The notes under the pieces: generated by a model
The model's database searches: none
What the model was told of the DNA's origin: nothing
Seen by the model: only the letters and a program-made list of their open reading frames with translations
Part shown: positions 1 through 64,000 of the stretch, piece by piece
Numbering within the stretch: the stretch's first letter is position 1
Layout of the letters: every line of letters starts with the position of its first letter
IMG/VR virus record: IMGVR_UViG_3300042889_001503
Location: 208,438-272,437 of that record
Direction: 5' to 3' (one strand)
From: a virus
DNA length: 64,000 nt
Program-made: the position numbers and the translations under genes

Positions 1-524
1 ATCTTCCCATCATAGTTAATTGTTTTTCTATATGCTGTTGGAACGGTTGCTCCGGACGGTAACTTAATTGATTTTGGACCGAAGATACATCTGATTTCAA
101 CTACAACTACTTTATGTGTTTTTGATAGTTCTCGTTCTCTTACTTCAAGTAATCTCCACGTTGTTCTGTTAAGGTTCTCTTGTTGTAGAGAACAATTCAG
201 GTAAGTGAATGTTTTGAATAGAGTTTCTTTATCACAATTAAAGTCGGCCGCGGGAGCTAAATGACCTTTATCGTAAGGGTTTTTTTCGTAATCTTTAGCG
301 TCAGATGTTTTAATTGAATCACAAACATAAAAGTCCATCCCGGTTCTTGACGCAGTTCCATTTGGACATTGAACGGTGTAACGAATAAATTTAGGTTGTT
401 CCAACTTCTCTGAATATACAATCTCAAACATTGGTGTTTTAACCACAATACTATCTCTTAATACTTTTTGTGAAAATGATGTGAATGTGATTAGGGTAAT
501 TAATACTAATAAAATGTTTTTCAT
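1..524 (-). CDS. Secreted DNA/RNA non-specific endonuclease (partial)
   Basis: Reading the minus strand from the ATG at 524 gives an open frame to the window edge, so the C-terminus is missing (174 codons seen). Residues 1-18 form a signal peptide (Lys-Asn, hydrophobic core, SFSQ end). Around residues 74-84 is YDKGHLAPAADF, a variant of the DRGH active-site motif of the beta-beta-alpha-metal NUC family. It is followed by YLNCSLQQENLNRTTWRLLE, which contains the Asn and the conserved W-x-x-LE, and later by GATVPTAYRK. This set is diagnostic of the NUC endonuclease family, which cleaves DNA and RNA with a single Mg ion. Export suggests action in the periplasm or outside the cell, perhaps scavenging DNA or attacking competing DNA. 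Confidence 0.85.
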   Translation of the reverse strand, partial: MKNILLVLITLITFTSFSQKVLRDSIVVKTPMFEIVYSEKLEQPKFIRYTVQCPNGTASRTGMDFYVCDSIKTSDAKDYEKNPYDKGHLAPAADFNCDKETLFKTFTYLNCSLQQENLNRTTWRLLEVRERELSKTHKVVVVEIRCIFGPKSIKLPSGATVPTAYRKTINYDGK

Positions 525-569
525 AATAATGTTTTACTATAAATATCGTAACCATTATTTGTTTTTGTT

Positions 570-577
570 ATATTTAT
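570..577 (+). promoter_or_regulatory. Late-promoter-like motif ATATTTAT
   Basis: The core ATATTTAT ends 6 nt before the ATG at 584. The same core precedes about 20 starts in this window, mostly of leader-peptide genes. Confidence 0.55.
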
Positions 578-583
578 AGAGGT

Positions 584-2176
584 ATGAAATTATTAGAAAG
601 TATAAAACAAATTATTACTGAGGCTTCAAAGAAAAAAATCTTAATGGATAAGATTGGTTTTAATGAGGATAATGCTGACCTATTAGATAAATTGTGTGGT
701 CCGTTATCGGTTTGGATGGCAAAAAAAATGATGGAGTTCCAACAATATAGTAGTGGAAGGTTGGGTAATCAAGTAAAAACGGGTTCTGAATTAATAGACC
801 AAATGAATAACAATGGTGTTTTAAGAATGAAACAGAGTGGTATCCAATCTATTATGGATTGGGTTCGGGTTGGTTTAAACGGTAATTTGGGCGAATATAA
901 AGATTTACCTTTTGTTGACTTGGTTTTACAGTCAAAAGAATGGCACGATAATTTGGAAATTGGACAGGGTGATATTAATTATAAAGAACAAAACCCAACT
1001 ATATTAGATTTCACTGATGAAAATGGAAATGGGTTTTATTGGGCTGATTTGAATACAAAAAACTCATCAGAAGAATGTAATAGAATGGGACATTGTGGAA
1101 GAAGTTCTTATGGATATCTTTATTCATTAAGACAAGTAATTCCGATTAACAACAAATATAAATTAAACAAATCAGTTCTAACTGCGGCAATTGGTGAGGA
1201 TGGTATTATGTATCAGTTGAAGGGTGTTAAGAACTCAAAACCAAAAGATGAATACCATCAATACATTCAACCGTTATTCTATGTGTTAGGTGGTGAAGGT
1301 GAAGAAGATGATTATCTAATTCAAGGTTTTGGAACGGAGTACGCATCTGAACAGGATTTTAAATTGTCTGACTTACCGGAACAAACAATCAAAGAATTGT
1401 ATCAAAATAGACCGGAGTTGTTCTCGTCAAGACCTATGCAACGATTGTTAGATAAGATGGGTATTATTGAAATGGAACCATTACCAACAGGATTCTCATT
1501 AGAAATTAAACCTGAGGATTTTGATGATTATGTTGATGGATGTACCTATCGTACTTATACTAATAGAACAACCGGAAAACAAACAAGAACAAGTATTTTT
1601 GTTGAAATAATGGCTGGTGATGCTTGGGATTTGTGGAATCAAGACGGTTACGAAGATTTTGGTAGTTATTTCCAATATACAGTAGACAAACCAACCGAAG
1701 AAAGATTGTGGGATATTGTTAGAAAAATGGCAGAAAGAGATGGTGTTGAATTAGATGAGGATTTAGATTTAGAAGATTCTATCAAACAAGTGGATGATGA
1801 TTGGGAAATAAGAAATGCTATTGGTGGTGCGATAAATGATGCTGACGCAAATGATTATGTAGATTTTCTACAGAAAGAAATTGAGTCGGCGTTAGAGTTT
1901 TATGGTAATGTATATGAATTTAATGACACCGGAGCCAAAATTCAAGTCGATTTAGCTAATTTAGTTGATATTGATGAAGGTTGGGTTGATGAAATATTTG
2001 AAAATCATATGAATAGGGATGGTAAGTATGATTTAGAAGGAATATTTAATGAATTATTATCTGAAAGTCATATTGATAAACCTGACTTTGACCCCGATGA
2101 CAGATGGTATCCATCACCTGATGATAGTGTTGTAAATGAAAATGTTAATTATAGATTAGATGATATAAGTATATGA
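584..2176 (+). CDS. Leader-peptide protein with PcfJ-like MGHCG motif
   Basis: 530 aa. The N-terminus MKLLESIKQIITEA carries the leader that recurs across the window, with a putative processing site after I-T-E (residue 13). The middle holds SSEECNRMGHCG, then YSLR, then KGVKNSKPKDEY. This order resembles the E-x3-M-x-HC / SLR / KG-x-N-x-KP pattern of PcfJ-like proteins, whose role is not established. The C-terminal third is very acidic. It begins just after a late motif and overlaps the glycosyltransferase start by 4 nt (ATGA). The function is unknown; packaging into the virion is inferred only from the leader. Confidence 0.85.
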   Translation: MKLLESIKQIITEASKKKILMDKIGFNEDNADLLDKLCGPLSVWMAKKMMEFQQYSSGRLGNQVKTGSELIDQMNNNGVLRMKQSGIQSIMDWVRVGLNGNLGEYKDLPFVDLVLQSKEWHDNLEIGQGDINYKEQNPTILDFTDENGNGFYWADLNTKNSSEECNRMGHCGRSSYGYLYSLRQVIPINNKYKLNKSVLTAAIGEDGIMYQLKGVKNSKPKDEYHQYIQPLFYVLGGEGEEDDYLIQGFGTEYASEQDFKLSDLPEQTIKELYQNRPELFSSRPMQRLLDKMGIIEMEPLPTGFSLEIKPEDFDDYVDGCTYRTYTNRTTGKQTRTSIFVEIMAGDAWDLWNQDGYEDFGSYFQYTVDKPTEERLWDIVRKMAERDGVELDEDLDLEDSIKQVDDDWEIRNAIGGAINDADANDYVDFLQKEIESALEFYGNVYEFNDTGAKIQVDLANLVDIDEGWVDEIFENHMNRDGKYDLEGIFNELLSESHIDKPDFDPDDRWYPSPDDSVVNENVNYRLDDISI

Positions 2177-2883
2177 GTTTAAGTAAGGATTTAACAATTG
2201 TAATCCCCTGTAAAAATGAGGGATTAATCATAAAGAAAACTTTAGGATTGTTAAACTTGCAAAATAATATTAAAGGTGTAAATGTAATGGTTGCCGATTC
2301 TTCAACGGACGATGGATTCACACAGAAATGTATTCTTGGTTCATACCATACCAACATCAATGTAAAAATAGTTAAAGGGGGATTTCCGGCTGAAGCCAGA
2401 AACAATGGTGTCAAAAAGATAAAAACTCCTTATGTTTTATTTTTGGATGCCGACATATTCATCAACCAATATTGTTTATTAAATTGTATGGTTGAAGTTA
2501 TGAAAGAAAATGATTATCATTTGTCAACAACTAAAATGAGAACTGACGATGGTGATTACAATTATGTGTACAAATCATTTGATGTTATCCAATACTTAAC
2601 CAAATTCTCCACACCCTTTGCGGTTGGAGGATTTATGTTATTTAATTTAGAGGAATTCAATTCATTGGGAGGATTTAATCCGGATGACAAGTTCGCTGAG
2701 GATTATCATTTAAGTTCAAAAATAAAACCAAATAAGTTTTATGTGGCAAACAAAATTGTTTATACCACATCAAGACGATTCAAGAACAAAGGTTTATTCT
2801 ATATGGTTAAGATGATGATTAAATCTTGGTTTAATAGAAATAATGATGAGTTCTTCACAAAGGAACATAATTACTGGACATAA
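2173..2883 (+). CDS. Family 2 glycosyltransferase
   Basis: 236 aa. The N-terminal LTIVIPCKNE strand-loop, the acidic VADSSTDD and the metal-binding LFLDADIF (DxD type) are the GT-A signature of GT2 enzymes, which move a sugar from a nucleotide-sugar to an acceptor. FAEDYHLSSKI fits the downstream ED catalytic-base region. There is no obvious membrane span, and the basic C-terminal tail could sit at the membrane. The start overlaps the upstream gene by 4 nt and the stop overlaps the phosphoesterase start by 1 nt, so the three genes probably form one operon. The target sugar and acceptor cannot be read from sequence; host surface glycan or lipid modification is plausible. Confidence 0.88.
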   Translation: MSLSKDLTIVIPCKNEGLIIKKTLGLLNLQNNIKGVNVMVADSSTDDGFTQKCILGSYHTNINVKIVKGGFPAEARNNGVKKIKTPYVLFLDADIFINQYCLLNCMVEVMKENDYHLSTTKMRTDDGDYNYVYKSFDVIQYLTKFSTPFAVGGFMLFNLEEFNSLGGFNPDDKFAEDYHLSSKIKPNKFYVANKIVYTTSRRFKNKGLFYMVKMMIKSWFNRNNDEFFTKEHNYWT

Positions 2884-3602
2884 TGAAATACAAAACAATA
2901 ATTCTATCAGACATTCACTTGGGTTCCAAATCAAGTAGAGCCAACGATGTTATAGAATTTCTTGAAAACAACACCACAGAGACATTAATATTAAATGGGG
3001 ATATCGTTGATGGTTGGGCACTCAAAAGAGGTGGTAAATGGACCGAAAGTCATACCAAAGTATTGAGAAAGATAATGAAGATGAGTGAGAAAGGTGTGAA
3101 TGTTATTTGGCTTAGAGGAAATCACGATGAGTTCCTAAAAGATTTCATTCCATTTCATTTATCCAATCTAACAATCACGGAGGATTATACCTTCACATCC
3201 ATAGATGGTCGTAAGATGTATGTGTTTCACGGAGATGTATTGGATGTATTCATTACCAAAGCAAAATTTTTAGCTCACATCGGTTCAATAGGTTATGATA
3301 TAGCATTATGGATGAATAGAGTTTACAACAAATATCGTGAGATGAGAGGGTTACCTTATTATTCCATCTCCAAAGATATTAAAAGTGGGGTTAAGAAAGC
3401 CGTTAATTTCATAAATGATTTTGAACATAACGCAATACTATTGGCTTACAAAAAAGGATGTGATGTTGCCGTATGTGGACACATTCATCAACCGGAGTTA
3501 AAAGACAATTATATGAATAGCGGGGATTGGTGTGAAAACTGTACCTCATTAGTGGAAACAAAAAAAGGAACGTGGAAAATAATAGAGTTTCACAAAAAAT
3601 AA
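2883..3602 (+). CDS. LpxH-like metallophosphoesterase
   Basis: 239 aa. It has all calcineurin-type metal-binding blocks: LSDIHLGS (D-x-H), NGDIVDGW (GD), LRGNHDEF (GNHD), VFHGDVLD (HGD) and CGHIHQPE (GHxH). This spacing and the HGD block match the UDP-2,3-diacylglucosamine diphosphatase-like group (COG2908), whose best-known member LpxH cleaves a lipid A precursor. Several relatives act on other substrates, so the lipid A role is inference. The gene is coupled to the GT2 gene, which fits envelope remodelling. Confidence 0.88.
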   Translation: MKYKTIILSDIHLGSKSSRANDVIEFLENNTTETLILNGDIVDGWALKRGGKWTESHTKVLRKIMKMSEKGVNVIWLRGNHDEFLKDFIPFHLSNLTITEDYTFTSIDGRKMYVFHGDVLDVFITKAKFLAHIGSIGYDIALWMNRVYNKYREMRGLPYYSISKDIKSGVKKAVNFINDFEHNAILLAYKKGCDVAVCGHIHQPELKDNYMNSGDWCENCTSLVETKKGTWKIIEFHKK

Positions 3603-3603
3603 A

Positions 3604-3783
3604 ATGGAATATAAGATAAATACCGAAAATAAAACTATCACAATAACTGATAGTGCTGGAAGAGTTGATGAGATTAAATCATTGATGACTTTATTCCCTG
3701 ACTATACCCTAATTACAGGTATATTCAAGAAGGAATGTGTCTGTAATCCATCCAAAGGTGGTGACGGAATTTGTAAATGTTAA
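3604..3783 (+). CDS. Small Cys-tail hypothetical protein
   Basis: 59 aa, starting at an ATG 1 nt after the upstream stop. The N-terminal half is a beta-rich stretch (YKINTENKTITITD). The end is cysteine-rich, with KKECVCNPSKGGDGICKC giving four Cys in about 14 residues, possibly a small metal-binding knuckle. A terminator follows immediately. No family recognised. Confidence 0.65.
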   Translation: MEYKINTENKTITITDSAGRVDEIKSLMTLFPDYTLITGIFKKECVCNPSKGGDGICKC

Positions 3784-3790
3784 AAAAAAT

Positions 3791-3821
3791 AACCCTAAGA
3801 GTTGAATTCTTGGGGTTTTTT
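3791..3821 (+). terminator. Rho-independent terminator
   Basis: The 10-bp stem AACCCTAAGA/TCTTGGGGTT (one G-T pair) is followed by a T run. It ends the operon that starts at 584. Confidence 0.8.
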
Positions 3822-3824
3822 ATT

Positions 3825-3832
3825 TATATTTG
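3825..3832 (+). promoter_or_regulatory. Bacteroidota -7 element TATATTTG
   Basis: The element matches TAnnTTTG and ends 4 nt before the ATG at 3837, so transcription would start at or next to the start codon (leaderless mRNA). Confidence 0.6.
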
Positions 3833-3836
3833 TGCT

Positions 3837-3983
3837 ATGGATAATTTAAAAAACTTTATAGTAAATAATAAATACGACTTTTTATCTTTAGGTTGTATAA
3901 TTTTAATGTTCTCTGTTAGTGCGGTATTTGCCATACCATCACTTGTTTTTCTTGTAATCGGAGTAAGTGAATCAAAAAATTAA
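3837..3983 (+). CDS. Small membrane protein
   Basis: 48 aa. I take the ATG at 3837 because it follows the TATATTTG element directly; the longer in-frame extension runs back through the terminator. Residues 17-43 are one long hydrophobic span (LGCIILMFSVSAVFAIPS). The stop overlaps the next ATG by 1 nt. Confidence 0.65.
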   Translation: MDNLKNFIVNNKYDFLSLGCIILMFSVSAVFAIPSLVFLVIGVSESKN

Positions 3984-4498
3984 TGGGTAAGTTATTACCT
4001 GTACCATATCCCGGTCAATCTATGGATGAATACCGGGAACAATTAGTTAACTTCCAAAAGAATTATTGGAGTTTCTTAAAACCATCCAAAGGTGGAAGTA
4101 AGTTCATCCCTTTACCACCATTAACATTAATCAAAAAAACAAAAGAAATGAGTTCAAAAAAATTAAGCGAACACGTCGAACAAGAATTATTCGACAAAGA
4201 AAAAAGAGTTATACCAAGTGTTTCACCTGAATACAGAGTGAAATTAAACGAAGGAGTTGACCCTAAAAAAGTTATTAAAACAACACCTGTAATCCGTAAA
4301 GAATCTGTATTGGGGTCAGTTGAGGATAAACCGGTTAAAAAGAAAAAACCATACTACAGAAAAAAATACAACAAACCAAAACCTGTTGAGGTTGTGATTC
4401 CGGAATCAACTAACCCAAACACTTTTGTTAGAGGATTTGTAATTGGGGTTATTGTTGGTATTATATTAACATCAATTATTGAAACAATTATAAATTAA
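3983..4498 (+). CDS. Pro/Lys-rich protein with C-terminal membrane anchor
   Basis: 171 aa. It has a charged, Pro- and Lys-rich body (VKKKKPYYRKKYNKPKP) and one C-terminal transmembrane helix (FVRGFVIGVIVGIILTSII), so it is a tail-anchored protein with the bulk in the cytoplasm. Part of a run of small membrane-protein genes (3837-5369). Function unknown. Confidence 0.75.
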   Translation: MGKLLPVPYPGQSMDEYREQLVNFQKNYWSFLKPSKGGSKFIPLPPLTLIKKTKEMSSKKLSEHVEQELFDKEKRVIPSVSPEYRVKLNEGVDPKKVIKTTPVIRKESVLGSVEDKPVKKKKPYYRKKYNKPKPVEVVIPESTNPNTFVRGFVIGVIVGIILTSIIETIIN

Positions 4499-4513
4499 AA
4501 AACTATTATTTGT

Positions 4514-4633
4514 ATGTGGTTCTATATTTTAATTGTAATATTTGTTGGTTTAGGTGTTGGGTCTTGGTTGTATATAATGTTTGAGTTATTTAGAAATATT
4601 GTTAGACGATTAAAAGAAAAAAAAGATGTTTAA
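4514..4633 (+). CDS. Small single-span membrane protein
   Basis: 39 aa. The start MWFYILIVIFVGLGVGSW is one transmembrane helix, followed by a basic tail (RRLKEKKDV). The stop overlaps the start of the next gene by 8 nt, which supports real translation in this operon. Confidence 0.5.
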   Translation: MWFYILIVIFVGLGVGSWLYIMFELFRNIVRRLKEKKDV

Positions 4634-4943
4634 AGAGGGTGATAAGTATATCCACTTTACCAAGTATGGTGGGATAAATAAAGGTGTTGTTAGTGAATTT
4701 TTTAATACACATTGTATTGATACTAAAAACTGTGTTGCGTATGAAGTTCCCCACGTTAGAAATGAGAATGGAATTGTATTAAATCTTAGAGAAGATGGAC
4801 TTATTTATAAGATAACGCACGAATATTCGGAAGAAGAGTGTGAAAATATAAGAAAAGTTGGGAAATATTATCAAAATAGGAAACAAAACAAAATAGATGA
4901 ATATTTATCCGATGAAGATGTATTAATCTTCCCTAATCTATAA
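4626..4943 (+). CDS. Hypothetical protein
   Basis: 105 aa. It begins MFKEGDKYIHFTKYGG, followed by beta-rich sequence and a charged helical tail (YSEEECENIRKVGKYY). Translationally coupled to the upstream micro-membrane gene. No family recognised. Confidence 0.65.
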   Translation: MFKEGDKYIHFTKYGGINKGVVSEFFNTHCIDTKNCVAYEVPHVRNENGIVLNLREDGLIYKITHEYSEEECENIRKVGKYYQNRKQNKIDEYLSDEDVLIFPNL

Positions 4944-4958
4944 GTAATTCCAACAAAA

Positions 4959-5117
4959 ATGAAATTCATTGCACCTGTCGCAATTCTAGTGATTTTAGTG
5001 TCGCTAGCTCTTTATTTAGTAAAGAAAAAACCTAAACAAATTGTTTCAGAGGAAGTGGTTATTGAACCACCGGTGAAGAAGAAAAGAGTGTATAAAAAGA
5101 AAACAAAGAAGGTATAA
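4959..5117 (+). CDS. Small membrane protein with Lys-rich tail
   Basis: 52 aa. An N-terminal transmembrane helix (FIAPVAILVILVSLALYL) is followed by a strongly basic tail ending KKKRVYKKKTKKV. The stop overlaps the next ATG by 1 nt. The Lys-rich tail resembles that of the protein at 3983. Confidence 0.6.
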   Translation: MKFIAPVAILVILVSLALYLVKKKPKQIVSEEVVIEPPVKKKRVYKKKTKKV

Positions 5118-5227
5118 TGGTAACACCTGACCCTTCCGCACCACTACCGTTATTAATCGGTGTGATTTGTTTGTTTGTGATAATAGTGTTGAGAGATGAG
5201 TTTAAAAAAGATAAAGATAAGAGTTAA
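5117..5227 (+). CDS. Small membrane protein
   Basis: 36 aa. One transmembrane helix (PLLIGVICLFVIIVL) with a short charged tail (RDEFKKDKDKS). Overlaps both neighbours. Confidence 0.5.
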   Translation: MVTPDPSAPLPLLIGVICLFVIIVLRDEFKKDKDKS

Positions 5228-5369
5228 ATTATTATTTGTGTTCCTTGGATGGTGTGTATCAGATATCCGAGAGAACTACGGTGATATGAAATCTCGTTAT
5301 GTTTTGGAAACCGACCCTGAATTATTTGAACTTCAAGAATTTGTTAAAGAACTAATTAAGAAAAAATGA
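5196..5369 (+). CDS. Small hypothetical protein
   Basis: 57 aa, overlapping the previous gene by 32 nt in another frame. A basic start (MSLKKIKIRVK) and a short hydrophobic stretch are followed by a charged helix (ELFELQEFVKELIKKK). Real translation is uncertain because of the long overlap. Confidence 0.4.
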   Translation: MSLKKIKIRVKLLFVFLGWCVSDIRENYGDMKSRYVLETDPELFELQEFVKELIKKK

Positions 5370-5671
5370 ATGATTGTGTAACTTTTTTGATGTCTGTTAC
5401 GTATAATAACTGACAATAAAGTTGATGAGATAATAAATAAAAAAAACTTTAAAAAAGTTTGGTAGTATTAAAAAAAGTGTTATCTTTGTCAAACAAATAA
5501 GGAATAAAAGATTATGTCGAAAAAGAGGGGCGGAAACCCAAATACGTCGAAAGATGGTGACAAGGAATGTTAGGCAATCCTAAAACCTAACTGCTAAGAA
5601 TCAAGTGTTATGATTCGGGTTAACAACCTCAACTTATGGTGAAACAAAAAAAGGTTCCTTCGGGAACCTTT
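5370..5671. other. Gene-free stretch holding a candidate RNA gene
   Basis: About 300 bp without a convincing protein gene. It contains a complete promoter (TTTG at 5458, TATCTTTG at 5481), a multi-hairpin transcript and a strong terminator. A 19-codon frame (5514-5573) exists but has no coding character. Confidence 0.6.
5458..5488 (+). promoter_or_regulatory. Bacteroidota promoter TTTG-N19-TATCTTTG
   Basis: Both the -33 (TTTG, 5458-5461) and -7 (TATCTTTG, 5481-5488) elements are present with 19 nt between them. This is one of the best host-type promoters in the window. Confidence 0.8.
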
Positions 5672-5673
5672 TT
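5495..5673 (+). ncRNA. Candidate structured non-coding RNA
   Basis: A transcript of about 180 nt would run from the promoter at 5481 to the terminator at 5648-5673. Visible helices: TTAGG-caat-CCTAA (5570-5583, with a second possible CCTAA partner at 5586-5590), GAATCA-N7-TGATTC (5598-5616) and GGTT-aac-AACC (5618-5628). Unpaired purine-rich segments (GGAAACCC, GTCGAAAGAT, GGTGACAAGG) look like those of folded RNAs. I do not recognise an Rfam family. It could be an sRNA, a riboswitch-like element or a 5' leader. Confidence 0.5.
5648..5673. terminator. Strong bidirectional terminator
   Basis: AAAAAGGTTCC-TTCG-GGAACCTTTTT, a perfect stem with a stable UUCG loop, lies between the candidate RNA and the convergent gene ending at 5672. 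Confidence 0.9.
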
Positions 5674-6157
5674 AATTGGGCATATTTCTTGTAAACACAT
5701 CACCATATCTATCAACAATAATTGTTGGGGATTCGTTAACTCTAAATTTAAGATGGTTAGGGTGTTGAATTGATGTATTTATAATTATTTTAATCCTATT
5801 ATGTGTTCCATTTAACCACATATGATAATCAATACCCGCTACATTGTCGATAACATTAATTGAACATCTAACAACACATTCTTGCATTATTCTTCTTGCT
5901 GATTGTATTATTGTTGATTCTATATCCATTATAGAATCGTTAATTTCATCTGGGTCAACTCTTTGAAATGAACTACTAGAACCGACAGACTCCTGAGAAT
6001 GGGGGTTTTTATACAAGTTAATTAAACTATTTTCACTTCTATGTAATCTTCTAATAAAATCTTGTTCACCTAAGATATTATTTACAACAATTTCATATAT
6101 TAAAATTGGTTTTGGTTCTGTATATTCCCTTAATATCTGTCTAATTAATTCCTTCAT
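5672..6157 (-). CDS. Leader-peptide protein (LREY type)
   Basis: 161 aa from the ATG at 6157, which lies 4 nt from a reversed ATATTTAT motif; the upstream in-frame extension is therefore rejected. The leader is MKELIRQILREY, with the putative site after L-R-E. The body has a Ser-rich linker (SQESVGSSSSF) and a beta-rich C-terminal half. Unknown fold. Likely late-expressed and packaged if the leader hypothesis holds. Confidence 0.75.
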   Translation of the reverse strand: MKELIRQILREYTEPKPILIYEIVVNNILGEQDFIRRLHRSENSLINLYKNPHSQESVGSSSSFQRVDPDEINDSIMDIESTIIQSARRIMQECVVRCSINVIDNVAGIDYHMWLNGTHNRIKIIINTSIQHPNHLKFRVNESPTIIVDRYGDVFTRNMPN

Positions 6158-6161
6158 AGTA

Positions 6162-6169
6162 ATAAATAT
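6162..6169 (-). promoter_or_regulatory. Late-promoter-like motif (minus strand)
   Basis: ATATTTAT on the minus strand, ending 4 nt before the ATG at 6157. Confidence 0.5.
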
Positions 6170-6188
6170 ATATTTTTTCAATAAATGC

Positions 6189-6219
6189 TTGTGCAATTAA
6201 AGTAAATGTGTTACTTTTG
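6189..6219 (+). promoter_or_regulatory. Host-type promoter TTG-N20-TACTTTTG
   Basis: TTG at 6189-6191 and TACTTTTG at 6212-6219 fit the Bacteroidota sigma consensus and drive the small gene at 6262. Confidence 0.65.
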
Positions 6220-6261
6220 TCCTATCAAACTGAAACAATAACCTTAACACATACAGAAACT

Positions 6262-6375
6262 ATGAAAACAATTACCTTCACAATGCAAGAGATATGGGCG
6301 GCTTCTCGTCCATCTGTTCAAAAAAGTAAAAAAGCTTACAACAGAAAACCAAAACACAATAAAGATAAGTACTAA
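6262..6375 (+). CDS. Small basic protein
   Basis: 37 aa with its own promoter and terminator. Strongly basic C-terminal half (KSKKAYNRKPKHNKDKY), plausibly nucleic-acid binding. No family recognised. Confidence 0.55.
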   Translation: MKTITFTMQEIWAASRPSVQKSKKAYNRKPKHNKDKY

Positions 6376-6380
6376 TATCA

Positions 6381-6404
6381 AACCCATCTCCGGATGGGTT
6401 TTTT
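6381..6404 (+). terminator. Rho-independent terminator
   Basis: AACCCATC-TCCG-GATGGGTT followed by a T run. Confidence 0.9.
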
Positions 6405-6407
6405 ATT

Positions 6408-6510
6408 TAACGAGAGTAAAAAGTTAAAATAATTACCTTCGTTTTATTTTGGGGAGTAAAAAATTGATAAAATTACCCTCGTAATATAAACGAGAGTAAT
6501 TTTTACCTTC
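6408..6510. repeat. Cluster of related AACGAGAGTAA hairpins
   Basis: AACGAGAGTAA occurs near 6409 and again near 6490, interleaved with near-complementary TTACCTTCGTT and ATTACCCTCGT. The arms can form at least two imperfect stem-loops. A similar sequence (AACGAGGGAAAGTAATTTTT) stands at 14091, and both copies lie just upstream of a late motif. Confidence 0.5.
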
Positions 6511-6515
6511 TTGTT

Positions 6516-6523
6516 ATATTTAT
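6516..6523 (+). promoter_or_regulatory. Late-promoter-like motif ATATTTAT
   Basis: Ends 4 nt before the ATG at 6528. Confidence 0.55.
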
Positions 6524-6527
6524 AGAT

Positions 6528-6896
6528 ATGGATGTTAAAATTAGTGAGGGGAAGTTAGAGTTTTTAATGGATACTATCTTTGATGGTTTGGGTGTAGATG
6601 TCAATCGTCTATCACACAATTTCCAAGTAAGAATGAGTTATTTAGAATTTTTAGCTTCTGTAACAACAAGACGAGAAATGGTTGCTAAATATGATTTTGA
6701 GTGGAATTACATAATTGTGTTTGATGATAAGTTTTATGATTTGGTTAAACCTTGGGTTTCTCGGAAAGTTTATGATGTAATTAAAGAAGATTTAATTAAG
6801 AGAATTTTTAAGGTGTATACCAAGAAATATAAATCAATATATAAAGAGGAGCCTAAATCAATTAAATTTGTTGATAAGGATTTTAATAAAGTTTAA
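6528..6896 (+). CDS. Leader-peptide protein (KISE type)
   Basis: 122 aa. The start MDVKISEGKLEFL resembles the short leader class, with I-S-E at residues 5-7. The rest is mixed helix and strand with a basic C-terminus (KVYTKKYKSIYKEEPKS). It has a late motif before it and a terminator after it. Function unknown. Confidence 0.72.
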   Translation: MDVKISEGKLEFLMDTIFDGLGVDVNRLSHNFQVRMSYLEFLASVTTRREMVAKYDFEWNYIIVFDDKFYDLVKPWVSRKVYDVIKEDLIKRIFKVYTKKYKSIYKEEPKSIKFVDKDFNKV

Positions 6897-6906
6897 TAAA
6901 AAAAAG

Positions 6907-6934
6907 AAGGAAGTAGTTGTTACTTCCTTTTTTT
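6907..6934 (+). terminator. Rho-independent terminator
   Basis: AAGGAAGTA-gttgt-TACTTCCTT with T run. Confidence 0.85.
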
Positions 6935-6939
6935 ATGCC

Positions 6940-6947
6940 TACTTTTG
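6940..6947 (+). promoter_or_regulatory. -7 element TACTTTTG, leaderless start
   Basis: TAnnTTTG ending 4 nt before the ATG at 6952. Confidence 0.6.
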
Positions 6948-6951
6948 TCGA

Positions 6952-7443
6952 ATGGAAATGGACTTTACAAAATACTCGGTAGAAGAATTAAGAGAACTTC
7001 AAAACAAGATTGGTTATTATTTACAAACTCGTAATGATGATTTTGTTTATATCTGTGAGATTAGGTCGTATGGTAAAAATTGGGTGAATAAATACACCAA
7101 TGAACTTGCTGTGAATGATTTGTGTGCTGATTACGATGGTTATGATGGTATCGTGGATGTATATACAACCAATCCGGACGCTAACATTAGTAACTATGGT
7201 GAGGTTAATTACATTAAATCTGAGGACCAATACCGTAAGTGGAAACAGAGTGAGACATTAATCTCTCAGATAAAAAGTGCGGAAGATAAGTTGGCGAAAT
7301 GGAATGATAGAGATAACATCCCATTCCATTCAAGACCAACCTTTGCTCCGATGTGGACAGAACAAGATATCCTTGGGTGGAGAAATGAATTAGAAACAAT
7401 TGAGTGGGATTATGAAGAGCCCGTTTCAATTAAAAAAAAGTGA
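6952..7443 (+). CDS. Hypothetical protein
   Basis: 163 aa. The ATG at 6952 was chosen because it abuts TACTTTTG. Helical start (YSVEELRELQNKIGYYLQTRND), an acidic Tyr/Asp-rich middle (CADYDGYDGIVDVY) and a Trp-rich C-terminal region (WTEQDILGWRNELETIEWDY). First gene of a run to 9408. No family recognised. Confidence 0.75.
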   Translation: MEMDFTKYSVEELRELQNKIGYYLQTRNDDFVYICEIRSYGKNWVNKYTNELAVNDLCADYDGYDGIVDVYTTNPDANISNYGEVNYIKSEDQYRKWKQSETLISQIKSAEDKLAKWNDRDNIPFHSRPTFAPMWTEQDILGWRNELETIEWDYEEPVSIKKK

Positions 7444-7451
7444 AGACGATT

Positions 7452-7859
7452 ATGATGAATAACGATTCTTATACAGGAAATGAAATGGGTGATAAACCGA
7501 AAGAGTTGACTATGAAAGAGATTAACGAGAAATATGTTAATCGTATTATTGAGTCATTAGAGAATGACAAAGAACTTTGGGTGAGAGAAGTCATGTGTGG
7601 AATGGGAGGATGTTTTGTGGATTATTATAGTCCAAAATATTCAACTAAAGATGGAGGAACTTTACAATTCTCGGACAAGGAATATGCCAAAGCTCATATT
7701 GATGGGAGACCTGCTTGGGAAATTCCATTTTGGATGTATCATAACCCATTTAGTGACAAGTCAAGAAGATTAAGAAGAGCGATGGATGTAATGAGAGTAT
7801 ATCTTATTAACAAGAAAGACAACGAGTATAAAGATAAATTAAGTAAATCAATTGAATAA
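7452..7859 (+). CDS. Hypothetical protein
   Basis: 135 aa from ATG 7452; a GTG at 7440 overlapping the upstream stop is an alternative start. It contains WVREVMCGMGGCFVDYY and a Trp/Pro-rich stretch (DGRPAWEIPFWMYHNPF), then a basic helix. No family recognised. Confidence 0.65.
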   Translation: MMNNDSYTGNEMGDKPKELTMKEINEKYVNRIIESLENDKELWVREVMCGMGGCFVDYYSPKYSTKDGGTLQFSDKEYAKAHIDGRPAWEIPFWMYHNPFSDKSRRLRRAMDVMRVYLINKKDNEYKDKLSKSIE

Positions 7860-7860
7860 T

Positions 7861-8061
7861 ATGTGGGTAGAAACTAAAATAGTGATGGATGGTGGTTACC
7901 AAGAGGCAATCATCTCACAAAATGAAACACAAAACGCAATTGTCTTAAATATTGTTGAGGTTGAAGAACCGGGTTCGGCAAGATTGTATATGTCTTATGA
8001 TGAGGCGTTAAGATTGGCAAATGAGTTAATAGATTTTGTAAGTAAAAACAGAGGGAAATAA
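7861..8061 (+). CDS. Small hypothetical protein
   Basis: 66 aa; ATG 7861 lies 1 nt after the previous stop. Beta-rich N-terminal half, then an amphipathic helix (SYDEALRLANELIDFVSKN). The stop overlaps the next ATG by 1 nt. Confidence 0.7.
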   Translation: MWVETKIVMDGGYQEAIISQNETQNAIVLNIVEVEEPGSARLYMSYDEALRLANELIDFVSKNRGK

Positions 8062-8669
8062 TGGAAGGATACATTTATTTAGGGGAATATTACGATGTGA
8101 TTGGTAGACCTGTTGCTTTACCGGATAAAAAAATAGGGTTTTCTAAAGTTCCGGTTTCAAGAGAATATCAACTCAATAGAACTAAGTCTCCGATTGGATA
8201 TAGAGTTCTTGAAGTTTATAAGGTTGATAATATGAATAAGGTTGAAAAAATGTTACATTCCATATTGGATAGCCGTAGGTTAGTTGGGGAGTGGTTTAGA
8301 GATGATGAAGATACATTAACCGGTGACTTTATTAACTTTATGATTTCTTATGGTGGTGTAGTATCAAGTATTAGTGAGATTAAAGAATCAAAAGAATTTT
8401 TAGAATCTACTCCTGATACAAGATTAATTGATTTGGCAAACAAATTATGTAACGATACAATATTAATTAGAACTTATTTAGGTAATGACTATGAAGTGAC
8501 CCTTACAACGAAAGGCATGTTGGTATTCAATGGGGAGTCATTTGACACACCAAATAAGTTATACAATAATGGGGTGGTAAAGTTTGTTAAAGGTGTTAAA
8601 GGTGGTAGTGGAACAAATAACCTATCACAATTTAAATTTAAATTAACGGGTGAGCGTTTAAAAGATTAA
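8061..8669 (+). CDS. T5orf172/MUG113-type GIY-YIG-like protein
   Basis: 202 aa. Residues 1-85 match the T5orf172/MUG113 branch of the GIY-YIG superfamily: an N-terminal YIYLGEYYD strand, KIGFSKVPVSREYQLN (the K-I-G-x-T/S and Arg region) and HSILDSRRLVGEWFRDD (the conserved H, R and GEWF). Members are common in phages and may be nucleases, but few have been tested. The C-terminal domain ends in a Gly/Ser-rich, DUF4357-like beta region (DYEVTLTTKGMLVFNGESF). No toxin or antitoxin partner is visible. Confidence 0.8.
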   Translation: MEGYIYLGEYYDVIGRPVALPDKKIGFSKVPVSREYQLNRTKSPIGYRVLEVYKVDNMNKVEKMLHSILDSRRLVGEWFRDDEDTLTGDFINFMISYGGVVSSISEIKESKEFLESTPDTRLIDLANKLCNDTILIRTYLGNDYEVTLTTKGMLVFNGESFDTPNKLYNNGVVKFVKGVKGGSGTNNLSQFKFKLTGERLKD

Positions 8670-8671
8670 TT

Positions 8672-9007
8672 ATGGAAAAGAAATTAGGAAAGATTGAGTC
8701 AATAAGTTTTGGTCTTGGTGGTTATCAGGGAGCAATGATTGGTCTTCACGTTACATTAGGTAATGGAAGTTGGGGTGTTGGAGATTCAAGAGCCAATTGG
8801 GATGCGGAGCAAATAAAGTGGTCCGAACATAGCAAATGGACAGAAGAAGATAGAGACGGTTGGTATGCTGAAATTATGAGATATGTTTCATCGTTACTAA
8901 AAGACGCTAAGGTTAACTCAGTTGACCAATTAAAAGGAAAACCGGTTGAGGTAACCTTTGATGGTAATATGTTAAAGAGTTGGAGAATACTAACTGAAGT
9001 ATTATAG
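8672..9007 (+). CDS. Conserved phage hypothetical protein
   Basis: 111 aa. The pattern IESISFGLGGYQGAMIGLHVTLG-like start, WGVGD and a C-terminal LKGKPVEVTFDGNMLKSW resembles a small beta-sandwich hypothetical found in many phages (memory, not searched). Function unknown. Confidence 0.72.
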   Translation: MEKKLGKIESISFGLGGYQGAMIGLHVTLGNGSWGVGDSRANWDAEQIKWSEHSKWTEEDRDGWYAEIMRYVSSLLKDAKVNSVDQLKGKPVEVTFDGNMLKSWRILTEVL

Positions 9008-9011
9008 TATT

Positions 9012-9221
9012 ATGGGGTGGAAATCAACAATTGATATTAGTCGTGAAGAAGCAATTAAATTAATTCAGTCAAAGATGTCTGATGAGGTTTTTAAGTCTAT
9101 GTTAAATAGAGATATTGAGTATATGATGGAAGATATGGGGTTTGGAGACAATCCGGATTGGGAATATTTTGGTCATAACTTCTTTGTTGTGAATGAAGTA
9201 AAGGAATATGAAAATGACTAA
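9012..9221 (+). CDS. Small acidic hypothetical protein
   Basis: 69 aa, mostly helical (DISREEAIKLIQSKMSDEV), acidic tail. Overlaps the next gene by 14 nt. Confidence 0.65.
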   Translation: MGWKSTIDISREEAIKLIQSKMSDEVFKSMLNRDIEYMMEDMGFGDNPDWEYFGHNFFVVNEVKEYEND

Positions 9222-9408
9222 GTTTAACTACGCAAAGATAGAGACTCCGGATGGTGAACTTGTAGGGTATATTGCTATGGAGATTGACACAGAGAATGAA
9301 GTGGCGGTGTTAGATTATGTTGCAGATAATGGATACGTTTTAATCAAATCCACAAAGGAAGAATATGATGGTGCCGATGATGAATACACCGAAATTGAGA
9401 TAAGATAA
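9208..9408 (+). CDS. Small acidic hypothetical protein
   Basis: 66 aa, acidic and beta-rich (YAKIETPDGELVGYIAMEID). ATG 9214 is an alternative start. A terminator follows. Confidence 0.65.
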   Translation: MKMTKFNYAKIETPDGELVGYIAMEIDTENEVAVLDYVADNGYVLIKSTKEEYDGADDEYTEIEIR

Positions 9409-9412
9409 TAAT

Positions 9413-9438
9413 AACCCCCACAATGATTGGGGGTTTTT
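9413..9438 (+). terminator. Rho-independent terminator
   Basis: AACCCCCA/TGGGGGTT stem and T run. Confidence 0.85.
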
Positions 9439-9448
9439 AATTTATATG

Positions 9449-9456
9449 ATATTTAT
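9449..9456 (+). promoter_or_regulatory. Late-promoter-like motif GATATTTAT
   Basis: Ends 4 nt before the ATG at 9461. It probably drives the seven-gene leader array 9461-11916. Confidence 0.6.
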
Positions 9457-9460
9457 TGTT

Positions 9461-9655
9461 ATGAAGTTAATTATAACAGAGTCACAATATGAAACCATCA
9501 ACGAGATGATTAAACTTAACATTAAGGTAGGTGATACCATTATGGGTGGAAAATTTAAGAACAAGAAGGTTGTTGTGAAGACAATCGACAAGAATGAAAA
9601 GGGGGATATTACAATAAACGGTAAACCATTGTTACGTTTTAGAATCATAGAATAA
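9461..9655 (+). CDS. Leader-peptide protein (IITES), first of array
   Basis: 64 aa. The start is set at 9461 by the GATATTTAT motif and the MKLIITESQY leader; the in-frame ATG at 9446 lies inside the motif. The body is a compact basic beta domain (VGDTIMGGKFKNKKVVVKTI). The stop overlaps the next ATG by 1 nt. Confidence 0.75.
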   Translation: MKLIITESQYETINEMIKLNIKVGDTIMGGKFKNKKVVVKTIDKNEKGDITINGKPLLRFRIIE

Positions 9656-9984
9656 TGAAGATATTGATTAAAGAAGATAAAAGAGATAGAATTGCCAAAC
9701 GGTTATTAACTGAGGAATTCTCCGGAATGTATGAAGATGTTAATTATATGACAGATTCACGGGGGGAACACAAAACAATCGAATACCGTAATGGTGAAGG
9801 AATCATAATGATTTACGGTAATACTGATAATATTTTATATATCTGTGAAGATGTCACTCGTCCACTTAATCTACTTAGTTACACACCAAAACAACTTAAA
9901 GATGTTATTGGTGAATGGTTCTCAGAGTTTTTTGAATTACCGGTTCAATATATTCATCACGTAAATAAATCAGTGTTAAACTAA
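9655..9984 (+). CDS. Leader-WF family protein
   Basis: 109 aa. Leader MKILIKEDKRDRIAKRLL (site after I-K-E), a variable central beta domain, then the shared C-terminal module (DVIGEWFSEFFELPVQYI) in which a helix carrying W-F is followed by a short hydrophobic strand. One of at least ten window proteins with this three-part layout. Function unknown. Confidence 0.78.
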   Translation: MKILIKEDKRDRIAKRLLTEEFSGMYEDVNYMTDSRGEHKTIEYRNGEGIIMIYGNTDNILYICEDVTRPLNLLSYTPKQLKDVIGEWFSEFFELPVQYIHHVNKSVLN

Positions 9985-9985
9985 T

Positions 9986-10579
9986 ATGAAAGAGTTAATT
10001 AAAAAAATATTACGAGAGGAAGTTCAGAAGAGATTTACAAAATCTAATCAAAGTTTTGAGCGTCTTATTATTAAACAGATGGAGTCTTTAATATCCGAAA
10101 CAAATAGAGTTGTTGTCCCACCTGAAGAGAATTATGGAAACTTTAATGAGGAGTGGTGTAAAGGTGATAAAATTATTATGCAGGCAAGATACTTTTTCAG
10201 TAGTGAAGATAGTGATGAAGAAAAGTTTTTTGGTGGTGATTTATATGTTAATAAAGAAGAAATTGATTTTTTATCTCAAATGTTACAGGTTAGAAAACCC
10301 TATTTACTTAATGTAATTACCGAATGGTATGATGAGAAATACGCTACCAAGTTTGGTCAAGAAACCGGACACCCGGAATTGGAGATTGATGAGACTCACG
10401 AAACGGATAGTGACCATAAATGTTATAAAATGATTAATACTTCAAACCTAAGTAGAGAATATATGATTGATTATATTGATACAAATACATTATATAAACT
10501 TAGTGAATTGGAAAAACTACCTGATGATGAGTTAGAAAGAAAATACCGAAGTGTTTATAATATCCAATTAAATAAGTAA
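9986..10579 (+). CDS. Leader-peptide protein (ILREE type)
   Basis: 197 aa. Leader MKELIKKILREEVQKRF (site after L-R-E), a second helical stretch, then an acidic body with VITEWYDEKYATKFG, which resembles the WF module but is internal. The stop overlaps the next ATG by 1 nt. Confidence 0.75.
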   Translation: MKELIKKILREEVQKRFTKSNQSFERLIIKQMESLISETNRVVVPPEENYGNFNEEWCKGDKIIMQARYFFSSEDSDEEKFFGGDLYVNKEEIDFLSQMLQVRKPYLLNVITEWYDEKYATKFGQETGHPELEIDETHETDSDHKCYKMINTSNLSREYMIDYIDTNTLYKLSELEKLPDDELERKYRSVYNIQLNK

Positions 10580-10959
10580 TGAAAGTATTAATAACTGAGA
10601 GCAGATTAGAAAGTTTAATCATTGATTACTTAAATGATTCGTATTACCCTGATTATGGGTGGGCAAATCCTGATGTTTATCAAAAAGATGTTAAACAATA
10701 TGGTGATGTTCTTTTCTTTGTTGATGACCGAGAATCTTATATTTATTATGGTTGTAATGCAAACGCCGGTCCGGAAGATGAGTTCTTTGCGGGTTATGGT
10801 CATCTACATAATTATAAATGTCCTTTACTGTCAATATACCCCCTTATAACTCAAAGATTGGATTCTACTTTTGGTGACATATGGAAACCAATATTCAAGA
10901 AATGGTTTGAAGATAATACAGGGTTAGAGGTTACTCAATTAACAACAAATTTCATATAA
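10579..10959 (+). CDS. Leader-WF family protein
   Basis: 126 aa. Leader MKVLITESRLESLIIDYL, then a Tyr/Asp-rich middle with YYGCNANAGPEDEF, and the C-terminal module PIFKKWFEDNTGLEVTQL. Closest by layout to the protein at 36204 (same IIDYLN start and KWxPxFxxWF end). Confidence 0.78.
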   Translation: MKVLITESRLESLIIDYLNDSYYPDYGWANPDVYQKDVKQYGDVLFFVDDRESYIYYGCNANAGPEDEFFAGYGHLHNYKCPLLSIYPLITQRLDSTFGDIWKPIFKKWFEDNTGLEVTQLTTNFI

Positions 10960-11258
10960 TGAAAGTATTAATAAAGGAAAGTAAGTATAATAATTTAATT
11001 GAGAACTATATCCTCAATGGTTATCCTGTAGTTAAAAACGTGACATTTACAACAAAGGATGTTTACTTGGCTAGTGGTAATAAAAGTGAGAGAAGAACAA
11101 TTCAAAGAAACATCATTAATGTTGGGTTTAGAGGAGGTGAGATGCAGAATAGTCCAACACGAACATTAAGAGAAATTAGAGCTGATATTAATCGTATGTT
11201 TGGTTTGGATATTGATATGTCAGGTTCACATTGGGGTATTGAGTATAAAATGTTGTAA
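10959..11258 (+). CDS. Leader-peptide protein (LIKES)
   Basis: 99 aa. Leader MKVLIKESKYNNLIENYI; basic middle with Arg/Asn repeats; C-terminal helix DINRMFGLDIDM that is a weak form of the shared module. Confidence 0.72.
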   Translation: MKVLIKESKYNNLIENYILNGYPVVKNVTFTTKDVYLASGNKSERRTIQRNIINVGFRGGEMQNSPTRTLREIRADINRMFGLDIDMSGSHWGIEYKML

Positions 11259-11260
11259 GT

Positions 11261-11590
11261 ATGAGAATAGTAATCACAGAAAATAAAAGAGATATGTTAT
11301 TTAGAGAGGAGTTTAAAAACCTGTTTAATAAATTAACTCCAACAAGAGCCGGACATACCGAGAACATTATCTACATATACTTTGATGAGGTATATGATGA
11401 TAATGCGGTTACAGGGTTGGTATATAGACCAAGTAATCGTCAATTAATTATATATCCGGATTACTTTATTAGTTTAAGAATGTTTGTTTCATCTGAAGAA
11501 GAACTAAAGGAAATGATAGGAATATGTTATGAGGAATTAACTGATAAAATAGTTAGATATTCTTGGATTTGGATAGATAATGAGTTATGA
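11261..11590 (+). CDS. Leader-peptide protein (VITEN)
   Basis: 109 aa. Leader MRIVITENKRDMLF; a central beta domain with VYRPSNRQLIIYP; C-terminal SSEEELKEMIGICYEEL. Overlaps the next gene by 4 nt (ATGA). Confidence 0.75.
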   Translation: MRIVITENKRDMLFREEFKNLFNKLTPTRAGHTENIIYIYFDEVYDDNAVTGLVYRPSNRQLIIYPDYFISLRMFVSSEEELKEMIGICYEELTDKIVRYSWIWIDNEL

Positions 11591-11916
11591 AAATATTAAT
11601 CACAGAAAATAAAAGATACCAATTAGCCTACAAGATATTAGACGATATTTTGAATGGATTGACTCGTGAGGACATTGATTTAAATAAGGATTCCGTATTT
11701 AGTAACCAACAAATAATATTCAGAGATAACAGCGATGACATTTTTATGTGGTGGTCCGAAAAATACGATTTATTGGAAGTTAATAAAGTTATGTGGGAAC
11801 CACTAAGATTGTTCTCATTCAGTGGAGAAGAACTTGAAAGAGTTATTCATTGGTGGGTTAAAAATAGATTAAGAATAGAACCGGAGGAGATTAATTTAAT
11901 TGGTGACTATTATTAA
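11587..11916 (+). CDS. Leader-WF family protein
   Basis: 109 aa. Leader MKILITENKRYQLAYKIL; C-terminal FSGEELERVIHWWVKNRL and IEPEEINLI, with the WF pair changed to WW. Last gene of the array, ending at a hairpin and repeat region. Confidence 0.78.
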   Translation: MKILITENKRYQLAYKILDDILNGLTREDIDLNKDSVFSNQQIIFRDNSDDIFMWWSEKYDLLEVNKVMWEPLRLFSFSGEELERVIHWWVKNRLRIEPEEINLIGDYY

Positions 11917-12088
11917 ATGTCTTTTATTCTGAACAAAAACAATAATAATGTCCGTAATAACGGACATTTACATTTATTCCTACGTAAAAGTGTTGCCAAT
12001 TACATTTATTCCTACGTAAAAGTGTAATCAACAAATATATTTCATTTGTATAACTCCACACAATGTGTAGTGGAACGCAAACAGAATA
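11917..12088. repeat. Hairpin plus two 26-bp direct repeats between convergent genes
   Basis: TGTCCGT-aata-ACGGACA (11949-11966) is followed by a perfect 26-bp direct repeat at 11968-11993 and 12000-12025 (period 32), each with core TTCCTACGTAAAAGTGT. A 36-codon frame (11917-12027) spans it, but the repeats fall in different frames, so I read the stretch as non-coding, probably bidirectional termination. Confidence 0.7.
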
Positions 12089-12367
12089 TTACTTCATATT
12101 CTTTAACACAGCCTCCAACATAGAGATAGATTCCTTATCTTTTTTTGATTTCACTGACTTAGAATTAAGATACTCCAACGACTCAACCATCTCCTGTTTT
12201 TTATCCATAGGTTTGAAAGGGGAGTTTGGAACATTAATAGACTGTTTAACAACTTGTGGTTGATAAACGGGAGGAGTCACGTTAGGGTATAACGTATTAT
12301 ATACCTTGATGGCATTATCGGACCCCTTAGTGGTTAGACGAATGATTAAGTATTTAAGTAGTTTCAT
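12089..12367 (-). CDS. Small basic hypothetical protein
   Basis: 92 aa, starting at 12367 just after a minus-strand TATCTTTG. Basic start (MKLLKYLIIRLTTKG), Pro-rich middle (YPNVTPPVYQPQ) and a Lys/Ser-rich helical end. Host-type promoter, so probably not part of the late set. Confidence 0.7.
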   Translation of the reverse strand: MKLLKYLIIRLTTKGSDNAIKVYNTLYPNVTPPVYQPQVVKQSINVPNSPFKPMDKKQEMVESLEYLNSKSVKSKKDKESISMLEAVLKNMK

Positions 12368-12371
12368 ATTT

Positions 12372-12379
12372 CAAAGATA
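12372..12379 (-). promoter_or_regulatory. -7 element TATCTTTG (minus strand)
   Basis: Reverse complement CAAAGATA, 4 nt upstream of the ATG at 12367. It is divergent from the late motif at 12404. Confidence 0.65.
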
Positions 12380-12403
12380 CAACATATTTTTTGTTCTCAC
12401 AAG

Positions 12404-12411
12404 ATATTTAT
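12404..12411 (+). promoter_or_regulatory. Late-promoter-like motif GATATTTAT
   Basis: Ends 4 nt before the ATG at 12416. Confidence 0.55.
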
Positions 12412-12415
12412 CACT

Positions 12416-12823
12416 ATGGACATACAGGAAAACGTATATAGAATTAAACAAATAATGACTGAAGGTAAGGACGCTTATGTCTCAAGAGCTCGTTCTGACC
12501 AAGAGTATGAGGAAGAATATCCAAAATGGAAAAAAACTATAATTAAACTTTTAGAGATGGAAATAGATTCAAAGGCAGAAATTAACAATGGTAAAATAAT
12601 AGTTTTGCTTAATGGGAAAAACCTTGACAAAAATCTAATTAAATATGATAAAATAAATGAAAGATTATGGTATGATTATTCCTTACAAGAAAATTTGGAA
12701 GGTTATATACCATACGGTTATTTATCAAGACATTTTAAATACGGACTTCAGGACTTCTTCAAAAAACATTTCCCGGACTATGGTGTTAGAGAACTAACGG
12801 CTGCGAGTTTAGTAAGTTACTAA
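12416..12823 (+). CDS. Leader-peptide protein (long RIxQIMTE type)
   Basis: 135 aa. Leader MDIQENVYRIKQIMTEGK, a longer helical class shared with 14134, 15633 and 16181. C-terminal YGLQDFFKKHFPDYGVREL is a variant of the WF module. Convergent with the minus gene at 12829. Confidence 0.75.
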   Translation: MDIQENVYRIKQIMTEGKDAYVSRARSDQEYEEEYPKWKKTIIKLLEMEIDSKAEINNGKIIVLLNGKNLDKNLIKYDKINERLWYDYSLQENLEGYIPYGYLSRHFKYGLQDFFKKHFPDYGVRELTAASLVSY

Positions 12824-12828
12824 TGAAA

Positions 12829-13230
12829 TTATTCCAATAAATGTTTAACATCGTTATAACTTTTATTGTTATCCATACAAAAATCATATAGTTTTATAAC
12901 ACTATCAATCTCGGGGTGTTTATTTTTAATCCATTCCATCATAACAATATTAAATTTGTCAGAAGGTAAAGATAACATAGGTGCAAGTAGGTTTGAGAAT
13001 CCGTAAATACCTTTGACAGTATAACCATCATTTATATATGTTACATTCTGACCGGTCCCAAATATTTTTTTCTTACGTCGTTTAATTCCGATAATTGATT
13101 GTTTCCCATAAGAAAATAAAAAATAACCATTCATACTGACAACCAATACTTCTTCCAACGAGGTTATCTCGTTAATTTTAGGATAGAATACACTAATGTA
13201 TTTGTCTATTATTTTAAGTTGGTCCAACAT
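12829..13230 (-). CDS. Hypothetical protein of WF-like layout without leader
   Basis: 133 aa. Starts MLDQLKIIDKYI without an [I/L]-x-E leader. It has a basic loop (KRRKKKIFGTG) and the module-like FNIVMMEWIKNKHPEI, followed by an extra helical tail. Second gene of a two-gene minus operon; its ATG overlaps the upstream stop. Confidence 0.7.
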   Translation of the reverse strand: MLDQLKIIDKYISVFYPKINEITSLEEVLVVSMNGYFLFSYGKQSIIGIKRRKKKIFGTGQNVTYINDGYTVKGIYGFSNLLAPMLSLPSDKFNIVMMEWIKNKHPEIDSVIKLYDFCMDNNKSYNDVKHLLE

Positions 13231-13478
13231 TACACTTTGAAGATAAATTCTTTAGACATATTCTTTTTACACTCAGTTCCGATTGGGAACATACCTTGAC
13301 TATTAGAAACATCTTCACAGTCAACAGCAAGCCAATCAGTAGTCATATGAACCATAAACTTTACTTGTTCCGGTTTCATAGGTTTGTTACAACAAACACA
13401 TCTCTCGGTGTGTCCATCCTTTTGTAATCTTTCGTTTTTATCGAAGTTAGGGCTGATGTATAGTTCGGTAGTGTTCAT
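13230..13478 (-). CDS. Small Cys-rich (zinc-binding) protein
   Basis: 82 aa from the ATG at 13478; an in-frame extension to 13508 crosses the promoter and is rejected. ERCVCCNKPM and GTECKKNM, with CED between, suggest a four-Cys zinc site. No family recognised. Confidence 0.7.
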   Translation of the reverse strand: MNTTELYISPNFDKNERLQKDGHTERCVCCNKPMKPEQVKFMVHMTTDWLAVDCEDVSNSQGMFPIGTECKKNMSKEFIFKV

Positions 13479-13497
13479 AATAATATCATTTAGATTA

Positions 13498-13505
13498 CAA
13501 AGATA
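13498..13505 (-). promoter_or_regulatory. -7 element TATCTTTG (minus strand)
   Basis: CAAAGATA on the plus strand, 20 nt upstream of the ATG at 13478. Confidence 0.6.
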
Positions 13506-13555
13506 CAATTATATTTTTATTTGACAAAATAACTTTCAATGATTATTATTGTTGT

Positions 13556-13804
13556 ATGAGAATTAAAGCGATATATAAGAAAAACTTAAAGATGAGTGAG
13601 GGTAAAGTGGCGGCACAGATTGCTCACGCAGTTAAGAATTTGGGAATAACACCGGTTGATAGTGATATCATAGTATTAAAGGTGTCAGATAAGAAGTTTG
13701 ATGAGTTAACATCACAGAATGATTGTTACATTCAAACAGATAAAGGTATGACCGAGGTGGAGTCGGGAACACAAACCGCGGCGGCGTGGATAGAAATACA
13801 ATAA
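13556..13804 (+). CDS. Miniature Pth2-like peptidyl-tRNA hydrolase domain
   Basis: 82 aa. LKMSEGKVAAQIAHA is the Pth2 signature (K-M-S-x-GK-x-AAQ-x-AHA), followed by IIVLKVSDKKFDEL, IQTDKGMTEV and ESGTQTAAAWIEI, the usual D-x-G-x-T-x-V / G-T-x-T ending. Normal Pth2 is about 115 aa; here the helical segment between the two halves is strongly shortened. Pth2 releases peptides from peptidyl-tRNA. Whether this reduced version is active is unclear; it may be a binding-only derivative. It is transcribed with the HNH gene. Confidence 0.78.
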   Translation: MRIKAIYKKNLKMSEGKVAAQIAHAVKNLGITPVDSDIIVLKVSDKKFDELTSQNDCYIQTDKGMTEVESGTQTAAAWIEIQ

Positions 13805-14085
13805 TGATATTACCTGCTGACTACACAAAATTAACCCAACCACAAAGGAGGGAAGTTAGACTACAATATATCAAGGAACAGAATAATCTTTGTATGTATT
13901 GTGGTGAAACATTATATGAAGGCGCACCCGAAAGAATAACAAAAAAACCAATTACTTGGGGTTTATTTCCTCCGGGATTTTTAGACCACCCAATCCATCT
14001 TCAACATTGTCATAAGACTAATATGACTGAAGGTGCCGTCCATAGTTATTGTAATGCCGTTCTATGGCAATACGAGGGGAGATAA
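13804..14085 (+). CDS. HNH / endonuclease VII-like protein
   Basis: 93 aa from the ATG at 13804 (overlapping the upstream stop); a start at 13786 is possible. CMYCGE at residues 34-39 and HLQHCHKTNMTEGAVHSYCN, with H-CH-KT and YCN, give the zinc-knuckle and His metal-finger layout of phage HNH/endonuclease VII proteins. Usually a DNA nuclease. The usual D before HCHKT is replaced by Gln, which may affect activity. Confidence 0.72.
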   Translation: MILPADYTKLTQPQRREVRLQYIKEQNNLCMYCGETLYEGAPERITKKPITWGLFPPGFLDHPIHLQHCHKTNMTEGAVHSYCNAVLWQYEGR

Positions 14086-14094
14086 AATTAAACG

Positions 14095-14120
14095 AGGGAA
14101 AGTAATTTTTCCCTTTTTTT
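14095..14120 (+). terminator. Rho-independent terminator
   Basis: AGGGAAA/TTTCCCT stem and eight-T run, directly before the late motif. Confidence 0.8.
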
Positions 14121-14121
14121 T

Positions 14122-14129
14122 ATATTTAT
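14122..14129 (+). promoter_or_regulatory. Late-promoter-like motif TATATTTATA
   Basis: Core ends 4 nt before the ATG at 14134; it heads the operon 14134-17055. Confidence 0.6.
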
Positions 14130-14133
14130 AGTT

Positions 14134-14904
14134 ATGAACTTACACGAAGATATACAAAGAATAAGACAAATGATGATTTCTGAGGAGATGGTCCAATCAG
14201 ATGCGTGGAAATCAATCAAAAAAACATTAGACATTCTTAAAAAGAAAAAGAAAGTTTTAATCTTAAGTTGTTCCAATAGATATAATTGGGATGAAAAAAA
14301 CCTTGACATACCAAAATCAAAGATGATTGCAATGTATCTTAACGATGAGTTAAAAGACTCAGTGTTAATTGATGTTTCCGAACTTAACATTGTTCCTTGT
14401 GAGGGGAATGTATCAAGAAAAGACGGGAACAGTTGTGGATTACTTAAATCTATGCTCAAAGATAAGAAAAAGAATCCATCCGGAGACCATAGATGTTGGG
14501 CAAGTTATAACAATCCAAAGGATGAGTTATGGAAGATATCCAAAGAGTTATTTGAGTCAGATGCTGTTGTATTCTTTAGTTCAATTAGATGGGGACAAAC
14601 CAATATGTTCTATCAGAATTTAATTGAGCGATTGACTTGGATTGAGAACAGACACGCAACATTGGGGGAATCAAATCTTGTTAAAGATATTGAGACAGGA
14701 TTCATTTGTGTTGGACAGAATTGGAATGGTGAGAACGTAACTGAAACACAGAAAGAAGTTCATAAGTTTTATGGATTCAAACCAAACAATGACTTGTATT
14801 GGAATTGGCAATATACCAAAGATGTGAATGATGAAACTCAAAAATCATATAAGGATTCACACAAGAAGTTTATTAAAGATACAAAATTACCTGAAGATAA
14901 ATAA
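14134..14904 (+). CDS. Flavodoxin-fold NAD(P)H-dependent oxidoreductase with leader
   Basis: 256 aa. Residues 1-18 (MNLHEDIQRIRQMMISEE) are the long leader class with the site after I-S-E. The rest is a flavodoxin-like FMN reductase: VLILSCSNR (first strand and phosphate loop), VLIDVSELNI, then SDAVVFFSSIRWGQTNMFYQ, the conserved strand-loop that contacts FMN in this family, and a C-terminal FICVGQNWNG. The family reduces FMN or quinones with NAD(P)H. An enzyme with this leader would, on the packaging hypothesis, be carried in the virion. The stop overlaps the next ATG by 1 nt. Confidence 0.82.
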   Translation: MNLHEDIQRIRQMMISEEMVQSDAWKSIKKTLDILKKKKKVLILSCSNRYNWDEKNLDIPKSKMIAMYLNDELKDSVLIDVSELNIVPCEGNVSRKDGNSCGLLKSMLKDKKKNPSGDHRCWASYNNPKDELWKISKELFESDAVVFFSSIRWGQTNMFYQNLIERLTWIENRHATLGESNLVKDIETGFICVGQNWNGENVTETQKEVHKFYGFKPNNDLYWNWQYTKDVNDETQKSYKDSHKKFIKDTKLPEDK

Positions 14905-15629
14905 TGAACTTACGACATGACATAAAAAGAATATTAAGGGAAGAAACAAATAAAGATTTAACTTCGGTAATAGAAATGTTATTAGAGGGATTTGTTAATG
15001 ACCACAAAGACATTCTTTGTAAGGTTGAGGTTAAGCACCCGGACAAGAGAACCAAACTACCACATTCGGATAATGTTTATGAGAATTACAGAGCAACATT
15101 TTATTTAATTGCTCATAAAGGTGGGTATTCAACAACAAGAGCTCAATTGATGGATAACGTAATGAATGAGGTGTGGGATTTGGTATATAATTATACCGGA
15201 CAGAAATTAGATATGTTTACCAAACACGTAAAGAGTTGTGACGATATTATAAAAGAGAGTAAAGATAATAGTATTTCTGATATGATAAAAACTTTGGGGG
15301 TTTCTGATGCCATTAAGTATTTTGGGAATTACTACACAATTGAGCCATACTTAAAAGTGGTTGATAAAGTTAATTTTATTAAAGAAAAAGTTAGAGAATT
15401 AAGTGATGATGGTAGTGGTGTTGGTTTACACGAGATAAATGAAGAGCCACTTCATTATAGTGATGAAGATGGGGAGGAACATCAAATAGAATGGTTAGGA
15501 CTAACAAGTGTAGACATTAGTGTATATGAAGATGAGTATAGTGGTCATTTAAGGGACTATTATTCTAAGTATGAAAGTTTACCTGTGCAAATAATTGAGG
15601 AATTGGTTGAGATATTATTAAACCACTAA
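14904..15629 (+). CDS. Leader-peptide protein with GxxxAIKYFG module
   Basis: 241 aa. Leader MNLRHDIKRILREE; an N-terminal domain (residues 20-115) absent from its neighbours; then a C-terminal module starting SDMIKTLGVSDAIKYFG and ending DYYSKYESLPVQIIEELV. The next two genes carry the same module, so this is the longest member of a tandem paralog set. Confidence 0.78.
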   Translation: MNLRHDIKRILREETNKDLTSVIEMLLEGFVNDHKDILCKVEVKHPDKRTKLPHSDNVYENYRATFYLIAHKGGYSTTRAQLMDNVMNEVWDLVYNYTGQKLDMFTKHVKSCDDIIKESKDNSISDMIKTLGVSDAIKYFGNYYTIEPYLKVVDKVNFIKEKVRELSDDGSGVGLHEINEEPLHYSDEDGEEHQIEWLGLTSVDISVYEDEYSGHLRDYYSKYESLPVQIIEELVEILLNH

Positions 15630-15632
15630 GAT

Positions 15633-16178
15633 ATGAATTTAAACGAGAACATACATAGAATCCATCAGATGATGGGTGTAGTGAGTGAAGATGTGAGTCC
15701 AAACACTGTTAAAACAATAATTGATATATTAGGTATTAGAGATGCTATTAATTATTATGGGGGTTATGAGAACCTTAAAAAATATCTAAATTTGGTTTAT
15801 GATAGGAAGAGTGGTAAATGGGTGCACGCGAGTACATTACAGACCAATCCTGTTGATTTAAATACTATTACATCAAGAGAAGATAAGATTGAGTTTATTA
15901 AGGATACAATTTTTACTCAATACTACGGATTGTTTACTTATGGAGATGAAGGTTGGGACGAGAGTGATTATTCTGTGTTAGAGAGTACTGAAACTTATGA
16001 AAAGGTAGCATTTACATACTATACTGATGAATTAAATGTAACAACATTTTATAGAAATGAGAATGGTGAGTTTTCATCTCAAACCGAAAATGATGACCAT
16101 AGTGAAACAATTAAATATGAGGATTTACCGGATGATATGATTAATAACGCATTTGAGTTTATAGCTAAAAAAATTTAA
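15633..16178 (+). CDS. Leader-peptide paralog with AINYYGGYE module
   Basis: 181 aa. Leader MNLNENIHRIHQMMG ending V-V-S-E-D, then ILGIRDAINYYGGYENLKKYL and the C-terminal YEDLPDDMINNAFEFI. At DNA level the first ~44 nt are identical to those of the next gene. Confidence 0.78.
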   Translation: MNLNENIHRIHQMMGVVSEDVSPNTVKTIIDILGIRDAINYYGGYENLKKYLNLVYDRKSGKWVHASTLQTNPVDLNTITSREDKIEFIKDTIFTQYYGLFTYGDEGWDESDYSVLESTETYEKVAFTYYTDELNVTTFYRNENGEFSSQTENDDHSETIKYEDLPDDMINNAFEFIAKKI

Positions 16179-16180
16179 TT

Positions 16181-16639
16181 ATGAATTTAAACGAGAACAT
16201 ACATAGAATCCATCAGATGATGGGGATTATCAATGAGAATAAAGTGGTTGATGTTGTTCAAGAAATGGGGTTATACCAAGCCACTCGTTATTTTGGGGGT
16301 TATGACAAAGTTACAAAATTAATGGGGGATTATGTGTTCTCAAATGAAGAAATGATTGATTTTATTAGAGAGGCTATAAAACATTTAGCTTACAAACATA
16401 ATTCAACCGGGATATCTACGTATGAATTAAATATGAATTCTATTCCATATGGTTCTCCTGATGAGGAGTTACATCAAATTGAGTATTTCAACCCGGAGTA
16501 TGTTACCATAGATGTTTATGGTGGTGAAGAGTATGAAAGACACAGAAGTAGTTATACTGAACGATATGAGGATTTGGATGATAATACATTAGATGAGGTT
16601 TTCCTGTTTATGGTTGACGCAGTAGAACACTACAAATAG
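16181..16639 (+). CDS. Leader-peptide paralog with ATRYFGGYD module
   Basis: 152 aa. Leader MNLNENIHRIHQMMG then IINE; EMGLYQATRYFGGYDKVTKLM, HQIEYFNPEYVTIDVYGGEE and YTERYEDLDDNTLDEVF align with both upstream paralogs. Likely product of local duplication. Confidence 0.78.
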   Translation: MNLNENIHRIHQMMGIINENKVVDVVQEMGLYQATRYFGGYDKVTKLMGDYVFSNEEMIDFIREAIKHLAYKHNSTGISTYELNMNSIPYGSPDEELHQIEYFNPEYVTIDVYGGEEYERHRSSYTERYEDLDDNTLDEVFLFMVDAVEHYK

Positions 16640-16641
16640 AT

Positions 16642-17055
16642 ATGAGTTTACAAGATACCATAAGAAGAATATTAAGAGAGGAATCCTATTCTCCGGCGAG
16701 TGATGAATATACTCCGGGGGAATATATTGTTCATAAATCAAATCCTATATGGAGAGACAACATAGAACTTACCGGATTACAAACATCGGTGGGGGAATGT
16801 TATCAATCACACGTCGGTGACGATGAAGAATGTAAACCATCCATATTTGCAACAGATTCATTAGATGAAAAAGATATGTTTGATTCCACATATGACGATG
16901 ACATTTGGATTATCAATACGGAATGTGCCGGGGTTACTTGGTATAAAGACAAACATTTTGATGGTGGATATTACAAACATCATATAGTTACATTCGAGAA
17001 CATATCACCGGACTGTCTTAGATTATTATATAAAGGAACGGGGAAAAGTTATTAA
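16642..17055 (+). CDS. Leader-peptide protein, possible ADP-ribosyltransferase-like fold
   Basis: 137 aa. Leader MSLQDTIRRILREE, then YIVHKSNPIWRDNIELTGL, SIFATDS and DSTYDDDIWIINTE. The order His at the first strand, I-x-x-x-GL, an aromatic or Ser strand, then a late acidic strand recalls small ADP-ribosyltransferase-like proteins of phages. I cannot identify all catalytic residues, so the fold call is tentative. T4 Alt is a precedent for a packaged ADP-ribosyltransferase. Confidence 0.6.
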   Translation: MSLQDTIRRILREESYSPASDEYTPGEYIVHKSNPIWRDNIELTGLQTSVGECYQSHVGDDEECKPSIFATDSLDEKDMFDSTYDDDIWIINTECAGVTWYKDKHFDGGYYKHHIVTFENISPDCLRLLYKGTGKSY

Positions 17056-17114
17056 TGTATATTATAATATACAAAACACAATAAAAACGGGGATAATGTA
17101 TATTATAGTATACA
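17056..17114. promoter_or_regulatory. Pair of TGTATA...TATACA palindromes (putative operators)
   Basis: TGTATATTATAATATACA (17056-17073, perfect 18-bp palindrome) and TGTATATTATAGTATACA (17097-17114, one mismatch). The copies start 41 bp apart, about four helical turns, and lie just upstream of the ATG at 17124. Confidence 0.65.
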
Positions 17115-17123
17115 TTTAACACT

Positions 17124-17381
17124 ATGGAGGCAGTATTAAAAATAGTAGATAAGTTAATAGATAAATTCATATTACCTATGGATGATGATATTATGGAATA
17201 TCACATAACATCATATGATGATACAATAGAGATTACATTTTGGATGGCAGGAACCGAATCGGAAGTTGAGGAGGAGATTGTGGAAGAATGTTGGACCGTT
17301 TTAAGTACACTTGGTTCAATACCCTACAGATTTTTATTTAGATTCACTACAGAGGGGGACAATTTCTACGAATACTCATAA
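17124..17381 (+). CDS. Small acidic hypothetical protein
   Basis: 85 aa. Helix (VLKIVDKLIDKF), an acidic patch (PMDDDIMEY), a strand pair, and a second helix (SEVEEEIVEECWTVL). It may be controlled by the palindromes immediately upstream. No family recognised. Confidence 0.7.
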   Translation: MEAVLKIVDKLIDKFILPMDDDIMEYHITSYDDTIEITFWMAGTESEVEEEIVEECWTVLSTLGSIPYRFLFRFTTEGDNFYEYS

Positions 17382-17433
17382 TATAAGTCCTAAACCTTAT
17401 AAACCACTAATATAAGTCCTAAACCTTATAAAC
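17380..17433. repeat. Two 25-bp direct repeats forming tandem hairpins
   Basis: Identical copies at 17380-17404 and 17409-17433 (period 29), each with TATAAG-N8-CTTATA. They lie between convergent genes and probably act as a bidirectional terminator. Confidence 0.7.
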
Positions 17434-17439
17434 GTGGGA

Positions 17440-17793
17440 TTAATCAATATGATATTTAGTGATATGATATCTACCACATTTATTACAATGCCAAGTAGTA
17501 TATACAACCTTTTCAACGTGTAGATTATATCTTTCCATAAACCAAGGGATAAAGATATCGTTTATATCATAACCACTTGTAACACCAAACATAGATACTA
17601 ATTGATTTGATATCTCCTCAGATAATTCAACTATTCCATTATCACGATTAAATGTGAAAGACATATCGTCACCACTATCTTTATAGATAATAAATCTATG
17701 ACCAACGGAATACTTCCTTAAGTTACCATAGTCCATATCCAACCATTTGGTAACGACATTTTTTCTCTTGTTCTCTGTGATTATTACTTTCAT
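17440..17793 (-). CDS. Leader-WF family protein with CxxC tail
   Basis: 117 aa. Leader MKVIITENKRKNVVTKWL; central beta domain; module FIPWFMERYNLHVEKVV; then an extra tail WHCNKCGRYHITKYHID that could bind metal. Overlaps the upstream gene by 4 nt. Confidence 0.78.
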   Translation of the reverse strand: MKVIITENKRKNVVTKWLDMDYGNLRKYSVGHRFIIYKDSGDDMSFTFNRDNGIVELSEEISNQLVSMFGVTSGYDINDIFIPWFMERYNLHVEKVVYTTWHCNKCGRYHITKYHID

Positions 17794-18095
17794 ATTTGTT
17801 CTACTCTATGACATTTCTTGGCTCTAAACCCAAACTTTTTATTACCCCAATCCAATAACAACTCACTAACTTCATCGTTATCAAATCCGAACATACTACG
17901 GATAAAATCCCATATTTCATTTAAAACATAGAATCCTTTTACTCTACTGTTGTAAAGCATTTTGAACATTCCCTTATCGGATATGAATACTCCTTCGTGT
18001 GAGGGGAATATCATCTTTTTTAAGTCGGGATATTCCTCTTCTAACCAATTAATGGCGAGACGGATTCGTTTGTTCTCTGTGATTATAATCTTCAT
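17790..18095 (-). CDS. Leader-WF family protein
   Basis: 101 aa. Leader MKIIITENKRIRLAINWL; body DLKKMIFPSHEGVFISDKG; C-terminal IRSMFGFDNDEVSELLLDW followed by GFRAKKC, with Gly in place of the Phe of WF. First gene of a two-gene minus operon. Confidence 0.78.
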   Translation of the reverse strand: MKIIITENKRIRLAINWLEEEYPDLKKMIFPSHEGVFISDKGMFKMLYNSRVKGFYVLNEIWDFIRSMFGFDNDEVSELLLDWGNKKFGFRAKKCHRVEQI

Positions 18096-18100
18096 ATCAA

Positions 18101-18121
18101 ATAAATATCTAACAAAGATAA
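18101..18121 (-). promoter_or_regulatory. Overlapping late-like and host-type elements
   Basis: On the minus strand GATATTTAT (core 18101-18108) ends 5 nt before the ATG at 18095, and TATCTTTG (18114-18121) lies just upstream, so the operon may have two promoters. Confidence 0.55.
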
Positions 18122-18165
18122 AACATTTTATTGATTATCCGGGGGGAATTATATATAATTAGAGT

Positions 18166-18342
18166 ATGGAAGAATTAACATTATTAGAAGCGTTATGTAT
18201 TGTGAGAACAGGTTTTGCCACAGAGGAGGAAAAACAACTTCTTTTTATGGCGGAAGATGTTATACAACAGGAAAGTAGAAGGTTACACTTAATATATAGA
18301 AAAGCGTTAATAGAAAACGAACTAAAACAAATAAATAAATAA
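18166..18342 (+). CDS. Small helical hypothetical protein
   Basis: 58 aa, almost entirely helical and charged (TEEEKQLLFMAEDVIQQESR). Four nt upstream of the nitroreductase gene and probably cotranscribed. No family recognised. Confidence 0.6.
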   Translation: MEELTLLEALCIVRTGFATEEEKQLLFMAEDVIQQESRRLHLIYRKALIENELKQINK

Positions 18343-18346
18343 TACT

Positions 18347-18970
18347 ATGGAATTAATAGAATCGTTACAGTGGAGATATGCCACCAAGAAAATGAATGGG
18401 GACAAAATCCCACAAGATAAATTAGAAAGAATCTTAGAGGCGACAAGATTGGCTCCGAGTTCATATGGGTTAACACCGTATCAGGTAATCGTGGTGGAGG
18501 ACCAAGAATTAAAGGAGAGATTGGTGGGAGCTTGTTACGGACAAACTCAATTAAAGGATTCATCAGCTGTATTGGTATTTGCGGTGTGGGACGAGATTAC
18601 TGAATGGGCGGTGGAGAATTATATCAATGATATTGCAAACCAAAGAAATATCCCGGTAAATGTATTAGAGGATTTCAAAGGAATGATGATAGGGACAATC
18701 TCCAATATGACGGAGGAACAAAAACAAACGTGGGCTCAGAAACAAACGTATATAGGATTAGGATTCTCATTAGTAGCATCAGCAGTAGAAGGTGTGGATT
18801 CAACTCCAATGGAGGGATTCTTACCTAATAAAGTAGATGAGGTATTAGGATTAAGAGAATTAGGATTAAAGTCTACATTAGTTCTTACATTAGGATATAG
18901 AGATACAGAAGGAGATTCATTATCTACAATGAAGAAGATAAGAAGAGATAATCTATTCATCAGAAAATAA
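18347..18970 (+). CDS. Nitroreductase-family NAD(P)H-dependent oxidoreductase
   Basis: 207 aa, the normal length. FMN-phosphate contacts appear in QWRYATKKM and LAPSSYGLTPYQ; QKQTYIGLGFSLVASAVEGVDSTPMEGF is the conserved helix and loop of NfsB-type enzymes; the C-terminal LTLGYRD and KIRR complete the pattern. It would reduce quinones, nitro compounds or flavins as a cytoplasmic dimer. The gene may adjust host redox metabolism or be a recent host acquisition. A terminator follows. Confidence 0.9.
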   Translation: MELIESLQWRYATKKMNGDKIPQDKLERILEATRLAPSSYGLTPYQVIVVEDQELKERLVGACYGQTQLKDSSAVLVFAVWDEITEWAVENYINDIANQRNIPVNVLEDFKGMMIGTISNMTEEQKQTWAQKQTYIGLGFSLVASAVEGVDSTPMEGFLPNKVDEVLGLRELGLKSTLVLTLGYRDTEGDSLSTMKKIRRDNLFIRK

Positions 18971-18981
18971 TAGATAGAAAG

Positions 18982-19010
18982 AACCTCACCAATTAAAGGT
19001 GGGGTTTTTT
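18982..19010 (+). terminator. Rho-independent terminator
   Basis: AACCTCACC/GGTGGGGTT stem and T run. Confidence 0.88.
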
Positions 19011-19107
19011 ATTATAAGATAAAATACTAAACGATAAATCTATTCGTTCATAGTCCTACACTCCGTTCCGGAATTCACTCATAGTTTCATCCTTTACTAT
19101 TTTCTTA

Positions 19108-19175
19108 TGTATAAGAAATCCATTTATTTATACACGTCAACTTCCATATGTATAAAAAACTCAATAATTTATACA
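19108..19175. repeat. Paired TGTATAA-N13-TTATACA inverted repeats
   Basis: Copies at 19108-19134 and 19149-19175 have the same arms and the same 13-bp spacer length, and start 41 bp apart. The pair at 17056/17097 has the same spacing. Confidence 0.7.
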
Positions 19176-19399
19176 TAACAGTTTACAGTTTACTATAAAC
19201 AGTCAATAGTAAACAATCCCCCCACTTATACCGGGGGAACAGAGTTCCCCCCTCTGAAGAAGGGGACAATAAAGGGACACGATTAGTTATCCGGTATGGT
19301 GTTCATTATTAATGAATGTTCATTTGCAATGAACAATAAGATTAAATGAACATTGTAATGGATATTACGGTAACTTGTATTACGGTATCGATTAAAAAG

Positions 19400-19456
19400 T
19401 TATGTTTTGTATCAATACAGTCAGTTTTAAACTCACAAGAGTGATACGAAACATAA
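19400..19456. repeat. Long inverted repeat (15-bp stem)
   Basis: TTATGTTTTGTATCA (19400-19414) pairs with TGATACGAAACATAA (19442-19456) with one G-T pair; loop 27 nt. No T run follows, so it is not a simple terminator. Confidence 0.65.
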
Positions 19457-19817
19457 GTTTTAATGGTATTTTGTGTCTCTATGGTGTCCCATATATAAAT
19501 CATTTAGTTCGTCCATTGTAGGGTATTTAATTGTCCCCTAACGGTTCGTTGAAGTAATCTTCCTAACACCTAACGGTTCCCACGCATCATACACCATTAC
19601 TGACATTTATCGCTGGGAAACACCTATAGTAAAATAATTAGTCCTGAGAGTATCGTCAGGGGGAAAAAATTGACTTCTCACTATGCTGGAACACAATAAT
19701 GGTGGGAGAAAGTGGTAAACTAAGGTAAGTCTGTGGTATTAAAAGGGGGAAAAGGATTATCCCCAATGACGAAAGAGACTGACATTTTGTCAAAAACAAG
19801 AATTTTAACATAAAAAG

Positions 19818-19889
19818 TTATTAACAATTCCCCCTGACAGTGTTGATAAGTGGATTGTTGATAACTATATTTAGAAAAAGTTATTAACA
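19818..19889. repeat. Iteron cluster TGTTNATAA, left
   Basis: TTATTAACA (19818, 19881) and TGTTGATAA (19841, 19856) are four copies of the 9-mer TGTT[G/A]ATAA in both orientations, similar to DnaA boxes (TTATCCACA), immediately before the gene at 19893. Confidence 0.65.
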
Positions 19890-19892
19890 ATT

Positions 19893-20186
19893 ATGGTACC
19901 AAAACAATACTTAACCGGATTTACCCCTACTGTCAGTGTGTCAGGTGATACATATATAGTGGATTATGAGATAGGGGAATGTGTATACACCTATTCGAGG
20001 GTGGGGAAAAGAATAAAACAGGAGGTCCTTCAACTTATCAAATGTGATATGTGGAAGGTGATTACATTAATTAATGAGGACAACCAATTAGACGAGGGGG
20101 ATTATAGGGATATCAATATGGAAATCCGGAATCATTCCCTACGTTATGTGACTGAGTTTATAAATGGTCAGAGTCTTCATCTATAA
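19893..20186 (+). CDS. Hypothetical protein between iteron clusters
   Basis: 97 aa. Beta-rich N-terminal half (TVSVSGDTYIVDYEIGECVYTY-like), basic helix (GKRIKQEVLQLIK), acidic C-terminal half. Its position between iteron clusters would suit a replication or partition accessory protein, but no such motif is visible. Confidence 0.65.
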   Translation: MVPKQYLTGFTPTVSVSGDTYIVDYEIGECVYTYSRVGKRIKQEVLQLIKCDMWKVITLINEDNQLDEGDYRDINMEIRNHSLRYVTEFINGQSLHL

Positions 20187-20313
20187 TAGTTCTCTTCCAC
20201 CACTTCAGGAACTTGTTATCCGGAGAAAGGTGGGGGATGATAAGTTTGTCTATCAATATCATTATGATGGATAGAGAACCCATTACCATTAGGAAGATTA
20301 AAAATGTCAACAT
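20158..20313 (-). CDS. Small membrane protein, antisense-overlapping
   Basis: 51 aa on the minus strand from the ATG at 20313. Residues 1-27 are hydrophobic (MLTFLIFLMVMGSLSIIM...), then a basic-aromatic stretch (NKFLKWWKR) and an acidic end. Its 3' end overlaps the gene at 19893 by 29 nt. Coding character is suggestive, not proven. Confidence 0.45.
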   Translation of the reverse strand: MLTFLIFLMVMGSLSIIMILIDKLIIPHLSPDNKFLKWWKRTIIDEDSDHL

Positions 20314-20335
20314 AGTTTATATTATTAAGAGTTAC

Positions 20336-20350
20336 CGGTGATAATCACCG
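20336..20350. promoter_or_regulatory. Palindrome CGGTGATAATCACCG (putative operator)
   Basis: Perfect 7-bp arms around one base. It lies between a minus-strand -7-like TATCTTTA and the ATG at 20313. Confidence 0.5.
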
Positions 20351-20625
20351 TCAATTAGTAAAGATACAAATAAATTATGACATTCTCAACAAAAGGGGGG
20401 ATTGTTTAATAATAATATTAAATAAAAAAAATAAACCCTTAGTGTGATTATGAGATTCGTAATAAAATGGGGGATTTATATAAAAAATATAAAGCAGGTT
20501 GGAGTCTACTCTTCCACCACTCGGTCCGCCCCCTGTCGGGTTGATTACCGATTCAGTGATACAAATATACGACTAATAATTTACACCACCAAACAAAACC
20601 GGGGATTATTTAATATTATTTCAAT

Positions 20626-20633
20626 ATATTTAT
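20626..20633 (+). promoter_or_regulatory. Late-promoter-like motif ATATTTAT
   Basis: Ends 4 nt before the ATG at 20638; here it serves a gene without a leader peptide. Confidence 0.5.
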
Positions 20634-20637
20634 CTGT

Positions 20638-21120
20638 ATGGCAAAAGAAGAAACACCAAAGGACATTACCCCAAAGAAAAGAAGGGGAATAGATATTGCA
20701 GTCAATGGACTAAGAAAGACATATCCATTTGTAATAGGGTATGAGGATGACCCGGGAGACCAATACGCAGCATCACACTACATTGATTTAATAATAGACC
20801 TACAGAAACTATCTGACTATATGGATGTTCCTGTTAATCCCTATTGGGTGAACTTCGCAAGTCATCCGGACTATAGAAGGATATACTCCTTATGGTCCTA
20901 CCTGAAGTTCCCCGAGGAAATTGAGGTTACATATGATAGAGACATATCAAACCATCCCGGATATAAATTGGGGAAGGATGTAATCTATCTACTTGAATCT
21001 ATATATGAATACATCCCCGAGGAATACAAACTGTTCTATGAGTTCACCTCTGAGTTTGCCCCCGACAAACCTATGACACTCCCCGTGACTCTAAAGGTTA
21101 ACGGATACATTATGACATAA
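20638..21120 (+). CDS. Hypothetical protein
   Basis: 160 aa. Basic N-terminus (MAKEETPKDITPKKRRGID), then an acidic Tyr-rich body (YEDDPGDQYAASHYIDLIID; SIYEYIPEEYKLFYEF). No family recognised. Its stop abuts the right iteron cluster. Confidence 0.7.
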   Translation: MAKEETPKDITPKKRRGIDIAVNGLRKTYPFVIGYEDDPGDQYAASHYIDLIIDLQKLSDYMDVPVNPYWVNFASHPDYRRIYSLWSYLKFPEEIEVTYDRDISNHPGYKLGKDVIYLLESIYEYIPEEYKLFYEFTSEFAPDKPMTLPVTLKVNGYIMT

Positions 21121-21125
21121 GGTCA

Positions 21126-21192
21126 TGTTCATAACCTGTTGATAACTTCTTATCATAAGTTATTAACAACTGTCACCCTGTCATGTTGATAA
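21126..21192. repeat. Iteron cluster TGTTNATAA, right
   Basis: TGTTCATAA (21126), TGTTGATAA (21137, 21184) and TTATTAACA (21160): four more copies of the 9-mer seen before 19893. Confidence 0.65.
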
Positions 21193-21223
21193 CTTTATTT
21201 GGATATATCGAATACACTCCCTA

Positions 21224-21253
21224 CCCCCCTATAATTACATAGGGGGTTTTTTT
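21224..21253 (+). terminator. Rho-independent terminator
   Basis: CCCCCT-N10-AGGGGG with a seven-T run. Confidence 0.8.
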
Positions 21254-21254
21254 G

Positions 21255-21360
21255 ACCCCTCCCCGGTAAACACCCCCCATACCCCCTCCCTTACTACCGT
21301 GGGGGTATCCCCCCTCCCCTCCCTCCCCCTATAATAGTCCAAATAGGGGGGATAATCCCT
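21255..21360 (-). other. G-quadruplex-prone C-rich tract
   Basis: The plus strand has successive C4, C4, C6, C5, C3 and more runs separated by 1-8 nt in an otherwise AT-rich genome, so the minus strand meets the usual G4 pattern several times. Next to iterons, this suggests a role in replication or transcription control. Confidence 0.55.
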
Positions 21361-21487
21361 TCTGCAACGTCTAAGGGTAAAAAAAACTTTATATGAAAAT
21401 CGTTTTAAAATTTCTAAAAAAATTTTTGGGAAAAAATCCCCCCAATTAATGGGGTGTCCGGATAGTGAAAAAAAATTTTTGGAAAAA

Positions 21488-21519
21488 TTTGGTGGGAATT
21501 ATGGAATGTATTATCTTTG
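21488..21519 (+). promoter_or_regulatory. Host-type promoter TTTG-N20-TATCTTTG
   Basis: TTTG 21488-21491 and TATCTTTG 21512-21519, 14 nt before the ATG at 21533. Confidence 0.75.
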
Positions 21520-21532
21520 TAAAAAATAAGAT

Positions 21533-21781
21533 ATGGGAAAAGAAACGGTTGAGCAGGGGTTTGATAGAATATACGATTCAATGGATTTTACTGAATTTTG
21601 TTTTCCTTCATTTAAGTTGGGGGTTAAATGGGAACAAGAACAAAATGGTTTAACTATGGATGAGGGGATTGACTTTGGTAAGGAGTTATCTAAATGGGGT
21701 TACAATAAGGGTAATTCAATTGATGTTGAGATTTTGGTTAATGAGATACTTCCGGATTTATTCAAACAATTTAATAAATAA
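21533..21781 (+). CDS. Small acidic hypothetical protein
   Basis: 82 aa, ATG after a clear promoter. Phe/Tyr-rich, acidic (YDSMDFTEFCFPSFKLGVKW), C-terminal helix ILVNEILPDLFKQF. Cotranscribed with 21785. Confidence 0.7.
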   Translation: MGKETVEQGFDRIYDSMDFTEFCFPSFKLGVKWEQEQNGLTMDEGIDFGKELSKWGYNKGNSIDVEILVNEILPDLFKQFNK

Positions 21782-21784
21782 GAT

Positions 21785-22540
21785 ATGAGAAATATATTTT
21801 TAATCCCCACTTCAATGGAGAGTAGATTGTGGAGGGATTTGGATTCCAATAAATTGACGTTTGAAAATTTATCGAAACCCAATAGTAATGAATGTACCAA
21901 GTGTTCCAATGAGTATGTGTATATTACCTCTGATGAGAAATTTGTTAGAGATGAATATATAACTGATGGACTTGAGGTAATTAAGGCAACACCAAAGTTG
22001 GTTGATGCTCAAGGATTGGTTAATAGAAGAGAATGGAAGAAAATCGTTATGACCAATGACTTGGAATTAACTGAGAATGGTATTCAACAGATTGGGGATT
22101 TATTTTTCCGATGGTTTGTTTTGAATCCTACCTGTGAGGAAGTTGAGATTGGTAAAACCAATAAACTCCTTGATGTATATGAGGACAAGTGGGAAGTGAG
22201 ATATCACATTTACGATATACACGAGAAACCGAAAAAGAATTTCTATTGTGGGGATGAGGTTGACTATGGGGAACAGTGTGACTTTCAATGTGAGAGATGT
22301 GTTAATTGTACCGGAGTTGATTATGGATATCTTCCAAAGGAGGATTTGGGTTATACCACTAAGATTGGGATTAAGGTTGTCGATGGTATGGTTAGACCTC
22401 TTATGGTTCCAAAGAAATATTTTGGTGAAGTTGAACATATACATTATAGTTCGGTATTTGATTGGTTATCTAAAAAGGATTACCTATCTGATAAACGAGA
22501 AGATATACAGAGAGAGTTTGAACAATACTTAAATAAATAA
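21785..22540 (+). CDS. Cys-rich protein with WFVLNPTCEEVE motif
   Basis: 251 aa. The central stretch LTENGIQQIGDLFFRWFVLN followed by PTCEEVE matches a W-F-V-x-N-P-x-C-E motif that I remember from several Bacteroidota phage hypotheticals. A second Cys group (CGDEVDYGEQCDFQCERCVN-type, at least five Cys) suggests zinc binding. C-terminal YSSVFDWLSKKDYL is a helical domain. Function unknown. Confidence 0.75.
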   Translation: MRNIFLIPTSMESRLWRDLDSNKLTFENLSKPNSNECTKCSNEYVYITSDEKFVRDEYITDGLEVIKATPKLVDAQGLVNRREWKKIVMTNDLELTENGIQQIGDLFFRWFVLNPTCEEVEIGKTNKLLDVYEDKWEVRYHIYDIHEKPKKNFYCGDEVDYGEQCDFQCERCVNCTGVDYGYLPKEDLGYTTKIGIKVVDGMVRPLMVPKKYFGEVEHIHYSSVFDWLSKKDYLSDKREDIQREFEQYLNK

Positions 22541-22549
22541 TATTGATAT

Positions 22550-22578
22550 ACCCCCGCTTATGTAGTTGGGGGTTTTTT
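22550..22578 (+). terminator. Rho-independent terminator
   Basis: ACCCCC-N12-GGGGGT with T run. Confidence 0.85.
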
Positions 22579-22635
22579 ATTTGACATTGGGGATATAATT
22601 GATTATTCTTTAATTCCATAAGGTATATAACAATT

Positions 22636-23043
22636 ATGGTAAAAACAAAATCAATTTCGTTTCTCAAATACAATAGGTTTGAGTTCGGAGAACAAATCGT
22701 TAGTCAATTCGTGGTCTTTGAATGTAAGTGGCTATTCTCAATCATCTTCTTTTATTTTCATAAATCTCTTGGTAGTCAGGATAGGTTTCATACCCACGCT
22801 TTTAACGCGTGGTCTGTAAAACTGTTTGGGGGATATGATGAGCACATCTTGGATGACGAGGTTGGTGGGGAATATCATATTGTTAGACGTGAGAAGGTCT
22901 TGGTTTACTTCCCCCGGGATTCGTATCATCGGATATCTAATAGTGATGGATGTATGACGGTATTGTTCTCGGGTCCTTGGAAAAAGACTTGGAAGGAATA
23001 TGTTAATGGGGAAGTTGTTCACTACGGTTGGGGTCGGGAATGA
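22636..23043 (+). CDS. Cupin-fold protein
   Basis: 135 aa. HTHAFNAWSVKLFGGYDEHI gives the H-x-H metal motif, with the glycine turn GGEYH and the second box YFPRDSYHRI. A hydrophobic N-terminal stretch (WLFSIIFFYF) may pack in the barrel or touch the membrane. Small cupins act as sugar epimerases, dioxygenases or binding proteins; the substrate is not readable here. Confidence 0.7.
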   Translation: MVKTKSISFLKYNRFEFGEQIVSQFVVFECKWLFSIIFFYFHKSLGSQDRFHTHAFNAWSVKLFGGYDEHILDDEVGGEYHIVRREKVLVYFPRDSYHRISNSDGCMTVLFSGPWKKTWKEYVNGEVVHYGWGRE

Positions 23044-23054
23044 CGGACCTCTGA

Positions 23055-23096
23055 CCACCCGAACTCCCTCCGGTCGTATTCAAATCCCCCCGCCCC
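23055..23096. repeat. 42-bp intergenic repeat, copy A
   Basis: 40 of 42 bases match copy B at 25208-25249. The right half (TTCAAATCCCCCCGCCCC) looks like the T-loop and acceptor end of a tRNA, but no tRNA body is present. It follows a stop codon and precedes a T run. Confidence 0.7.
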
Positions 23097-23113
23097 CTTT
23101 TTTTGAAAAAATA

Positions 23114-23145
23114 TTTGTTAATATAAACTTTTTATATTATCTTTG
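23114..23145 (+). promoter_or_regulatory. Host-type promoter TTTG-N20-TATCTTTG
   Basis: TTTG 23114-23117, TATCTTTG 23138-23145, 20 nt before the ATG at 23166. Confidence 0.75.
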
Positions 23146-23165
23146 TGGTATTAAAATAAACTACT

Positions 23166-24242
23166 ATGATAAATCAGGAATTATTGGCTGAGGCAACAAA
23201 TAAATTTAAGACATCGAATGACGACATTAAGTTAGAGGGGAATATTATTGACCTATTGATGAAATGTTATATTAAGTATGACCCATCAAAGAGGGGGAAT
23301 ACTCTTCAGAAGTTGATTATCGAATATTTGGGTAAAGACGTTCTTACGATTCCGGCTACTTGGAACTGTGGGGACTTTGCGTTGGGTGTAGAATCATTCA
23401 AGGGGAATAAGTTATTGAGTAAGATTTTAAAGAAATTGGATTATATCATTGGGGAGACTAAGGTTAAGGATTCTAAATCTATGATAAAGATGAGAAATGA
23501 CATTATTCAAAGATTCTTTGAAATTGTTTCAACCTTCTATGAGATTAAGACATCTTATTTGAATGATAAGGGTTCCTACACAATTGGGAACATTAGGACA
23601 TATCAGAATTATCACAACTTGATTGTTTTATTGGTTGACTGTGAGGATTCGTTTAATTATAAACTTCTTTCAATTCCGAAGGAGGATTTAAAGGAGTTTA
23701 AGATGCACCACCAACACGGAACTAAGGAATCTAACAATGATACAAAGAACCCCCATTTATCGTTTCACGTTAAGAAGGGTTCTGATATTGAAGATAGTTT
23801 AAAGAAGTGGGAGTTACCGGGAGGTTTTGAGGGATTGAACAAGGTATGTAAGATTCAAAGTAGTAAAGTTCGTAGAAATAGTTCAAAGTTGACAAAGGAA
23901 CAATATGATTACATCATAAATGATGAGGTTAAGTTATTCTTTAGTGAACGTGGTTTTGAGGATTATGTAATTGACAATGAGATTGACATTATTCCGTATA
24001 TCTACAAGAAATTCCGTAACATTAAGAAAAGTTCATATAGTAGAGGGGAATCTTATTGGGAGAATGACATGGGTGAGGTTTTATTTTATTATCAGAACCG
24101 GTCTTACATTGTATATGATAGTGTACTTGAGGATATATCTGAAAAGTTTAATTTAACTTATAAGGATGTTATGAATTATCTATCCGTATATTTTGATTTG
24201 AGGTATCCTAATTTGAAACACTATCAGGTTTTGGAGAATTAG
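23166..24242 (+). CDS. PD-(D/E)XK nuclease-like protein
   Basis: 358 aa. WNCGDFALGVE (Asp on a strand) and, about 70 residues later, FYEIKTSYLND (E-I-K) followed by IRTYQNYHNLIVLLVD form the D...ExK and beta-strand pattern of restriction-type nucleases. The C-terminal 120 residues are rich in charged and aromatic residues and may recognise DNA. Its own promoter and isolated position between 42-bp repeats suggest a transferable unit. A homing or restriction-like activity is inference. Confidence 0.55.
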   Translation: MINQELLAEATNKFKTSNDDIKLEGNIIDLLMKCYIKYDPSKRGNTLQKLIIEYLGKDVLTIPATWNCGDFALGVESFKGNKLLSKILKKLDYIIGETKVKDSKSMIKMRNDIIQRFFEIVSTFYEIKTSYLNDKGSYTIGNIRTYQNYHNLIVLLVDCEDSFNYKLLSIPKEDLKEFKMHHQHGTKESNNDTKNPHLSFHVKKGSDIEDSLKKWELPGGFEGLNKVCKIQSSKVRRNSSKLTKEQYDYIINDEVKLFFSERGFEDYVIDNEIDIIPYIYKKFRNIKKSSYSRGESYWENDMGEVLFYYQNRSYIVYDSVLEDISEKFNLTYKDVMNYLSVYFDLRYPNLKHYQVLEN

Positions 24243-24250
24243 ATATATTG

Positions 24251-24282
24251 AACCCCCCGCTTTTATTGGTTGGGGGTTTTTT
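24251..24282 (+). terminator. Rho-independent terminator
   Basis: AACCCCC-N14-GGGGGTT with T run. Confidence 0.85.
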
Positions 24283-24322
24283 ATTTGAAATTAATTGTTT
24301 ATACTTAAGAAAAAAAGTTATT

Positions 24323-24748
24323 ATGAAAAAGTTATTGTTATTATTTGCTCTGTTGTTGATGATTGGGTGTAATATGCCTGTTTATAAAACATATCACACA
24401 GATAAAATTTATTTAAGACAATTGGTGAATCGTGATGTTACGGAAACTCATACTTCGGGTTCGTTCTTTTTGATTGCCGGTTCGGTTAGTTCGGATAGTG
24501 AAACCCAAACTGTTATAAAAGTTATGGGTGAGGTTAATGGTGAATATCGTTTTATGCAATTTGATTTTACTAAAGCAAGAATCAAAATTGATAATAAGGT
24601 CACCACCCCATATATTGTTTTGAATTATGTGGACGATGAAAATAAATCAGTTGATTACTTATTGGAATACGATTACAACGTAAAGTCCGTTACCATTATT
24701 TGTCCGGAACAATATTTACCTGAGAAATTATTACCAATTCAAATATAG
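24323..24748 (+). CDS. Lipoprotein
   Basis: 141 aa from the ATG at 24323; the longer in-frame extension runs through the terminator. The signal MKKLLLLFALLLMIGCNMP has a lipobox with Cys at residue 16. Beta-rich mature part. Probably anchored in the host envelope, as superinfection-exclusion lipoproteins are, but no family is recognised. Confidence 0.8.
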   Translation: MKKLLLLFALLLMIGCNMPVYKTYHTDKIYLRQLVNRDVTETHTSGSFFLIAGSVSSDSETQTVIKVMGEVNGEYRFMQFDFTKARIKIDNKVTTPYIVLNYVDDENKSVDYLLEYDYNVKSVTIICPEQYLPEKLLPIQI

Positions 24749-24755
24749 AGATATT

Positions 24756-25205
24756 ATGGAAAACGAAGATAATATAATAAACCTTGCCAACTTTTATGAT
24801 GGACCTTATGGTGGTGTTCCATCTCGGATTGCAACACCTCAACCCACCTTTAATGAGTTCCCGGATAACAAGGAAATTGATGTCCCCGAAAAATTAAAGG
24901 ATGTTGTTAAGAAGATGTGTCCCGAGATTTTGAATATTGTTTCGGTTGGGTATAGAGAACAAACTGTTTATAACCCTATGAACTTTGAACCGGTATACAA
25001 GTATTTGGTTGGTGTTGATTTATATTTTGATAATCATAATGGAATGAAAAAAGGTAAACACGAATATAGTAAGGAAATTGATGATTATTTTAAAATGACA
25101 TACGGTAGTGAGATGGATTTTATATCCTTTCACGTTCAGTCATTTATCTTTCCCCCCGAGAAGACCACTAAGGACAAGTTCTTTGAGTTGTTTGGTAAGG
25201 TGTAA
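24756..25205 (+). CDS. Hypothetical protein
   Basis: 149 aa. Pro-rich N-terminus (GVPSRIATPQPTFNEFPDN), helix (PEKLKDVVKKMCPEIL), then strands (YLVGVDLYFDNHNG). It ends right before repeat copy B. No family recognised. Confidence 0.68.
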   Translation: MENEDNIINLANFYDGPYGGVPSRIATPQPTFNEFPDNKEIDVPEKLKDVVKKMCPEILNIVSVGYREQTVYNPMNFEPVYKYLVGVDLYFDNHNGMKKGKHEYSKEIDDYFKMTYGSEMDFISFHVQSFIFPPEKTTKDKFFELFGKV

Positions 25206-25207
25206 CC

Positions 25208-25249
25208 CCACCCGAACTCCCTCCGGTCGATTTCAAATCCCCCCGCCCC
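25208..25249. repeat. 42-bp intergenic repeat, copy B
   Basis: See copy A (23055-23096). Here the C-run can also pair with GGGGG at 25264-25269 to form a terminator that abuts the late motif at 25270. Confidence 0.7.
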
Positions 25250-25269
25250 TTTTATTTTGGAGTTGGGGG

Positions 25270-25277
25270 ATATTTAT
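25270..25277 (+). promoter_or_regulatory. Late-promoter-like motif GGGGATATTTAT
   Basis: The core follows the 3' arm of the terminator directly; 15 nt to the ATG at 25293. Confidence 0.55.
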
Positions 25278-25292
25278 TATAAAAGATATATT

Positions 25293-25625
25293 ATGTTTTC
25301 AGCAGGTGGAGTTTATGTAATGGTAGCAGGAATCCTATTGGGATTAGCTGTTATAGGTGGGTCAGTTTATTATGTTAATAAAATGTTTGCTGATAACACT
25401 CAGGAAATATTGGTTCGGTTTATTTTATTAATATTCACCTCATTGGTTGCGTTATTTATTGTTGATAAGGTAATTGCTTGGCAGGTTAAACTATTGAGTG
25501 ATGAGCAGAATGGGCAATTATTTGATTTGATTAAAACATTGGTGTTAATGATATTCTCGTATTACTTTGGAACTAAAGAAGGAGTTGAAACCAATGGTGA
25601 CCAAAATAAGAAAGATAAAGAATGA
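25293..25625 (+). CDS. Holin-like membrane protein
   Basis: 110 aa from the ATG at 25293. Three predicted membrane helices (about residues 7-27, 38-62 and 80-94) and a short charged tail (GTKEGVETNGDQNKKDKE). IKTLVLMIFSYYFGTKEG resembles the last helix of several phage holins. The late motif and the small size fit a holin, though the endolysin is 31 kb away, so the role is provisional. It overlaps the next ATG by 4 nt. Confidence 0.6.
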   Translation: MFSAGGVYVMVAGILLGLAVIGGSVYYVNKMFADNTQEILVRFILLIFTSLVALFIVDKVIAWQVKLLSDEQNGQLFDLIKTLVLMIFSYYFGTKEGVETNGDQNKKDKE

Positions 25626-25927
25626 AAATTATTATAACAGAAGAACAGTATGGTAGAATGTTTAATTCCAAACTTTGGTTAAGACGTAACTATGATTTGG
25701 TTAAACAGGAGTTGAAGGCTACAATGGACTTCACCCGGGACCGTATCTGTGATAAAGATGAATTTGAAAATTTTGAATATTATTTCTTCTCCGTGTTTAT
25801 GGATTGCCTTCACCCTTATTATTATGAGGAAGAGAATTTTGATTATAAGGAATTTCAAACCACGTTAACTGATATGTTCTATGTTGAATGTACCGAGTTT
25901 TATTTTAACGGTAGAGAGAAATGTTAA
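25622..25927 (+). CDS. Leader-peptide protein (IITEE)
   Basis: 101 aa. Leader MKIIITEEQYGRMF; then a Tyr/Phe-rich acidic helical body (YYFFSVFMDCLHPYYYEEE). First of a four-gene leader run. No WF module. Confidence 0.75.
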   Translation: MKIIITEEQYGRMFNSKLWLRRNYDLVKQELKATMDFTRDRICDKDEFENFEYYFFSVFMDCLHPYYYEEENFDYKEFQTTLTDMFYVECTEFYFNGREKC

Positions 25928-25948
25928 CACCCCTTTTAAAGTTAAGGG

Positions 25949-25956
25949 ATATTTAT
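25949..25956 (+). promoter_or_regulatory. Late-promoter-like motif GATATTTAT
   Basis: Ends 5 nt before the ATG at 25962. Confidence 0.55.
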
Positions 25957-25961
25957 TTGAT

Positions 25962-26327
25962 ATGAGAATTATTATAACAGAAAGTAAATTTAAAAGTATG
26001 GTTACCAAAATGGTTGGGTATGATTTATCCCACCGTATTGAGATGATTACAAGTTGGGAGAATTTAACCGGTTCGGAAAAACATAATGTATTTGGTGATA
26101 ATAAATCTATTTTTGTTCAGTATCAAAACCATTATGGTCCGATGTATATATTTTCAAATTTTAAAGGACATAATTATTTGGCTCAAAATCAAAAAGGTAA
26201 ACTATGGTTTATTGTTGATACAAGTACTGGATACGAAATAGATTACTATGATTTTTTACAAATGCTTAATCTTGATATGACGGGTATTAGTTTAAGAAAA
26301 ATAATCGATGAATTTGCTGAAGAATGA
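25962..26327 (+). CDS. Leader-peptide protein (IITES)
   Basis: 121 aa. The start at 25962 is set by the motif and leader MRIIITESKFKSM; the upstream extension overlaps the previous gene. Beta-rich middle with HYGPMYIFSNFKGHNYL, C-terminal helix LRKIIDEFAEE. Overlaps the next gene by 4 nt. Confidence 0.76.
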   Translation: MRIIITESKFKSMVTKMVGYDLSHRIEMITSWENLTGSEKHNVFGDNKSIFVQYQNHYGPMYIFSNFKGHNYLAQNQKGKLWFIVDTSTGYEIDYYDFLQMLNLDMTGISLRKIIDEFAEE

Positions 26328-26662
26328 AAATAATAATTACAGAAAGTAAAGTTGGGCAAGTAAAAAATTTAGTACAAGAAATTATTGATGATGAGTTAAA
26401 TAACTTACGTCAAGAGGCTGATGAAGAGTGGGGTTTGGGTGAAATGGATGAGATAAATGAGGTTGGTTCTGTTGAAAAGATTGTTGTTGATGAAATAAAA
26501 ACAACTGATGGTATTAGTGTTAATGTCAATCTTTATTTAAACACAGATAGAGAAGATTTTGAAATAATTTTACCAATGATTGAATATACTATTGAGCAAT
26601 GGATTCCTAATGCTAAAATTCATATAAACAAAATATATCTAAATGAAAATAATAATTACTGA
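26324..26662 (+). CDS. Leader-peptide protein (IITES), acidic
   Basis: 112 aa. Leader MKIIITESKVGQVKNLVQEI, acidic linker (EADEEWGLGEMDEINEV), beta domain, end NENNNY. Its last 20 nt are also the leader codons of the next gene in another frame. Confidence 0.76.
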   Translation: MKIIITESKVGQVKNLVQEIIDDELNNLRQEADEEWGLGEMDEINEVGSVEKIVVDEIKTTDGISVNVNLYLNTDREDFEIILPMIEYTIEQWIPNAKIHINKIYLNENNNY

Positions 26663-26963
26663 GAGACAGAATAATTTATTGATGGAGGATTTACCCATTA
26701 GTCTTCGTAGACGAATTAATTATAATATTCTTAAAGACCATTTGGATTTTTCCATATTAGAATCCGTTAATCCTTGTGATTATAGTACATTAGGGGATTT
26801 TATTGGTGAGATGTGTGATATGATGGTTGTGGATTTTTTAGATGATTTTGAATATGATAGCGGTCTAAAAGTTAGTCCAAAAGATAAAGATGATTTTTAT
26901 TATTTTATGACTGATAATTTTGCTGATTACCTTCAAGAATTTTATGATAAACAATGTGCGTAA
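26643..26963 (+). CDS. Leader-peptide protein (IITER)
   Basis: 106 aa. Leader MKIIITERQNNLLM; body very acidic and aromatic (DFLDDFEYDSGLKVSPKDKD). Starts inside the previous gene (20-nt overlap). Function unknown. Confidence 0.74.
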   Translation: MKIIITERQNNLLMEDLPISLRRRINYNILKDHLDFSILESVNPCDYSTLGDFIGEMCDMMVVDFLDDFEYDSGLKVSPKDKDDFYYFMTDNFADYLQEFYDKQCA

Positions 26964-26968
26964 CCGAT

Positions 26969-26976
26969 ATATTTAT
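26969..26976 (+). promoter_or_regulatory. Late-promoter-like motif GATATATTTAT
   Basis: Fifteen nt before the ATG at 26992. Confidence 0.5.
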
Positions 26977-26991
26977 ATTAAAACAAATTAT

Positions 26992-27483
26992 ATGAAAAAA
27001 ATTGTAAGATTAACTGAAGGAGAGTTAACAAATTTAATAAAAAGAATATTAAAGGAGGATTCGACAAAAAATAATTGTCATAAAGAATATACAAACCCTG
27101 AATCCAATACAGACCCATACATATATAGAATGGGTCCGGAATGTATTTGGCAAACTAAAAGTGATAAAACAAAAAAACAAATAGGTAAAGAAATACCTGA
27201 TTGGATTTCATTATATAAAAATGAAAAGGCAAACCAAAAACTTGATAAATGGTTCCCAAACGCTAAATCGGATTGTTCAAAATGTAAAAATGGTGGTATT
27301 AAAAAAACCCCACCATCTGATTTAATTAAGAAAAAAGTTGATTTAGTTAAGGGTAAAATTGGTGAAAATAAATGTCCTAAAACCATAAATTGTATGCCGT
27401 CACCTAATGGTAAACCTAACCCTTGTGATGATTTTTTTATTAGTTACTGTATCAAATCAGGTAAGACTTCGGCAACATATTAA
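26992..27483 (+). CDS. Leader-peptide protein (RLTE...RILKE type), Cys-rich
   Basis: 163 aa. The leader is a longer class: KIVRLTEGELTNLI then KRILKED (site after L-K-E). The body is Lys/Cys-rich: CHKEY, CIWQTKSDK, CSKCKNGG, CPKTINCMP, CDDFFISYC (about nine Cys), suggesting zinc binding or disulfides. I recall the same leader style (RLTESDL...RVxxEQ) from many marine phage hypotheticals. Confidence 0.75.
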   Translation: MKKIVRLTEGELTNLIKRILKEDSTKNNCHKEYTNPESNTDPYIYRMGPECIWQTKSDKTKKQIGKEIPDWISLYKNEKANQKLDKWFPNAKSDCSKCKNGGIKKTPPSDLIKKKVDLVKGKIGENKCPKTINCMPSPNGKPNPCDDFFISYCIKSGKTSATY

Positions 27484-27488
27484 TAATT

Positions 27489-27950
27489 ATGAAAAAGAAA
27501 ATTATAAAATTAACGGAATCAGATTTAAAAAACATTGTGATGAGAATTATCAATGAACAATTTGATATGGACTACTACGACATTATTTTGGATTTATATA
27601 ACGAGGTTGGTCTTGAGGGTATGACTGATGAAGAAATTGAATATTTGAAAAGTGGCGGTGAGAGTAATGTCCCTGAAAGATTTTTGGGTGGAGACTTGGA
27701 TATTGATTCTGAGGAATCTGAAGATTTTGGTGGACTTGATAGATTCAAGGAAATTATGGACGGATACAATCATAAGATTGTGGATACCGCTCCCGACGGT
27801 AAGTTGAGAGTTGTCTTTAGAGAAAACCCTGAGATATTGGAAAGACTTGATGGTGTGGTTCCGGAATCATTAATAGAAGTTAGACAAGGACATATAATCA
27901 TTCTTGTTCCTGAAAATTGGACGGATGATATTTTCGGAGAAGAAATATAA
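27489..27950 (+). CDS. Leader-peptide protein (KLTESDL...RIINEQ type), acidic
   Basis: 153 aa. Leader KKIIKLTESDLKNIV then MRIINEQ (site after I-N-E). Very acidic body (DLDIDSEESEDFGGLDRF) and a C-terminal beta region (LIEVRQGHIIILVPENW). Cotranscribed with the gene above; a terminator follows. Confidence 0.75.
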   Translation: MKKKIIKLTESDLKNIVMRIINEQFDMDYYDIILDLYNEVGLEGMTDEEIEYLKSGGESNVPERFLGGDLDIDSEESEDFGGLDRFKEIMDGYNHKIVDTAPDGKLRVVFRENPEILERLDGVVPESLIEVRQGHIIILVPENWTDDIFGEEI

Positions 27951-27956
27951 TTTAAG

Positions 27957-27983
27957 ACCCCACCTTGACAGTGGGGTTTTTTA
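27957..27983 (+). terminator. Rho-independent terminator
   Basis: CCCCAC/GTGGGG stem and T run. Confidence 0.85.
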
Positions 27984-28012
27984 TTTCTATCTTTAGACAA
28001 AACTTAAACATT

Positions 28013-28195
28013 ATGTCAAAACATTATCAGGTAGATTATTATTTAATCTATGAAGGAGGGGGTAAAGCATCTCAATCAACAACACTAATTATGGAATCAG
28101 ACTCTGATTCGGAAGCAATTAGAAAAATTAAAGGTAAGAATAATTTAACATCCAATGTTAAAGAAATTCAAATAATTAAAATAAAAAAATCTTAA
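28013..28195 (+). CDS. Small hypothetical protein
   Basis: 60 aa from the ATG at 28013 (the longer frame runs through the terminator). Strand-rich start (HYQVDYYLIYEGGG), helix (SEAIRKIKGKNN), Lys-rich end. A TATCTTTA element lies upstream. Confidence 0.65.
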   Translation: MSKHYQVDYYLIYEGGGKASQSTTLIMESDSDSEAIRKIKGKNNLTSNVKEIQIIKIKKS

Positions 28196-28199
28196 CATT

Positions 28200-28484
28200 A
28201 TGTCAGAACAAACACCAAAAACAATTGCAGTATTCGCTACAGAATATTATGAAACATCAATCACCAGAGAACCGGTAGAATTAACCCTTGCAGATTATCC
28301 TGAATTGGAAGGTATGTCACAGGACGAAGCTATTAACTATGTTGAATTAAATGCTTCGGATATGGCATCAACAAATCCTGATATGTATGAATCATTGGAG
28401 GAAGAATTAAATGATATGGATATTCGTAGAGACAAAATCACGAATGAAACCCAAGAAATTAACGCGGTAGCTGAAATGTTTTAA
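28200..28484 (+). CDS. Small acidic hypothetical protein
   Basis: 94 aa, strongly acidic (ELEGMSQDEAINYVELNASD). Five nt after the previous gene. No family recognised. Confidence 0.65.
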   Translation: MSEQTPKTIAVFATEYYETSITREPVELTLADYPELEGMSQDEAINYVELNASDMASTNPDMYESLEEELNDMDIRRDKITNETQEINAVAEMF

Positions 28485-28490
28485 GAATTA

Positions 28491-28523
28491 AACCCCAATT
28501 ATTTATTTAGTTGGGGTTTTTTT
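28491..28523 (+). terminator. Rho-independent terminator
   Basis: AACCCCAA-N12-TTGGGGTT with T run. Confidence 0.88.
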
Positions 28524-28525
28524 AT

Positions 28526-28533
28526 TATCTTTG
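28526..28533 (+). promoter_or_regulatory. -7 element TATCTTTG, leaderless start
   Basis: Ends 4 nt before the ATG at 28538 and overlaps the terminator tail. Confidence 0.65.
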
Positions 28534-28537
28534 TCAA

Positions 28538-28798
28538 ATGAAAAAGTTGGTATTCAAATATTTTGACACATTTTGTTACGGGGAACTAATTCCGGATGAG
28601 GGTGACTCTAATTGGATGAAACCATTTATTGAGTATAATGCGTTTGGATATTCAATTAACGAAAACTATCTATTTTATAATGGAGGTTTGATGGACGATG
28701 TTATGGGGATGTTTAGTGTCGGTAAAGCTGACTTTAGAGAATATTTAATGGAGTGGTTTCAAAATAGATATAATTTACCGGTATCAAATGTTGTGTAA
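28538..28798 (+). CDS. WF-module protein without leader
   Basis: 86 aa from the ATG at 28538. Starts MKKLVFKYFDTF with no [I/L]-x-E site; C-terminal FREYLMEWFQNRYNLPVSNV is a clear WF module. Host-type promoter. So the WF module also occurs in proteins not predicted to be packaged. Confidence 0.72.
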   Translation: MKKLVFKYFDTFCYGELIPDEGDSNWMKPFIEYNAFGYSINENYLFYNGGLMDDVMGMFSVGKADFREYLMEWFQNRYNLPVSNVV

Positions 28799-28815
28799 TA
28801 AATAAAAATAAAAAA

Positions 28816-29094
28816 ATGAATGAGTTAACAGTTGCTGTAACGTGGAGACGAAAAGATAAAACAAATTATTTTGATATTAAATTCCCAAAGGACCAAGAGT
28901 TATTATCGGTTAAGGAATCAATAATGATGTTGGCTGCCGGTATGTCTATGTTAATTAAAGCCGGACACAAACGAGGAGATTTTAAAGATTACGAAATGTT
29001 TGAACACGTAATTGATTATATGAAAAGTGAGTTTGTTTCTACAGAATCATTTGAAGACGCTACTATCCAACCAAACACAATTAAGAGTGAGTAA
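28816..29094 (+). CDS. Small hypothetical protein
   Basis: 92 aa. Beta start (LTVAVTWRRKDKTNYFDIKF), a hydrophobic helix (ESIMMLAAGMSMLIKAG) and an acidic end. Overlaps the next GTG start by 8 nt. Confidence 0.66.
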   Translation: MNELTVAVTWRRKDKTNYFDIKFPKDQELLSVKESIMMLAAGMSMLIKAGHKRGDFKDYEMFEHVIDYMKSEFVSTESFEDATIQPNTIKSE

Positions 29095-29347
29095 TAAAAG
29101 AGAACAAAACATTTTTAAATTTTTAGATATTACCTATGGTAGTTGTATATTATTTGAAAACGATACGTGTTACTATATTGCCGGTGTTTGTATCTATTAC
29201 AAAAGTTCTAAACAAGTTGGGTGGACAGGTGTTACTCATTTAGATTTAGTTAGAACTTTTGGTGAAGGAAGATACTACCCCCAACTAAACAAATGGTTCT
29301 CTGAGAAATATAATTTAGAAGTTATTAAAACCCCCATCTTTAATTAG
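29087..29347 (+). CDS. WF-module protein without leader
   Basis: 86 aa if the GTG at 29087 is the start (it overlaps the upstream stop). Middle YGSCILFENDTCYYIAGVCI; C-terminal LDLVRTFGEGRYYPQLNKWF followed by SEKYNLEVIK is the WF module. The stop lies in the terminator and late-motif block. Confidence 0.65.
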   Translation: MSNKREQNIFKFLDITYGSCILFENDTCYYIAGVCIYYKSSKQVGWTGVTHLDLVRTFGEGRYYPQLNKWFSEKYNLEVIKTPIFN

Positions 29348-29355
29348 ATTGGGGG
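29331..29355 (+). terminator. Terminator fused to the late motif
   Basis: CCCCCATC.../GATTGGGGG, with the G arm running straight into ATATTTAT; the same arrangement occurs at 25264-25277. Confidence 0.6.
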
Positions 29356-29363
29356 ATATTTAT
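29356..29363 (+). promoter_or_regulatory. Late-promoter-like motif GGGGATATTTAT
   Basis: Ends 4 nt before the ATG at 29368. Confidence 0.55.
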
Positions 29364-29367
29364 TTAT

Positions 29368-30495
29368 ATGAATATTAAGATAAGTAAAAATCAATACGAT
29401 AAATTAAAAAAGAAAATACAATTGACAATTGATTTCCCAAAAGAAATCGTTGTTAGGTTTGGAGGTTTTAAACCCGACGACTATTACCAACCAACATTTG
29501 TGTATCTTGATGAAATGCCTGAAGATGATATTCTTAAACTAAAAGAGTTAAAAGATAGAAACGAGGGTTTAACCGTTAAACTTAATAATATTTACACAAA
29601 AGAAGAATTTGATTTCCCGTTGGAAATTATAAATTTCACTAAATCACGAGGTAATCCATACATATTTAAATCAGAATACGAAAAGATTGAATCCGAACTT
29701 GAATCCCACGAACTTATATTAAGTGCTGATTTATTAAAAAAATCAATTTCAAAATTTCCTCAATTTATGTTGAATACGTTATATGACCTATATCCAAATA
29801 ATATTGGTAAAAATAGTTTCATTGATGGTGATGGTATTTGTAATAGTGAAGATGGGTTGATAGATATTCCAAACACAAATGTTCCCGGACAAACTTGGTC
29901 AATCCTTAATTATTTTGATACCAATCCAATGGTTATCAAAAAACTTATTGAATGGTTTATGCACGGGGTATTTAATAATAATGAGACACCAAAGATAGTT
30001 TCTAACGAGAAATTTAAGGAATGGATTAAAAATAATTCATCCTCATTGTTTAAAGATGGTGAATACTTGGAGGAACTCGTTAACATTAATCTTAAATCAT
30101 ATAAGTCAGGGGTAAAAACCGAAAATTCGGCAATTAAAAAATTAACTGAATCACCATTTAATATTGATGGAAAAAACATTAAACAATATTGTTCAGGTTC
30201 AAAACAAGATAGAGTTGATGGTAAAGATATTGAAATAACGACTACTGAAGGTGTTCGTTATGCTCAGATTAAACCATTATCGGGGTATAAGGTTAATGAA
30301 ATTACAATAGAAAATAAAATTACAAAAGAATATGAGGTTAACACTTATCAAATGAAAAACTATAAGAGTAAACCAATTCAATATCTTATTTTCTCAAACG
30401 CAAAAAATATTTTAATATTTGAAAATAATAATTACAAAATTATTGGTACCGGTTTAGTAGTGTTTAAAAATCCACCATTATCTAATTTAGATTAA
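29368..30495 (+). CDS. PD-(D/E)XK-like protein with degenerate leader
   Basis: 375 aa. The N-terminus MNIKISKNQYDKLKKK is a leader look-alike in which the cleavage Glu is Lys (I-S-K). Near residues 280-305, DRVDGKDIEITTTEGVRYAQ then IKPLSG gives D-x-E and Q-x-K on neighbouring strands, the Mrr-type variant of the restriction-nuclease core, followed by strands IQYLIFSNAKNILIF. If so it is a Mg-dependent DNA nuclease. The missing Glu suggests it may not be processed. Confidence 0.55.
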   Translation: MNIKISKNQYDKLKKKIQLTIDFPKEIVVRFGGFKPDDYYQPTFVYLDEMPEDDILKLKELKDRNEGLTVKLNNIYTKEEFDFPLEIINFTKSRGNPYIFKSEYEKIESELESHELILSADLLKKSISKFPQFMLNTLYDLYPNNIGKNSFIDGDGICNSEDGLIDIPNTNVPGQTWSILNYFDTNPMVIKKLIEWFMHGVFNNNETPKIVSNEKFKEWIKNNSSSLFKDGEYLEELVNINLKSYKSGVKTENSAIKKLTESPFNIDGKNIKQYCSGSKQDRVDGKDIEITTTEGVRYAQIKPLSGYKVNEITIENKITKEYEVNTYQMKNYKSKPIQYLIFSNAKNILIFENNNYKIIGTGLVVFKNPPLSNLD

Positions 30496-30496
30496 T

Positions 30497-30817
30497 ATGA
30501 GGGTTATAATTACAGAAGATAAAAGGGAACGTCTTATTGATAATTTTTTATCTGAGGAATATGGTGGATTAATCCGATATGAACCTAAAAACAGACCTGA
30601 CCTTATTTTTTTTGTAAAAGACACGGGAAAAGACCCTATAAAAAGAGATATTGTATTATTTTACAATAAAGATGACCAATATGCTTTTATTAATTGGAAT
30701 ATTGTGGATAGTATTAGAATGTTCACCGGTGATGAATGGGACTCAGAACAATTTGTTAAAAGATGGTTAAAGAAAACTTACGGGATTGACCCGATTAAAT
30801 TATACAACAATTTTTAA
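30497..30817 (+). CDS. Leader-WF family protein
   Basis: 106 aa. Leader MRVIITEDKRERLIDNFL; EEYGGLIRYEPKNRPDLIFF; C-terminal SEQFVKRWLKKTYGIDPIKL. Close in layout to 9655 and 17440. Confidence 0.78.
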   Translation: MRVIITEDKRERLIDNFLSEEYGGLIRYEPKNRPDLIFFVKDTGKDPIKRDIVLFYNKDDQYAFINWNIVDSIRMFTGDEWDSEQFVKRWLKKTYGIDPIKLYNNF

Positions 30818-30818
30818 T

Positions 30819-31634
30819 ATGAACAAAAGATTAAAATACTTATCTCTTATTAAGAAATTAATTTCTTGCGAAAGTCGTGAGCAATTATCCGACACTATTA
30901 AAGAAATTAATGAATTTAATAAAGAATATTCTATTACCTCAACGTCGGAAGAATTTAAAAAATTTGAAATTGCTATTGCAGTAATGAGAGTTAAATTAAA
31001 ACGTAAACACGATATTATAGAAAACCAATTGAGGGGTCAAAAACAAAATAACAAGACTAATATGAAAATAGTAATTACAGAAAGACAAGAAGATTTATTA
31101 TTCAGTTTACTAACCGAAGGGGAAAACAAACCAACCAACCCAAAGTTATGGGCACAATGTCTTGCTTGGGCAAGGTCAAGATATAAAGTATGTCCAAGTG
31201 CGTATTGTAATGGAGCTGCTGCCAAACGATATAAATCAAAAGGTGGTGGATGGAGAAAAAATAAAAAATCCACTAATGAGGCATCAAGTCCAACACAACA
31301 AGCGGCGATTGCCATCAATATGAAGAAGAAAGGGGTTGAACCAAAGAACGAAAATGTTAATGAAGATTTGAAAAGATGGTTTAAGGAGAAGTGGGTTGAT
31401 GTAAGCAAAAAAGTTGACGGGAAACATCCACCCTGTGGAAGAAAGGACGCTGATGGTAAGTCATATCCAAAATGTCGTCCATCAAAAAAGGTTTCATCTG
31501 AAACACCTAAGGTGGCTTCATCATATGATAAAGATGAGAAGAAAGCGATGACACAACAAAAACGAAGAGCTGAAAAGAAAGACCCAAAAGTGGGAACAGG
31601 AAATAAACCAACAATGACACATTACGAAAAATGA
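30819..31634 (+). CDS. Fusion: helical domain + internal leader + SAYxNxxAxxxY/RWFxEKW protein
   Basis: 271 aa from the ATG at 30819. Residues 1-80 form a helical domain (MNKRLKYLSLIKKLISCESR...). An in-frame leader MKIVITERQEDLLF starts at 31062, so a 190-aa product from 31062 is equally possible. The rest has LAWARSRYKVCPSAYCNGAA and GGGWRK, then DLKRWFKEKWVDVSKK and CGRKDADGKSYPKCRPS. I remember both blocks from phage and giant-virus proteins (the second like DUF5872). Lys/Arg-rich end. Function unknown. Confidence 0.75.
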   Translation: MNKRLKYLSLIKKLISCESREQLSDTIKEINEFNKEYSITSTSEEFKKFEIAIAVMRVKLKRKHDIIENQLRGQKQNNKTNMKIVITERQEDLLFSLLTEGENKPTNPKLWAQCLAWARSRYKVCPSAYCNGAAAKRYKSKGGGWRKNKKSTNEASSPTQQAAIAINMKKKGVEPKNENVNEDLKRWFKEKWVDVSKKVDGKHPPCGRKDADGKSYPKCRPSKKVSSETPKVASSYDKDEKKAMTQQKRRAEKKDPKVGTGNKPTMTHYEK

Positions 31635-32002
31635 AAATAGTGATTACAGAATCTCAATACAACAAACTATTCAACGACTTAGACGATAGTTTTTTTGGAA
31701 CCGTAGAAGAAACCAACTTTGTTGTTGGTGACTTACTGACTGAGGCGGAATATCAGGGACGCAAAGTTCAACTTGGTAAAATTATGCAAGGGGATGTTAA
31801 AAAATTCAAAGTGTATGTTAAGAACGACAAAGGAAATGTTGTTAAGGTTAACTTTGGTTTTGGTGGTAAATCGGCAAAAGGAAAACGAATGGTTATCAAA
31901 AAAAATAATCCGGCTAGAAGAAAATCTTTTAGAGCAAGAATGAATTGTGATAGTCCGGGACCAAGATGGAAAGCAAGATACTGGGCTTGTAGAACTTGGT
32001 AA
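31631..32002 (+). CDS. Leader-peptide protein with SFRARxxCxxPGP motif
   Basis: 123 aa. Leader MKIVITESQYNKLF; YQGRKVQLGKIMQGDVKKFK; KVYVKNDKGNVVKVNFGFGG; end RRKSFRARMNCDSPGPRWKA then RYWACRTW. The basic Cys/Trp ending recurs in marine phage hypotheticals (memory). Overlaps the previous gene by 4 nt. Confidence 0.76.
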   Translation: MKIVITESQYNKLFNDLDDSFFGTVEETNFVVGDLLTEAEYQGRKVQLGKIMQGDVKKFKVYVKNDKGNVVKVNFGFGGKSAKGKRMVIKKNNPARRKSFRARMNCDSPGPRWKARYWACRTW

Positions 32003-32003
32003 T

Positions 32004-32375
32004 ATGGATGTAAAAATTAAATACGATAAATTGTTTTCCACGTTTGAAAAAATGATGGAAGAGTATTCCAATTTGGACCACACCGAAAAATCTTACGATT
32101 CTTGGATTCAGGAAAAGGGTGGTTATATTGATTTGGATGTTATAAATTTTTATCGCGATATTGAAGAAGATTATGAAGATGATGATTGGGTTATGCAATA
32201 TCAAGATAGTTCAGGTGATGAAGGAAGAGATGAAGATTTACCAATATTAAGATATGGTGATGGTTATTCATTTAAATCTGAACAGTCAATGTTTGGGCAT
32301 CACTTTGATGAGTTATTAAAAGATTGGTTTGAAAAAGTATACGGGTATAATGTTAAAACAATTGAAAGGATATAA
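32004..32375 (+). CDS. WF-module protein with leader remnant
   Basis: 123 aa from the ATG at 32004. The start MDVKIKYDKLFSTF resembles the short leader without the Glu. Acidic middle (FYRDIEEDYEDDDWVMQY); C-terminal DELLKDWFEKVYGYNVKTI is the WF module. The stop overlaps the next ATG by 1 nt. Confidence 0.74.
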   Translation: MDVKIKYDKLFSTFEKMMEEYSNLDHTEKSYDSWIQEKGGYIDLDVINFYRDIEEDYEDDDWVMQYQDSSGDEGRDEDLPILRYGDGYSFKSEQSMFGHHFDELLKDWFEKVYGYNVKTIERI

Positions 32376-32767
32376 TGAATATAGAAGATGAAATAGTTCC
32401 CAAAATGATTACCAAGTATATGAATACTTTTGGTAATAAAAAAATAAATGAAATGACTTGTTCCGACACAAAGTATAACTTCAGTGTTCATATTGTTAAT
32501 TTGTATAAAGGTGAGGAACGTTGGAAGTTTGATGATAGTTGGAGAAATACATACGACTATGTTCTTGTTATTGATTCTGAGATTCCGGTCCCTAATAATA
32601 TCTGTGATGAGTATAAAGAAAAACATTTTAAGGATGAAAGAGCTTTAAAATACCCGTTATTGTGGGCGTTTGACACTGAAATGATAGATGATTTAAAATA
32701 TATGGGGGTTGATTTAACCTCTTGGTCATTTGGTAAAGCGGGGTTACATTTTAAAAATAGAGAATAG
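32375..32767 (+). CDS. Hypothetical protein
   Basis: 130 aa. Mixed alpha/beta with a conserved-looking WKFDDSWRNTYDYVLVIDSE segment and an amphipathic C-terminus (DDLKYMGVDLTSWSFG). No family recognised. Confidence 0.7.
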   Translation: MNIEDEIVPKMITKYMNTFGNKKINEMTCSDTKYNFSVHIVNLYKGEERWKFDDSWRNTYDYVLVIDSEIPVPNNICDEYKEKHFKDERALKYPLLWAFDTEMIDDLKYMGVDLTSWSFGKAGLHFKNRE

Positions 32768-32792
32768 TGATACTTATTAGTAAATCATTATT

Positions 32793-32909
32793 ATGTCAAA
32801 ATCAAAAAAAATAGGGAAACCTAAAAAAAACAGAGTAAATGTTGTTAAGAAATTAAAGATAATGAATAAAAACAACGAAATCCTTTCAAGATTAAAATCT
32901 GAATTGTAA
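32793..32909 (+). CDS. Small Lys-rich protein
   Basis: 38 aa, strongly basic (SKSKKIGKPKKNRVNVVKK), probably nucleic-acid binding. A terminator follows at once. Confidence 0.5.
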   Translation: MSKSKKIGKPKKNRVNVVKKLKIMNKNNEILSRLKSEL

Positions 32910-32913
32910 AATT

Positions 32914-32941
32914 AACCCCATCCTAAACGGTGGGGTTTTTT
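32914..32941. terminator. Bidirectional terminator between convergent genes
   Basis: AACCCCA/TGGGGTT with T run on plus; overlaps the 3' end of the minus gene at 32923. Confidence 0.8.
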
Positions 32942-33645
32942 AATTTATCTTCCATCATCGAATATACCTTCTCCTTTAATTTTTTGGTGTCCTTAATTGT
33001 TAACCCGTCAACACTAACCTCATCTAAAAATACAACACGATTTATTCCCGGAGTTAACCCAAACAAACTTGAATGATGAAGACGTTTATCTGTGTCCAAC
33101 AATAACATTGGTTTAATAGGTGTTTGAGTTTCAATAGCAATTCTAAATGCTCCGTCAAAGAAATCACATAACGTATCATCCGTATCATTAAACTTACCTT
33201 CCGGAAATAAAAATATTGAAATCCCTTTTGAAATTTCTGATTTTAATTTTCTGATACTCTCAACACGACTACTTGACTCAGTCCGTTTAATTGTTATTAC
33301 ACAGGTTTTCCAAATGTAACCCAACAAAGGTATTGATGATGTTTCGTGTTGACCCAAAACTCTAAAAGGTTGATTGATACTCAACGCAATTGATGGTGCG
33401 TCCATATAGGATTTATGGTTTGAGATAAAAACATATTGTTTATTCTTATCGTGAGGTTTGTCGTAAATTATTTTGTGACGAATACCAATTAAGAAGAACC
33501 AAGATTTTGCCCACAGGTTAACCACCCGGTAATTCATATTGGTCCCTTTCATACCAAAAAATGAAAATACAAATATGATTGGTGATATCAATAACATTAT
33601 TAAGACAAATGTTATTAACGAATAAATTGTAAATATTTTTTTCAT
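32923..33645 (-). CDS. PlsC-like 1-acylglycerol-3-phosphate acyltransferase
   Basis: 240 aa from the ATG at 33645, 1 nt after the stop of the upstream gene. N-terminal membrane helix (LITFVLIMLLISPIIFVFSF), then SNHKSYMDAP (the NHxxxxD catalytic motif), KRTESSSR, and FLFPEGKF (FPEG substrate motif). This order is diagnostic of the glycerolipid acyltransferase family, which acylates lysophosphatidic acid in the inner membrane. Unusual in a phage. With the LpxH-like and GT2 genes it points to envelope-lipid modification. Confidence 0.88.
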   Translation of the reverse strand: MKKIFTIYSLITFVLIMLLISPIIFVFSFFGMKGTNMNYRVVNLWAKSWFFLIGIRHKIIYDKPHDKNKQYVFISNHKSYMDAPSIALSINQPFRVLGQHETSSIPLLGYIWKTCVITIKRTESSSRVESIRKLKSEISKGISIFLFPEGKFNDTDDTLCDFFDGAFRIAIETQTPIKPMLLLDTDKRLHHSSLFGLTPGINRVVFLDEVSVDGLTIKDTKKLKEKVYSMMEDKLKNPTV

Positions 33646-33646
33646 A

Positions 33647-35080
33647 TCAAATTTGTTTTCCATATTCAATAACGGTTTCAGTTTTTTCTTCTTGACGGTG
33701 ACCGCCAACATAAGTTCCACATACTTTATTACCATTATCAATCACGTCCTCAATTTGAGTCTCCCATCTAATATATAGAAGACTTGTTGATGGGTCGGTA
33801 TAATTTCCTGACATAGTTTTTTTTACACCGTTTTTAATCACACCATTAATTCTTCCTTTGTGGTGATATACATCTTCATAGGTTTCTTTAACACCTTCAC
33901 TAATAACGTCCTTTATTAAATCTGTTGGGACATCCCAATCACATTCAATGGTGTCCGTAATACCTTTGTTAATAATCTTATCAATTATGTTTTCACCAAC
34001 ATATTGACGTGGGGTGGAACTTCTCACACCATCTCTAACGACAAGATGTGATTCTAAAATAAGTTCTCTACCGCTAGTATCTAAAATCAGAAGAGCATTC
34101 TTTTTTTGTTTTGTTTCTTTTACACCATTTTTAAGTGCGTCTTCCATTTTATTATCAAAAAATTTCATCACATCAACGTGACTAGTTTCTTTAACACCAA
34201 TATCAATCACTTTATAAGCATCAACCCTAAGTTTTGACATATGATATTTAGTTTCCTTCACACCCTTATCAATTACTTCTTCACATAAAAATTGGAATTT
34301 ATCTCCCGATTTGGTTTCTTTCACACCTTCTTTAATGACACCATTAATCCAACTTTGATTTTCGTACTCACTATATTGAGTGTCTCTCACACCATTTTGA
34401 ATAACATCTTTAACGTCACCTCTAAATCCTTTATACTCGTAAATTTCTTTCACCCCATTTTGAATGATGTCGTTAATATCTCCAAGTTTTTTATCTGAAC
34501 TTCCGTTATCGGTATCTTTAACAAGGAATGGTCGATGGAAATGGAGGGGGTCAGTTTTCTTCACACCATTTTCAAGAGTACCCTCAACTGATAAGGTTCT
34601 TTTATCGCCCCAATAATCGGTGTTCTTCACCCCATTTTGAATGATATCGTCAACCCCAAGAAGAGTACGTCGTAATGTGCTATTAGTTTCTTTCACCCCA
34701 TTCTCAATGGTATCGTCAACGGACCAACACGTTTTCATATGAGCCATCTTAGTTTTATTTACACCATTTTCAAGAGTATCTTCAAATTGTTGTTTTCTAT
34801 CCCGGGCATCTCTAAAGAGTGTAACATAAGTTAACTCTTTATTTATAATATTGTCTTCCACCCATTTTGTGATGAGGTGTTGATTCTGAACGCAATCCAA
34901 CGAAGCGTAAGCAAAAACACTTTTAAAAAAGTTGTAATTATACCACAGAGTTTTATTCTCAGTTAATTCAATCACCCATTGTTTAGTCTCAGTAAAGATT
35001 AACCAAGTGGAATCATTGTGGGTGTAGGTATCCACACCTTCGGTAAATTCGTTGATTAGTTTATGTATAATTTTTTCCAT
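33647..35080 (-). CDS. Protein with ~15 imperfect [D/G]VIxxGVKET repeats
   Basis: 477 aa. N-terminal domain (residues 1-80) with a possible leader MEKIIHKLINEF, WLIFTETKQWVIELTENKTL and HLITKWVEDNIIN, the last like the WF module. From residue ~95 to the end, a unit of about 20-30 aa repeats some 15 times: a conserved core such as DTIENGVKET, DIIQNGVKNT, GVIKEGVKET or DVISEGVKET, separated by variable linkers of 8-20 residues. I remember similar VEDTIQNGVK repeats from uncultured marine phage proteins. Function unknown; a repeat scaffold or binding fibre is a guess. Confidence 0.82.
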   Translation of the reverse strand: MEKIIHKLINEFTEGVDTYTHNDSTWLIFTETKQWVIELTENKTLWYNYNFFKSVFAYASLDCVQNQHLITKWVEDNIINKELTYVTLFRDARDRKQQFEDTLENGVNKTKMAHMKTCWSVDDTIENGVKETNSTLRRTLLGVDDIIQNGVKNTDYWGDKRTLSVEGTLENGVKKTDPLHFHRPFLVKDTDNGSSDKKLGDINDIIQNGVKEIYEYKGFRGDVKDVIQNGVRDTQYSEYENQSWINGVIKEGVKETKSGDKFQFLCEEVIDKGVKETKYHMSKLRVDAYKVIDIGVKETSHVDVMKFFDNKMEDALKNGVKETKQKKNALLILDTSGRELILESHLVVRDGVRSSTPRQYVGENIIDKIINKGITDTIECDWDVPTDLIKDVISEGVKETYEDVYHHKGRINGVIKNGVKKTMSGNYTDPSTSLLYIRWETQIEDVIDNGNKVCGTYVGGHRQEEKTETVIEYGKQI

Positions 35081-35084
35081 ACAA

Positions 35085-35092
35085 CAAAGATA
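35085..35092 (-). promoter_or_regulatory. -7 element TATCTTTG (minus strand)
   Basis: CAAAGATA on plus, 4 nt upstream of the ATG at 35080; leaderless start. Confidence 0.65.
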
Positions 35093-35136
35093 CTAAAACT
35101 ATTTCTTATTATCTAATAATAATTTATATTTTTACA

Positions 35137-35433
35137 ATGAAGAAGTTGATTATTATCAGAAAAGTGTTTAAGGAATTATATCCTGAGTTAAAGGTGCTTG
35201 TCCGGTATAACCAAAAAAAGTATTTTGAAATCATTCTCAAAAATGTTAAAGGGTCTTATGTAGACGACACTTCATTTAAATATATGCTCACCATCCCGGG
35301 TTCTGAAAATATTGTAATTGAAGATTTTGTTAATTCTTTATTTGGGTATTGTTCCATTCTCAATGAGGATAATTGTATAATAAAGTATTTGGATAAAAAA
35401 GGTTCCCGAACAATCACTAAAATATTACAATAG
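35137..35433 (+). CDS. Hypothetical protein
   Basis: 98 aa, basic, start MKKLIIIRKVFKELYPEL. The KVFKELYPEL-type beginning resembles ILYSLYPDLEV in the protein at 39637; both are followed by beta strands, so they may be distant relatives. No family recognised. Confidence 0.68.
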   Translation: MKKLIIIRKVFKELYPELKVLVRYNQKKYFEIILKNVKGSYVDDTSFKYMLTIPGSENIVIEDFVNSLFGYCSILNEDNCIIKYLDKKGSRTITKILQ

Positions 35434-35444
35434 ATTATTGATAG

Positions 35445-35651
35445 ATGAATAAATTTTATCTATACTTACCTATGGAAGAATCTAAAATAACAAGAACTAT
35501 TAAGTTCGTAGACAAAAAATGTGTTATGAAACCAATGGATGGAGAAACCGGTTTAACTGAAACTTGGAACACCCACCCAACCGTTGACAATCCAAGAGAT
35601 GTTTTTTTTAAACAAGAAGGAACCACATATTATTTAGTTTCATCTAAATAA
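35445..35651 (+). CDS. Small hypothetical protein
   Basis: 68 aa; the ATG at 35472 (MEESKITRTIKFVDKK) is an alternative start. KKCVMKPMDGETGLTETWNT is a distinctive strand pair, then DVFFKQEGTTYYLV. A terminator follows. Confidence 0.62.
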   Translation: MNKFYLYLPMEESKITRTIKFVDKKCVMKPMDGETGLTETWNTHPTVDNPRDVFFKQEGTTYYLVSSK

Positions 35652-35655
35652 TTCT

Positions 35656-35682
35656 AACCTCCGGTTAAACGGGGGTTTTTTA
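35656..35682 (+). terminator. Rho-independent terminator
   Basis: AACCTCCG/CGGGGGTT stem and T run. Confidence 0.82.
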
Positions 35683-35695
35683 ATTTAATGAAAAT

Positions 35696-36190
35696 ATGAA
35701 ATTTATTATTTGTTTATTGTTTTGTTTGGTTGGGTATTCACAGATTCCCAATAACATTATTATCGGAGATTCCCAAACTCCATACGTTGATAGAAACTCA
35801 AAAAAAGTAGAGAGGGTGGTTGGACTATGGAAAGGTGGGATTGCTGTCCCATACCTTACAAAAATGGTTCAGAGATATAAAGTTTCACCCAATGTCCAAA
35901 ATGTTTTTTTGTGTATTGGAACCAACGACTTATATGTGGATAAAGGAATTGATAAATTATTTAAGTCAATACGGATTACATTTCCAAATACCAAGATTTA
36001 TGTTATTCAGGGTTCTTGGGGTTGGGGTGGTGTTACTCACACCAAGTATGATAAGATTAAAAAATATTATAAACGATATCAAGAATTGGGTGGAACAATA
36101 ATTGGACCACCAATTGGTAAAGGTGACCCCCATTGTGATTGTCCTGTATATAAAGAAATCGGAAAAGTTATTGATAATATCTTGTTGTGA
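35696..36190 (+). CDS. Secreted SGNH/GDSL-type hydrolase
   Basis: 164 aa. Signal peptide MKFIICLLFCLVGYSQ. IIIGDSQTPY holds the block I GDS (catalytic Ser), FLCIGTNDLY the block III GxND, and GKGDPHCDCP near the end offers the Asp/His pair of block V. SGNH enzymes deacylate lipids, sugars or peptidoglycan O-acetyl groups. Export places it in the periplasm, where it could act on the cell wall or lipopolysaccharide. Confidence 0.78.
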   Translation: MKFIICLLFCLVGYSQIPNNIIIGDSQTPYVDRNSKKVERVVGLWKGGIAVPYLTKMVQRYKVSPNVQNVFLCIGTNDLYVDKGIDKLFKSIRITFPNTKIYVIQGSWGWGGVTHTKYDKIKKYYKRYQELGGTIIGPPIGKGDPHCDCPVYKEIGKVIDNILL

Positions 36191-36191
36191 G

Positions 36192-36199
36192 ATATTTAT
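36192..36199 (+). promoter_or_regulatory. Late-promoter-like motif GATATTTAT
   Basis: Ends 4 nt before the ATG at 36204. Confidence 0.58.
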
Positions 36200-36203
36200 T
36201 GAT

Positions 36204-36596
36204 ATGAAAATTATAATAACTGAGAGTAAATTAAATCAAGCGGTCATTGATTACCTGAACGAGACATACGATACCAATAACATTGGTTGGACATATGGTA
36301 TTGATGATTGGGGTAATGAAGTGGACTACGCAATTGAATTTTATACTGACGATTATGATGAAGGTGATAATACTTTATTTAGATGGTATGGTGAAGATTA
36401 TTGGGATAGTGATGATGCTGATGGTTGGGGTGAACCATATCGTAGCGAATTAAAAAGTAAATCTCCTTTGTTAATATTTGAAAATGATGATGTTTTTATT
36501 GCTTTAAACGGTTATTTTGGTGATAAATGGAAACAACCATTTATTGATTGGTTTTGGGATAAATTCCACGTACCGGTTAAGACAATCAATAAGTAG
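36204..36596 (+). CDS. Leader-WF family protein
   Basis: 130 aa from the ATG at 36204; the upstream extension overlaps the hydrolase gene. Leader MKIIITESKLNQAVIDYL, acidic Tyr/Asp/Trp-rich middle (WDSDDADGWGEPYRSELKS), C-terminal KQPFIDWFWDKFHVPVKTIN. Confidence 0.78.
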   Translation: MKIIITESKLNQAVIDYLNETYDTNNIGWTYGIDDWGNEVDYAIEFYTDDYDEGDNTLFRWYGEDYWDSDDADGWGEPYRSELKSKSPLLIFENDDVFIALNGYFGDKWKQPFIDWFWDKFHVPVKTINK

Positions 36597-36677
36597 TGGA
36601 AAATAATTGATAAAATACCTCTTTTAGTGGAAAAAAACGCCATAAATGGTATAAAATTTGATATTTAATGGAAAACT

Positions 36678-36938
36678 ATGAAAAAAATTGTATTACTTTT
36701 AATGTTGGTTTTGTTAACTTCTTGTGAAGGTTATCAGACTATGGTTTACGCTTACGGTATTCGTCAAAGACCAGAACCACAACCAAGACCAAAACGAGTG
36801 TATCATTATTACACACCATACACTTATTATCCGGTAGTGACTCCGGTTTATGTTTATCCACGAAGATTTTCCGCACCATATTTTAATGTTAGAGGGAACA
36901 ACTTTGAACAACAACATCAGGGGGGAAGAAGACGTTAA
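36678..36938 (+). CDS. Tyr/Pro-rich lipoprotein
   Basis: 86 aa. Signal MKKIVLLLMLVLLTSC with a lipobox Cys at residue 16. Mature part rich in Pro, Tyr and Arg (RPEPQPRPKRVYHYYTPYTY) with an Arg-rich end (GGRRR). Probably unstructured and envelope-anchored. Confidence 0.75.
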   Translation: MKKIVLLLMLVLLTSCEGYQTMVYAYGIRQRPEPQPRPKRVYHYYTPYTYYPVVTPVYVYPRRFSAPYFNVRGNNFEQQHQGGRRR

Positions 36939-36973
36939 TTTTTTTTAATCAATTTGGATTTTTATTTTTTTGA

Positions 36974-37015
36974 GATATTTATAAAAACTAGAGCATTATA
37001 TTACTAGTTTTTTTT
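36974..37015 (+). other. Orphan late motif followed by a terminator
   Basis: GATATTTATA (36974-36983) runs directly into AAAACTAG-N12-CTAGTTTT plus T run. No start codon follows, so it is either a chance match, a relic, or the promoter of a ~35-nt RNA. Confidence 0.4.
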
Positions 37016-37062
37016 ATTAAATTTATTCTTATTATTAAGATAAAAATATCAAGACCCAAATT

Positions 37063-37085
37063 CCCTCCTGTCCGGAGGGTTTTTT
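37063..37085 (+). terminator. Rho-independent terminator
   Basis: CCCTCC/GGAGGG stem and T run; the second terminator in 80 bp. Confidence 0.82.
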
Positions 37086-37095
37086 ATTTACACAG

Positions 37096-37103
37096 ATATT
37101 TAT
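37096..37103 (+). promoter_or_regulatory. Late-promoter-like motif GATATTTAT
   Basis: Ends 4 nt before the ATG at 37108. Confidence 0.58.
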
Positions 37104-37107
37104 AGTT

Positions 37108-38226
37108 ATGAAAATTAAGATTACCGAAACTCAATATAAAAATTTAGACGAAGCCGTTGGTGTCCCAACCAATATTATTTCCGTCTCCCAACAACTATAC
37201 GATAAGATGATGTTGGAACTTAGACCCAACGCCAATTTAAACGCTCAATTCCAAAAAACAATTACCTTAAAAGGTGATTTTCAAATTAACGAATATAAGT
37301 TTGACACAATAAAATTATCTTTTAATGTTCACGATTTGGATGATTATGAATTTGACGGTATAGAAAAACCTAAAGTGTTGTTAAATGGTATGACACACCA
37401 CGGGAAGGTTAAGATGAATGCTAAGTTTAATTATGAGGCAAACCAAAATATGAACAAAATTGAATTGTCAATTACTTTTGTTGTTGATAATGATGCGACA
37501 AGTCAAGACGTTATTGATGAGTTTAAGAAAGAACGAACATTAATGATTTCAAGTTTGGCTCACGAACTAAAACACGCTTATGATGAATCTGTTAACCCAA
37601 TAGTTCAAACACATAAAAGAGTTGATTATAATATTGGGACTCAAAGAAGATTTGGGAATATCCCACCGTTAAATAAATTATTAAATTATATGTATTTTGC
37701 TCACACCACAGAAAATTTGGTTAGAGCAACTGAAGTATATGCCGCGTTGGAAGAGAGTGGAATCACAAAGGAAGATTTTCTTAAATTTATCACAAACCAT
37801 AAAGTTTACGTTGCCTATAAAGATGGGATTAATTTAACTTACGAGGGATTAAAAGAAGATTTAAAGAATATTATTCCTCAAATTAAACAAACTTTTGACG
37901 ATAGTGGTATTAGTTATCCGGAGGACGCATCTGATGATGAGATGGTTGAAGTGACATTAGAGGTATTCTTTAAAACATTATTACAATGGAAAGCTGGTGG
38001 TATGAGAGATTTTTTAACCGATGATTTTATGGAAGAACTATTTGGATTCAGAGGTGCTAAACAAAGATATTTTGATAAGTATCTTAGTAAGATTACTCGA
38101 TTTGGTAACGACTACGAGAAATTCTTCAAATATGAGATTAATCAAACAAGAAACATTTGTCTTAAGATGACAAAAAAATTAAGTAAATTATATTCCTTAA
38201 TAAAAGACAAAAACCCCCAACAATAG
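37108..38226 (+). CDS. Zinc metallopeptidase (HELKH) with leader
   Basis: 372 aa. Leader MKIKITETQYKNLDE (site after I-T-E). MISSLAHELKHAYDE near residue 150 is an HExxH zinc-peptidase motif on a helix, and RATEVYAALEE about 55 residues later can give the third ligand, a gluzincin-like layout. The N-terminal beta region precedes it and a helical C-terminal half follows. The substrate is unknown; the leader suggests carriage in the virion, so it may act on host proteins or on the head. Confidence 0.75.
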   Translation: MKIKITETQYKNLDEAVGVPTNIISVSQQLYDKMMLELRPNANLNAQFQKTITLKGDFQINEYKFDTIKLSFNVHDLDDYEFDGIEKPKVLLNGMTHHGKVKMNAKFNYEANQNMNKIELSITFVVDNDATSQDVIDEFKKERTLMISSLAHELKHAYDESVNPIVQTHKRVDYNIGTQRRFGNIPPLNKLLNYMYFAHTTENLVRATEVYAALEESGITKEDFLKFITNHKVYVAYKDGINLTYEGLKEDLKNIIPQIKQTFDDSGISYPEDASDDEMVEVTLEVFFKTLLQWKAGGMRDFLTDDFMEELFGFRGAKQRYFDKYLSKITRFGNDYEKFFKYEINQTRNICLKMTKKLSKLYSLIKDKNPQQ

Positions 38227-38240
38227 TTGAGGGTTTTTTT
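38212..38240. terminator. Terminator between convergent genes
   Basis: CCCCCAAC-aata-GTTGAGGG with a seven-T run. Confidence 0.75.
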
Positions 38241-38244
38241 ATTA

Positions 38245-38577
38245 TTAAGATTTAAATTTTTCTCCTTTAACTTTCACCCATTCCAAATCACCATCTAAAA
38301 TTAAGACATCACTATATGATGGGACATCTTTAGTGTTTTCCTCGGTGTGTTTATCATCATAATCATCCCCAATAGATGGGATAACTTTAACAAAATCAGA
38401 ACCTTCTTCGGTGATTGTTATTTTCCATTCACCATTATATAAAATAGTTCCTTTAGTCCCTAATGAAGTTTTAAACTTGATAGGTTTTCTCTCGGATGAG
38501 TAAGCCTCGACCTCATCAATAATTTGTCCGTCAATCTCAATTAAATCATCGGACGCTCCGTAAATCCTTGTTATCAT
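38245..38577 (-). CDS. Hypothetical protein in clpP operon
   Basis: 110 aa. Starts MITRIYGASDDLIEIDGQI, which recalls a short beta-rich family in phages and bacteria. Acidic insertion (IGDDYDDKHTEENTKDV). Begins 1 nt after the ClpP stop. Confidence 0.7.
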   Translation of the reverse strand: MITRIYGASDDLIEIDGQIIDEVEAYSSERKPIKFKTSLGTKGTILYNGEWKITITEEGSDFVKVIPSIGDDYDDKHTEENTKDVPSYSDVLILDGDLEWVKVKGEKFKS

Positions 38578-38578
38578 A

Positions 38579-39313
38579 TTATCGTTTTAAGATTTCTTTA
38601 GAGTAAAATTCATCAAACCCAACCATCATTTCTGTCATAGATTTGTTTGTCTCTAATCCAACGATGTTATCAATTAAACCAAACTTTTTCGCCTCATCTG
38701 AGTTGAACCATTTGTCATTTCTTGATGACTCATACATCTCGTCAAATGTTTTCCCACAATTCTCCGCCAAGATTTTGAATAACATATAGTTATACTTCTC
38801 CGCCTCCAATTGGTTGATACGAGTGTCCTGAACATTTCCTTGTGTTCCGTGAGATACCATATGTGTCATAATTTTTGAGAAGATTAATGAACTTCTTTTT
38901 CCTTTGGCTCCTGACGATACTAATACGGAACCCATAGACGCACACATCCCAACATTTAATGTTGCAACATCCGGTTTGATGTAGTTCATAGTATCTCGGA
39001 TTCCAAGACCTGACAATACGGAACCTCCCGGAGTGTCAAGATACATACTGATATCTTTTTTATCTGTGGTTTCCAAGAAGATAAGTTGAGCTTGTATGAT
39101 AGATGCCATCTGACTCTCAACCGGTCCGGAAACCCAAATAATTCTGTCCATCATAAGTCGGGAGAAAATATCAAGTTGAGTTGCTCTCATCTCTCTTTCT
39201 TCCAAAATGTATGGAGTAACACTCTCGATGTGTTTTTGGTAGTAATCCAAATTAAGTCCTGAAATACCTCTGTCGCTCATCGCGAACTTTTGAAACTCTT
39301 TTCCGTAATTCAT
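38579..39313 (-). CDS. clpP: ClpP-like serine protease
   Basis: 244 aa. MYLDTPGGSVLSGLGIRDTM (the GG-containing binding strand), VGMCASMGSVLVSSGAKGKR with catalytic Ser in ASMGS, IMTHMVSHG with catalytic His, and NDKWFNSDEAKKFGLID with the Asp region. ClpP forms a tetradecameric barrel that needs an ATPase partner; none is visible here, so it may recruit host ClpX or process phage head proteins. The N-terminal ~45 residues are longer than in bacterial ClpP. Confidence 0.88.
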   Translation of the reverse strand: MNYGKEFQKFAMSDRGISGLNLDYYQKHIESVTPYILEEREMRATQLDIFSRLMMDRIIWVSGPVESQMASIIQAQLIFLETTDKKDISMYLDTPGGSVLSGLGIRDTMNYIKPDVATLNVGMCASMGSVLVSSGAKGKRSSLIFSKIMTHMVSHGTQGNVQDTRINQLEAEKYNYMLFKILAENCGKTFDEMYESSRNDKWFNSDEAKKFGLIDNIVGLETNKSMTEMMVGFDEFYSKEILKR

Positions 39314-39537
39314 TATGCTTTTTGTTTGGTTGGTACTAATGTTAATGCTTTTGCAACGGCAGCATCTTTGGACTTTAATCCTTTCTCAATAAGTTTTCCG
39401 TTTTTGTAGATTCGGAAATCATACGTCATTGAATACCCGTGTTTTTTTGTTGTATCTGGTTTTGACGTTGCTAACACATAAATGTCATTAAGACCCACTT
39501 TAACAACATACTTCCCTTTTGAACTTTGTTTTCCCAT
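39313..39537 (-). CDS. Small basic hypothetical protein
   Basis: 74 aa from the ATG at 39537; the TTG at 39570 lies in the promoter. GKYVVKVGLNDIYVLATSKP and a helix rich in Lys/Ala (KDAAVAKALTLVPTKQ). Overlaps the clpP start by 1 nt. Confidence 0.68.
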   Translation of the reverse strand: MGKQSSKGKYVVKVGLNDIYVLATSKPDTTKKHGYSMTYDFRIYKNGKLIEKGLKSKDAAVAKALTLVPTKQKA

Positions 39538-39567
39538 CTTTAAATGTTTTAGATTATTAATATTGGA

Positions 39568-39575
39568 CAAAGATA
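39568..39575 (-). promoter_or_regulatory. -7 element TATCTTTG (minus strand)
   Basis: CAAAGATA on plus; drives the three-gene clpP operon. Confidence 0.65.
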
Positions 39576-39621
39576 TACAAAAAATGTTATTACAACAACT
39601 TTTAATTAAAAATATTTTTAT

Positions 39622-39629
39622 TATACTTG
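39622..39629 (+). promoter_or_regulatory. -7-like element TATACTTG
   Basis: One mismatch to TAnnTTTG, 7 nt before the ATG at 39637. Confidence 0.5.
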
Positions 39630-39636
39630 TGGTATT

Positions 39637-39870
39637 ATGGAGCAGAAAAAATTTGAAAAGATATTATATTCATTATATCCCGACCTTGAGGTTATGGACT
39701 ACACCTTGTTTGAGAGGTATGACGTTGGTGAGGATGGTCAATTTGAGAATAAAATGACTTCGGCAATTTTTGTTACGGTTAAAGGTGAGTTTCAAAGTAC
39801 CGGTGTTAGTATTGGTGAAGATATTAGTCGTATGGCAAATATTGAAGTTGTTGTAGATAAATTTGAATAA
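39637..39870 (+). CDS. Small hypothetical protein
   Basis: 77 aa. Start KKFEKILYSLYPDLEVMDYT, then a beta region (TSAIFVTVKGEFQSTGVSIG). No family recognised. Confidence 0.68.
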   Translation: MEQKKFEKILYSLYPDLEVMDYTLFERYDVGEDGQFENKMTSAIFVTVKGEFQSTGVSIGEDISRMANIEVVVDKFE

Positions 39871-40290
39871 ATGGAGAAGAAACCGGATTTAGTTGTTTGG
39901 AGTGAAAAGGATGGTTACGACGCAAAATTAAAGTCGTATCCGACGAGTGCTGGTGGTCAAGGTTTTGACTTACCTAATGTTCCGTTGTTTAGAGAACAGT
40001 CATCAAAAAAGATGATGGATGTCTTTAACAGGGAACATCAAGAAATAAAAGAAAGGATTGAAAAGATGTATGATGAGTATAATACTTCCATTATGGTGTG
40101 GGAATCTAAAATTTCTTTTGAGCCGATAGTAGGAAAGTCATATTTTTTATATAACTTTGCAGGAGAATTAACATTATCTCTTATTGCACCCAATGAATGG
40201 AGACGAGGAGACGATTTTGTTGGTGAGTATTTATTAAATTCTGATAACAAATGGATAACAAAAAATCTTGCAAAGAATGTCCCTGGATAG
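39871..40290 (+). CDS. DUF2452-like protein
   Basis: 139 aa. The order NxPLF...E-H-QEIKERIEKMYDEYN, then SFEPIVGKSYFLYNFAGELT and LIAPNEWRR...FVGEYLLNSDNKW matches DUF2452 as I remember it (found in bacteria and eukaryotes). Function unknown. Confidence 0.72.
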   Translation: MEKKPDLVVWSEKDGYDAKLKSYPTSAGGQGFDLPNVPLFREQSSKKMMDVFNREHQEIKERIEKMYDEYNTSIMVWESKISFEPIVGKSYFLYNFAGELTLSLIAPNEWRRGDDFVGEYLLNSDNKWITKNLAKNVPG

Positions 40291-40472
40291 TTAGGAATCA
40301 CTTTAACGATATGATTATCGGACATTCAATGAAACACGACAAGTCCCACAATTGTCATATGATACCTCCGGATAAAAGAGGTGGTCTGTGGGAAACAAAA
40401 GAAGAAACTAAATGTATTGGTAGAAAACAATTTGAAAAACAAAAAGAATATGAAAGCAACATTATCGTATAA
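40251..40472 (+). CDS. DUF6283-like zinc-binding protein
   Basis: 73 aa, overlapping the previous gene by 40 nt in another frame. SCKECPWIVRNHF, SHNCHMI and TKCIGRKQF give the C-x2-CPW / C-H / C-x-G pattern of a small phage zinc protein family (DUF6283 from memory). The conserved Cys set supports real translation despite the overlap. Confidence 0.72.
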   Translation: MDNKKSCKECPWIVRNHFNDMIIGHSMKHDKSHNCHMIPPDKRGGLWETKEETKCIGRKQFEKQKEYESNIIV

Positions 40473-40698
40473 CTTAAACGACCCGGATGACAGAATGGCT
40501 CATATGAGAGCGGTTAAATCTTTGGATATGGCATCCGCATTATTTGAAATTACAAGAAACCTAAAAAAACAAGTTGAAAGAAAGTTTGAGAATGATGATA
40601 AAGAATATGACGAATTTGATGGTATCCAAGAGGTATTTGAAAGAATTTACGAAATATTGGGAGATAACAGTATAGATATAGATGAATTAATTAATTAA
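40450..40698 (+). CDS. Small conserved phage hypothetical protein
   Basis: 82 aa from the ATG at 40450. MKATLSYNLNDPDDRMAHMR and KSLDMASALFEITRNLKKQV follow a pattern common in short phage proteins (F/Y-N-L-x-D...SALWEI). Helical. Confidence 0.72.
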   Translation: MKATLSYNLNDPDDRMAHMRAVKSLDMASALFEITRNLKKQVERKFENDDKEYDEFDGIQEVFERIYEILGDNSIDIDELIN

Positions 40699-40701
40699 GG
40701 T

Positions 40702-40905
40702 ATGGAACAAACAGAATTAGAATTTATGTTCTTTATGAAAGGAACATCAGGGTCATTTATGACAAACTTATTTAAAACCATAATGAATGCTGATATAGGT
40801 AATCAAGTAAAACTATCATTGGGATTCCCTAACGAAGTTGAGGTGGTTCGTAGATATCAAAACGAAGATGGTTATTGGCAAGAATTACAAAAAAAATTAG
40901 GGTAA
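40702..40905 (+). CDS. Small conserved phage hypothetical protein
   Basis: 67 aa, helical with VKLSLGFPNEVEVVRRYQNE then DGYWQEL, a motif I recall from other phages. Function unknown. Confidence 0.68.
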   Translation: MEQTELEFMFFMKGTSGSFMTNLFKTIMNADIGNQVKLSLGFPNEVEVVRRYQNEDGYWQELQKKLG

Positions 40906-40906
40906 T

Positions 40907-41293
40907 ATGAAAAAAAATACACGAATAGCGGTAATTGCTCACGACGGGAAAAAAGCGGATATGGTCGCCTTTATTATGAAGAGATTAGATTTCTTTAAAA
41001 AGGTTGATGTTATGGCAACAGGTACAACTGGAAAACATATTGAACACGCGGGACTTGATGTGAATTGTCTTAAATCAGGTCCTTTAGGTGGTGATGCTCA
41101 AATTGCTTCGTTAATATCTGATGGTAAAATAGACGCTGTTGTGTTTTTTATTGACCCATTAGGTCTTCATCCCCATCAGGTAGATGTGAATATGTTATTA
41201 CGAATTTGTAATGTTTATAATATACCATTGGCGACAAATTATTCCACAGCATCTTTAGTAATAAGTGGACTTAAAAAAAAATTAAAACTGTAA
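40907..41293 (+). CDS. mgsA: Methylglyoxal synthase
   Basis: 128 aa. RIAVIAHDGKKADMVAFI, MATGTTGKHIEHAGLDV, SGPLGGDAQIASLISDGKID, VVFFIDPLGLHPHQVDV and LLRICNVYNIPLATN are near-complete family signatures, including the GDAQIA and DPL...HPHxxD active-site segments. The enzyme converts dihydroxyacetone phosphate to methylglyoxal and phosphate in the cytoplasm. Slightly shorter than the bacterial enzyme (about 150 aa) through a trimmed C-terminus. A phage copy could bypass lower glycolysis or make a toxic electrophile. Confidence 0.95.
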   Translation: MKKNTRIAVIAHDGKKADMVAFIMKRLDFFKKVDVMATGTTGKHIEHAGLDVNCLKSGPLGGDAQIASLISDGKIDAVVFFIDPLGLHPHQVDVNMLLRICNVYNIPLATNYSTASLVISGLKKKLKL

Positions 41294-41307
41294 CGTTAAA
41301 TTAAATT

Positions 41308-41760
41308 ATGAAAAAGTTAGTATTATTATTGTGTTTAGTATTGTCATCGTGTTATGTTCCTGAAGTTCACGAAGGACCAATAGATAACACCGGACCAATT
41401 ATCGTAAATCCCCCACCGGGTAGTGGAGGCGTTATCACAACACAAAGTTTGGTTGGTCAAACTTGGAAAATATTTTATTACCGAGTTGGTCCGATGGGAA
41501 CGGTTATGAGTGCGAATGACACGTTAATCTTTTTAACCTCATCGACTTACACTTATAACGGATATCAATCAACATACTACTTAACCCCAACCGGTTCCGG
41601 ATATAATTTAAGTTTGTATGAAACTCCTTGGGGTAATTTGAGTGGTTCAATATTATCAAACAATATAACTCAGGGACAAATATTGGGAACCAAGTTTGTG
41701 GACATCTCAACCGGGTCGTCAAATACCACTGAGTATTACTTGTGGATGAACAAAATATAA
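41308..41760 (+). CDS. Lipoprotein
   Basis: 150 aa. Signal MKKLVLLLCLVLSSCYVPE with a lipobox Cys at 15. Pro/Gly-rich linker (IIVNPPPGSGGVI), then a beta-rich, Ser/Thr-rich domain (QTWKIFYYRVGPMG) like small lipocalin-type lipoproteins. Envelope-anchored. Confidence 0.78.
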   Translation: MKKLVLLLCLVLSSCYVPEVHEGPIDNTGPIIVNPPPGSGGVITTQSLVGQTWKIFYYRVGPMGTVMSANDTLIFLTSSTYTYNGYQSTYYLTPTGSGYNLSLYETPWGNLSGSILSNNITQGQILGTKFVDISTGSSNTTEYYLWMNKI

Positions 41761-41762
41761 CG

Positions 41763-41790
41763 ATGTCTCCGACATTGATGTCGGGGACAT
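41763..41790. terminator. 13-bp inverted repeat after lipoprotein gene
   Basis: ATGTCTCCGACAT-tg-ATGTCGGGGACAT; very stable but with an A-rich rather than T-rich tail on plus, so termination or mRNA end protection. Confidence 0.6.
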
Positions 41791-41807
41791 ATTAAAAAAA
41801 TAATAAA

Positions 41808-42362
41808 ATGGATAACGCAATTTACGAATACATAAAAAACGGAATAACTATTAATGGTAATCCAATTGATGGATATACTGTTTTCACAATCCCAACCCAA
41901 CATTTCAAAATTGATAATTTGGATGAATTAACGAAATGGACTTTTGAAAATGAGATTAGAAAACAGAAAGAACACGATGAATTAACTTCTGAGATATTCA
42001 AGGAAGTTCAAAAAGAAATTGACCAAGAGATTCTAAACCAATTACGTGGTGGTGAACCTAACCCGGATTTCATCCCAATGAATACGACTGATAGATTATT
42101 TCATAAATTTTTGGATGCTCCTGACCCCGATGCTGACCCGGACGTAATATGGGGTAAAAACCAATTTGTTAATATGTTATTAACCGATGATGACTTCTAC
42201 CAAAAGTGGGGTGAGAATTGTTGTGAAGAATTAACTTACGAAGAAAGATATAAATATTGGTTTTCACATAACTATGAAACCGGATTTGAATATACACCAA
42301 CTATTGAACCCGATTTTGATAATGATTATTTTGAACCAACACCAAAAAGAAAATTAAAATAA
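41808..42362 (+). CDS. Acidic protein with TDxxFxxKWG motif
   Basis: 184 aa. Acidic and Pro-rich. Residues 117-135 (NQFVNMLLTDDDFYQKWGEN) resemble EEFIxKxKTDxEFxKKWG in the next gene and in ThyA. Starts the operon that runs to 47401. Confidence 0.72.
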   Translation: MDNAIYEYIKNGITINGNPIDGYTVFTIPTQHFKIDNLDELTKWTFENEIRKQKEHDELTSEIFKEVQKEIDQEILNQLRGGEPNPDFIPMNTTDRLFHKFLDAPDPDADPDVIWGKNQFVNMLLTDDDFYQKWGENCCEELTYEERYKYWFSHNYETGFEYTPTIEPDFDNDYFEPTPKRKLK

Positions 42363-42363
42363 A

Positions 42364-43026
42364 ATGGAATTAAGTGTAATGGAAAGGTATGTTGCATTCA
42401 TTTGTAGTGAACTACCAAAAACAAGAAGAGTATTACTAACGCCACCACCTCCAATGGAAAACGGAGAGTATGGGTATAAGAGAATGAGTAAAGTCGGACC
42501 TCACGTTTATATGCCTGTGGAAATTGAGATTGTTGAAACATATACTCGTTCTGCTAAGTTGTGTGTCAAATTTGAGGATTATCAAATGAATGATATTTTC
42601 TATATGTCCCGTCATAAAGGACCGGATAAATTATTGGAGGAAATTGACAAGAAGATTGATAAGATTGTTAATAGAACCTTGATTGATGATGGAAGACAGG
42701 AGTGGGTTAGAGAACAATATAAAATCAAGAGTGATGATTTCCCGTTATTTAAACTTCGTCCGGGAGTTGAGGTTGATGTGTATGGTGATTTGTATAAGAG
42801 GTATCTTGTACATACTATTGAAGGTGTGAAAAATGGTTTTGATAGAATAAAAGGTTATTTAGATAATTGTTTAGTTGAGTTTGATGGTTCATATGAACAC
42901 TTCTCTAACCCATCATTCCAATATGGGTATAGACCTCATACACAAGAAGAATTTATTGAGAAGTTAAAAACCGACGAGGAGTTTAACAAAAAGTGGGGTG
43001 GTATGAGAAAAAATATTGTTGAGTAA
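42364..43026 (+). CDS. Hypothetical protein with KTDEEFNKKWG tail
   Basis: 220 aa. Beta-rich N-terminal domain (VYMPVEIEIVETYTRSAKLC), helical middle, FKLRPGVEVDVYGDLYKRYL, and near the C-terminus EEFIEKLKTDEEFNKKWGG, a segment almost identical to one inserted in ThyA. Function unknown. Confidence 0.74.
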   Translation: MELSVMERYVAFICSELPKTRRVLLTPPPPMENGEYGYKRMSKVGPHVYMPVEIEIVETYTRSAKLCVKFEDYQMNDIFYMSRHKGPDKLLEEIDKKIDKIVNRTLIDDGRQEWVREQYKIKSDDFPLFKLRPGVEVDVYGDLYKRYLVHTIEGVKNGFDRIKGYLDNCLVEFDGSYEHFSNPSFQYGYRPHTQEEFIEKLKTDEEFNKKWGGMRKNIVE

Positions 43027-43027
43027 T

Positions 43028-43204
43028 ATGGAAATTAAAATAAGTAGTTTAGACCCAACCGGTGTATCAGATGAAATTTTCTCAACTGATACACATATAA
43101 AGTATTTTCGGTTTTTAGTTGAAATAGACGGAGTTAAATATATGTTAACCAAATTTGACTCTTACGTAATTGAAAATAATAACCCAAATAAAACTGAAGA
43201 GTAA
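43028..43204 (+). CDS. Small hypothetical protein
   Basis: 58 aa from the ATG at 43028. MEIKISSLDPTGVSDEIF, strands (YFRFLVEIDGVKYMLTKF). The stop overlaps the next ATG. Confidence 0.62.
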   Translation: MEIKISSLDPTGVSDEIFSTDTHIKYFRFLVEIDGVKYMLTKFDSYVIENNNPNKTEE

Positions 43205-43395
43205 TGTATATCATAGTTTGGAGAAATAGTCACCGGGAACCATTTATTGATGTGAATCATAGTCAATTTATGGAATCGTATTATAGTTACGAGGAGGCTA
43301 AGGCTGTTGCCGAAGAAATTGTTAAGAACGAAAGTGAGGGTGAACCAAGTCCTTGGTATTTTGATTATAAAATTTATGAAGAGGCAAATGGATAA
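43204..43395 (+). CDS. Small hypothetical protein
   Basis: 63 aa. YIIVWRNSHREPFIDVNHSQ and a helix EEAKAVAEEIVKNE; the beta-alpha layout resembles that of the protein at 44537. Overlaps the next gene by 8 nt. Confidence 0.62.
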   Translation: MYIIVWRNSHREPFIDVNHSQFMESYYSYEEAKAVAEEIVKNESEGEPSPWYFDYKIYEEANG

Positions 43396-43561
43396 AAAAT
43401 TAGACATTAGTTGGAAATCTTATTCAAAAACCTTACCTTTGTCCAGAGAGATATATTTGGAAGTATTTGGTGAGCCAAAGACCCACGCAGAATGGGCGGA
43501 TAGTTTTAATAAAATAGGAAGAATAAACGGATTAATAATAAAACACACAAATGGCAACTAA
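43388..43561 (+). CDS. Small hypothetical protein
   Basis: 57 aa from the ATG at 43388. LDISWKSYSKTLPLSREIYL and FGEPKTHAEWADSFNKIGR. Overlaps both neighbours by 8-11 nt. Confidence 0.58.
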   Translation: MDKKLDISWKSYSKTLPLSREIYLEVFGEPKTHAEWADSFNKIGRINGLIIKHTNGN

Positions 43562-43868
43562 AAAAGAAAAGAAAGTTAGAGAAATAATTGATTTGGACCA
43601 CGATACCCTTATGGACTTGTGGGACAATGTTGGTTATAAAGGTGATAGTCACGAATTAAATGGTGAGACATATACTCACGTTGATAAAATAAACACATCG
43701 GATAAGTCCGACGGTGATTCTTGGGATTACATTATACAAAGAAAATCAGATGGGAAACATTTTAAATTTAATGTTTGGGATGCTGGTTCACATAATGGAT
43801 ATGTCTTTGAAGATAAGTTCTTAAAAGAAGTATTCCCTAAAACAGTTACAACAACCAAATATAAATAA
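43551..43868 (+). CDS. Hypothetical protein
   Basis: 105 aa. Basic start (ATKKEKKVREIIDLD), then WDYIIQRKSDGKHFKFNVWD and a hydrophobic-basic end. No family recognised. Confidence 0.68.
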   Translation: MATKKEKKVREIIDLDHDTLMDLWDNVGYKGDSHELNGETYTHVDKINTSDKSDGDSWDYIIQRKSDGKHFKFNVWDAGSHNGYVFEDKFLKEVFPKTVTTTKYK

Positions 43869-43869
43869 A

Positions 43870-44373
43870 ATGGCGAAATACGATAATAAAAACAGAAAAC
43901 CCCACTTAGGATTACTAAATTTTGAGGGTGACACATTCAGAGCATACAAACTTGGTGTTTCTGATTACGTAATTGTGGATGACCACCACGAGATAATTGA
44001 ATTTACCAATACAAAAGGTATAATCTTTATTATGAATGGTGGTAAATCTTTAACAACAAGTTATGGTAGAACATATACCATCCCAAACGAACACGAGAAC
44101 GCAAGACCATCTGACGAACAATTAAGAAGTTTCTTGGGGTTGGCATCTTTGGAACAAGAAGAAGATGATTTGGAACTTTGGGAGTCCGTTCAATATAGAA
44201 TGGATGCAGAAGGTTTTGACTATTGTTTTGAGAGTTATAGTCATTGGGATGAAATCAAAGATGAAGAATTCCACCGGTTAAGAAAAGAGTTTTTAAGAAC
44301 GATGGAAGAACTGAGAAACTATATTGATAATAAAGTTGATGAAGGAAGACAAAAAGAGTGGGATGGGGAATAA
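43870..44373 (+). CDS. Hypothetical protein
   Basis: 167 aa. Beta-rich first half (VIVDDHHEIIEFTNTKGIIF), acidic helical second half (EEFHRLRKEFLRTMEELRNY). Overlaps the next gene by 11 nt. Confidence 0.7.
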   Translation: MAKYDNKNRKPHLGLLNFEGDTFRAYKLGVSDYVIVDDHHEIIEFTNTKGIIFIMNGGKSLTTSYGRTYTIPNEHENARPSDEQLRSFLGLASLEQEEDDLELWESVQYRMDAEGFDYCFESYSHWDEIKDEEFHRLRKEFLRTMEELRNYIDNKVDEGRQKEWDGE

Positions 44374-44512
44374 TCCACAAGTAATTCACGATGAATTGTG
44401 GGACCATTACAGCGGGTTACCAAATCCGATGTGGTATCAACATATTACAGAATTAGAAGATGAAGAAGAAGATACAAGTGATAGTGATGATACTGAAGTT
44501 ACTACTGAATAA
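44363..44512 (+). CDS. Small acidic protein
   Basis: 49 aa from the ATG at 44363. HDELWDHYSGLPNPMWYQHI then a Glu/Asp tail (EEEDTSDSDDTEVTTE). Confidence 0.52.
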   Translation: MGNNPQVIHDELWDHYSGLPNPMWYQHITELEDEEEDTSDSDDTEVTTE

Positions 44513-44536
44513 AATAAAACAAAAAAGAAAAAGTAT

Positions 44537-44710
44537 ATGGGATTTATAGATAATCTTTACGCTGTGTATGAAAAAGTACCAGCACACGGGAGTAAAGAAC
44601 ATAATGTAATCTTGGCTCCTTTCAAAACTAAAGAAGAAGCAGAACAAAGCAGAATTAAATATGGTTATAACACCGATAATTATTACGTAGATATTTTGAA
44701 ATATGAATAA
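44537..44710 (+). CDS. Small hypothetical protein
   Basis: 57 aa. GFIDNLYAVYEKVPAHGSKE, helix TKEEAEQSRIKYG. Its last 8 nt overlap the thyA start, suggesting translational coupling. Confidence 0.6.
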   Translation: MGFIDNLYAVYEKVPAHGSKEHNVILAPFKTKEEAEQSRIKYGYNTDNYYVDILKYE

Positions 44711-45974
44711 ATTAGACAAAACATATCAGGACTTACTCCAAGACATTCTTGACAACGGAGTAGTAAAACAAGACAGAACAGGGACGGGAACAATCTCGGT
44801 ATTCGGAAGACAAATCAGACATAAAATGTCAGAAGGATTCCCATTACTTACAACCAAAAAAATGCCATTCAAAACAATCGTAACAGAACTTCTTTGGTTC
44901 TTAAGAGGTGATACCAACATTAAGTTTTTGGTTGATAATGGATGTAATATTTGGAATGGTGATGCTTATAAGAACTACATAAATAACCCAGCTTACAAAG
45001 CTGAATCTGTTGCCGATTTAATGGGTTCACAAGCAGGTCAATTGGTAAAATGCTCAACACAAGAAGAGTTCATCAACAAAATAAAGACAGATGATGAGTT
45101 TGCTAAGAAGTGGGGTGAATTGGGTCCAATTTACGGTAAGCAATGGAGAAATTGGGGGAGGTTTGAGTATGAAGGTTTCACCCAAGAAGGTAGCGAAACA
45201 TTAAATAACATAGATGTAAATTGGAAAATACCAACAGACCAAATCCAAAACCTAATCAACGACCTTAAAACAAATCCAGACTCAAGACGATTGATGGTTA
45301 ATGCTTGGAATGTTGGAGAACTGGACCAAATGGTTCTTCCACCTTGTCATTATGGATTTCAAGTTTATACAAGAGAGTTGAGTAATGAAGAACGATTAGA
45401 TTGGATGAGAGGTAATAAGTCTAAAGTAATCTTACCAATGAGAGACCCTAATATTGAGTTTTCTATGGATGAATGGTTTAGACCATACGGAGTTCCTAAA
45501 CGAGCAATCTCTTTAATGTGGAATCAACGTTCAGTAGATACATTCTTAGGATTACCATTCAACATTGCTTCTTATGGATTGTTATTAGAAATAATTGCAA
45601 AAGAAGTTAATATGGTTCCTGACCAGTTGATTGGGAATCTTGGTGATGTTCATTTATATTCAAATCATATTGAACAAGCCAAAGAACAAATTGGAAGAGA
45701 ATATACTCACCAAGAAAGAGATGAATTGTTACAACAAGAGATGGGTAGAGAAAGATATAATAAGGCGGTTGATGAATTGATGCCGTTCGGTGGGGGATTA
45801 AGTGGATATTATGAATTTTATAAAATTCCATATAGAACAAGAGAACCTTATCGATTACCAACATTAGTAATGGTTACTAACCCCGATTTAAAGTTTGATG
45901 AATATGTTTATGATAATTTAAAACTTGTAAACTATCAATCACATCCAACCATTAAAGCACCTTTAAGTAATTAA
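44703..45974 (+). CDS. thyA: Thymidylate synthase with insertions
   Basis: 423 aa against about 264 in E. coli. Core motifs are intact: VVKQDRTGTGTISVFGRQIR, PLLTTKKMPFKTIVTELLWF, LGPIYGKQWRNWG, catalytic Cys in LPPCHYGFQVY, MWNQRSVDTFLGLPFNIASY and GDVHLYSNHIEQ. The extra ~160 aa fall in three surface loops: before LGPIYGKQWR (contains EEFINKIKTDDEFAKKWGE), after PPCHYGFQVY, and after SNHIEQAKEQ. Makes dTMP from dUMP and methylene-tetrahydrofolate for phage DNA synthesis. Confidence 0.95.
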   Translation: MNKLDKTYQDLLQDILDNGVVKQDRTGTGTISVFGRQIRHKMSEGFPLLTTKKMPFKTIVTELLWFLRGDTNIKFLVDNGCNIWNGDAYKNYINNPAYKAESVADLMGSQAGQLVKCSTQEEFINKIKTDDEFAKKWGELGPIYGKQWRNWGRFEYEGFTQEGSETLNNIDVNWKIPTDQIQNLINDLKTNPDSRRLMVNAWNVGELDQMVLPPCHYGFQVYTRELSNEERLDWMRGNKSKVILPMRDPNIEFSMDEWFRPYGVPKRAISLMWNQRSVDTFLGLPFNIASYGLLLEIIAKEVNMVPDQLIGNLGDVHLYSNHIEQAKEQIGREYTHQERDELLQQEMGRERYNKAVDELMPFGGGLSGYYEFYKIPYRTREPYRLPTLVMVTNPDLKFDEYVYDNLKLVNYQSHPTIKAPLSN

Positions 45975-45976
45975 AA

Positions 45977-46213
45977 ATGTTAATACATATTCAGACACAG
46001 GAATTGGAAAAAGAGTTTATAAATCCGGTTAAAAATGGGTTTGTATTTCAACCGGCAATTGATTACCAAACAAATGCCATCCACGCACAATTTGAAGGGA
46101 AAGATGTTATCATCTTTAACTTCAAAAAGTATGGATGGTTTAACGATAACAGATTTAACACCTACAACCTATCATTAGGACCGGCAGGTATAACAATTGA
46201 AATACTATTATGA
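45977..46213 (+). CDS. Small hypothetical protein
   Basis: 78 aa. Beta-rich with FINPVKNGFVFQPAIDYQTN and an end ITIEILL. First of five short genes joined by 4-nt ATGA overlaps. Confidence 0.64.
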   Translation: MLIHIQTQELEKEFINPVKNGFVFQPAIDYQTNAIHAQFEGKDVIIFNFKKYGWFNDNRFNTYNLSLGPAGITIEILL

Positions 46214-46416
46214 CTATAACACAAATAACGACACCTACTTTTGAATATGACGGTGAAAAATATAGTGTATTTATCCGAAGGTTTATAGATTTTAATGATT
46301 TTCAAAATTACTTGGAAAGAAAGGAAAAATTAGGTAAAACAAAATTATTCATTCATTCCATATTTACATTACCTGAACAAACAGAAATTTGGATTAAATA
46401 TCAAATACTATTATGA
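46210..46416 (+). CDS. Small hypothetical protein
   Basis: 68 aa. FEYDGEKYSVFIRRFIDFND, helical middle, IKYQILL end, like ITIEILL of the gene before. Confidence 0.62.
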   Translation: MTITQITTPTFEYDGEKYSVFIRRFIDFNDFQNYLERKEKLGKTKLFIHSIFTLPEQTEIWIKYQILL

Positions 46417-46631
46417 TAGTTAACGAAAAGGTGGATGATAAAGGTAGAGTTGTTGAAAAGAAAATAACAGGTTCTTACTATAATTCCATTTGGAGTTATA
46501 TCTATGACGATAAAAACCAAACCGTAACCCAAAAAAGAAGTGATTCACCTTTTTATAAAATTATTACGGATTTAATAAGTAAAACAAGTAAAATCGTTTG
46601 GAACGATGGTAAAGAAGAACAAATAATATGA
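46413..46631 (+). CDS. Small basic hypothetical protein
   Basis: 72 aa. Beta/basic (GRVVEKKITGSYYNSIWSYI), IITDLISKTSKIVW. ATGA overlaps at both ends. Confidence 0.62.
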   Translation: MIVNEKVDDKGRVVEKKITGSYYNSIWSYIYDDKNQTVTQKRSDSPFYKIITDLISKTSKIVWNDGKEEQII

Positions 46632-46894
46632 AAAGTCCATTAACCGGAAAAGAAATGAAACTAATGTCGGAACCATCCACAATGGATTATAAAGGTAAGA
46701 CATACAATGTGATTCACCACCATTATCTGTGTGAATTAACAAATGAACAATTCACAACATCAGAGTTAGATGAAATGAATTTATTAGAACTAAACAAACA
46801 AGTTAAACTTGATTTTTTAGACCAATTCGAGGCAACTGAGGGGAAAATTAACATAGCAACCTTATACGAAGGTAAAGATAAACAAACAATATGA
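46628..46894 (+). CDS. MqsA/YgiT N-domain-like small protein
   Basis: 88 aa. MKSPLTGKEMKLMSEPSTMD and YNVIHHHYLCELTNEQFTT, ELDEMNLLELNKQVKLDF resemble the N-terminal part of a Bacteroidota MqsA-like family (normally with paired Cys). Only one Cys is left, so zinc binding looks lost. No toxin partner is seen. Confidence 0.6.
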   Translation: MKSPLTGKEMKLMSEPSTMDYKGKTYNVIHHHYLCELTNEQFTTSELDEMNLLELNKQVKLDFLDQFEATEGKINIATLYEGKDKQTI

Positions 46895-47082
46895 AAGAAT
46901 CGACAGAATTTGAAATGATGAGGTCACTCCATACATTATGGGTGAAAGGGTTAATAACTTTTGAACAAGTTGAACTATTATTAATTCAAAATAACCAATT
47001 AGAACTAACATTCTTAAATAAGAATGAATTTATGGCAGAAACATTAGATGGAAAAACAAAATATAGACTCGGAGAACAATAA
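46891..47082 (+). CDS. Small helical hypothetical protein
   Basis: 63 aa. EFEMMRSLHTLWVKGLITFE and an acidic strand region. Overlaps the next gene by 35 nt. Confidence 0.6.
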   Translation: MKESTEFEMMRSLHTLWVKGLITFEQVELLLIQNNQLELTFLNKNEFMAETLDGKTKYRLGEQ

Positions 47083-47401
47083 TTACTTTAAGAAAAATAA
47101 AGTAAAAATTAATAAAATTGTTAAGGAATATGAAAATGCCACCACAAAAGAAGTTTGGGAAGGTGTAAGAGATAATTTTACCTTTGGGTTCATAGGAGCT
47201 ACCTTAGTAGTTTTCATAGCAACACGGACAGATATTGCAGTTTTAATGGGGTATATAATATATTACTTCTTTATGGGTAAGATTGTGAACCGACCAAAAT
47301 ACGTGACTGATTTGGGTAAGTTAATTGTATTCCCGATACCGTCAGCGTTGGGTGCATTTGCCGGATATAAATTAAGTTATGTTCTACTACATTTAATATA
47401 A
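47048..47401 (+). CDS. Membrane protein
   Basis: 117 aa. Soluble basic N-terminus (NNYFKKNKVKINKIVKEYE), then two or three membrane helices (FGFIGATLVVFIATRT; IAVLMGYIIYYFFMG; VFPIPSALGAFAGYKLSYVL). Last gene of the operon. Confidence 0.68.
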   Translation: MEKQNIDSENNNYFKKNKVKINKIVKEYENATTKEVWEGVRDNFTFGFIGATLVVFIATRTDIAVLMGYIIYYFFMGKIVNRPKYVTDLGKLIVFPIPSALGAFAGYKLSYVLLHLI

Positions 47402-47402
47402 A

Positions 47403-47427
47403 AAAAACCGACTGATGTCGGTTTTGT
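47403..47427. terminator. Bidirectional terminator
   Basis: AAAACCGAC-tgat-GTCGGTTTT between convergent genes. Confidence 0.85.
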
Positions 47428-47431
47428 TGTT

Positions 47432-48199
47432 TTAAGCCAAATTCAAATTAGCACTTGTCATAACTGAAGCTACTTTATCTTGATTATGTAAATTTGTACT
47501 TTTTCTATCGGAAATTGCTTGTTTAATTAATTCTTCATCAGATTTACCTGATTTAATACCTTCATCTAAACTTTTTGCAAATTTCTTAAAATATCCCGGA
47601 CCATTCCAGCAAGCGTATGAAAAGTGCATTAATAAACTATCATTAGCCTCAACACGTTTTTTAAGTTCAGGATTTGTAAAATAGTTTTTTGAATTAGTGT
47701 CATATTGATTTTTCATTATTTTAGCGGCTAAAGTTTTTAATGTATCCTCTAGTTGACCCCCTCTATAATAATGTTTCCAAGTTTTACAAAACTGTTGCAT
47801 ACCTAAGTCAGTTTTTTCTTTATCAATAATTCTAAAAAATTCCTTACCCTCAGGTGAACTTTCAATACTACCATTGTATCTGTCAAGACCAAACATAGTT
47901 TCTGTTGATACACCCATTCCTTTAGTTGAATGTCCACATTTAGGATTCCAGTAACCACCTTCAAATTCGTCAATCACTTTTTTGGTTACGTTTTCCCATT
48001 TAGAATCAACAGACCCTGAACTTAAATCAAATTTTCCAATTGCCGATTTTATTTTATTTCCAAAATCACCGGTTTTAAGCATATTAACAATTGTATCTGC
48101 CAAACCTTTAAGTGCGTCACCGGCTCCTTGTTCGTTAATATTATATAATGATTTAATATTGTTTTTTTCTTCTTCGGTTATTAATAATTTTTTTGACAT
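47432..48199 (-). CDS. Lysozyme-like protein with leader
   Basis: 255 aa. Leader MSKKLLITEEEKNNIKSLYN followed by INEQ; two possible sites (I-T-E, I-N-E). VIDEFEGGYWNPKCGH, GMGVSTETMFGLDRYNG and LLMHFSYACWNGPGYFKKFA resemble phage muramidase-type domains (EGGYW with a catalytic Glu, G-rich STETM-x-G). Glycosidase activity on peptidoglycan is inferred, not certain. A packaged wall hydrolase would help entry. Confidence 0.65.
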   Translation of the reverse strand: MSKKLLITEEEKNNIKSLYNINEQGAGDALKGLADTIVNMLKTGDFGNKIKSAIGKFDLSSGSVDSKWENVTKKVIDEFEGGYWNPKCGHSTKGMGVSTETMFGLDRYNGSIESSPEGKEFFRIIDKEKTDLGMQQFCKTWKHYYRGGQLEDTLKTLAAKIMKNQYDTNSKNYFTNPELKKRVEANDSLLMHFSYACWNGPGYFKKFAKSLDEGIKSGKSDEELIKQAISDRKSTNLHNQDKVASVMTSANLNLA

Positions 48200-48217
48200 A
48201 TCAAATTTTCTTTTATT

Positions 48218-48225
48218 ATAAATAC
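48218..48225 (-). promoter_or_regulatory. Late-promoter-like motif GTATTTAT (minus strand)
   Basis: Variant core, 18 nt before the ATG at 48199; divergent from the motif at 48240. Confidence 0.45.
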
Positions 48226-48239
48226 TAACATATTTTAAT

Positions 48240-48247
48240 ATATTTAT
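48240..48247 (+). promoter_or_regulatory. Late-promoter-like motif ATATTTAT
   Basis: Ends 4 nt before the ATG at 48252. Confidence 0.55.
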
Positions 48248-48251
48248 AAAT

Positions 48252-48641
48252 ATGAAAATAACGATTAAACATATTGATTCGGATGTCCCAAAAGAGAATT
48301 ATGAATTTTATAATGATTTTATCCAATATCTACAAAAATCTTATCCGTTAAAAAATAATATAATAATTAAGTTTGTTGGAAAAAGAGTTGGAGGTATGAC
48401 TACCGGACAAAGAAATACTCAAAATGAGTTAATAATATTATCTAAAGGTAGAATGAATAGGGACATTTTAAGAACACTTGCTCACGAATGGGTTCACGAA
48501 TATCAAAGAACCATTTTAAATCGAGACCAAGGTCCTGATATAGGTGGAAAGAATGAAGATGAAGCAAATTCTGAGTCAGGTTCGATAATTAAGAAATTTG
48601 AACAATCTCACCCTAAGGATGAGAAAAAAATGTATGAGTAA
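48252..48641 (+). CDS. Small zinc metallopeptidase (HEWVH)
   Basis: 129 aa. ILRTLAHEWVHEYQRTIL has HExxH; KNEDEANSESG about 20 residues on supplies an E-x-x-A ligand as in IrrE/ImmA-type minigluzincins. The N-terminus MKITIKHID looks like a leader without the Glu. Substrate unknown. Confidence 0.74.
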   Translation: MKITIKHIDSDVPKENYEFYNDFIQYLQKSYPLKNNIIIKFVGKRVGGMTTGQRNTQNELIILSKGRMNRDILRTLAHEWVHEYQRTILNRDQGPDIGGKNEDEANSESGSIIKKFEQSHPKDEKKMYE

Positions 48642-49202
48642 TTACGTTCCTTTAATGTATACCCAATTTTTTTGATAATTTTTATTCTTTATACAGAATA
48701 ACGCATATCCGTTAACAATAGGTCTCCCGGTATTATAACATCCGCAAACTAAACCCCAATTTCCGTATCTACCGTATAATTGATTAAGTAATTTCATACT
48801 TGTCCGGATATTGAGTTCAATGTTATTTTTTAAATCCCCTTTTGATATTTTTTGTTTATGAATATAATTTGCTGTTGATGGCATAATTTGCATTGGTCCC
48901 ACAGCACCGGCAAATGAAGTTTGTCCGGGTTTATATTTCCAATCAAATGGTCCTTTATAGTGAGTTTCTAAATACGCAACATTAAAGGCGATGTATTTGG
49001 GTATTTTGTAAATATTGGAGTAGTGGTCAATTAACTCGTACATCTTTAACGGAGTTGGGGAACTCACATCCGAGTTCCCCAATTCTGAAAGTTCAATACT
49101 TAGTTTTTTTTCTACTTTATTGTTCATCAGTTTGAACGACATTGTTATAATCATTGTCGACAAAATCAGTGTCGTAAATAAGATAATTCCTCGTATTTTC
49201 AT
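48642..49202 (-). CDS. Membrane-anchored lytic transglycosylase
   Basis: 186 aa from the ATG at 49202. N-terminal membrane helix (GIILFTTLILSTMIITMSF), then the SLT fold: AFNVAYLETHYKG (catalytic Glu in LET), AGAVGPMQIMPSTANYI and NWGLVCGCYNTGRP. Cleaves peptidoglycan glycan strands from the periplasmic side of the inner membrane. Confidence 0.85.
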   Translation of the reverse strand: MKIRGIILFTTLILSTMIITMSFKLMNNKVEKKLSIELSELGNSDVSSPTPLKMYELIDHYSNIYKIPKYIAFNVAYLETHYKGPFDWKYKPGQTSFAGAVGPMQIMPSTANYIHKQKISKGDLKNNIELNIRTSMKLLNQLYGRYGNWGLVCGCYNTGRPIVNGYALFCIKNKNYQKNWVYIKGT

Positions 49203-49207
49203 AGTTT

Positions 49208-49549
49208 TTATTTTATAGTTGATGTCGAAACAGGGTTGTTTTGACCCCATACGTTTTTGGCGTATAGTTTAAAAATTGTTTTACCAATTGAGTCTTGGTA
49301 TATACTATAATTACCTGTTTTTTTCTCAATAACGATTAAATGGTTATTTTCATCTATCGCAAGATTGACTTCTGACTTAACAATTGTTCTCACTTGAACC
49401 TTTGAAATCTTGTCTTTGTTTATCATTTGGTTATAAAATATCCCGATAAAGAACGACGCAGTTACAGAACATAAGATAATTCCGTAAATTGTTACACTTT
49501 TAAAAAAAGGTGTAATTTTTTCTTTTAAACTTTTTAGTTTTTCATTCAT
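49208..49549 (-). CDS. Single-span membrane protein
   Basis: 113 aa. Basic N-terminus (KLKSLKEKITPFFKS), one helix (IYGIILCSVTASFFIGIFY), then a periplasmic beta region. Five nt upstream of the transglycosylase gene; a spanin-like or partner role is possible but unsupported. Confidence 0.7.
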   Translation of the reverse strand: MNEKLKSLKEKITPFFKSVTIYGIILCSVTASFFIGIFYNQMINKDKISKVQVRTIVKSEVNLAIDENNHLIVIEKKTGNYSIYQDSIGKTIFKLYAKNVWGQNNPVSTSTIK

Positions 49550-49634
49550 AATTTTTAATTTTTAATGTTTTGACAAAAATAAAGCTAAGAAACGAGTCCA
49601 CCAACTTTATTAACAAAAAGTTGTTAATATCTCA

Positions 49635-50060
49635 TTACGAGATACTAACAACTTCTAAATCAAAGATTAATTTTTTTCCTGCTAAAGGATGATTGGCGTC
49701 TAAAGTAACAGTTTCTTCGTTAACTGCAATTACTAGTACATTCACCGGTCCTTGAGGTCCATTACCTTGTAATGATTCACCAACTTGAATTCCTTCAGGA
49801 ACATTAGCTCTTGGAACTTCGTTAATAAACTCAGGTTTTGGTTCACCGTAAGAATCTTCAACAGAAAGCTCAATAGTTTTTTTATCACCTTCAACCATAT
49901 CGATTAAACCTGATTCAAATCCTTTAATAAGTTGTCCTAATCCTAACTCAACCTCTAATGGTTCACGACCTTCAGCGATTGATGTGTCAAAGATTGTTCC
50001 GTCTTCTAATCTTCCTGTGTAATGTACTTTTACTTTACTCGTTGTTTCTACTTTTTTCAT
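49635..50060 (-). CDS. FKBP-type peptidyl-prolyl isomerase (SlyD-like)
   Basis: 141 aa. VKVHYTGRLEDGTIFDTSI, LGLGQLIKGFESGLIDMVEG, the IF (insert-in-flap) chaperone domain VEDSYGEPKPEFINEVPRA, and VTLDANHPLAGKKLIFDLEV are the SlyD-class signature. The metal-binding His tail is absent. Catalyses proline isomerisation and helps folding in the cytoplasm; a phage copy may support virion-protein folding. Confidence 0.92.
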   Translation of the reverse strand: MKKVETTSKVKVHYTGRLEDGTIFDTSIAEGREPLEVELGLGQLIKGFESGLIDMVEGDKKTIELSVEDSYGEPKPEFINEVPRANVPEGIQVGESLQGNGPQGPVNVLVIAVNEETVTLDANHPLAGKKLIFDLEVVSIS

Positions 50061-50181
50061 AAATTAAATGTTTTTGATAATAATAAGATTAATAAAAATA
50101 AAAATCAAACATTATTGATTAAAAAACAAATAATCACTATAATTATATTAATAATTAACCCCCAAAAACCCTTATAATCTT

Positions 50182-50376
50182 ATGTCAAACGAAGAACACG
50201 TTGAGGAAATGTACTATTTCGCTCACATTTCAGGAGTATTTAAAGAATTCTCAAATGAAGTAACTAAAATTAGAAATAATGACCCTAAAAAACATTTTTC
50301 GGAGGTTGTTGAAGACGTGTTTAATAAATTTGTTAACGGAGGATTAATTCAAAGTGATTTACACCTATTTATTTAA
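50182..50376 (+). CDS. Small helical hypothetical protein
   Basis: 64 aa, helical, acidic (EEHVEEMYYFAHISGVFKEF). Convergent with the minus gene at 50369 (8-nt overlap). Confidence 0.62.
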   Translation: MSNEEHVEEMYYFAHISGVFKEFSNEVTKIRNNDPKKHFSEVVEDVFNKFVNGGLIQSDLHLFI

Positions 50377-50638
50377 CATCAATTGTTGATGTTAGGTTAA
50401 TATTTTCTTTTTTACCCATATATTTCCAACCTTCTAAGACCAAATGTTCCATTCCTACCGGAAATGACTCTAAACATAATTCAGGGTCGGTGGTGAGTAA
50501 CTTACAATCAACGGTAAAACATTTATTATTAGTAGAATATCGGATAAAATTGACTACAATGACGCTACCCACACCAAATAATAGTTCAAGGTCGTCTTTT
50601 AGGACAATATTTATAAAAAATTCAAAAGCTTTCTTCAT
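50369..50638 (-). CDS. Hypothetical protein, leader-like start
   Basis: 89 aa from the ATG at 50638, preceded by TATATTTAATAAT. The N-terminus MKKAFEFFINIVLKDDLELL resembles the ILKED leaders but has Asp for Glu. Beta-rich body. Confidence 0.66.
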   Translation of the reverse strand: MKKAFEFFINIVLKDDLELLFGVGSVIVVNFIRYSTNNKCFTVDCKLLTTDPELCLESFPVGMEHLVLEGWKYMGKKENINLTSTIDVK

Positions 50639-50724
50639 ATTATTAAATATAGGTGGAAAAATAGGTTTTTCCAATTAACCATTTGATTTATATTAAATCA
50701 TTATTTATAATTAAAGAAAAAACT

Positions 50725-50973
50725 ATGTATTTAAATGTAATTTTAACGATTTTCGTGGTTGTCCAAGTTGCCACACTAGTATTAATCTATAAATGGTGGG
50801 ACAAATACGGAAGAAAACTATTCACATCATTTACTGATATGAAAAAAGGATTTTCAGATAACCCATTTGTTGGTCCCACGAGTAAAGGTCCAAACCCATT
50901 TGGAAATATTCCGGATATGAGTCAAATGATGAAACAATTTGAATCTATGACCAAAAATATGGGAAAAAAGTAA
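50725..50973 (+). CDS. Single-span membrane protein with Pro/Gly tail
   Basis: 82 aa from the ATG at 50725. Membrane helix (LNVILTIFVVVQVATLVLIY), then a Pro/Gly/Met-rich tail (FVGPTSKGPNPFGNIPDM, MMKQFESMTKNMGKK). Confidence 0.68.
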   Translation: MYLNVILTIFVVVQVATLVLIYKWWDKYGRKLFTSFTDMKKGFSDNPFVGPTSKGPNPFGNIPDMSQMMKQFESMTKNMGKK

Positions 50974-50995
50974 GTTATAACTGAGAAAAATAGAA

Positions 50996-51028
50996 AAAGG
51001 AGTTAGTTTTTTACTAATTCCTTTTTTT
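50996..51028 (+). terminator. Rho-independent terminator
   Basis: AAAGGAGTTAGT/ACTAATTCCTTT stem and T run. Confidence 0.85.
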
Positions 51029-51044
51029 ATTTGGAAAAATGTCT

Positions 51045-51052
51045 TATCTTTG
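51045..51052 (+). promoter_or_regulatory. -7 element TATCTTTG
   Basis: Sixteen nt before the ATG at 51068. Confidence 0.65.
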
Positions 51053-51067
51053 TAAAAAATATTAAAA

Positions 51068-51703
51068 ATGGAGCCAGAAAAAGACATATTCGACGAATGG
51101 GCGGACGAAAGAAAAAAAGAATCGTGGATTATGAGAAAACTACGTTTTATTCCGGCATGGTGGGACCACGATGGTCAATATTACCATAAATACGTTAAAA
51201 TGGGTGTAAAAAACCTAATTTATTGGTTCCCAATCATATGGAAAGACAGAAATTGGGATAGTCATTACATCTTTGATATAATGAAACATAAATTATCGGG
51301 ACAAGCTGATTATATTGGACGTAGAGATTTACATACACGTGCACAAGAAGACGCAAAAAGAATGAGGTTATGTGTAAAATTGATGGGTTTGGTTCAAGAG
51401 GAGTTTTATTCTTCTGAATACTCCGATTTTCATAAAACCAAACATTGGTTTGAACCTGTTCCGGATAAACCAAATTTATCATCTTGGGAATCACGATTAT
51501 TAGAAGAAAATTTTGATGATTACTTCAAAAAATACCCATTAATTTACAAAAGAGTGTTAAATGGCGAGGGAGTATTTAATAGAGAAGGTCGTGAGGAAGA
51601 TAAACAAATCATTGCGATGAACATTGGACATATAAACCACGACAGAGCAAGAAAATTGTTATTCAAAGTGATGGAAGAAAATATCGAGAGATGGTGGGAT
51701 TAA
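51068..51703 (+). CDS. Conserved phage hypothetical protein
   Basis: 211 aa. Trp-rich: LIYWFPIIWKDRNWDSHYIF, then DIMKHKLSGQADYI and HTRAQEDAKRMRLCVKLM follow a pattern I know from many phages (P-I-I-W-x-D-R-x-W-D). Helical, cytoplasmic. Function unknown. Confidence 0.78.
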   Translation: MEPEKDIFDEWADERKKESWIMRKLRFIPAWWDHDGQYYHKYVKMGVKNLIYWFPIIWKDRNWDSHYIFDIMKHKLSGQADYIGRRDLHTRAQEDAKRMRLCVKLMGLVQEEFYSSEYSDFHKTKHWFEPVPDKPNLSSWESRLLEENFDDYFKKYPLIYKRVLNGEGVFNREGREEDKQIIAMNIGHINHDRARKLLFKVMEENIERWWD

Positions 51704-51704
51704 T

Positions 51705-51878
51705 ATGAGCACATTTGATGAAGTTTGGGATAAAGTTGCGGAAGAACTCCGAGGAAATCTAACTGTTGAGGAATATAAAGAGTTAATCACTCTTGAATAT
51801 GTATTAACTTGGGGTTATGGAAGTCCTGAAGACGATGAACGGTTTAAAGAATTAAGAATTAAAAAACACGGAGTGTAA
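51705..51878 (+). CDS. Small acidic hypothetical protein
   Basis: 57 aa. STFDEVWDKVAEELRGNLTV, helical. Its stop overlaps the next ATG. Confidence 0.55.
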   Translation: MSTFDEVWDKVAEELRGNLTVEEYKELITLEYVLTWGYGSPEDDERFKELRIKKHGV

Positions 51879-52042
51879 TGAGTAACGAATTAATTTTTAC
51901 AATAGTATTTGGGTTAGCTTATTTGGGTGTAATAATTCTATGGGTAGAAGGGATTGATTATATGAAAAAAAATCATCCTGATTATAAAGGTGAAGATTTA
52001 TTTAACGAAGAAGAAGGTAAAGACGAAGAAAAAAATGATTGA
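51878..52042 (+). CDS. Small membrane protein
   Basis: 54 aa. One membrane helix (LIFTIVFGLAYLGVIILWV), acidic tail (EDLFNEEEGKDEEKND). Overlaps the next gene by 8 nt. Confidence 0.52.
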   Translation: MSNELIFTIVFGLAYLGVIILWVEGIDYMKKNHPDYKGEDLFNEEEGKDEEKND

Positions 52043-52343
52043 AGATACAAAAGGACATTCAACAAGACATAAGGCTAAAGAATATCCATTAACATATAAA
52101 AAAAATATGAAAAACTATGTAGTTGGAATTTTAAGTATGTATGAAAATGACTTAAAATTATTTAAAGTTGAAGCTGAAGACAAATATGAGGCTTTAAAAA
52201 AAGGGATGGTGGATTTTACTTCGGAAGAGTATAAAGAACACGAACTTGAATTCCAAAATGGTGCGATATGTCCCCCCAATTTTGAATCATTAACCGGATT
52301 TTATAATGTTGGAGATATAATGACAAATGTTATAGAAATATAA
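52035..52343 (+). CDS. Hypothetical protein
   Basis: 102 aa from ATG 52035; MKNYVVGILSMYENDLKLFK at 52107 is an alternative start. The MKNYVVGILS...DLKLFKVEAEDKYEA part reads like a small single-domain phage protein. Confidence 0.64.
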   Translation: MIEDTKGHSTRHKAKEYPLTYKKNMKNYVVGILSMYENDLKLFKVEAEDKYEALKKGMVDFTSEEYKEHELEFQNGAICPPNFESLTGFYNVGDIMTNVIEI

Positions 52344-52353
52344 TATTTTTTAT

Positions 52354-52361
52354 TATCTTTG
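52354..52361 (+). promoter_or_regulatory. -7 element TATCTTTG
   Basis: Sixteen nt before the ATG at 52378. Confidence 0.65.
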
Positions 52362-52377
52362 TAAAAAAATAGAAATA

Positions 52378-53070
52378 ATGAGAGTTACATTTATAAGTGA
52401 TACACACAACAAACACAAACAAGTCACACAGGATTTACCTGGTGGAGATTTACTAGTGCATAGTGGAGATTTAACATCTATGGGTTACGAACACGAAATC
52501 AGAGAGTTCTGTAAGTGGTTTAATAACATAGAAGGTTATACTCACAAGGTATTCATCGCCGGAAACCACGATTGGGGTTTTCAAGATAACGTTGACAAGG
52601 TAAAAGAGATATTAGATTTCTACACCGGAATCACATATCTTCAAGATAGTGCATTGGTAATCAAAGTTGGGGATGAAAGAGAAGTAAAAATCTATGGTAG
52701 CCCTTGGCAACCTTGGTTTCACGATTGGGCATTCAACTTACAAAAAAATGGTATGACGTTGGCAGGTAAATGGGAAGGAATCCCTGATGATACTGACATC
52801 TTACTTACTCACGGACCAGCGTTCGGAATCTTAGACACTGTTGACGGTAGAAGATACGATAATTTAGGTTGTGAGTTATTATCTGAGAGATTAGAAAGAT
52901 TAAACGTTAAACTTCATAATGTTGGTCATATCCACACCGGATATGGTTACGTTAAAAAAGGGGACACACATCACTTTAACTCTGCGGTATTAGATGAGAG
53001 ATACATCTACACTCAAAAACCAATGACTGTTGATTGGAATCCGGATACAAACGAAGTAGAGTTTGTTTAA
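52378..53070 (+). CDS. Metallophosphoesterase
   Basis: 230 aa. All metal-binding blocks are present: FISDTHNKH, LVHSGDLTS, FIAGNHDWGF, LLTHGPAFG and NVGHIHTGYG. YGSPWQPWFHDWAFN is typical of the MPPED/239AB-like branch. Such enzymes hydrolyse cyclic nucleotides or other phosphodiesters; the substrate is unknown. A phage copy could degrade host signalling nucleotides. Confidence 0.88.
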   Translation: MRVTFISDTHNKHKQVTQDLPGGDLLVHSGDLTSMGYEHEIREFCKWFNNIEGYTHKVFIAGNHDWGFQDNVDKVKEILDFYTGITYLQDSALVIKVGDEREVKIYGSPWQPWFHDWAFNLQKNGMTLAGKWEGIPDDTDILLTHGPAFGILDTVDGRRYDNLGCELLSERLERLNVKLHNVGHIHTGYGYVKKGDTHHFNSAVLDERYIYTQKPMTVDWNPDTNEVEFV

Positions 53071-53074
53071 TAAA

Positions 53075-53100
53075 AAACCCCCTTAATTGGGGGTTTATTT
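53075..53100. terminator. Bidirectional terminator
   Basis: AAACCCCC-ttaatt-GGGGGTTT between convergent genes. Confidence 0.85.
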
Positions 53101-53101
53101 T

Positions 53102-53287
53102 TTAAGACATAATCTGTTGTAACTTATTCATTATACGACCCTGTTCTTCTTGGAGTTGTCTAATTTTCAGTAACTGATTTGAATTTAGGTCGATACTCTC
53201 ACCTTTAATTGAGGCGATTTCGTTAGACAGCTTATCAAAACTATAAGTTAATTGGCTGTACAATTGGGCTTTTTGGTCGTTGTTCAT
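53102..53287 (-). CDS. Small coiled-coil protein
   Basis: 61 aa. Heptad-like helices (QLTYSFDKLSNEIASIKG; LLKIRQLQEEQGRIMNKLQ). Confidence 0.6.
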   Translation of the reverse strand: MNNDQKAQLYSQLTYSFDKLSNEIASIKGESIDLNSNQLLKIRQLQEEQGRIMNKLQQIMS

Positions 53288-53348
53288 ATCCCAATAATAA
53301 ATAAGTAAATTAAAAAGTAAAACATATTGATTTTTTATCTGAGTATAG

Positions 53349-53444
53349 TATATTTATTACCAATGACGAGATACAAACTATACACGCCGAACAATTATAT
53401 TACTTAACAAGTAAGTCCCTATTTTATTTTAGGGACTTTTTTTT
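53349..53444 (+). ncRNA. Candidate short late transcript
   Basis: ATATTTAT (53350-53357) is followed by a 14-codon frame (53364-53408) and a strong terminator (AAGTCCCT-N10-AGGGACTT, 53413-53444). The unit is complete but tiny, so it could encode a micropeptide or be a small RNA. Confidence 0.4.
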
Positions 53445-53480
53445 GCCCATACGTAAACAATTAAAATTAAATATAAAACT

Positions 53481-54308
53481 ATGAAACAAACAAAAACTTA
53501 CCACGAATTGGTACAAAAAATGAGAACGTTCTTTGTAAACAAGAACTTTATTGAGGTTCCATCTCAATCACGATTATCTATTTTAGCTGCTTGCGAAAAT
53601 CCACATTCAGTTAAAACATTTGAATATGGAGGTGAAATTTGGCCGTTACCACAGACAGGACAAATGTGGTTGGAATATGAATTATTGAAAAATCCTGAAT
53701 GGGACGGTGTATTCTGTATATCAACATCATACAGAGAAGAGAAAAATCCAATCCCGGGTCGTCACGAATTAATCTTCCCAATGTTTGAATTTGAATCAAA
53801 AGGAACGATGGAAGATTTGGTTGCATTAGAACTTGAATTGTTACAATTCTTAGGATTTGATTCACCGGTTGAGGTAAACTATGAAGATGTGTGTAAAGAA
53901 TACGGTGGTGTATCCATTTTAGAGGACGAACACGAATCAAGAATGTGGAAAGAAAAAAGTGAGGTTATTTCATTACAAAACTTCCCAATTAGAACAAACC
54001 CATTTTGGAATATGAAACATAATTCAGATAACATCTTCAATAAGGTTGACGTAATCCTTTTTGGGCAAGAAACAATTGGTTCAGCTGAGAGAAGTTGTGA
54101 TGTTGTTAAGATGAGAGAGATGTTCTATACCATAGAAAATGGTGGTTACTCTCAGAAACTATTTGAATTATTTGGGAAAGATAGAGTTGAGAAAGAATTG
54201 GAAGAATTCTTATCTTTGGACTTCTTCCCACGTTTTGGTGCGGGGATTGGTCTAACAAGATTGGCGAGAGCTTACAATATAAATAAAGAATTAGTTGAGA
54301 CATATTAA
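53481..54308 (+). CDS. AsnRS/AspRS-like class II catalytic core without anticodon domain
   Basis: 275 aa. STSYREEKNPIPGRHELIFP and MFEFE form class II motif 2 (R-x-E ... F-x-E), FGQETIGSAERSCD is the subclass IIb loop, and FFPRFGAGIGLTRLARAY is motif 3 (GxGxxR). The OB-fold anticodon domain (about 100 aa) is missing. The size and layout resemble archaeal asparagine synthetases derived from AsnRS/AspRS. It may make Asn or an aminoacyl-adenylate rather than charge tRNA. Confidence 0.82.
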   Translation: MKQTKTYHELVQKMRTFFVNKNFIEVPSQSRLSILAACENPHSVKTFEYGGEIWPLPQTGQMWLEYELLKNPEWDGVFCISTSYREEKNPIPGRHELIFPMFEFESKGTMEDLVALELELLQFLGFDSPVEVNYEDVCKEYGGVSILEDEHESRMWKEKSEVISLQNFPIRTNPFWNMKHNSDNIFNKVDVILFGQETIGSAERSCDVVKMREMFYTIENGGYSQKLFELFGKDRVEKELEEFLSLDFFPRFGAGIGLTRLARAYNINKELVETY

Positions 54309-54316
54309 AATGAATA

Positions 54317-54324
54317 GTATTTAT
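54317..54324 (+). promoter_or_regulatory. Late-promoter-like motif AGTATTTAT
   Basis: Variant core, 4 nt before the ATG at 54329. Confidence 0.5.
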
Positions 54325-54328
54325 TACT

Positions 54329-54526
54329 ATGAAGAAATTTTTAACATTTTTAATAATATGGATTGGTAGTAATTTGGCAGTACCTTTTTGGGTTGTTGGT
54401 CACGTTCATTTAAGTTTGAATATCTATAAAGATATTTATGAAATCTTGGCTTCTTGTGGTATGAACATATTAGTTTTGTTGGCTTTTTGGTTTGAATGGA
54501 AAAAAGAGAAAAAAAAAGAAAATTAA
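54329..54526 (+). CDS. Small two-span membrane protein
   Basis: 65 aa. Two helices (LTFLIIWIGSNLAVPFWVVG; ILASCGMNILVLLAFWF) and a Lys/Glu tail (EWKKEKKKEN). Size and topology would also suit a small holin. Confidence 0.65.
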   Translation: MKKFLTFLIIWIGSNLAVPFWVVGHVHLSLNIYKDIYEILASCGMNILVLLAFWFEWKKEKKKEN

Positions 54527-54550
54527 TTTTGAAATGTCATAAAGATTATT

Positions 54551-54558
54551 TAATTTTG
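54551..54558 (+). promoter_or_regulatory. -7 element TAATTTTG, leaderless start
   Basis: TAnnTTTG ending 4 nt before the ATG at 54563. Confidence 0.6.
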
Positions 54559-54562
54559 TCCT

Positions 54563-54742
54563 ATGAGTAAAGTAGTAAAAGAAATAGGGAAAAAATGGGA
54601 ACAAGTTTATGATGATATAGACGAGACGATTATTTGGAGATACGACACTTCAAAAAGCACATTTGGACCGTATGAGGTCGAAATAAAATATAAACGACCG
54701 GTGGTTAAAACCAAGAAGGTAATAAGGAAAGTCACAATATAG
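54563..54742 (+). CDS. Small basic hypothetical protein
   Basis: 59 aa. KKWEQVYDDIDETIIWRYDT then a basic end (KYKRPVVKTKKVIRKVTI). Its own promoter; the stop lies in the terminator loop. Confidence 0.58.
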   Translation: MSKVVKEIGKKWEQVYDDIDETIIWRYDTSKSTFGPYEVEIKYKRPVVKTKKVIRKVTI

Positions 54743-54753
54743 TGACTTTTTTT
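54728..54753 (+). terminator. Rho-independent terminator
   Basis: AAAGTCAC-aatata-GTGACTTT with T run; overlaps the last codons of the gene. Confidence 0.82.
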
Positions 54754-54763
54754 GGTTTATAAA

Positions 54764-54771
54764 ATATTTAT
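54764..54771 (+). promoter_or_regulatory. Late-promoter-like motif AATATTTAT
   Basis: Ends 5 nt before the ATG at 54777. Confidence 0.5.
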
Positions 54772-54776
54772 GAATT

Positions 54777-54959
54777 ATGGAACAAACAAGAATGTCAGAA
54801 ATTAATCAACTATTTGAGGAAATTAAAAGTCAAACTAAATTGAAAGAAGTTAAACCTTTATTAGTTGAATTGGAAGAAATAATTACCAAAAAAGAGGAAT
54901 CAAATCAAAATAAAGTTATCCAACTACAACAGGAAATCAATCGACTTAGTCATCTGTAA
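54777..54959 (+). CDS. Coiled-coil protein, possibly frameshift-truncated
   Basis: 60 aa, all helical heptads (EINQLFEEIKSQTKLKEVKP; LVELEEIITKKEESNQNKVI). After the stop, the -1 frame stays open from 54950 to 55120 and would add a 56-residue Asn/Ser/Thr-rich tail (STPKTNNSTTPNYNNSTRNQ). No slippery heptamer is visible, so an indel or a decayed tail is as likely as programmed shifting. Confidence 0.62.
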   Translation: MEQTRMSEINQLFEEIKSQTKLKEVKPLLVELEEIITKKEESNQNKVIQLQQEINRLSHL

Positions 54960-55163
54960 CATCCGGTGATAATTCTACACCAAAAACTAATAACTCCACA
55001 ACACCAAATTATAATAACTCCACAAGGAATCAGGTTGGGTATACCCATAATTCACAACTTCAGGGGTATAATAATCAAATTTCACCAATTATACCTAATT
55101 TTCACGGTTTACCAATATAACACAAAAAAAAATAAAAGAAATAGTTAATACAATTATTTGTTG

Positions 55164-55171
55164 ATATTTAT
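55164..55171 (+). promoter_or_regulatory. Late-promoter-like motif GATATTTAT
   Basis: Thirty nt before the ATG at 55202; longer leader than usual. Confidence 0.45.
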
Positions 55172-55201
55172 TAGTAACCAAATCTATAAAACACAACAAT
55201 T

Positions 55202-56323
55202 ATGAAAAACCTATCAAAAGAAGAATTATTAAGCCGTCTTGAGGCAATTAACAGAAGTAATGCTATTATTTATTTCGATTTATCGGGAATTATATTAGGT
55301 GTTAATGACATTTTTTTGGTGGCAATGGGGTATGGAATCGGTAATCACGATGAACTTATTGGTAAACACCATAGTACTTTTGTATGTGAAGAATATGCAA
55401 AGTCACCTGAATATGAAAAATTTTGGGACATATTAAGAAGTGGTAAGTACTACCAGGGAGAATTTGAAAGGAGAAGAAAAGATAGAAGTCTTATAAATCT
55501 TCAAGCGACTTATAATCCTATTTTTGATGATAGTGGTAAGATTACTAAAATAATGAAAATCGCTACTGACATTACGTCAATTGTTGATAGCAAGAAACAA
55601 ATAGACGCAATTAACCGAAGTACTGCTCTTATTAATTTTAATACAGATGGATTTATATTAGATGTAAATTCTATATTTTTAGAAACTATGGGGTATAAAC
55701 CCAACGAAAAAAATAATTTAATAGGGAAACATCACAGTGTTTTTGTAAGTTACGAGTATTCAAAGTCCGATGAGTATATTAAGTTTTGGGAAAATCTAAG
55801 AAAGGGTAAGTTTTTTGATGGAATATTTGAAAGAAGAAAAGTAGATGGTTCTATTGTTTATTTACAGGCATCTTATAATCCTGTGGTTGACAGTAAAGGA
55901 AATATTACTGAAGTAGTTAAAATTGCGACAGATATTACTGAGTCAGTAAATAATAAGAAAAAAATAAATGAACTTACGACTAATTTGACAATTGAGTTGG
56001 AAAACTCTCAAAAACTTAAACACTCAATTGAATTAGAAAAAAATGCCGCTCTGAATGATTTAGATGTAGTATTGAAAAAGAGTCAAAATGAGTTAATAAA
56101 AATAATTGTTAAATGTGCATTGGCTGTTATAGTTGGTGTTGGTATTGTGACAACTATGTTATATTGGGTGGCTATTGTGACAAATCAAGATACACAAATT
56201 ATTGGTTCAACTTGGTCAAATATGTTTAGTGTATTATTAACTAACGCATTTTCAATCGTTGGTACAATTATGGGAATTAAATACGCCACGCAGGATGGTA
56301 GTAATAAACCCTCAAGTAATTAA
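55202..56323 (+). CDS. Double-PAS membrane protein
   Basis: 373 aa. Two tandem PAS domains (about residues 14-130 and 136-250) with near-parallel motifs: AIIYFDLSGIILGVNDIFL / ALINFNTDGFILDVNSIFL, LIGKHHSTFVCEEYAKSPEY / LIGKHHSVFVSYEYSKSDEY, and KIMKIATDIT / EVVKIATDIT. This is the PAS type found in chemoreceptors and Aer. Then a coiled coil (about 255-300) and two membrane helices (IIVKCALAVIVGVGIVTTML; FSVLLTNAFSIVGTIMGI). No kinase or chemotaxis signalling domain follows. It may titrate or tune host sensing. Confidence 0.85.
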   Translation: MKNLSKEELLSRLEAINRSNAIIYFDLSGIILGVNDIFLVAMGYGIGNHDELIGKHHSTFVCEEYAKSPEYEKFWDILRSGKYYQGEFERRRKDRSLINLQATYNPIFDDSGKITKIMKIATDITSIVDSKKQIDAINRSTALINFNTDGFILDVNSIFLETMGYKPNEKNNLIGKHHSVFVSYEYSKSDEYIKFWENLRKGKFFDGIFERRKVDGSIVYLQASYNPVVDSKGNITEVVKIATDITESVNNKKKINELTTNLTIELENSQKLKHSIELEKNAALNDLDVVLKKSQNELIKIIVKCALAVIVGVGIVTTMLYWVAIVTNQDTQIIGSTWSNMFSVLLTNAFSIVGTIMGIKYATQDGSNKPSSN

Positions 56324-56359
56324 AATTTACCACAAATAACTAAAATTGAATTGTCTTTG

Positions 56360-56367
56360 ATATTTAT
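56360..56367 (+). promoter_or_regulatory. Late-promoter-like motif GATATTTAT
   Basis: Thirty-one nt before the ATG at 56399. Confidence 0.5.
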
Positions 56368-56398
56368 ATTAATAAACTAATTAAATATCAAAGACAAT

Positions 56399-57223
56399 AT
56401 GTTATTAAAAGTAGGGTCGAAAGGTGACGACGTAAAAAAACTACAAACAAAATTAGGGACAACCTCTGATGGTAATTTTGGTCCCGGTACCGAGAAATTG
56501 GTTAAAGAATGGCAAACCAAAAACGGATTAACTGCTGACGGAATAGTTGGTGAAGGAACTTGGAAAAAAATGTTTCCGGGTGAGATAATCAAAGAAGATG
56601 TTGTGATTCCAACAGGTGGTCCATTTAAATTAGAAAAATTAAAAGGACATATCCCTGAATCAGTAATTGCTCAGATTCCGGACACAGCAAAAAAATTCAA
56701 CATTACTAATCCATTAAGATTAGCTCACTTCTTAGCTCAATGTGGTCACGAATCAGGTGGATTCAAATCAGTGTCGGAAAACTTAAATTATTCAGCAAAA
56801 GGTTTAAAAGACACATTTAAAAAATATTTTATAAGTGAAGCTGCGGCAACACCTTACGCAAAAAACCCTGAAAAAATCGCATCAAAAGTATATGGTGGAA
56901 GAATGGGTAATGGTGATGAATCTACAAAGGAAGGTTATAAATTCAGAGGTAGAGGATATATCCAATTAACTGGTAAAGACAACTATAAAAATTTCACTAA
57001 ATTCATCGGAGAAGATTGTATTGGAAATCCTGATTTAGTTGCAACAAAATATCCGTTAGCGTCTGCGGCATTCTTCTTTGACTCAAATAAATTATGGTCT
57101 ATTTGTGATAAAGGCTCGGATGATGCTACGGTAACGTCGGTTACTAAAAGAGTAAATGGTGGAACCATTGGTTTACCTGACAGAATTAAACACTTTAAAG
57201 AATATTATAACTTATTAAAATAA
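56399..57223 (+). CDS. Endolysin: peptidoglycan-binding domain + GH19
   Basis: 274 aa. Residues 1-62 are a PG_binding_1 domain (LKVGSKGDDVKKLQTKLGT, DGNFGPGTEKLVKEWQ, GLTADGIVGEGTW). Residues 85-274 match GH19 lysozyme/chitinase: HFLAQCGHESGGFKSVSENL with catalytic Glu, KFRGRGYIQLTGKDNYKNF, and VTKRVNGGTIGLPDRIKHF. Degrades cell-wall glycan at lysis. No signal peptide, so it needs a holin. Confidence 0.92.
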   Translation: MLLKVGSKGDDVKKLQTKLGTTSDGNFGPGTEKLVKEWQTKNGLTADGIVGEGTWKKMFPGEIIKEDVVIPTGGPFKLEKLKGHIPESVIAQIPDTAKKFNITNPLRLAHFLAQCGHESGGFKSVSENLNYSAKGLKDTFKKYFISEAAATPYAKNPEKIASKVYGGRMGNGDESTKEGYKFRGRGYIQLTGKDNYKNFTKFIGEDCIGNPDLVATKYPLASAAFFFDSNKLWSICDKGSDDATVTSVTKRVNGGTIGLPDRIKHFKEYYNLLK

Positions 57224-57240
57224 TTTTATATATTTACGGT

Positions 57241-57248
57241 ATATTTAT
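57241..57248 (+). promoter_or_regulatory. Late-promoter-like motif GTATATTTAT
   Basis: Eighteen nt before the ATG at 57267. Confidence 0.5.
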
Positions 57249-57266
57249 AATAAAAAACAATTAAAA

Positions 57267-58145
57267 ATGAATAAGAAATTAATTAAAGAAGACATTGCAA
57301 ATATGAAATACCTTTTTGGTTATAAACCGGGAAGAGTTATTTCTGAACAAGATATTGATTACACTACTGACGATTATTTAGATACTAACGACACTGAATT
57401 AGAAGAAAGTAACCCATTCAAAATTGGTGGGGGATTTGAAGATTACAATTTCCCTGATAAATTAAAAGATAGATTAAGTGACATTTATGATTTATTAGAT
57501 GAAGTAATGGAAGACCCGGATAACGACCCATCTGATTATTCAGATATGTATGATTTTGCGGGTGTAATAATTAGTCAAGTCTTAAATAAATTACGTGATG
57601 AATTTGGTGAGGATTTTGAAGAATACGAAGATGATGTTGATGATTATCTTAGAAATAATGAAGATGAAACAATATTTGATTTTTATAATAGTCGTTCAGG
57701 TTTTGACGATGAAGATGATGAAGATGAATTTGATGAGGATATGAATGAACAATATGACAACCAAAATGGTATGAATTGGGTTCAAAATACTACAATGGAT
57801 AGACAAAGTCCAATAGATGATGACAATGATGTTGAAGGGGGTGTGATATCAATCCTTAAAAAACATCGTTTACTTGATAACGTAGTAGAACCGGATGATG
57901 CAAGAATATTACTTAGAAATCAATCATCTGAAGTTGTTCAAAAGATTTTATCACTTTTACCTTCATTTACTGAATTAGGGTTTTTAGCGTTTATAAATTG
58001 TGAATCAGCAGATTTTTCTGATGTGGACATTTGTAGTTTACCTAACTTAGCTTTTATAAACTTAAATGGTACTGAAAATAATTTTGAAGAACAAGATTAT
58101 GAATGTGCTAACACAGAAGATTCACCTTTTTATTTCCTTGAATAG
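57267..58145 (+). CDS. Acidic leader-peptide protein (MKYLFGY...VISEQ type)
   Basis: 292 aa. N-terminal NKKLIKEDIANMKYLFGYKP then GRVISEQ: two candidate sites (I-K-E, I-S-E), of which the VISE|Q one fits a style I recall from phage structural proteins. Then a long Asp/Glu-rich region (DEDDEDEFDEDMNEQYDNQN) and a C-terminal region with leucine-repeat character (LPSFTELGFLAFINCESADF, LPNLAFINLNGTENNF). Possibly an abundant internal head protein. Confidence 0.75.
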   Translation: MNKKLIKEDIANMKYLFGYKPGRVISEQDIDYTTDDYLDTNDTELEESNPFKIGGGFEDYNFPDKLKDRLSDIYDLLDEVMEDPDNDPSDYSDMYDFAGVIISQVLNKLRDEFGEDFEEYEDDVDDYLRNNEDETIFDFYNSRSGFDDEDDEDEFDEDMNEQYDNQNGMNWVQNTTMDRQSPIDDDNDVEGGVISILKKHRLLDNVVEPDDARILLRNQSSEVVQKILSLLPSFTELGFLAFINCESADFSDVDICSLPNLAFINLNGTENNFEEQDYECANTEDSPFYFLE

Positions 58146-58160
58146 ATATTAAAAAAATAA

Positions 58161-58184
58161 AACCCCCAATTTAGGGGGTTTTTT
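58161..58184. terminator. Bidirectional terminator
   Basis: AACCCCC-aattta-GGGGGTT between convergent genes. Confidence 0.87.
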
Positions 58185-58186
58185 AT

Positions 58187-58879
58187 TTAAGATAAGTCTT
58201 TGGACATATTGATTGCAGCTTGTAAAGCCATTCCCATATCCTCAATTACTAATTTACCACGTTTCTTATATGGTATAACATAAGATATACCGGATTCTCT
58301 CATCCATTTTTTATCTAACTTGTCAGATTTACCATATAATTCAAGATACTTATATTCCCAACCAGCCCATTCCCACTCTTCGTAGTCTTCTTCTTTTGGT
58401 TTATAGTCGGCATCAAATAATCTATCCCCAATTTTAAATGTTTGACCTCCTCTGTGTGTATATCCGTGGTAACCAATTAGTTTATTATTATCGTCATATA
58501 CTTCAGCAACTCCGTGAGGATATTCCTCACAAACTTTCATTTTGTTTTGGTAATACCACCAACCACGTTCAATATCACCAACATATTCATCATCTTTGGT
58601 TAAAAATGAATTTGGTAAATGTTGTTCTCTTTTTAATTCTGGGGTATCTCCAAAATAATGAGAACCAATTTTTCCTCCGGTATATTTTTGTATAAAATAA
58701 ATACATTCCGGATTTATTAACCACCCATTTAAATCTCGGTGTGGAGTAATTCGGGACACTAGTTTTGTGAAACCTAAATTAATGTGAATTTTGTTTAATT
58801 TAGATTTTCCGGTATATTCAGGGTATTTTTCAAACTTTAATTTGATTTTCCCAATGTAGGGAGTTGTATTTTTTATCAT
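58187..58879 (-). CDS. Hypothetical protein
   Basis: 230 aa from the ATG at 58879; the extension to 58954 overlaps the divergent gene. Tyr/Trp-rich (DYEEWEWAGWEYKYLELYGK), GVAEVYDDNNKLIGYHGYTH, basic start (YIGKIKLKFEKYPEYTGKSK). No family recognised. Confidence 0.74.
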   Translation of the reverse strand: MIKNTTPYIGKIKLKFEKYPEYTGKSKLNKIHINLGFTKLVSRITPHRDLNGWLINPECIYFIQKYTGGKIGSHYFGDTPELKREQHLPNSFLTKDDEYVGDIERGWWYYQNKMKVCEEYPHGVAEVYDDNNKLIGYHGYTHRGGQTFKIGDRLFDADYKPKEEDYEEWEWAGWEYKYLELYGKSDKLDKKWMRESGISYVIPYKKRGKLVIEDMGMALQAAINMSKDLS

Positions 58880-58915
58880 AATATAAAATTTTATGTAATG
58901 ATATGAAATTTCAAA

Positions 58916-58923
58916 GTATTTAT
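58916..58923 (+). promoter_or_regulatory. Late-promoter-like motif AGTATTTAT
   Basis: Variant core, 4 nt before the ATG at 58928. Confidence 0.5.
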
Positions 58924-58927
58924 CAAT

Positions 58928-59167
58928 ATGAAAATTAGAATAACTGAATCGCAAATAAAAAAAATCGAAGAAGGTATCTTTTGGGATGAGGAGAACTTAA
59001 ATGCGTTAAAAGGTATTACGGGAACCAAACAACAAAAAGAAGTCTTTAATGTTGAGGTAATAGAACCATTTTCAATAACATTGACGGATTCAATTCAATA
59101 TCATAGATTAGTTTATATATTAAGAACAAATGGTGTTAAATTTAAAGCTAAGGTTGATAAAATATGA
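58928..59167 (+). CDS. Leader-peptide protein (IRITES)
   Basis: 79 aa. Leader MKIRITESQIKKIEEGIFWD; then a small beta domain (FNVEVIEPFSITLTDSIQYH). Overlaps the next gene by 4 nt. Confidence 0.74.
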   Translation: MKIRITESQIKKIEEGIFWDEENLNALKGITGTKQQKEVFNVEVIEPFSITLTDSIQYHRLVYILRTNGVKFKAKVDKI

Positions 59168-59622
59168 AACTAATAATTACAGAAAGTCAGTATAGAAAAA
59201 TAATCAAAGAAGATACTCAATTAGAATACACTAGTGAATTTTTGGATGGTGTTACGGTTGTTGTGGTATTTGAGGATGACCCATTATACGAACAAGTTAA
59301 AGGATACTTTGAGGAGTATGGGTTTGGGTTTATGGTTCCCGGTAAGAATTTAATCATTATTGATGGTGAAATATTAGTGGGACAACCGGACGCTAAAAGT
59401 GTTTTAAAATTTATTGAAGCTCACGAGGTTACCCACGTATTATTAAGTCACGATGGTCCAAGAGATGAGAAAGATGAGTTGGAGGCTGACTTGGGAGCTT
59501 ACCTATTATTACAAGATAAAGGATATTACGAATCAATCCGAACATTACTAGACCACTTCCAAGAAAGACACGGAGTTGAGTTTGATGAGAGTATGTTGGA
59601 CGATATAAAAAATAGAATGTAA
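59164..59622 (+). CDS. Zinc metallopeptidase (HEVTH) with leader
   Basis: 152 aa. Leader MKLIITESQYRKIIKEDTQ (sites after I-T-E and I-K-E). FIEAHEVTHVLLSHDG is HExxH; KDELEADLGAYLLLQDKGYY supplies the E-x-x-A third-ligand helix as in IrrE/ImmA (M78-like) peptidases. With 37108 it is one of two leader-bearing zincins. The substrate is unknown. Confidence 0.78.
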   Translation: MKLIITESQYRKIIKEDTQLEYTSEFLDGVTVVVVFEDDPLYEQVKGYFEEYGFGFMVPGKNLIIIDGEILVGQPDAKSVLKFIEAHEVTHVLLSHDGPRDEKDELEADLGAYLLLQDKGYYESIRTLLDHFQERHGVEFDESMLDDIKNRM

Positions 59623-59634
59623 AAAAAAACAATT

Positions 59635-59889
59635 ATGACAGAAATAAATTACCCTTCAGAAAAAACGTATTTCATTGGATATAATGAAAACGATGATAAT
59701 GTTCATTATGGAATAATAGATGTTGACCAATGTATGGTGACAGGAAAAGAAACCGTTTATACAACAACAGTGGAACAGGAATATATTGACGAATTATTAG
59801 TTCATAATATAATATATGAAGATACTTTACCAAAATCGTTGGATTTACCTGAAGGTTTATCTGGATTGACTCACACTTTAACAATTTAA
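59635..59889 (+). CDS. Small acidic hypothetical protein
   Basis: 84 aa. YFIGYNENDDNVHYGIIDVD, then CMVTGKETVYTTTVEQEY. No family recognised. Confidence 0.68.
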   Translation: MTEINYPSEKTYFIGYNENDDNVHYGIIDVDQCMVTGKETVYTTTVEQEYIDELLVHNIIYEDTLPKSLDLPEGLSGLTHTLTI

Positions 59890-59916
59890 ACACAATACCT
59901 GACAAAATAACAAACT

Positions 59917-59941
59917 AACCTGACATCTTGTCAGGTTTTTT
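59917..59941 (+). terminator. Rho-independent terminator
   Basis: AACCTGACA-tct-TGTCAGGTT with T run. Confidence 0.9.
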
Positions 59942-60025
59942 GTTTTGGCACGATTTTGATAAAATGAGATTTGTGCTTGACACATTATAAATTAATATAT
60001 ATACTTTAACAAAACTTATTAAACT

Positions 60026-61894
60026 ATGGGAAAAATTATTGGAATTGACTTAGGAACAACTAACTCGTGTGTCTCTGTAATGGAGGGTAACGAACCGGTT
60101 GTAATAGCAAATTCAGAAGGTAAAAGAACAACACCTTCAATCATCGGTTTCATCAACGAAGGAGAAAGAAAAGTTGGTGACCCGGCAAAAAGACAGGCGG
60201 TAACCAACCCGACTAAAACAATATCATCAATTAAACGATTTATGGGTTCTACCTATGACGAGAGTAAAAACGAAATTGGGAAAGTTCCTTACTCTGTTGT
60301 AAACGAAGGTTCTCAACCAAGAGTTCAGATTGACGATAGAAAATACTCACCACAAGAATTGTCGGCAATCATCTTACAAAAGATGAAACAAACTGCCGAA
60401 GATTATTTAGGTGAATCAGTAACTGATGCGGTAATCACCGTCCCAGCTTACTTTAACGATGCCCAACGTCAGGCTACAAAAGAGGCGGGTGAAATTGCCG
60501 GATTAAATGTTCGTCGTATTATCAACGAACCAACCGCGGCGGCTCTTGCGTATGGACTTGACAAAAAAGGTGATAGTAAAATTGTTGTGTTTGACTGTGG
60601 AGGGGGAACTCACGACGTGTCTATTCTTGACTTAGGTGGTGGTGTATTTGAGGTATTATCTACCGATGGAGACACACATTTAGGAGGGGACGACTTTGAC
60701 AGAGTCATTATTGATTTCTTGGTTGAAGAATTTAAGAACGATAATGGTGGTTTAGACATCTCAAAAGATGCTATGGCATTACAAAGGTTAAGAGAAGGTG
60801 CTGAGAAAGCGAAGGTTGAATTATCTTCATCACCTCAGACAGAAATCAACTTACCTTATTTAAGTGCTGATGCTACCGGACCAAAACACTTGGTAAAAAC
60901 ATTAACAAGAGCGAAGTTTGAACAACTTGCGGCTGAGTTAATCAAAAGAACCATTGACCCTTGTAAAACGGCATTGAAAAACGCGAAACTTAAGGTTTCC
61001 GATATTGATGAGATTATCCTTGTTGGTGGAACAACAAGAATCCCGGCAATACAAGATGCGGTTAAGAAGTTCTTTGGTAAAGAACCATCAAAAGGTGTTA
61101 ATCCGGATGAGGTAGTTGCGTTAGGTGCGGCTATTCAAGGAGGTGTATTGGCTGGTGATGTGAAAGACGTGTTGTTATTAGACGTAACACCACTTTCATT
61201 AGGTATTGAAACAATGGGTGGTATTTTAACACGACTTATTGAGGCAAATACCACAATCCCAACCAAAAAGTCACAAGTGTTCTCAACAGCTGTTGATAAT
61301 CAACCTTCTGTAGAGATTCACGTCTTACAAGGAGAGAGACCAATGGCAAAAGACAACAGAACGATGGGTAGATTCCATTTAGATGGTTTACCACCATCAA
61401 TGAGAGGTGTTCCTCAAATTGAGGTAATCTTTGATATTGACGCGAATGGTATCATCAATGTATCTGCAGTTGACAAATCAACAAACAAAACACAATCAAT
61501 TAGAATTGAGGGTTCAACGGGATTATCTCAAGAGGATATTGAAAGAATGAAGGCTGAAGCTGAAGAAAATGCTGAAGCGGACAAAAAACTTAAAGAGGAT
61601 GTGGACACATTAAACTCCGCTGACAACCTGATATTCCAAACAGGTAAATCTTTAACGGATTTAGAGGATAAGATTTCTGAAGAACAAAAAACAGAAATAA
61701 CAACTCTTCTTGATACCTTGAAAGAATCTCATTCTAATAAAGATGTGGAAAATGTTAAAACGATTATGGAAGAACTTACCCAAAAGTTTCAAACCATCAC
61801 ACAGGAATTATACAATAGTGTAAATGAGAGTGAGACTCCGGAATCAGATATTAACGCTTCTGACGTAGAGTTTGAAGAAGTTAAACCTGAGTAA
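60026..61894 (+). CDS. dnaK: Hsp70 chaperone DnaK
   Basis: 622 aa, close to normal full length. ATPase domain: [59 protein letters not shown] (usually FDLGGGTFDVS; Leu and Phe replaced by Cys and His) and [20 protein letters not shown]. Interdomain linker [19 protein letters not shown], substrate domain, helical lid, and C-terminal EFEEVKPE, the usual DnaK tail. ATP-driven folding chaperone. No DnaJ or GrpE here, so host partners are presumably used. Spelling is close to bacterial DnaK, suggesting acquisition from a host. Confidence 0.96.
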
Positions 61895-61915
61895 CATTTT
61901 ACGATAATGTTTTTT

Positions 61916-61947
61916 AATCCCAATAATTTTTTTATTGGGATTTTTTG
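61916..61947 (+). terminator. Rho-independent terminator
   Basis: AATCCCAATAA-N5-TTATTGGGATT with T run. Confidence 0.88.
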
Positions 61948-61949
61948 TT

Positions 61950-61957
61950 TATCTTTG
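61950..61957 (+). promoter_or_regulatory. -7 element TATCTTTG
   Basis: Twenty nt before the ATG at 61978, just past the terminator. Confidence 0.65.
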
Positions 61958-61977
61958 TTCCATAAATAAATAATATT

Positions 61978-62388
61978 ATGAAAGGAATATTGAAAAAAAC
62001 GACAGGTGGTTTTTTTGTTTGGTATGATAAACCGGTTGATGAGGTTGCCACGGCATATGACTCACTTCCATTACATCCAAAGGCGACTGAAGGGTGGTCG
62101 GTAACGGAACGAGAAGATTTCTTCAAAAAATTTGTTGGTAAGACAATTGAATTTGAAATTGTTAATGAAACCATTACCGGTGAGTTTAGTTCTATGGGTG
62201 GTGGATATACAAATTACCAAGTTCAGTTAGCTAAACCAATTAAACCAAAATTTGATTGGGAATATTGGAAAAATAGATGTTTGGCTGCCGAACTTTTTAT
62301 TGAGAAAAGTCCTTGTGACCCGGATATATATCCAAAACAAATGGAGGCGTATAACGAATGGCAAAAATGGGTAGAAGATGAAAGGTAG
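61978..62388 (+). CDS. Hypothetical protein with LPLHP motif
   Basis: 136 aa. MKGILKKTTGGFFVWYDKP, SLPLHPKAT, then a beta region and a Trp-rich end (FDWEYWKNRCLAAELFIEKS; YNEWQKWVEDER). Shares the MKGxLKK...LPLHP N-terminal domain with the next gene, which it overlaps by 11 nt; that domain is widespread in phages. Confidence 0.76.
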   Translation: MKGILKKTTGGFFVWYDKPVDEVATAYDSLPLHPKATEGWSVTEREDFFKKFVGKTIEFEIVNETITGEFSSMGGGYTNYQVQLAKPIKPKFDWEYWKNRCLAAELFIEKSPCDPDIYPKQMEAYNEWQKWVEDER

Positions 62389-63175
62389 ATTAAAAAAAAT
62401 TGATGATAAGTGGGTTATTGAATACTCAGGTGTTTCATATAAAGGTGGTAATCCAAAACAATTAGGTAATTACACAAAAAAAGTTGAGAAAAAAACTTTA
62501 CCATTACATCCTAATTTTGTTACAATGACAGATTATGTTTGGGTTAAAGGTATTAAGGTTTACGATGGTGACGAGGTTGAATTTACTCAAGTATTAGTTA
62601 ATCCTATGGGAAGAGAAGTTGACCCGAATGATTTAGGTAAAAATCTCTCAAAATGTAAATGGTACGCTAAACCCTCTTTAGTAGAAAAAGAAGAACAAAA
62701 ACAACATCTAATTGATATGATGAAATCTGATGAAGAGTTGGGTTTGTATGATGAACCTAAACAAGAATTATCTAAAGATGAAATTGATAAGTTTTTTGTT
62801 GATATGATTTGTAATCCTAAACAAGAATTATCTGTAAGACTACAAAATTCATTAAAACAATTCAATCTAACTTTAGAAGAAGCAATGAATACAGAAACGT
62901 ACAAACTAAAACAAATTGGATTTGGAAACAGAAGTATTATTGAGTTGCAAAGTTTTAAATCTAAACAAGAAATTAAACTTGAGGATATCTTTAACGATGA
63001 GAAAAGAGAAGGAGCTAAAAGAGTAATTCATCAACATAAAGTTTTGAAAGGTTTGTATTTAATCAACCCTGTTCATTTGGAAATGACAAGTGATGGTCAC
63101 GGAGAATTTCCGGATGGTTATAAATTGACTCATAAAGGTATTCAATATATTATTAACCAATTAAATAAAGAATAA
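62378..63175 (+). CDS. LPLHP-domain protein with alpha-CTD-like HhH region
   Basis: 265 aa. N-terminal MKGRLKKIDDKWVIEYSGVS and KTLPLHPNF; middle acidic linker; residues 152-200 (SVRLQNSLKQFNLTLEEAMN, then YKLKQIGFGNRSIIELQSFK) read like the helix-hairpin-helix C-terminal domain of RNA polymerase alpha (SVRxxNxLK...LxKIxxFGxxSxxEL). It could bind DNA or compete with host alpha-CTD. C-terminal domain unknown. Confidence 0.72.
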   Translation: MKGRLKKIDDKWVIEYSGVSYKGGNPKQLGNYTKKVEKKTLPLHPNFVTMTDYVWVKGIKVYDGDEVEFTQVLVNPMGREVDPNDLGKNLSKCKWYAKPSLVEKEEQKQHLIDMMKSDEELGLYDEPKQELSKDEIDKFFVDMICNPKQELSVRLQNSLKQFNLTLEEAMNTETYKLKQIGFGNRSIIELQSFKSKQEIKLEDIFNDEKREGAKRVIHQHKVLKGLYLINPVHLEMTSDGHGEFPDGYKLTHKGIQYIINQLNKE

Positions 63176-63178
63176 AAA

Positions 63179-63595
63179 ATGAGCGAGAATAACAAACCAA
63201 GAGTGTATACTTCAGAAATCTTAAAAGATATGATATCAAAAATCACACCGGAAGAATTGGCGTTAACTGAGATTGAAATGATGAATATGGTTTATGAGGA
63301 TACCTACACCAATAAAGAAATTAGAACTTGGTGGTTAAACCAAACTGAGGAAAGAAGACGAAATATGGTTCGTGAATATTTCAAAGGTGGTAATAGTGAA
63401 AACATCAACACATTATACGGAATTATGCCGGAAGAAATGGAGGAAATGTATAACATTAATGTTGATGTTGTTATAATGGATTGGGAAGAAATCTTATTTG
63501 ATTTTATAGATTTTTACCCGTGTCAATTACCTGACGAATTATTTGAATGGTTAAAAGAAAATTACGAAATACCAAAGAAAAAAAATGGATTATAA
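63179..63595 (+). CDS. Acidic helical hypothetical protein
   Basis: 138 aa. ISKITPEELALTEIEMMNMV, RTWWLNQTEERRRNMVREYF, acidic end. Overlaps the next gene by 11 nt. Confidence 0.7.
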   Translation: MSENNKPRVYTSEILKDMISKITPEELALTEIEMMNMVYEDTYTNKEIRTWWLNQTEERRRNMVREYFKGGNSENINTLYGIMPEEMEEMYNINVDVVIMDWEEILFDFIDFYPCQLPDELFEWLKENYEIPKKKNGL

Positions 63596-63731
63596 TTATT
63601 GGCACAAACAAGTTATGATAAAGATGGGGATTCCTTTTACGGGATATCCGGTGATTATTGAGACGGAATGGGAAACTTTGGTGTTAAATAAAAATAATGG
63701 TAAATTTATAAGAAAAGATGGAAAAGATTAA
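63585..63731 (+). CDS. Small hypothetical protein
   Basis: 48 aa. MDYNYWHKQVMIKMGIPFTG, basic end (NGKFIRKDGKD). Overlaps both neighbours by 11-14 nt. Confidence 0.52.
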   Translation: MDYNYWHKQVMIKMGIPFTGYPVIIETEWETLVLNKNNGKFIRKDGKD

Positions 63732-64000
63732 AGTTATATTTTTAGACATAGATGGAGTTCTTAATGTTTACTCCCACGACCACGATGAGTTTGGTAGTCA
63801 ATTTCAACCCCAATTCGTCAATAACCTTAAACGAGTTATTGAAGAAACCGGAGCCAAGATTGTAATATCATCAACTTGGAGATATGCGGGTCTTGATAGG
63901 ATGAAAGAAATGTGGGAAAAGAGAAACTTACCTGGTGAGGTGATTGATATCACAGAGGATTGTACTTACTTATTTAATGAAGGTTTATTTGAATGGTTAG
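63718..64000 (+). CDS. HAD-like phosphatase (partial)
   Basis: 94 codons to the window edge, C-terminus missing. KVIFLDIDGVLNVYSHDHDE carries the HAD nucleophile motif DxDG-V-L-N, and KIVISSTWRYAGLDRM is motif II (Ser/Thr) of the small HAD group with SSTWR. Such phage proteins often act on nucleotides or on 3'-phosphate ends. Confidence 0.82.
   Translation, partial: MEKIKVIFLDIDGVLNVYSHDHDEFGSQFQPQFVNNLKRVIEETGAKIVISSTWRYAGLDRMKEMWEKRNLPGEVIDITEDCTYLFNEGLFEWL

Follow-up and report, generated by a model that had tools for sequence, protein, structure and literature searches.

Exchangeable N-terminal leaders on unrelated proteins of a giant T4-like phage, putative signals for head packing

Leader-bearing genes in a terminal 64 kb stretch

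The window, i.e., the whole 64 kb stretch of DNA analyzed here, forms one end of the 272 kb virus record IMGVR_UViG_3300042889_001503, which is linear and may be incomplete; the record outside it was covered by searches and by three stretches from the head region. Within the window, 33 genes start with a leader of 7 to 27 residues ending in [I/L/V/M]-x-E. They are given below with coordinates, strand and protein length, a slash marking each predicted cut.

584..2176, plus, 530 aa, leader MKLLESIKQIITE/A; homologs align from residue 15
5672..6157, minus, 161 aa, class D leader MKELIRQILRE/Y
6528..6896, plus, 122 aa, class A-like leader MDVKISE/G
9461..9655, plus, 64 aa, class A leader MKLIITE/SQYETINE/M
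9655..9984, plus, 109 aa, class A leader MKILIKE/D; second site LLTE/E at 20
9986..10579, plus, 197 aa, class D leader MKELIKKILRE/E; elsewhere the same body has class A
10579..10959, plus, 126 aa, class A leader MKVLITE/S
10959..11258, plus, 99 aa, class A leader MKVLIKE/SKYNNLIE/N
11261..11590, plus, 109 aa, class A leader MRIVITE/N
11587..11916, plus, 109 aa, class A leader MKILITE/N
12416..12823, plus, 135 aa, class B leader MDIQENVYRIKQIMTE/G
14134..14904, plus, 256 aa, class B leader MNLHEDIQRIRQMMISE/E; body with predicted flavodoxin-like FMN/azoreductase fold
14904..15629, plus, 241 aa, leader MNLRHDIKRILRE/E, starting as class B and ending as class D
15633..16178, plus, 181 aa, class B leader MNLNENIHRIHQMMGVVSE/D
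16181..16639, plus, 152 aa, class B leader MNLNENIHRIHQMMGIINE/N
16642..17055, plus, 137 aa, leader MSLQDTIRRILRE/E
17440..17793, minus, 117 aa, class A leader MKVIITE/N
17790..18095, minus, 101 aa, class A leader MKIIITE/N
25622..25927, plus, 101 aa, class A leader MKIIITE/E
25962..26327, plus, 121 aa, class A leader MRIIITE/S
26324..26662, plus, 112 aa, class A leader MKIIITE/S
26643..26963, plus, 106 aa, class A leader MKIIITE/RQNNLLME/D
26992..27483, plus, 163 aa, class C leader MKKIVRLTEGELTNLIKRILKE/D
27489..27950, plus, 153 aa, class C leader MKKKIIKLTESDLKNIVMRIINE/Q
30497..30817, plus, 106 aa, class A leader MRVIITE/D
31062..31634, plus, 190 aa, class A leader MKIVITE/RQEDLLFSLLTE/G; DUF5872 body
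31631..32002, plus, 123 aa, class A leader with junction DLLTE/AEYQGRKV (EYQGRKV family)
36204..36596, plus, 130 aa, class A leader MKIIITE/S
37108..38226, plus, 372 aa, class A leader MKIKITE/TQYKNLDE/A; HELKH motif in body
47432..48199, minus, 255 aa, leader MSKKLLITE/EEKNNIKSLYNINE/Q
57267..58145, plus, 292 aa, fifth leader kind MNKKLIKEDIANMKYLFGYKPGRVISE/Q
58928..59167, plus, 79 aa, class A leader MKIRITE/SQIKKIEE/G
59164..59622, plus, 152 aa, class A leader MKLIITE/SQYRKIIKE/D; HEVTH motif in body

A first-pass annotation had placed leaders at about 34 genes; the places were borne out, with a count of 33. Its four genes at 25622-26643 are all present, the second starting at 25962, while the start MKIIITE/S that it gave to gene 584 was wrong. 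The four leader classes it named, A to D, are real, and a fifth kind occurs in gene 57267, whose residues 1-40 are common (80%) to an otherwise unrelated protein. The commonest leader, class A, offers two possible cut sites, at residue 7 (consensus I-T-E) and at about 13-17, and the favoured one differs between proteins. Gene 29368 (MNIKISKNQY...) looks like it carries a decayed class A leader without the Glu and was left out of the 33.

The strict motif [ILVMF][ILVM]xE lies within residues 1-25 of 27 of the 120 ATG genes in the window, where shuffling gives 4.7 genes on average (sd 2.0, maximum 11, 1000 shuffles), and within residues 26-50 of 6 of the 120. Across the whole 272 kb record, the class A DNA pattern was found with at most 2 mismatches at 25 places, the majority inside the window, and the reversed control at 0. 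A search of 84,980 cellular genomes turned up no class A leader. No paper came up when the literature was text-searched for the leader peptides, and no virion proteome of a leader-bearing relative was found there either.

The bodies behind the leaders, described as largely unrelated in the first-pass annotation, are unrelated to one another by BLAST. Searches of Pfam, PHROGs and NCBIfam assigned hardly any function to those encoded in the window, genes 47432 and 14134 had no hit in PDB sequence searches, and no search identified the body of gene 47432. The fold predicted for gene 14134 was recognised solely by structure comparison of a model, and the HELKH motif of gene 37108, noted by inspection, may denote a metallopeptidase. 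The wider tagged cargo includes ART-PolyVal, GNAT, sigma factor, DHH/SET, flavin-reductase fold, lysozyme, M23 and other proteins, several being wall hydrolases. PADLOC returned two borderline matches and nothing else for 100 cargo representatives. The leader forms a helix in both structure models (14134 and 584); in that of gene 584, of low confidence (pLDDT 65, pTM 0.47), helix 2-13 stops at the cut.

Conservation and exchange of leaders

Leader codons vary freely while the peptide stays constant; judged from these sequences, conservation acts on the protein and not on the DNA. Many leader genes also have TATTTAT upstream of the ATG, at a distance of 4-6 or 13-18 bases, and a role of the leaders in translation or regulation, for instance as initiation-region sequence linked to this element, could be imagined since it lies within 40 bases upstream of 283 of 624 leader genes. 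However, it stands equally far ahead of 652 of 2421 other genes and is therefore phage-wide rather than leader-specific, which, together with the protein-level conservation, makes such a role hardly credible.

In IMG/VR, leaders of the four classes were found on 241 body clusters. Class A alone occurs on 33 unrelated ones, with conservation stopping near residue 16. Because two large chained body clusters, one of 40 and one of 39 members, were partly low-complexity joins, swaps were assessed with a strict pair test, under which 17 testable body families carry differing leader classes. The swap point lies a median of 1 residue from the predicted cut (7.9 for a random null) and within 3 residues in 14 of the 17 families; one body, for example, follows both ...RVINE/GLHDTSWQND and ...GLLKE/GLHDTSWQNE. 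Although the search patterns for classes B and C did not require it, a terminal [ILVM]xE is present in 93 of 98 class B and 140 of 141 class C leaders, compared with 10-36 and 32-41, respectively, in segments further down. As far as alignments can tell, leader and body are separable units that meet at the predicted cut site.

Swapping between bodies, along with small genes that lie in tandem and resemble each other (15633/16181 and 17440/17790), would also fit shared starts that are recombination handles or gene-duplication remnants, i.e., recent paralogs or start DNA conserved for cargo shuffling. This explanation is very improbable given that the peptide is kept under free codon variation, that the bodies are unrelated and that dissimilar leaders do the same job.

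Leaders of relatives include MKKQILSEQFKRMQxLAGIITE/S and MENFDLKKFLVE/N, and Flavobacterium phage vB_FspM_immuto, grown on Flavobacterium sp. LMO8, is a cultured leader-bearing phage.

Prohead protease and head module

The first-pass annotation had suggested looking in the genome for a gp21-like prohead protease and for a scaffold or capsid protein with the same site, and had named a missing protease as grounds for refutation; that condition does not hold. An S77 (gp21-like) protease is indeed encoded in the 272 kb record (E 5e-25), and its LNHP and GxSSRG regions (catalytic His and Ser) align with T4 gp21. It lies in a T4-type head module on the same contig as the leaders, comprising portal gp20, the protease, an acidic scaffold-like protein and gp23 in T4 order (gp20-gp21-gp22-gp23). 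A candidate site with the same motif, LINE/A, was assigned by eye in the major capsid protein gp23; the automatic alignment to its T4 counterpart has a gap there.

Among leader-bearing records larger than 150 kb, S77 is present in 14 of 14 with gp23; the 4 without gp23 are also without S77 and look like fragments. One body family, EYQGRKV (gene 31631), ties the leader to the protease: the leader is present in 3 S77-positive phages, while the proteins of 4 S77-negative phages are leaderless and have as first residue the one after the predicted cut. A leaderless homolog of gene 59164 on another contig begins adjacent to the predicted cut.

These observations bear on another destination for the tagged proteins, in which the leaders would be sorting or docking peptides for the tail, the membrane or a phage nucleus, or would retain proteins uncut in the prohead, with x-E as part of a binding helix. 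Both models show helix-like leaders, and the wall hydrolases among the cargo are frequently tail proteins elsewhere. Nevertheless, body homology in swapped pairs changes directly after the Glu, proteins of S77-negative phages begin exactly at the predicted cut, and the record's protease is of a type known to cut this motif (PMC9026906), so we regard this alternative as unlikely.

Probable capsid targeting and known systems

The S77 gene within a T4-ordered head module, the class swaps at the predicted cut, the presence of S77 in every gp23-bearing large record and the leaderless EYQGRKV proteins all support leaders that are, very probably, capsid-targeting propeptides removed by the phage's S77 protease in a T4-like manner. 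Read from sequence, encapsidation, cleavage and injection would proceed as follows: each leader would dock its protein on the scaffold core of a growing T4-type prohead, the protease would then cut after [I/L/V/M]-x-E, and the mature cargo would stay in the head alongside the DNA. Entry of the cargo into the host at infection, one step beyond packaging and cleavage, is presumed, and the roles of individual cargos are likewise putative. Several leader classes would serve this one job and be traded between cargo genes.

This giant T4-like phage and many relatives therefore appear to tag dozens of unrelated proteins for head packing and, probably, for injection into the bacterium. A broader proposal, possible rather than probable, is that T4-type giant phages load dozens of enzymes and effectors into each virion by means of a code with at least five N-terminal address classes that can replace one another, the classes perhaps differing in core region or amount loaded, such that infection begins with the phage's own injected proteome. 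Injected phage proteins act ahead of phage gene expression, can disarm host defences and are hard to recognise; to our knowledge, targets are known for just a few internal proteins of T-even phages. A leader ending in a protease site could be a sequence-only marker for injected proteins in numerous uncultured phages. The tagged bodies supply many candidates for early effectors, and the leaders might serve as tags for putting chosen proteins into large heads.

The principle of capsid-targeting leaders cut by gp21 is already known; new here are the scale, the several interchangeable leader classes and the catalytic cargo set. In P1, a short N-terminus of DarB suffices to carry a reporter into the head (PMC9024508), but no common leader or L/I-x-E code is reported for the Dar proteins. 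Injected polyvalent proteins have overlapping cargo domains, e.g., ART-PolyVal and GNAT (PMC5512222, PMC7824862), yet are large and multidomain, whereas the proteins described here are mostly single-domain with one leader each. The giant phages phiKZ and SPN3US also pack many proteins in the head and have N-terminal propeptides cut after Glu by an S77-related prohead protease (PMC10052503, PMC9026906). Their motif, in contrast, is S/A-x-E or A-x-E, compared with a predicted [ILVM]-x-E site in 33 of 33 window leaders; SPN3US propeptides are mostly 111-254 residues long, and most SPN3US head proteins are uncut.

Closest are the T4 internal proteins and Alt, whose CTS is removed by gp21 at L/I-x-E, the Alt propeptide having 7 residues (PMC9026906). 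Shared features are a short N-terminal propeptide, L/I-x-E, a common leader on unrelated bodies, an S77 protease and the gp20-gp21-gp22-gp23 order. T4 has three internal proteins, with at least 10 reported among relatives (PMC12373910), and T-even phages have one CTS family on few proteins, whereas the 64 kb analyzed here contain 33 tagged genes; the leaders fall into four or more interchangeable classes that differ from the T4 sequence, and the wider cargo holds many enzymes. On inspection, the T4 IPIII leader (MKTYQEFIAE/A) has nothing in common with classes A-D except the closing x-E. DHH homologs in phage records of 634-735 kb carry the leader MLRKYGQFINE/E, which is IPIII-like.

Leader classes and their conservation

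Thirty-three genes of the window, which forms the final 64 kb of a 272,437-base IMG/VR virus record that may be incomplete, begin with a short leader that has glutamate at its end and a hydrophobic residue two positions before it, in agreement with the roughly 34 leader genes of the first-pass annotation. Within residues 1-25 the strict motif occurs in 27 of 120 ATG genes, where 1000 shuffles gave 4.7 ± 2.0 (maximum 11); within residues 26-50 it occurs in 6 of 120. The leader classes, set by regular expressions, are as follows.

Leader classes (a vertical bar marks the predicted cut)
Class A: MK[I/V/L]-x-I-T-E|[S/N/D]; second site frequent near residue 15 (MKIIITE|SQYKxLLxE|)
Class B: MNLQENIxRIxxMMxIxSE|
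Class C: MKKxIxLTE|SDLxxIVKRVINE|
Class D: MKELIRKILRE|
Fifth kind, at 57267: MNKKLIKEDIANMKYLFGYKPGRVISE|

The class A DNA pattern occurs at 25 places in the whole record and its reversed control at none. Although the search patterns for classes B and C did not require it, terminal [ILVM]xE was present among the matches listed in 93/98 class B and 140/141 class C proteins, compared with 10-36 and 32-41, respectively, in equal-sized windows further down. Among the matches listed, a second class A site at residues 13-17 was present in 129/223, versus 15-30 further down. Because synonymous codons vary widely while the leader peptide is kept, selection acts at the protein level. Gene 29368-30495 begins MNIKISKNQYDKLKKK, resembling a class A leader minus its Glu; its body has relatives in other contigs behind class B or D leaders.

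Exchange of leaders between bodies

IMG/VR scans with back-translated leaders recovered 51 stretches for class D and at least 120 for class A. By BLAST clustering, which may split or merge families, class A alone precedes at least 33 unrelated body clusters in the 120 stretches listed, its conservation fading past residue 16, and all classes pooled comprise at least 627 unique proteins in at least 241 body clusters. Residues 1-40 of the fifth-kind protein at 57267 recur, with 80% identity, on a different body, and one and the same body family can occur behind different leader classes.

Swapped pairs
mkkiirlteselillvkrVINE|GLHDTSWQND and mnlqeniqrikqmmgLLKE|GLHDTSWQNE
mkiiitesqykfLIE|NQEVVDRILDK and mkkiirltesdltrivnrvINE|NQEEVDRILDK

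For 17 swapped families among the matches listed, the bodies come into register at the predicted cut with a median offset of 1 residue (3 or fewer in 14/17), as against 7 residues when anchored at Met and 7.9 for random cuts. Some genes hold two or three bodies with LxE-like sites between them (L359:9178-9768, L210:737-1618, L231:5173-6012), as would be expected if a single protein were synthesized and then cleaved into several cargos.

Protease, head module and leaderless homologs

The first-pass annotation had proposed searching the rest of the genome for a gp21-like prohead protease, and one (S77) is encoded in the same contig as the leaders, within a head module in T4 gene order.

Head module (contig coordinates)
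25071-26957: gp20 portal
Between gp20 and S77: core-like protein rich in LxE|S sites
28476-29201: S77 protease
Between S77 and gp23: acidic scaffold-like protein
31137-33008: gp23 capsid protein

An alignment of this protease to T4 gp21 spans the LNHP and GxSSRG regions. The same annotation had also proposed looking for a scaffold or capsid protein with the leader-type site. In the capsid protein LINE62|A is a candidate, standing at the expected end of a T4-like propeptide; it was placed by inspection, the automatic alignment being gapped there, but LINE|A or LLNE|S is conserved in relatives. Among the matches listed, 18 leader-bearing records exceed 150 kb; 14 have gp23 and those same 14 have S77, while the remaining four, with neither, look like fragments. 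IMG/VR record G002 (268,739 bases) carries two gp23 and two S77 genes (L142, L146), the second capsid protein having a different propeptide (..QAKQLVTE|T), and represents either two head modules or a chimera.

The 31631 body (...LLTE|AEYQGRKV...) is also present in named phages. In S77-positive C48C1 and HTVC008M it has a leader that terminates in LTE|A or LEE|A. One profile search found no S77 in Aegir, Kolga, CRP-902 or HTVC106P, where the protein starts (MAKYQG, MAKYQG, MATYKG and MAIDK, respectively) align to the residue just after the predicted cut. Aegir and Kolga do not differ over the aligned part, so the leaderless cases amount to about three independent ones.

Cargo, T4-like leaders and other features

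Pfam domains in 100 body representatives include peptidoglycan-binding, lysozyme, M23, SLT, VanY and cell-wall hydrolase domains as well as ART-PolyVal, GNAT, sigma-70, SET, poly(A) polymerase head, dual-specificity phosphatase and GDSL. Structure comparison (Foldseek E 1e-4) assigns the modeled 14134 body (pLDDT 66) a flavodoxin-like FMN/azoreductase fold, its leader being predicted as a separate helix with a low-confidence joint at the cut. HExxH motifs were seen by inspection in 37108 and 59164.

T4 capsid-targeting sequences with an L/I-x-E motif are established; ten residues suffice in IPIII, and the Alt propeptide has 7 (PMC9026906). T-even internal proteins are viewed as diverse, sharing only this sequence (PMC3012670; PMC12373910). 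We infer that the present leaders work alike, their proteins being packaged, cut and injected, although in sequence they lie outside the T4 family, except those of 634-735 kb records. There the DHH body, preceded by a class A leader in IMG/VR phages, follows MISKYNQFINE|E, MLRKYGQFINE|E or MIKEFHNFALNE|E, closely like IPIII MKTYQEFIAE|A. The S77 model matches these records below its cut-off only. Adjoining genes in these records (L441-L443) also have T4-like leaders (MLKNYWTYIKE|S, MLRYFDYIKE|S); the system may extend to some of the largest phages known.

Judged by a text search confined to open-licence papers, which found no earlier description of such leaders, what is new is the number per genome, the several interchangeable leader classes, the enzyme-rich cargo and the broad distribution among uncultured large phages. 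The cultured, S77-positive Flavobacterium phage immuto (L449-L451) has its own classes, in genes clustered near its head genes.

Immuto leader classes
MENFDLKKFLVE|NKLTxNSKLLKE|
MKKQILSEQFKRMQxLAGIITE|S
MKKSQLRxIIKE|

In the window and relatives, TATTTAT precedes the start codon of many genes at preferred distances of 4-6 or 13-18 bases, for instance 584, 12416, 14134, 37108 and 58928 (among the matches listed, 283/624 leader and 652/2421 non-leader genes), and looks like a phage promoter that would give very short 5' ends. A G+C-rich direct repeat of 50 bases, 92% identical (23055-23104 and 25208-25257, 2.15 kb apart), flanks the region holding gene 23166-24242.

Follow-up and report, generated by a model that had tools for sequence, protein, structure and literature searches.

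Based on domain searches, structure prediction and comparisons with relatives in other viral contigs, we propose that interchangeable sensory inputs control one membrane effector in a group of phages, most likely for the timing of lysis, a reading that we hold with about even confidence. The gene from which this proposal starts lies in a window of 64,000 nucleotides (positions 208438-272437 of a 272,437-base virus record), is present as a single copy in that record and encodes, from an ATG start, a protein with two PAS domains, a coiled coil and two transmembrane (TM) helices (Table 1). The proposal builds on features directly visible in the compared sequences, namely this architecture, the constraint on TM2, the linkage to lytic enzymes, a hairpin common to this protein and a phage two-component operon, and the mutual exclusion and same-locus exchange of the two arrangements. 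In its fuller form, phages would carry complete, interchangeable one-component (PAS-hairpin) and two-component (kinase-regulator-hairpin) circuits, dedicated to a new membrane effector domain that sets the moment of host lysis; here our confidence falls slightly short of even.

Table 1. Features of the sensor locus, in window positions.
Feature	Position	Strand	Basis or remark
Metallophosphoesterase, left syntenic anchor	52378..53070	+	Pfam; common to two-component-type loci L216/L217/L226/L241
65-aa protein, two hydrophobic stretches and basic tail, possible separate holin	54329..54526	+	Sequence reading; no convincing Pfam/PHROG match
GATATTTAT motif upstream of sensor gene	55163..55171	+	Not conserved in relatives
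PAS-PAS-coiled coil-2TM sensor/effector gene (373 aa)	55202..56323	+	ORF, domain searches, AlphaFold2 model, 269 relatives
PAS domain 1, about residues 19-131	55256..55594	+	Pfam PAS_3 best stretch 35-120; TIGR00229 15-131; fold search MmoS/NifL/DosP
PAS domain 2, about residues 141-250, duplicate of PAS 1	55622..55951	+	Pfam PAS_9 147-247; PAS tree
Coiled-coil signalling helix, about residues 246-298	55937..56095	+	AlphaFold2 model; runs unbroken into TM1
TM1, about residues 299-325	56096..56176	+	Hydropathy, AlphaFold2 model
TM2, about residues 338-360, near-invariant hairpin core, one polar/small face	56213..56281	+	pN/pS, amphipathicity, common to HK-RR-linked proteins
GATATTTAT motif upstream of endolysin gene	56359..56367	+	
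Endolysin, peptidoglycan-binding domain and GH19	56399..57223	+	Pfam PG_binding_1, Glyco_hydro_19; phrog_181 endolysin E 6.6e-67
DnaK-like chaperone, right syntenic anchor	60026..61894	+	74-77% identity; right of HK-RR-hairpin operon in L216/L217/L226/L241

Architecture of the sensor protein and constraint on its hairpin

Pfam detects two PAS stretches that clear the cut-off by a wide margin (PAS_3, E 3e-23; PAS_9, E 2.5e-22) and NCBIfam two sensory_box stretches (E 3.6e-26), while the best fold match is the redox sensor domain of MmoS (Foldseek E 8.9e-16), sequence profiles and fold both identifying a PAS sensor protein. The AlphaFold2 model (mean pLDDT 75.9, pTM 0.37) displays two PAS folds, a helix at residues 246-327 in which the coil runs into TM1, and a second helix at 332-364 that holds TM2, with membrane-like stretches placed by hydropathy at about 296-328 and 341-359. 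The order of two PAS domains, coiled coil and two C-terminal TM helices described in the sequence-only reading is hence confirmed. In agreement with the same reading, neither Pfam nor NCBIfam revealed a kinase, methyl-accepting or GGDEF domain; Pfam returned no non-PAS domain above cut-off, HisKA/HATPase and receiver domains included, and no related kinase was found in the 272-kb record. The further claim that the protein has no output domain does not hold, as the TM hairpin is its most constrained part and recurs in the protein encoded last in a phage two-component operon; the hairpin looks like the output of the sensor protein.

The gene is not a chance ORF, since a scan of IMG/VR recovered 269 relatives in viral contigs, the best 80 being 79-100% identical across practically their whole length. 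Shorter relatives also occur (248-251 aa), with a single PAS domain and the same coil and hairpin, and the C-terminal hairpin alone retrieved 551 viral contig stretches. TM2 residues 341-362 are identical across 81 sequences, with a slight bias towards conserved sequences because the scan pattern MGIKYATQ overlaps the end, not most, of the stretch. The pN/pS ratio amounts to 0.007 for TM2 (341-362), 0.14-0.15 for the PAS domains and 0.21-0.23 for the coil and TM1. Synonymous sites of TM2 are well diverged (pS 0.60), so the identity is selected rather than recent. The polar/small face of the helix is formed by N340, S343, T347, S351, G354, T355 and G358 (hydrophobic moment p=0.015).

No significant Pfam or PHROG match links the hairpin to known holin families, and the matches of the hairpin alone are weak and of uncharacterised function, such as a marginal C-terminal relationship to phrog_1544 (E 0.001-0.004). 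A likewise uncharacterised protein of an uncultured Caudovirales phage (UniProt A0A6J5PRT3, 218 aa) matches the hairpin model with 54% identity over 105 columns. The hairpin was found neither in 50,697 annotated phage records nor in 396 Bacteroidota genomes, a set that holds no positive control. Homology to the small 2TM and 3TM proteins encoded nearby seemed likely by eye and was rejected upon profile comparison (1% and 4% probability).

In the PAS tree, PAS1, PAS2 and the PAS domain of the single-PAS relatives cluster apart from bacterial and phage-kinase PAS domains with moderate support, which indicates that the pair arose through duplication inside the phage family, in line with the earlier observation that the two domains duplicate each other. 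As to a capture of the pair from phage kinase PAS the tree does not decide, the pair being 53% identical to phage kinase PAS and 52% to the best bacterial PAS. The three best matches in a PDB sequence search are MmoS, NifL and Aer (3ewk, 2gj3 and 8dik), tandem-PAS redox and aerotaxis sensors of the same PAS type by sequence and fold; these pass their signal to a kinase, NifA or a chemoreceptor signalling domain, whereas the phage protein has a C-terminal membrane hairpin. Similarly, bacterial GAF-PAS-PAS hybrid histidine kinases (Winogradskyella, L082) hold PAS domains 42-52% identical to those of the phage, but continue with kinase and receiver domains and contain no hairpin. A 43.8% 'phage' match, MT836939, turned out to be a bacterial chemoreceptor on an unverified contig. 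An Asn and a Trp of the Aer PAS domain, residues with a role in FAD binding, align in the phage PAS domains, but Arg57, His58 and Asp60 of Aer are not conserved, so that FAD is no more than a possible ligand. As both sequence and fold place the pair closest to PAS domains of redox and aerotaxis sensors, sensing of a redox, oxygen or energy signal is plausible.

The two-component counterpart and exchange of inputs

A search with a bacterial PAS sequence led to phage-encoded membrane histidine kinases, located in operons that encode, in this order, the membrane PAS kinase, a single-domain response regulator and a coiled-coil protein (about 190-230 aa) with the same hairpin at its C-terminus. The hairpins of the two types are 56% identical over 86 residues (BLASTP, E 4e-34), and the part of the coil closest to TM1 is also common to both. 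Scanning with the two-component-type hairpin protein yielded 483 related stretches; at the independent loci, the response regulator adjoins in 44 of 46 and the kinase is present in 41 of 46. The kinase comprises GAF, PAS, PAS and HATPase domains in Pfam (HATPase_c E 1.8e-14), with the H box found in 79 kinase frames, the N box in 74, G1 in 73 and G2 by eye. The receiver scores 29.8 with Response_reg, just under the cut-off of 30.2, and its aspartates and Lys are conserved in 77/77. With HATPase boxes on one side and the receiver acidic pocket, phospho-Asp and Lys on the other, the operon qualifies as a two-component system. All regulators are 142-154 aa long without a DNA-binding tail, so that the output must pass to another protein, and we infer that the likely target is the hairpin protein of the adjoining gene.

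The kinases at L163-L175 and L178-L257 include the GAF-PAS-PAS-HATPase arrangement and shorter forms, and some phages have two kinases in tandem (L168, L200/L201, L229, L243/L254). In several phages the sensor module is adjoined by a protein of 200 aa whose N-terminus is hydrophobic and which may consist of a TM segment and a GAF-like domain, a possible further sensor part, located 1137 bases after the PAS gene start in L076 and antisense downstream of L241/L242/L248.

The two arrangements exclude each other. Each of 51 whole virus records holds exactly one hairpin, 27 of the two-component type and 24 of the PAS type, and never both; a kinase occurs in 25 of 27 two-component records as compared to 0 of 25 PAS-type records including that of the window (Fisher p 7e-13), with the reservation that the searched records may be incomplete. 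In 20 locus pairs, at least five of them independent by our own reading, the two hairpin types share both their flanking genes and their orientation. The window locus is one such shared site, flanked by metallophosphoesterase and FKBP genes to the left and DnaK to the right, and the kinase operon occupies it in L216, L217, L226 or L241, with anchors some kb off, not every anchor present in each of these loci, and other genes differing. The cleanest pair, L130 and L222, maintains 91% DNA identity until 98 bp before the PAS gene, then carries input modules that are unrelated except for one short PAS stretch, and returns to homology inside the hairpin gene (86.6% identity over 6.2 kb), which indicates that only the input side was exchanged. 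As judged from these alignments, sensor modules are swapped around a fixed output. Upstream of the sensor gene, the window also encodes an asparagine/aspartate-tRNA-synthetase-like protein (53481-54308; phrog_29758, E 1.8e-96), a homologue of which was seen by inspection upstream of the kinase operon in L181.

Linkage to lysis genes and alternative explanations

The neighbouring gene previously read as a lysis gene is a real endolysin (Table 1), and the association is recurrent. When PAS-type loci were clustered at 95% nucleotide identity and those with adequate flanks counted, 37 of 44 independent loci had a lytic enzyme beside the sensor gene, in nearly all cases within 1 kb and on the same strand, as compared to 1.4% expected; chance is excluded because the more distant bins are almost empty (2 matches in 554 background kb bins). 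These enzymes belong to unrelated families, i.e. GH19, GH24 (T4-type lysozyme), M15 peptidase, PG-binding/phrog_3000 and, by inspection, amidase-like proteins, and many loci combine a PAS protein of close to 80% identity or higher with an endolysin that has diverged to 35-60%. Comparative genomics thus strongly supports the suggested tie of the sensor to lysis. Holin-like and spanin-like genes lie close by in many PAS-type loci, and since most cassettes hold another holin-like protein (7 of 37 being without one of the three searched types), the role of holin need not fall to the hairpin. A two-TM protein of 82-104 aa (alignment A3), for which no family matches well, recurs beside the PAS gene in L009, L022, L045 and many other loci, and is a candidate new holin family.

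The late-like motif proposed to group the sensor with the lysis gene was borne out within this genome, where GATATTTAT occurs 13 times versus 3.2 expected and lies 38-39 nt upstream of the sensor and endolysin genes alike, but not across relatives, where it precedes the sensor gene in 5 of 55, not clearly over the 5% chance level. Another motif, ATATTTAT, is 6.4-fold enriched within 100 nt upstream of window ORFs, frequently some 12 nt ahead of the start codon, and is a possible late promoter element of this phage. In addition, about 20 of the 123 window ORFs start with related short N-terminal motifs (MKIIITESQ/KR..., ...IKRILREE) on otherwise different proteins (e.g. 9446-9655, 9986-10579, 11261-11590, 14904-15629, 17790-18095, 26324-26662, 57267-58145 and 59164-59622); at residues 41-74 the pattern occurs in 1 of 102 ORFs. 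The motifs resemble T4 capsid-targeting/prohead-protease propeptides (Leu/Ile-x-Glu), and their carriers are possible internal head proteins.

Counting against a role in lysis, no recognised lytic enzyme lies near 7 of 44 PAS-type loci (L013, L046, L049, L052, L130, L138 and L147) or near 12 of 37 two-component loci, the linkage of the latter (25 of 37 operons) being looser than that of the PAS type. In L130 and L222 the module lies between replication genes, encoding UvsX-like and nuclease proteins, in L147 it is near nucleotide metabolism, and in L046 it is found with small membrane/structural-like genes. These loci would suit a signal-gated membrane effector unrelated to lysis, e.g. an ion channel or anchor retuning host membrane energetics or metabolism, for which the lysis-gene site is a late accessory-gene hotspot; strong constraint and exchangeable inputs likewise suit any effector. 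Lytic enzymes of unrelated families in so large a share of the loci argue against such an effector, which we consider rather unlikely, though to be taken seriously. Bacterial defence systems are known to place two-TM effectors under the control of a sensor, and exactly one copy per phage would agree with a superinfection-exclusion or anti-competitor device: once the sensor registers a second infection or a disturbed membrane, the hairpin would close or depolarise the membrane, as in abortive-infection two-TM effectors. For this purpose, cytosolic PAS sensors beside endolysins are an odd choice, and inspection revealed no defence genes nearby, making the device improbable.

The relationship of the PAS domains to those of bacterial hybrid kinases and chemoreceptors could also point to a decoy, i.e. 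a captured host PAS receptor fragment that sequesters host kinases or chemoreceptors. We find this very hard to credit, as neither replacement at one site by an intact kinase-regulator-hairpin operon nor a TM hairpin as the most constrained part would be expected of a decoy, and the phage PAS domains group apart from the sampled bacterial ones. A block of host receptor arrays, as the sequence-only reading had also considered, finds no support: a chemoreceptor signalling domain is absent from the protein, whose counterpart forms a complete circuit of kinase and response regulator. Finally, the sensor may delay rather than trigger lysis, keeping the hairpin bound to a separate holin in poor conditions as an antiholin would. 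Many cassettes do encode a separate holin-like protein (Phage_holin_4_1, small 2TM or 3TM proteins), and hetero-oligomeric TM regulators are the form in which lysis inhibition is known (PMC11413866, PMC7182436). On the other hand, no single holin type accompanies the sensor, which is odd for a specific partner, and we assign this possibility a small probability; it is a variant of our preferred explanation with opposite sign, and the sequences accommodate both.

Proposed mechanism and relation to known systems

For the signal, the direction of switching, pore or antiholin activity and the timing of lysis, we infer the following. The sensor protein would act as a one-piece signal-transduction device, whose N-terminal PAS pair senses the host-cell interior, presumably its redox, oxygen or energy state. 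A change in the PAS domains would travel along the coiled coil into TM1 and switch the two-helix hairpin effector. In other phages, the membrane PAS kinase would instead phosphorylate the single-domain response regulator, which in turn may act on the hairpin protein via the coiled coil of the latter. Considering the lysis linkage, the hairpin most likely controls lysis: it would either form a signal-gated holin or pore itself or regulate the separate holin encoded in the cassette. Genetic linkage and the polar face of TM2 are compatible with a holin function, and a hairpin that forms the holin or regulates a neighbouring one, and a signal that hastens or delays lysis, would fit the same sequences.

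The timing of phage lysis is commonly attributed to a holin clock, the classic environmental input being lysis inhibition upon superinfection. Lysis inhibition in T4 and ICP1, based on a holin and an RI-type antiholin, represents a phage-encoded environmental input to holin/endolysin lysis as proposed here, but, as far as the accessible parts of the reports describe it, operates without PAS domain, kinase or response regulator, with T4 RI working from the periplasm (PMC7182436, PMC11413866); in the present case, lysis control is a probable role. As in the two-component-type phages, the genome of phiCDHM1 contains a histidine kinase, agrC, but this belongs to host quorum-sensing genes with a proposed horizontal transfer from the host, and the accessible part of the report mentions no phage response regulator or dedicated membrane effector (PMC3901668). 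Lysis inhibition is thus the closest known system in function and phage-borne agrC in parts, neither of which, within these sources, combines a sensor or two-component system with a membrane effector of its own. In a survey of 224 jumbo phages, histidine kinases are mentioned only as never found with its divergent receiver domain (PMC7824862), and the openly accessible literature offered no precedent for a two-component system encoded by a phage or for PAS proteins with a part in phage lysis.

In conclusion, if the proposal is true, lytic phages would read host physiology via dedicated signal transduction, with widespread sensors, full two-component systems and one effector. The exchange of two sensory inputs at one locus with the same output represents a natural experiment, and the hairpin, being small and near-invariant, is directly testable by expression. 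A group of uncultured water-dwelling phages seems to possess a signalling system of its own, which probably decides the time of lysis.
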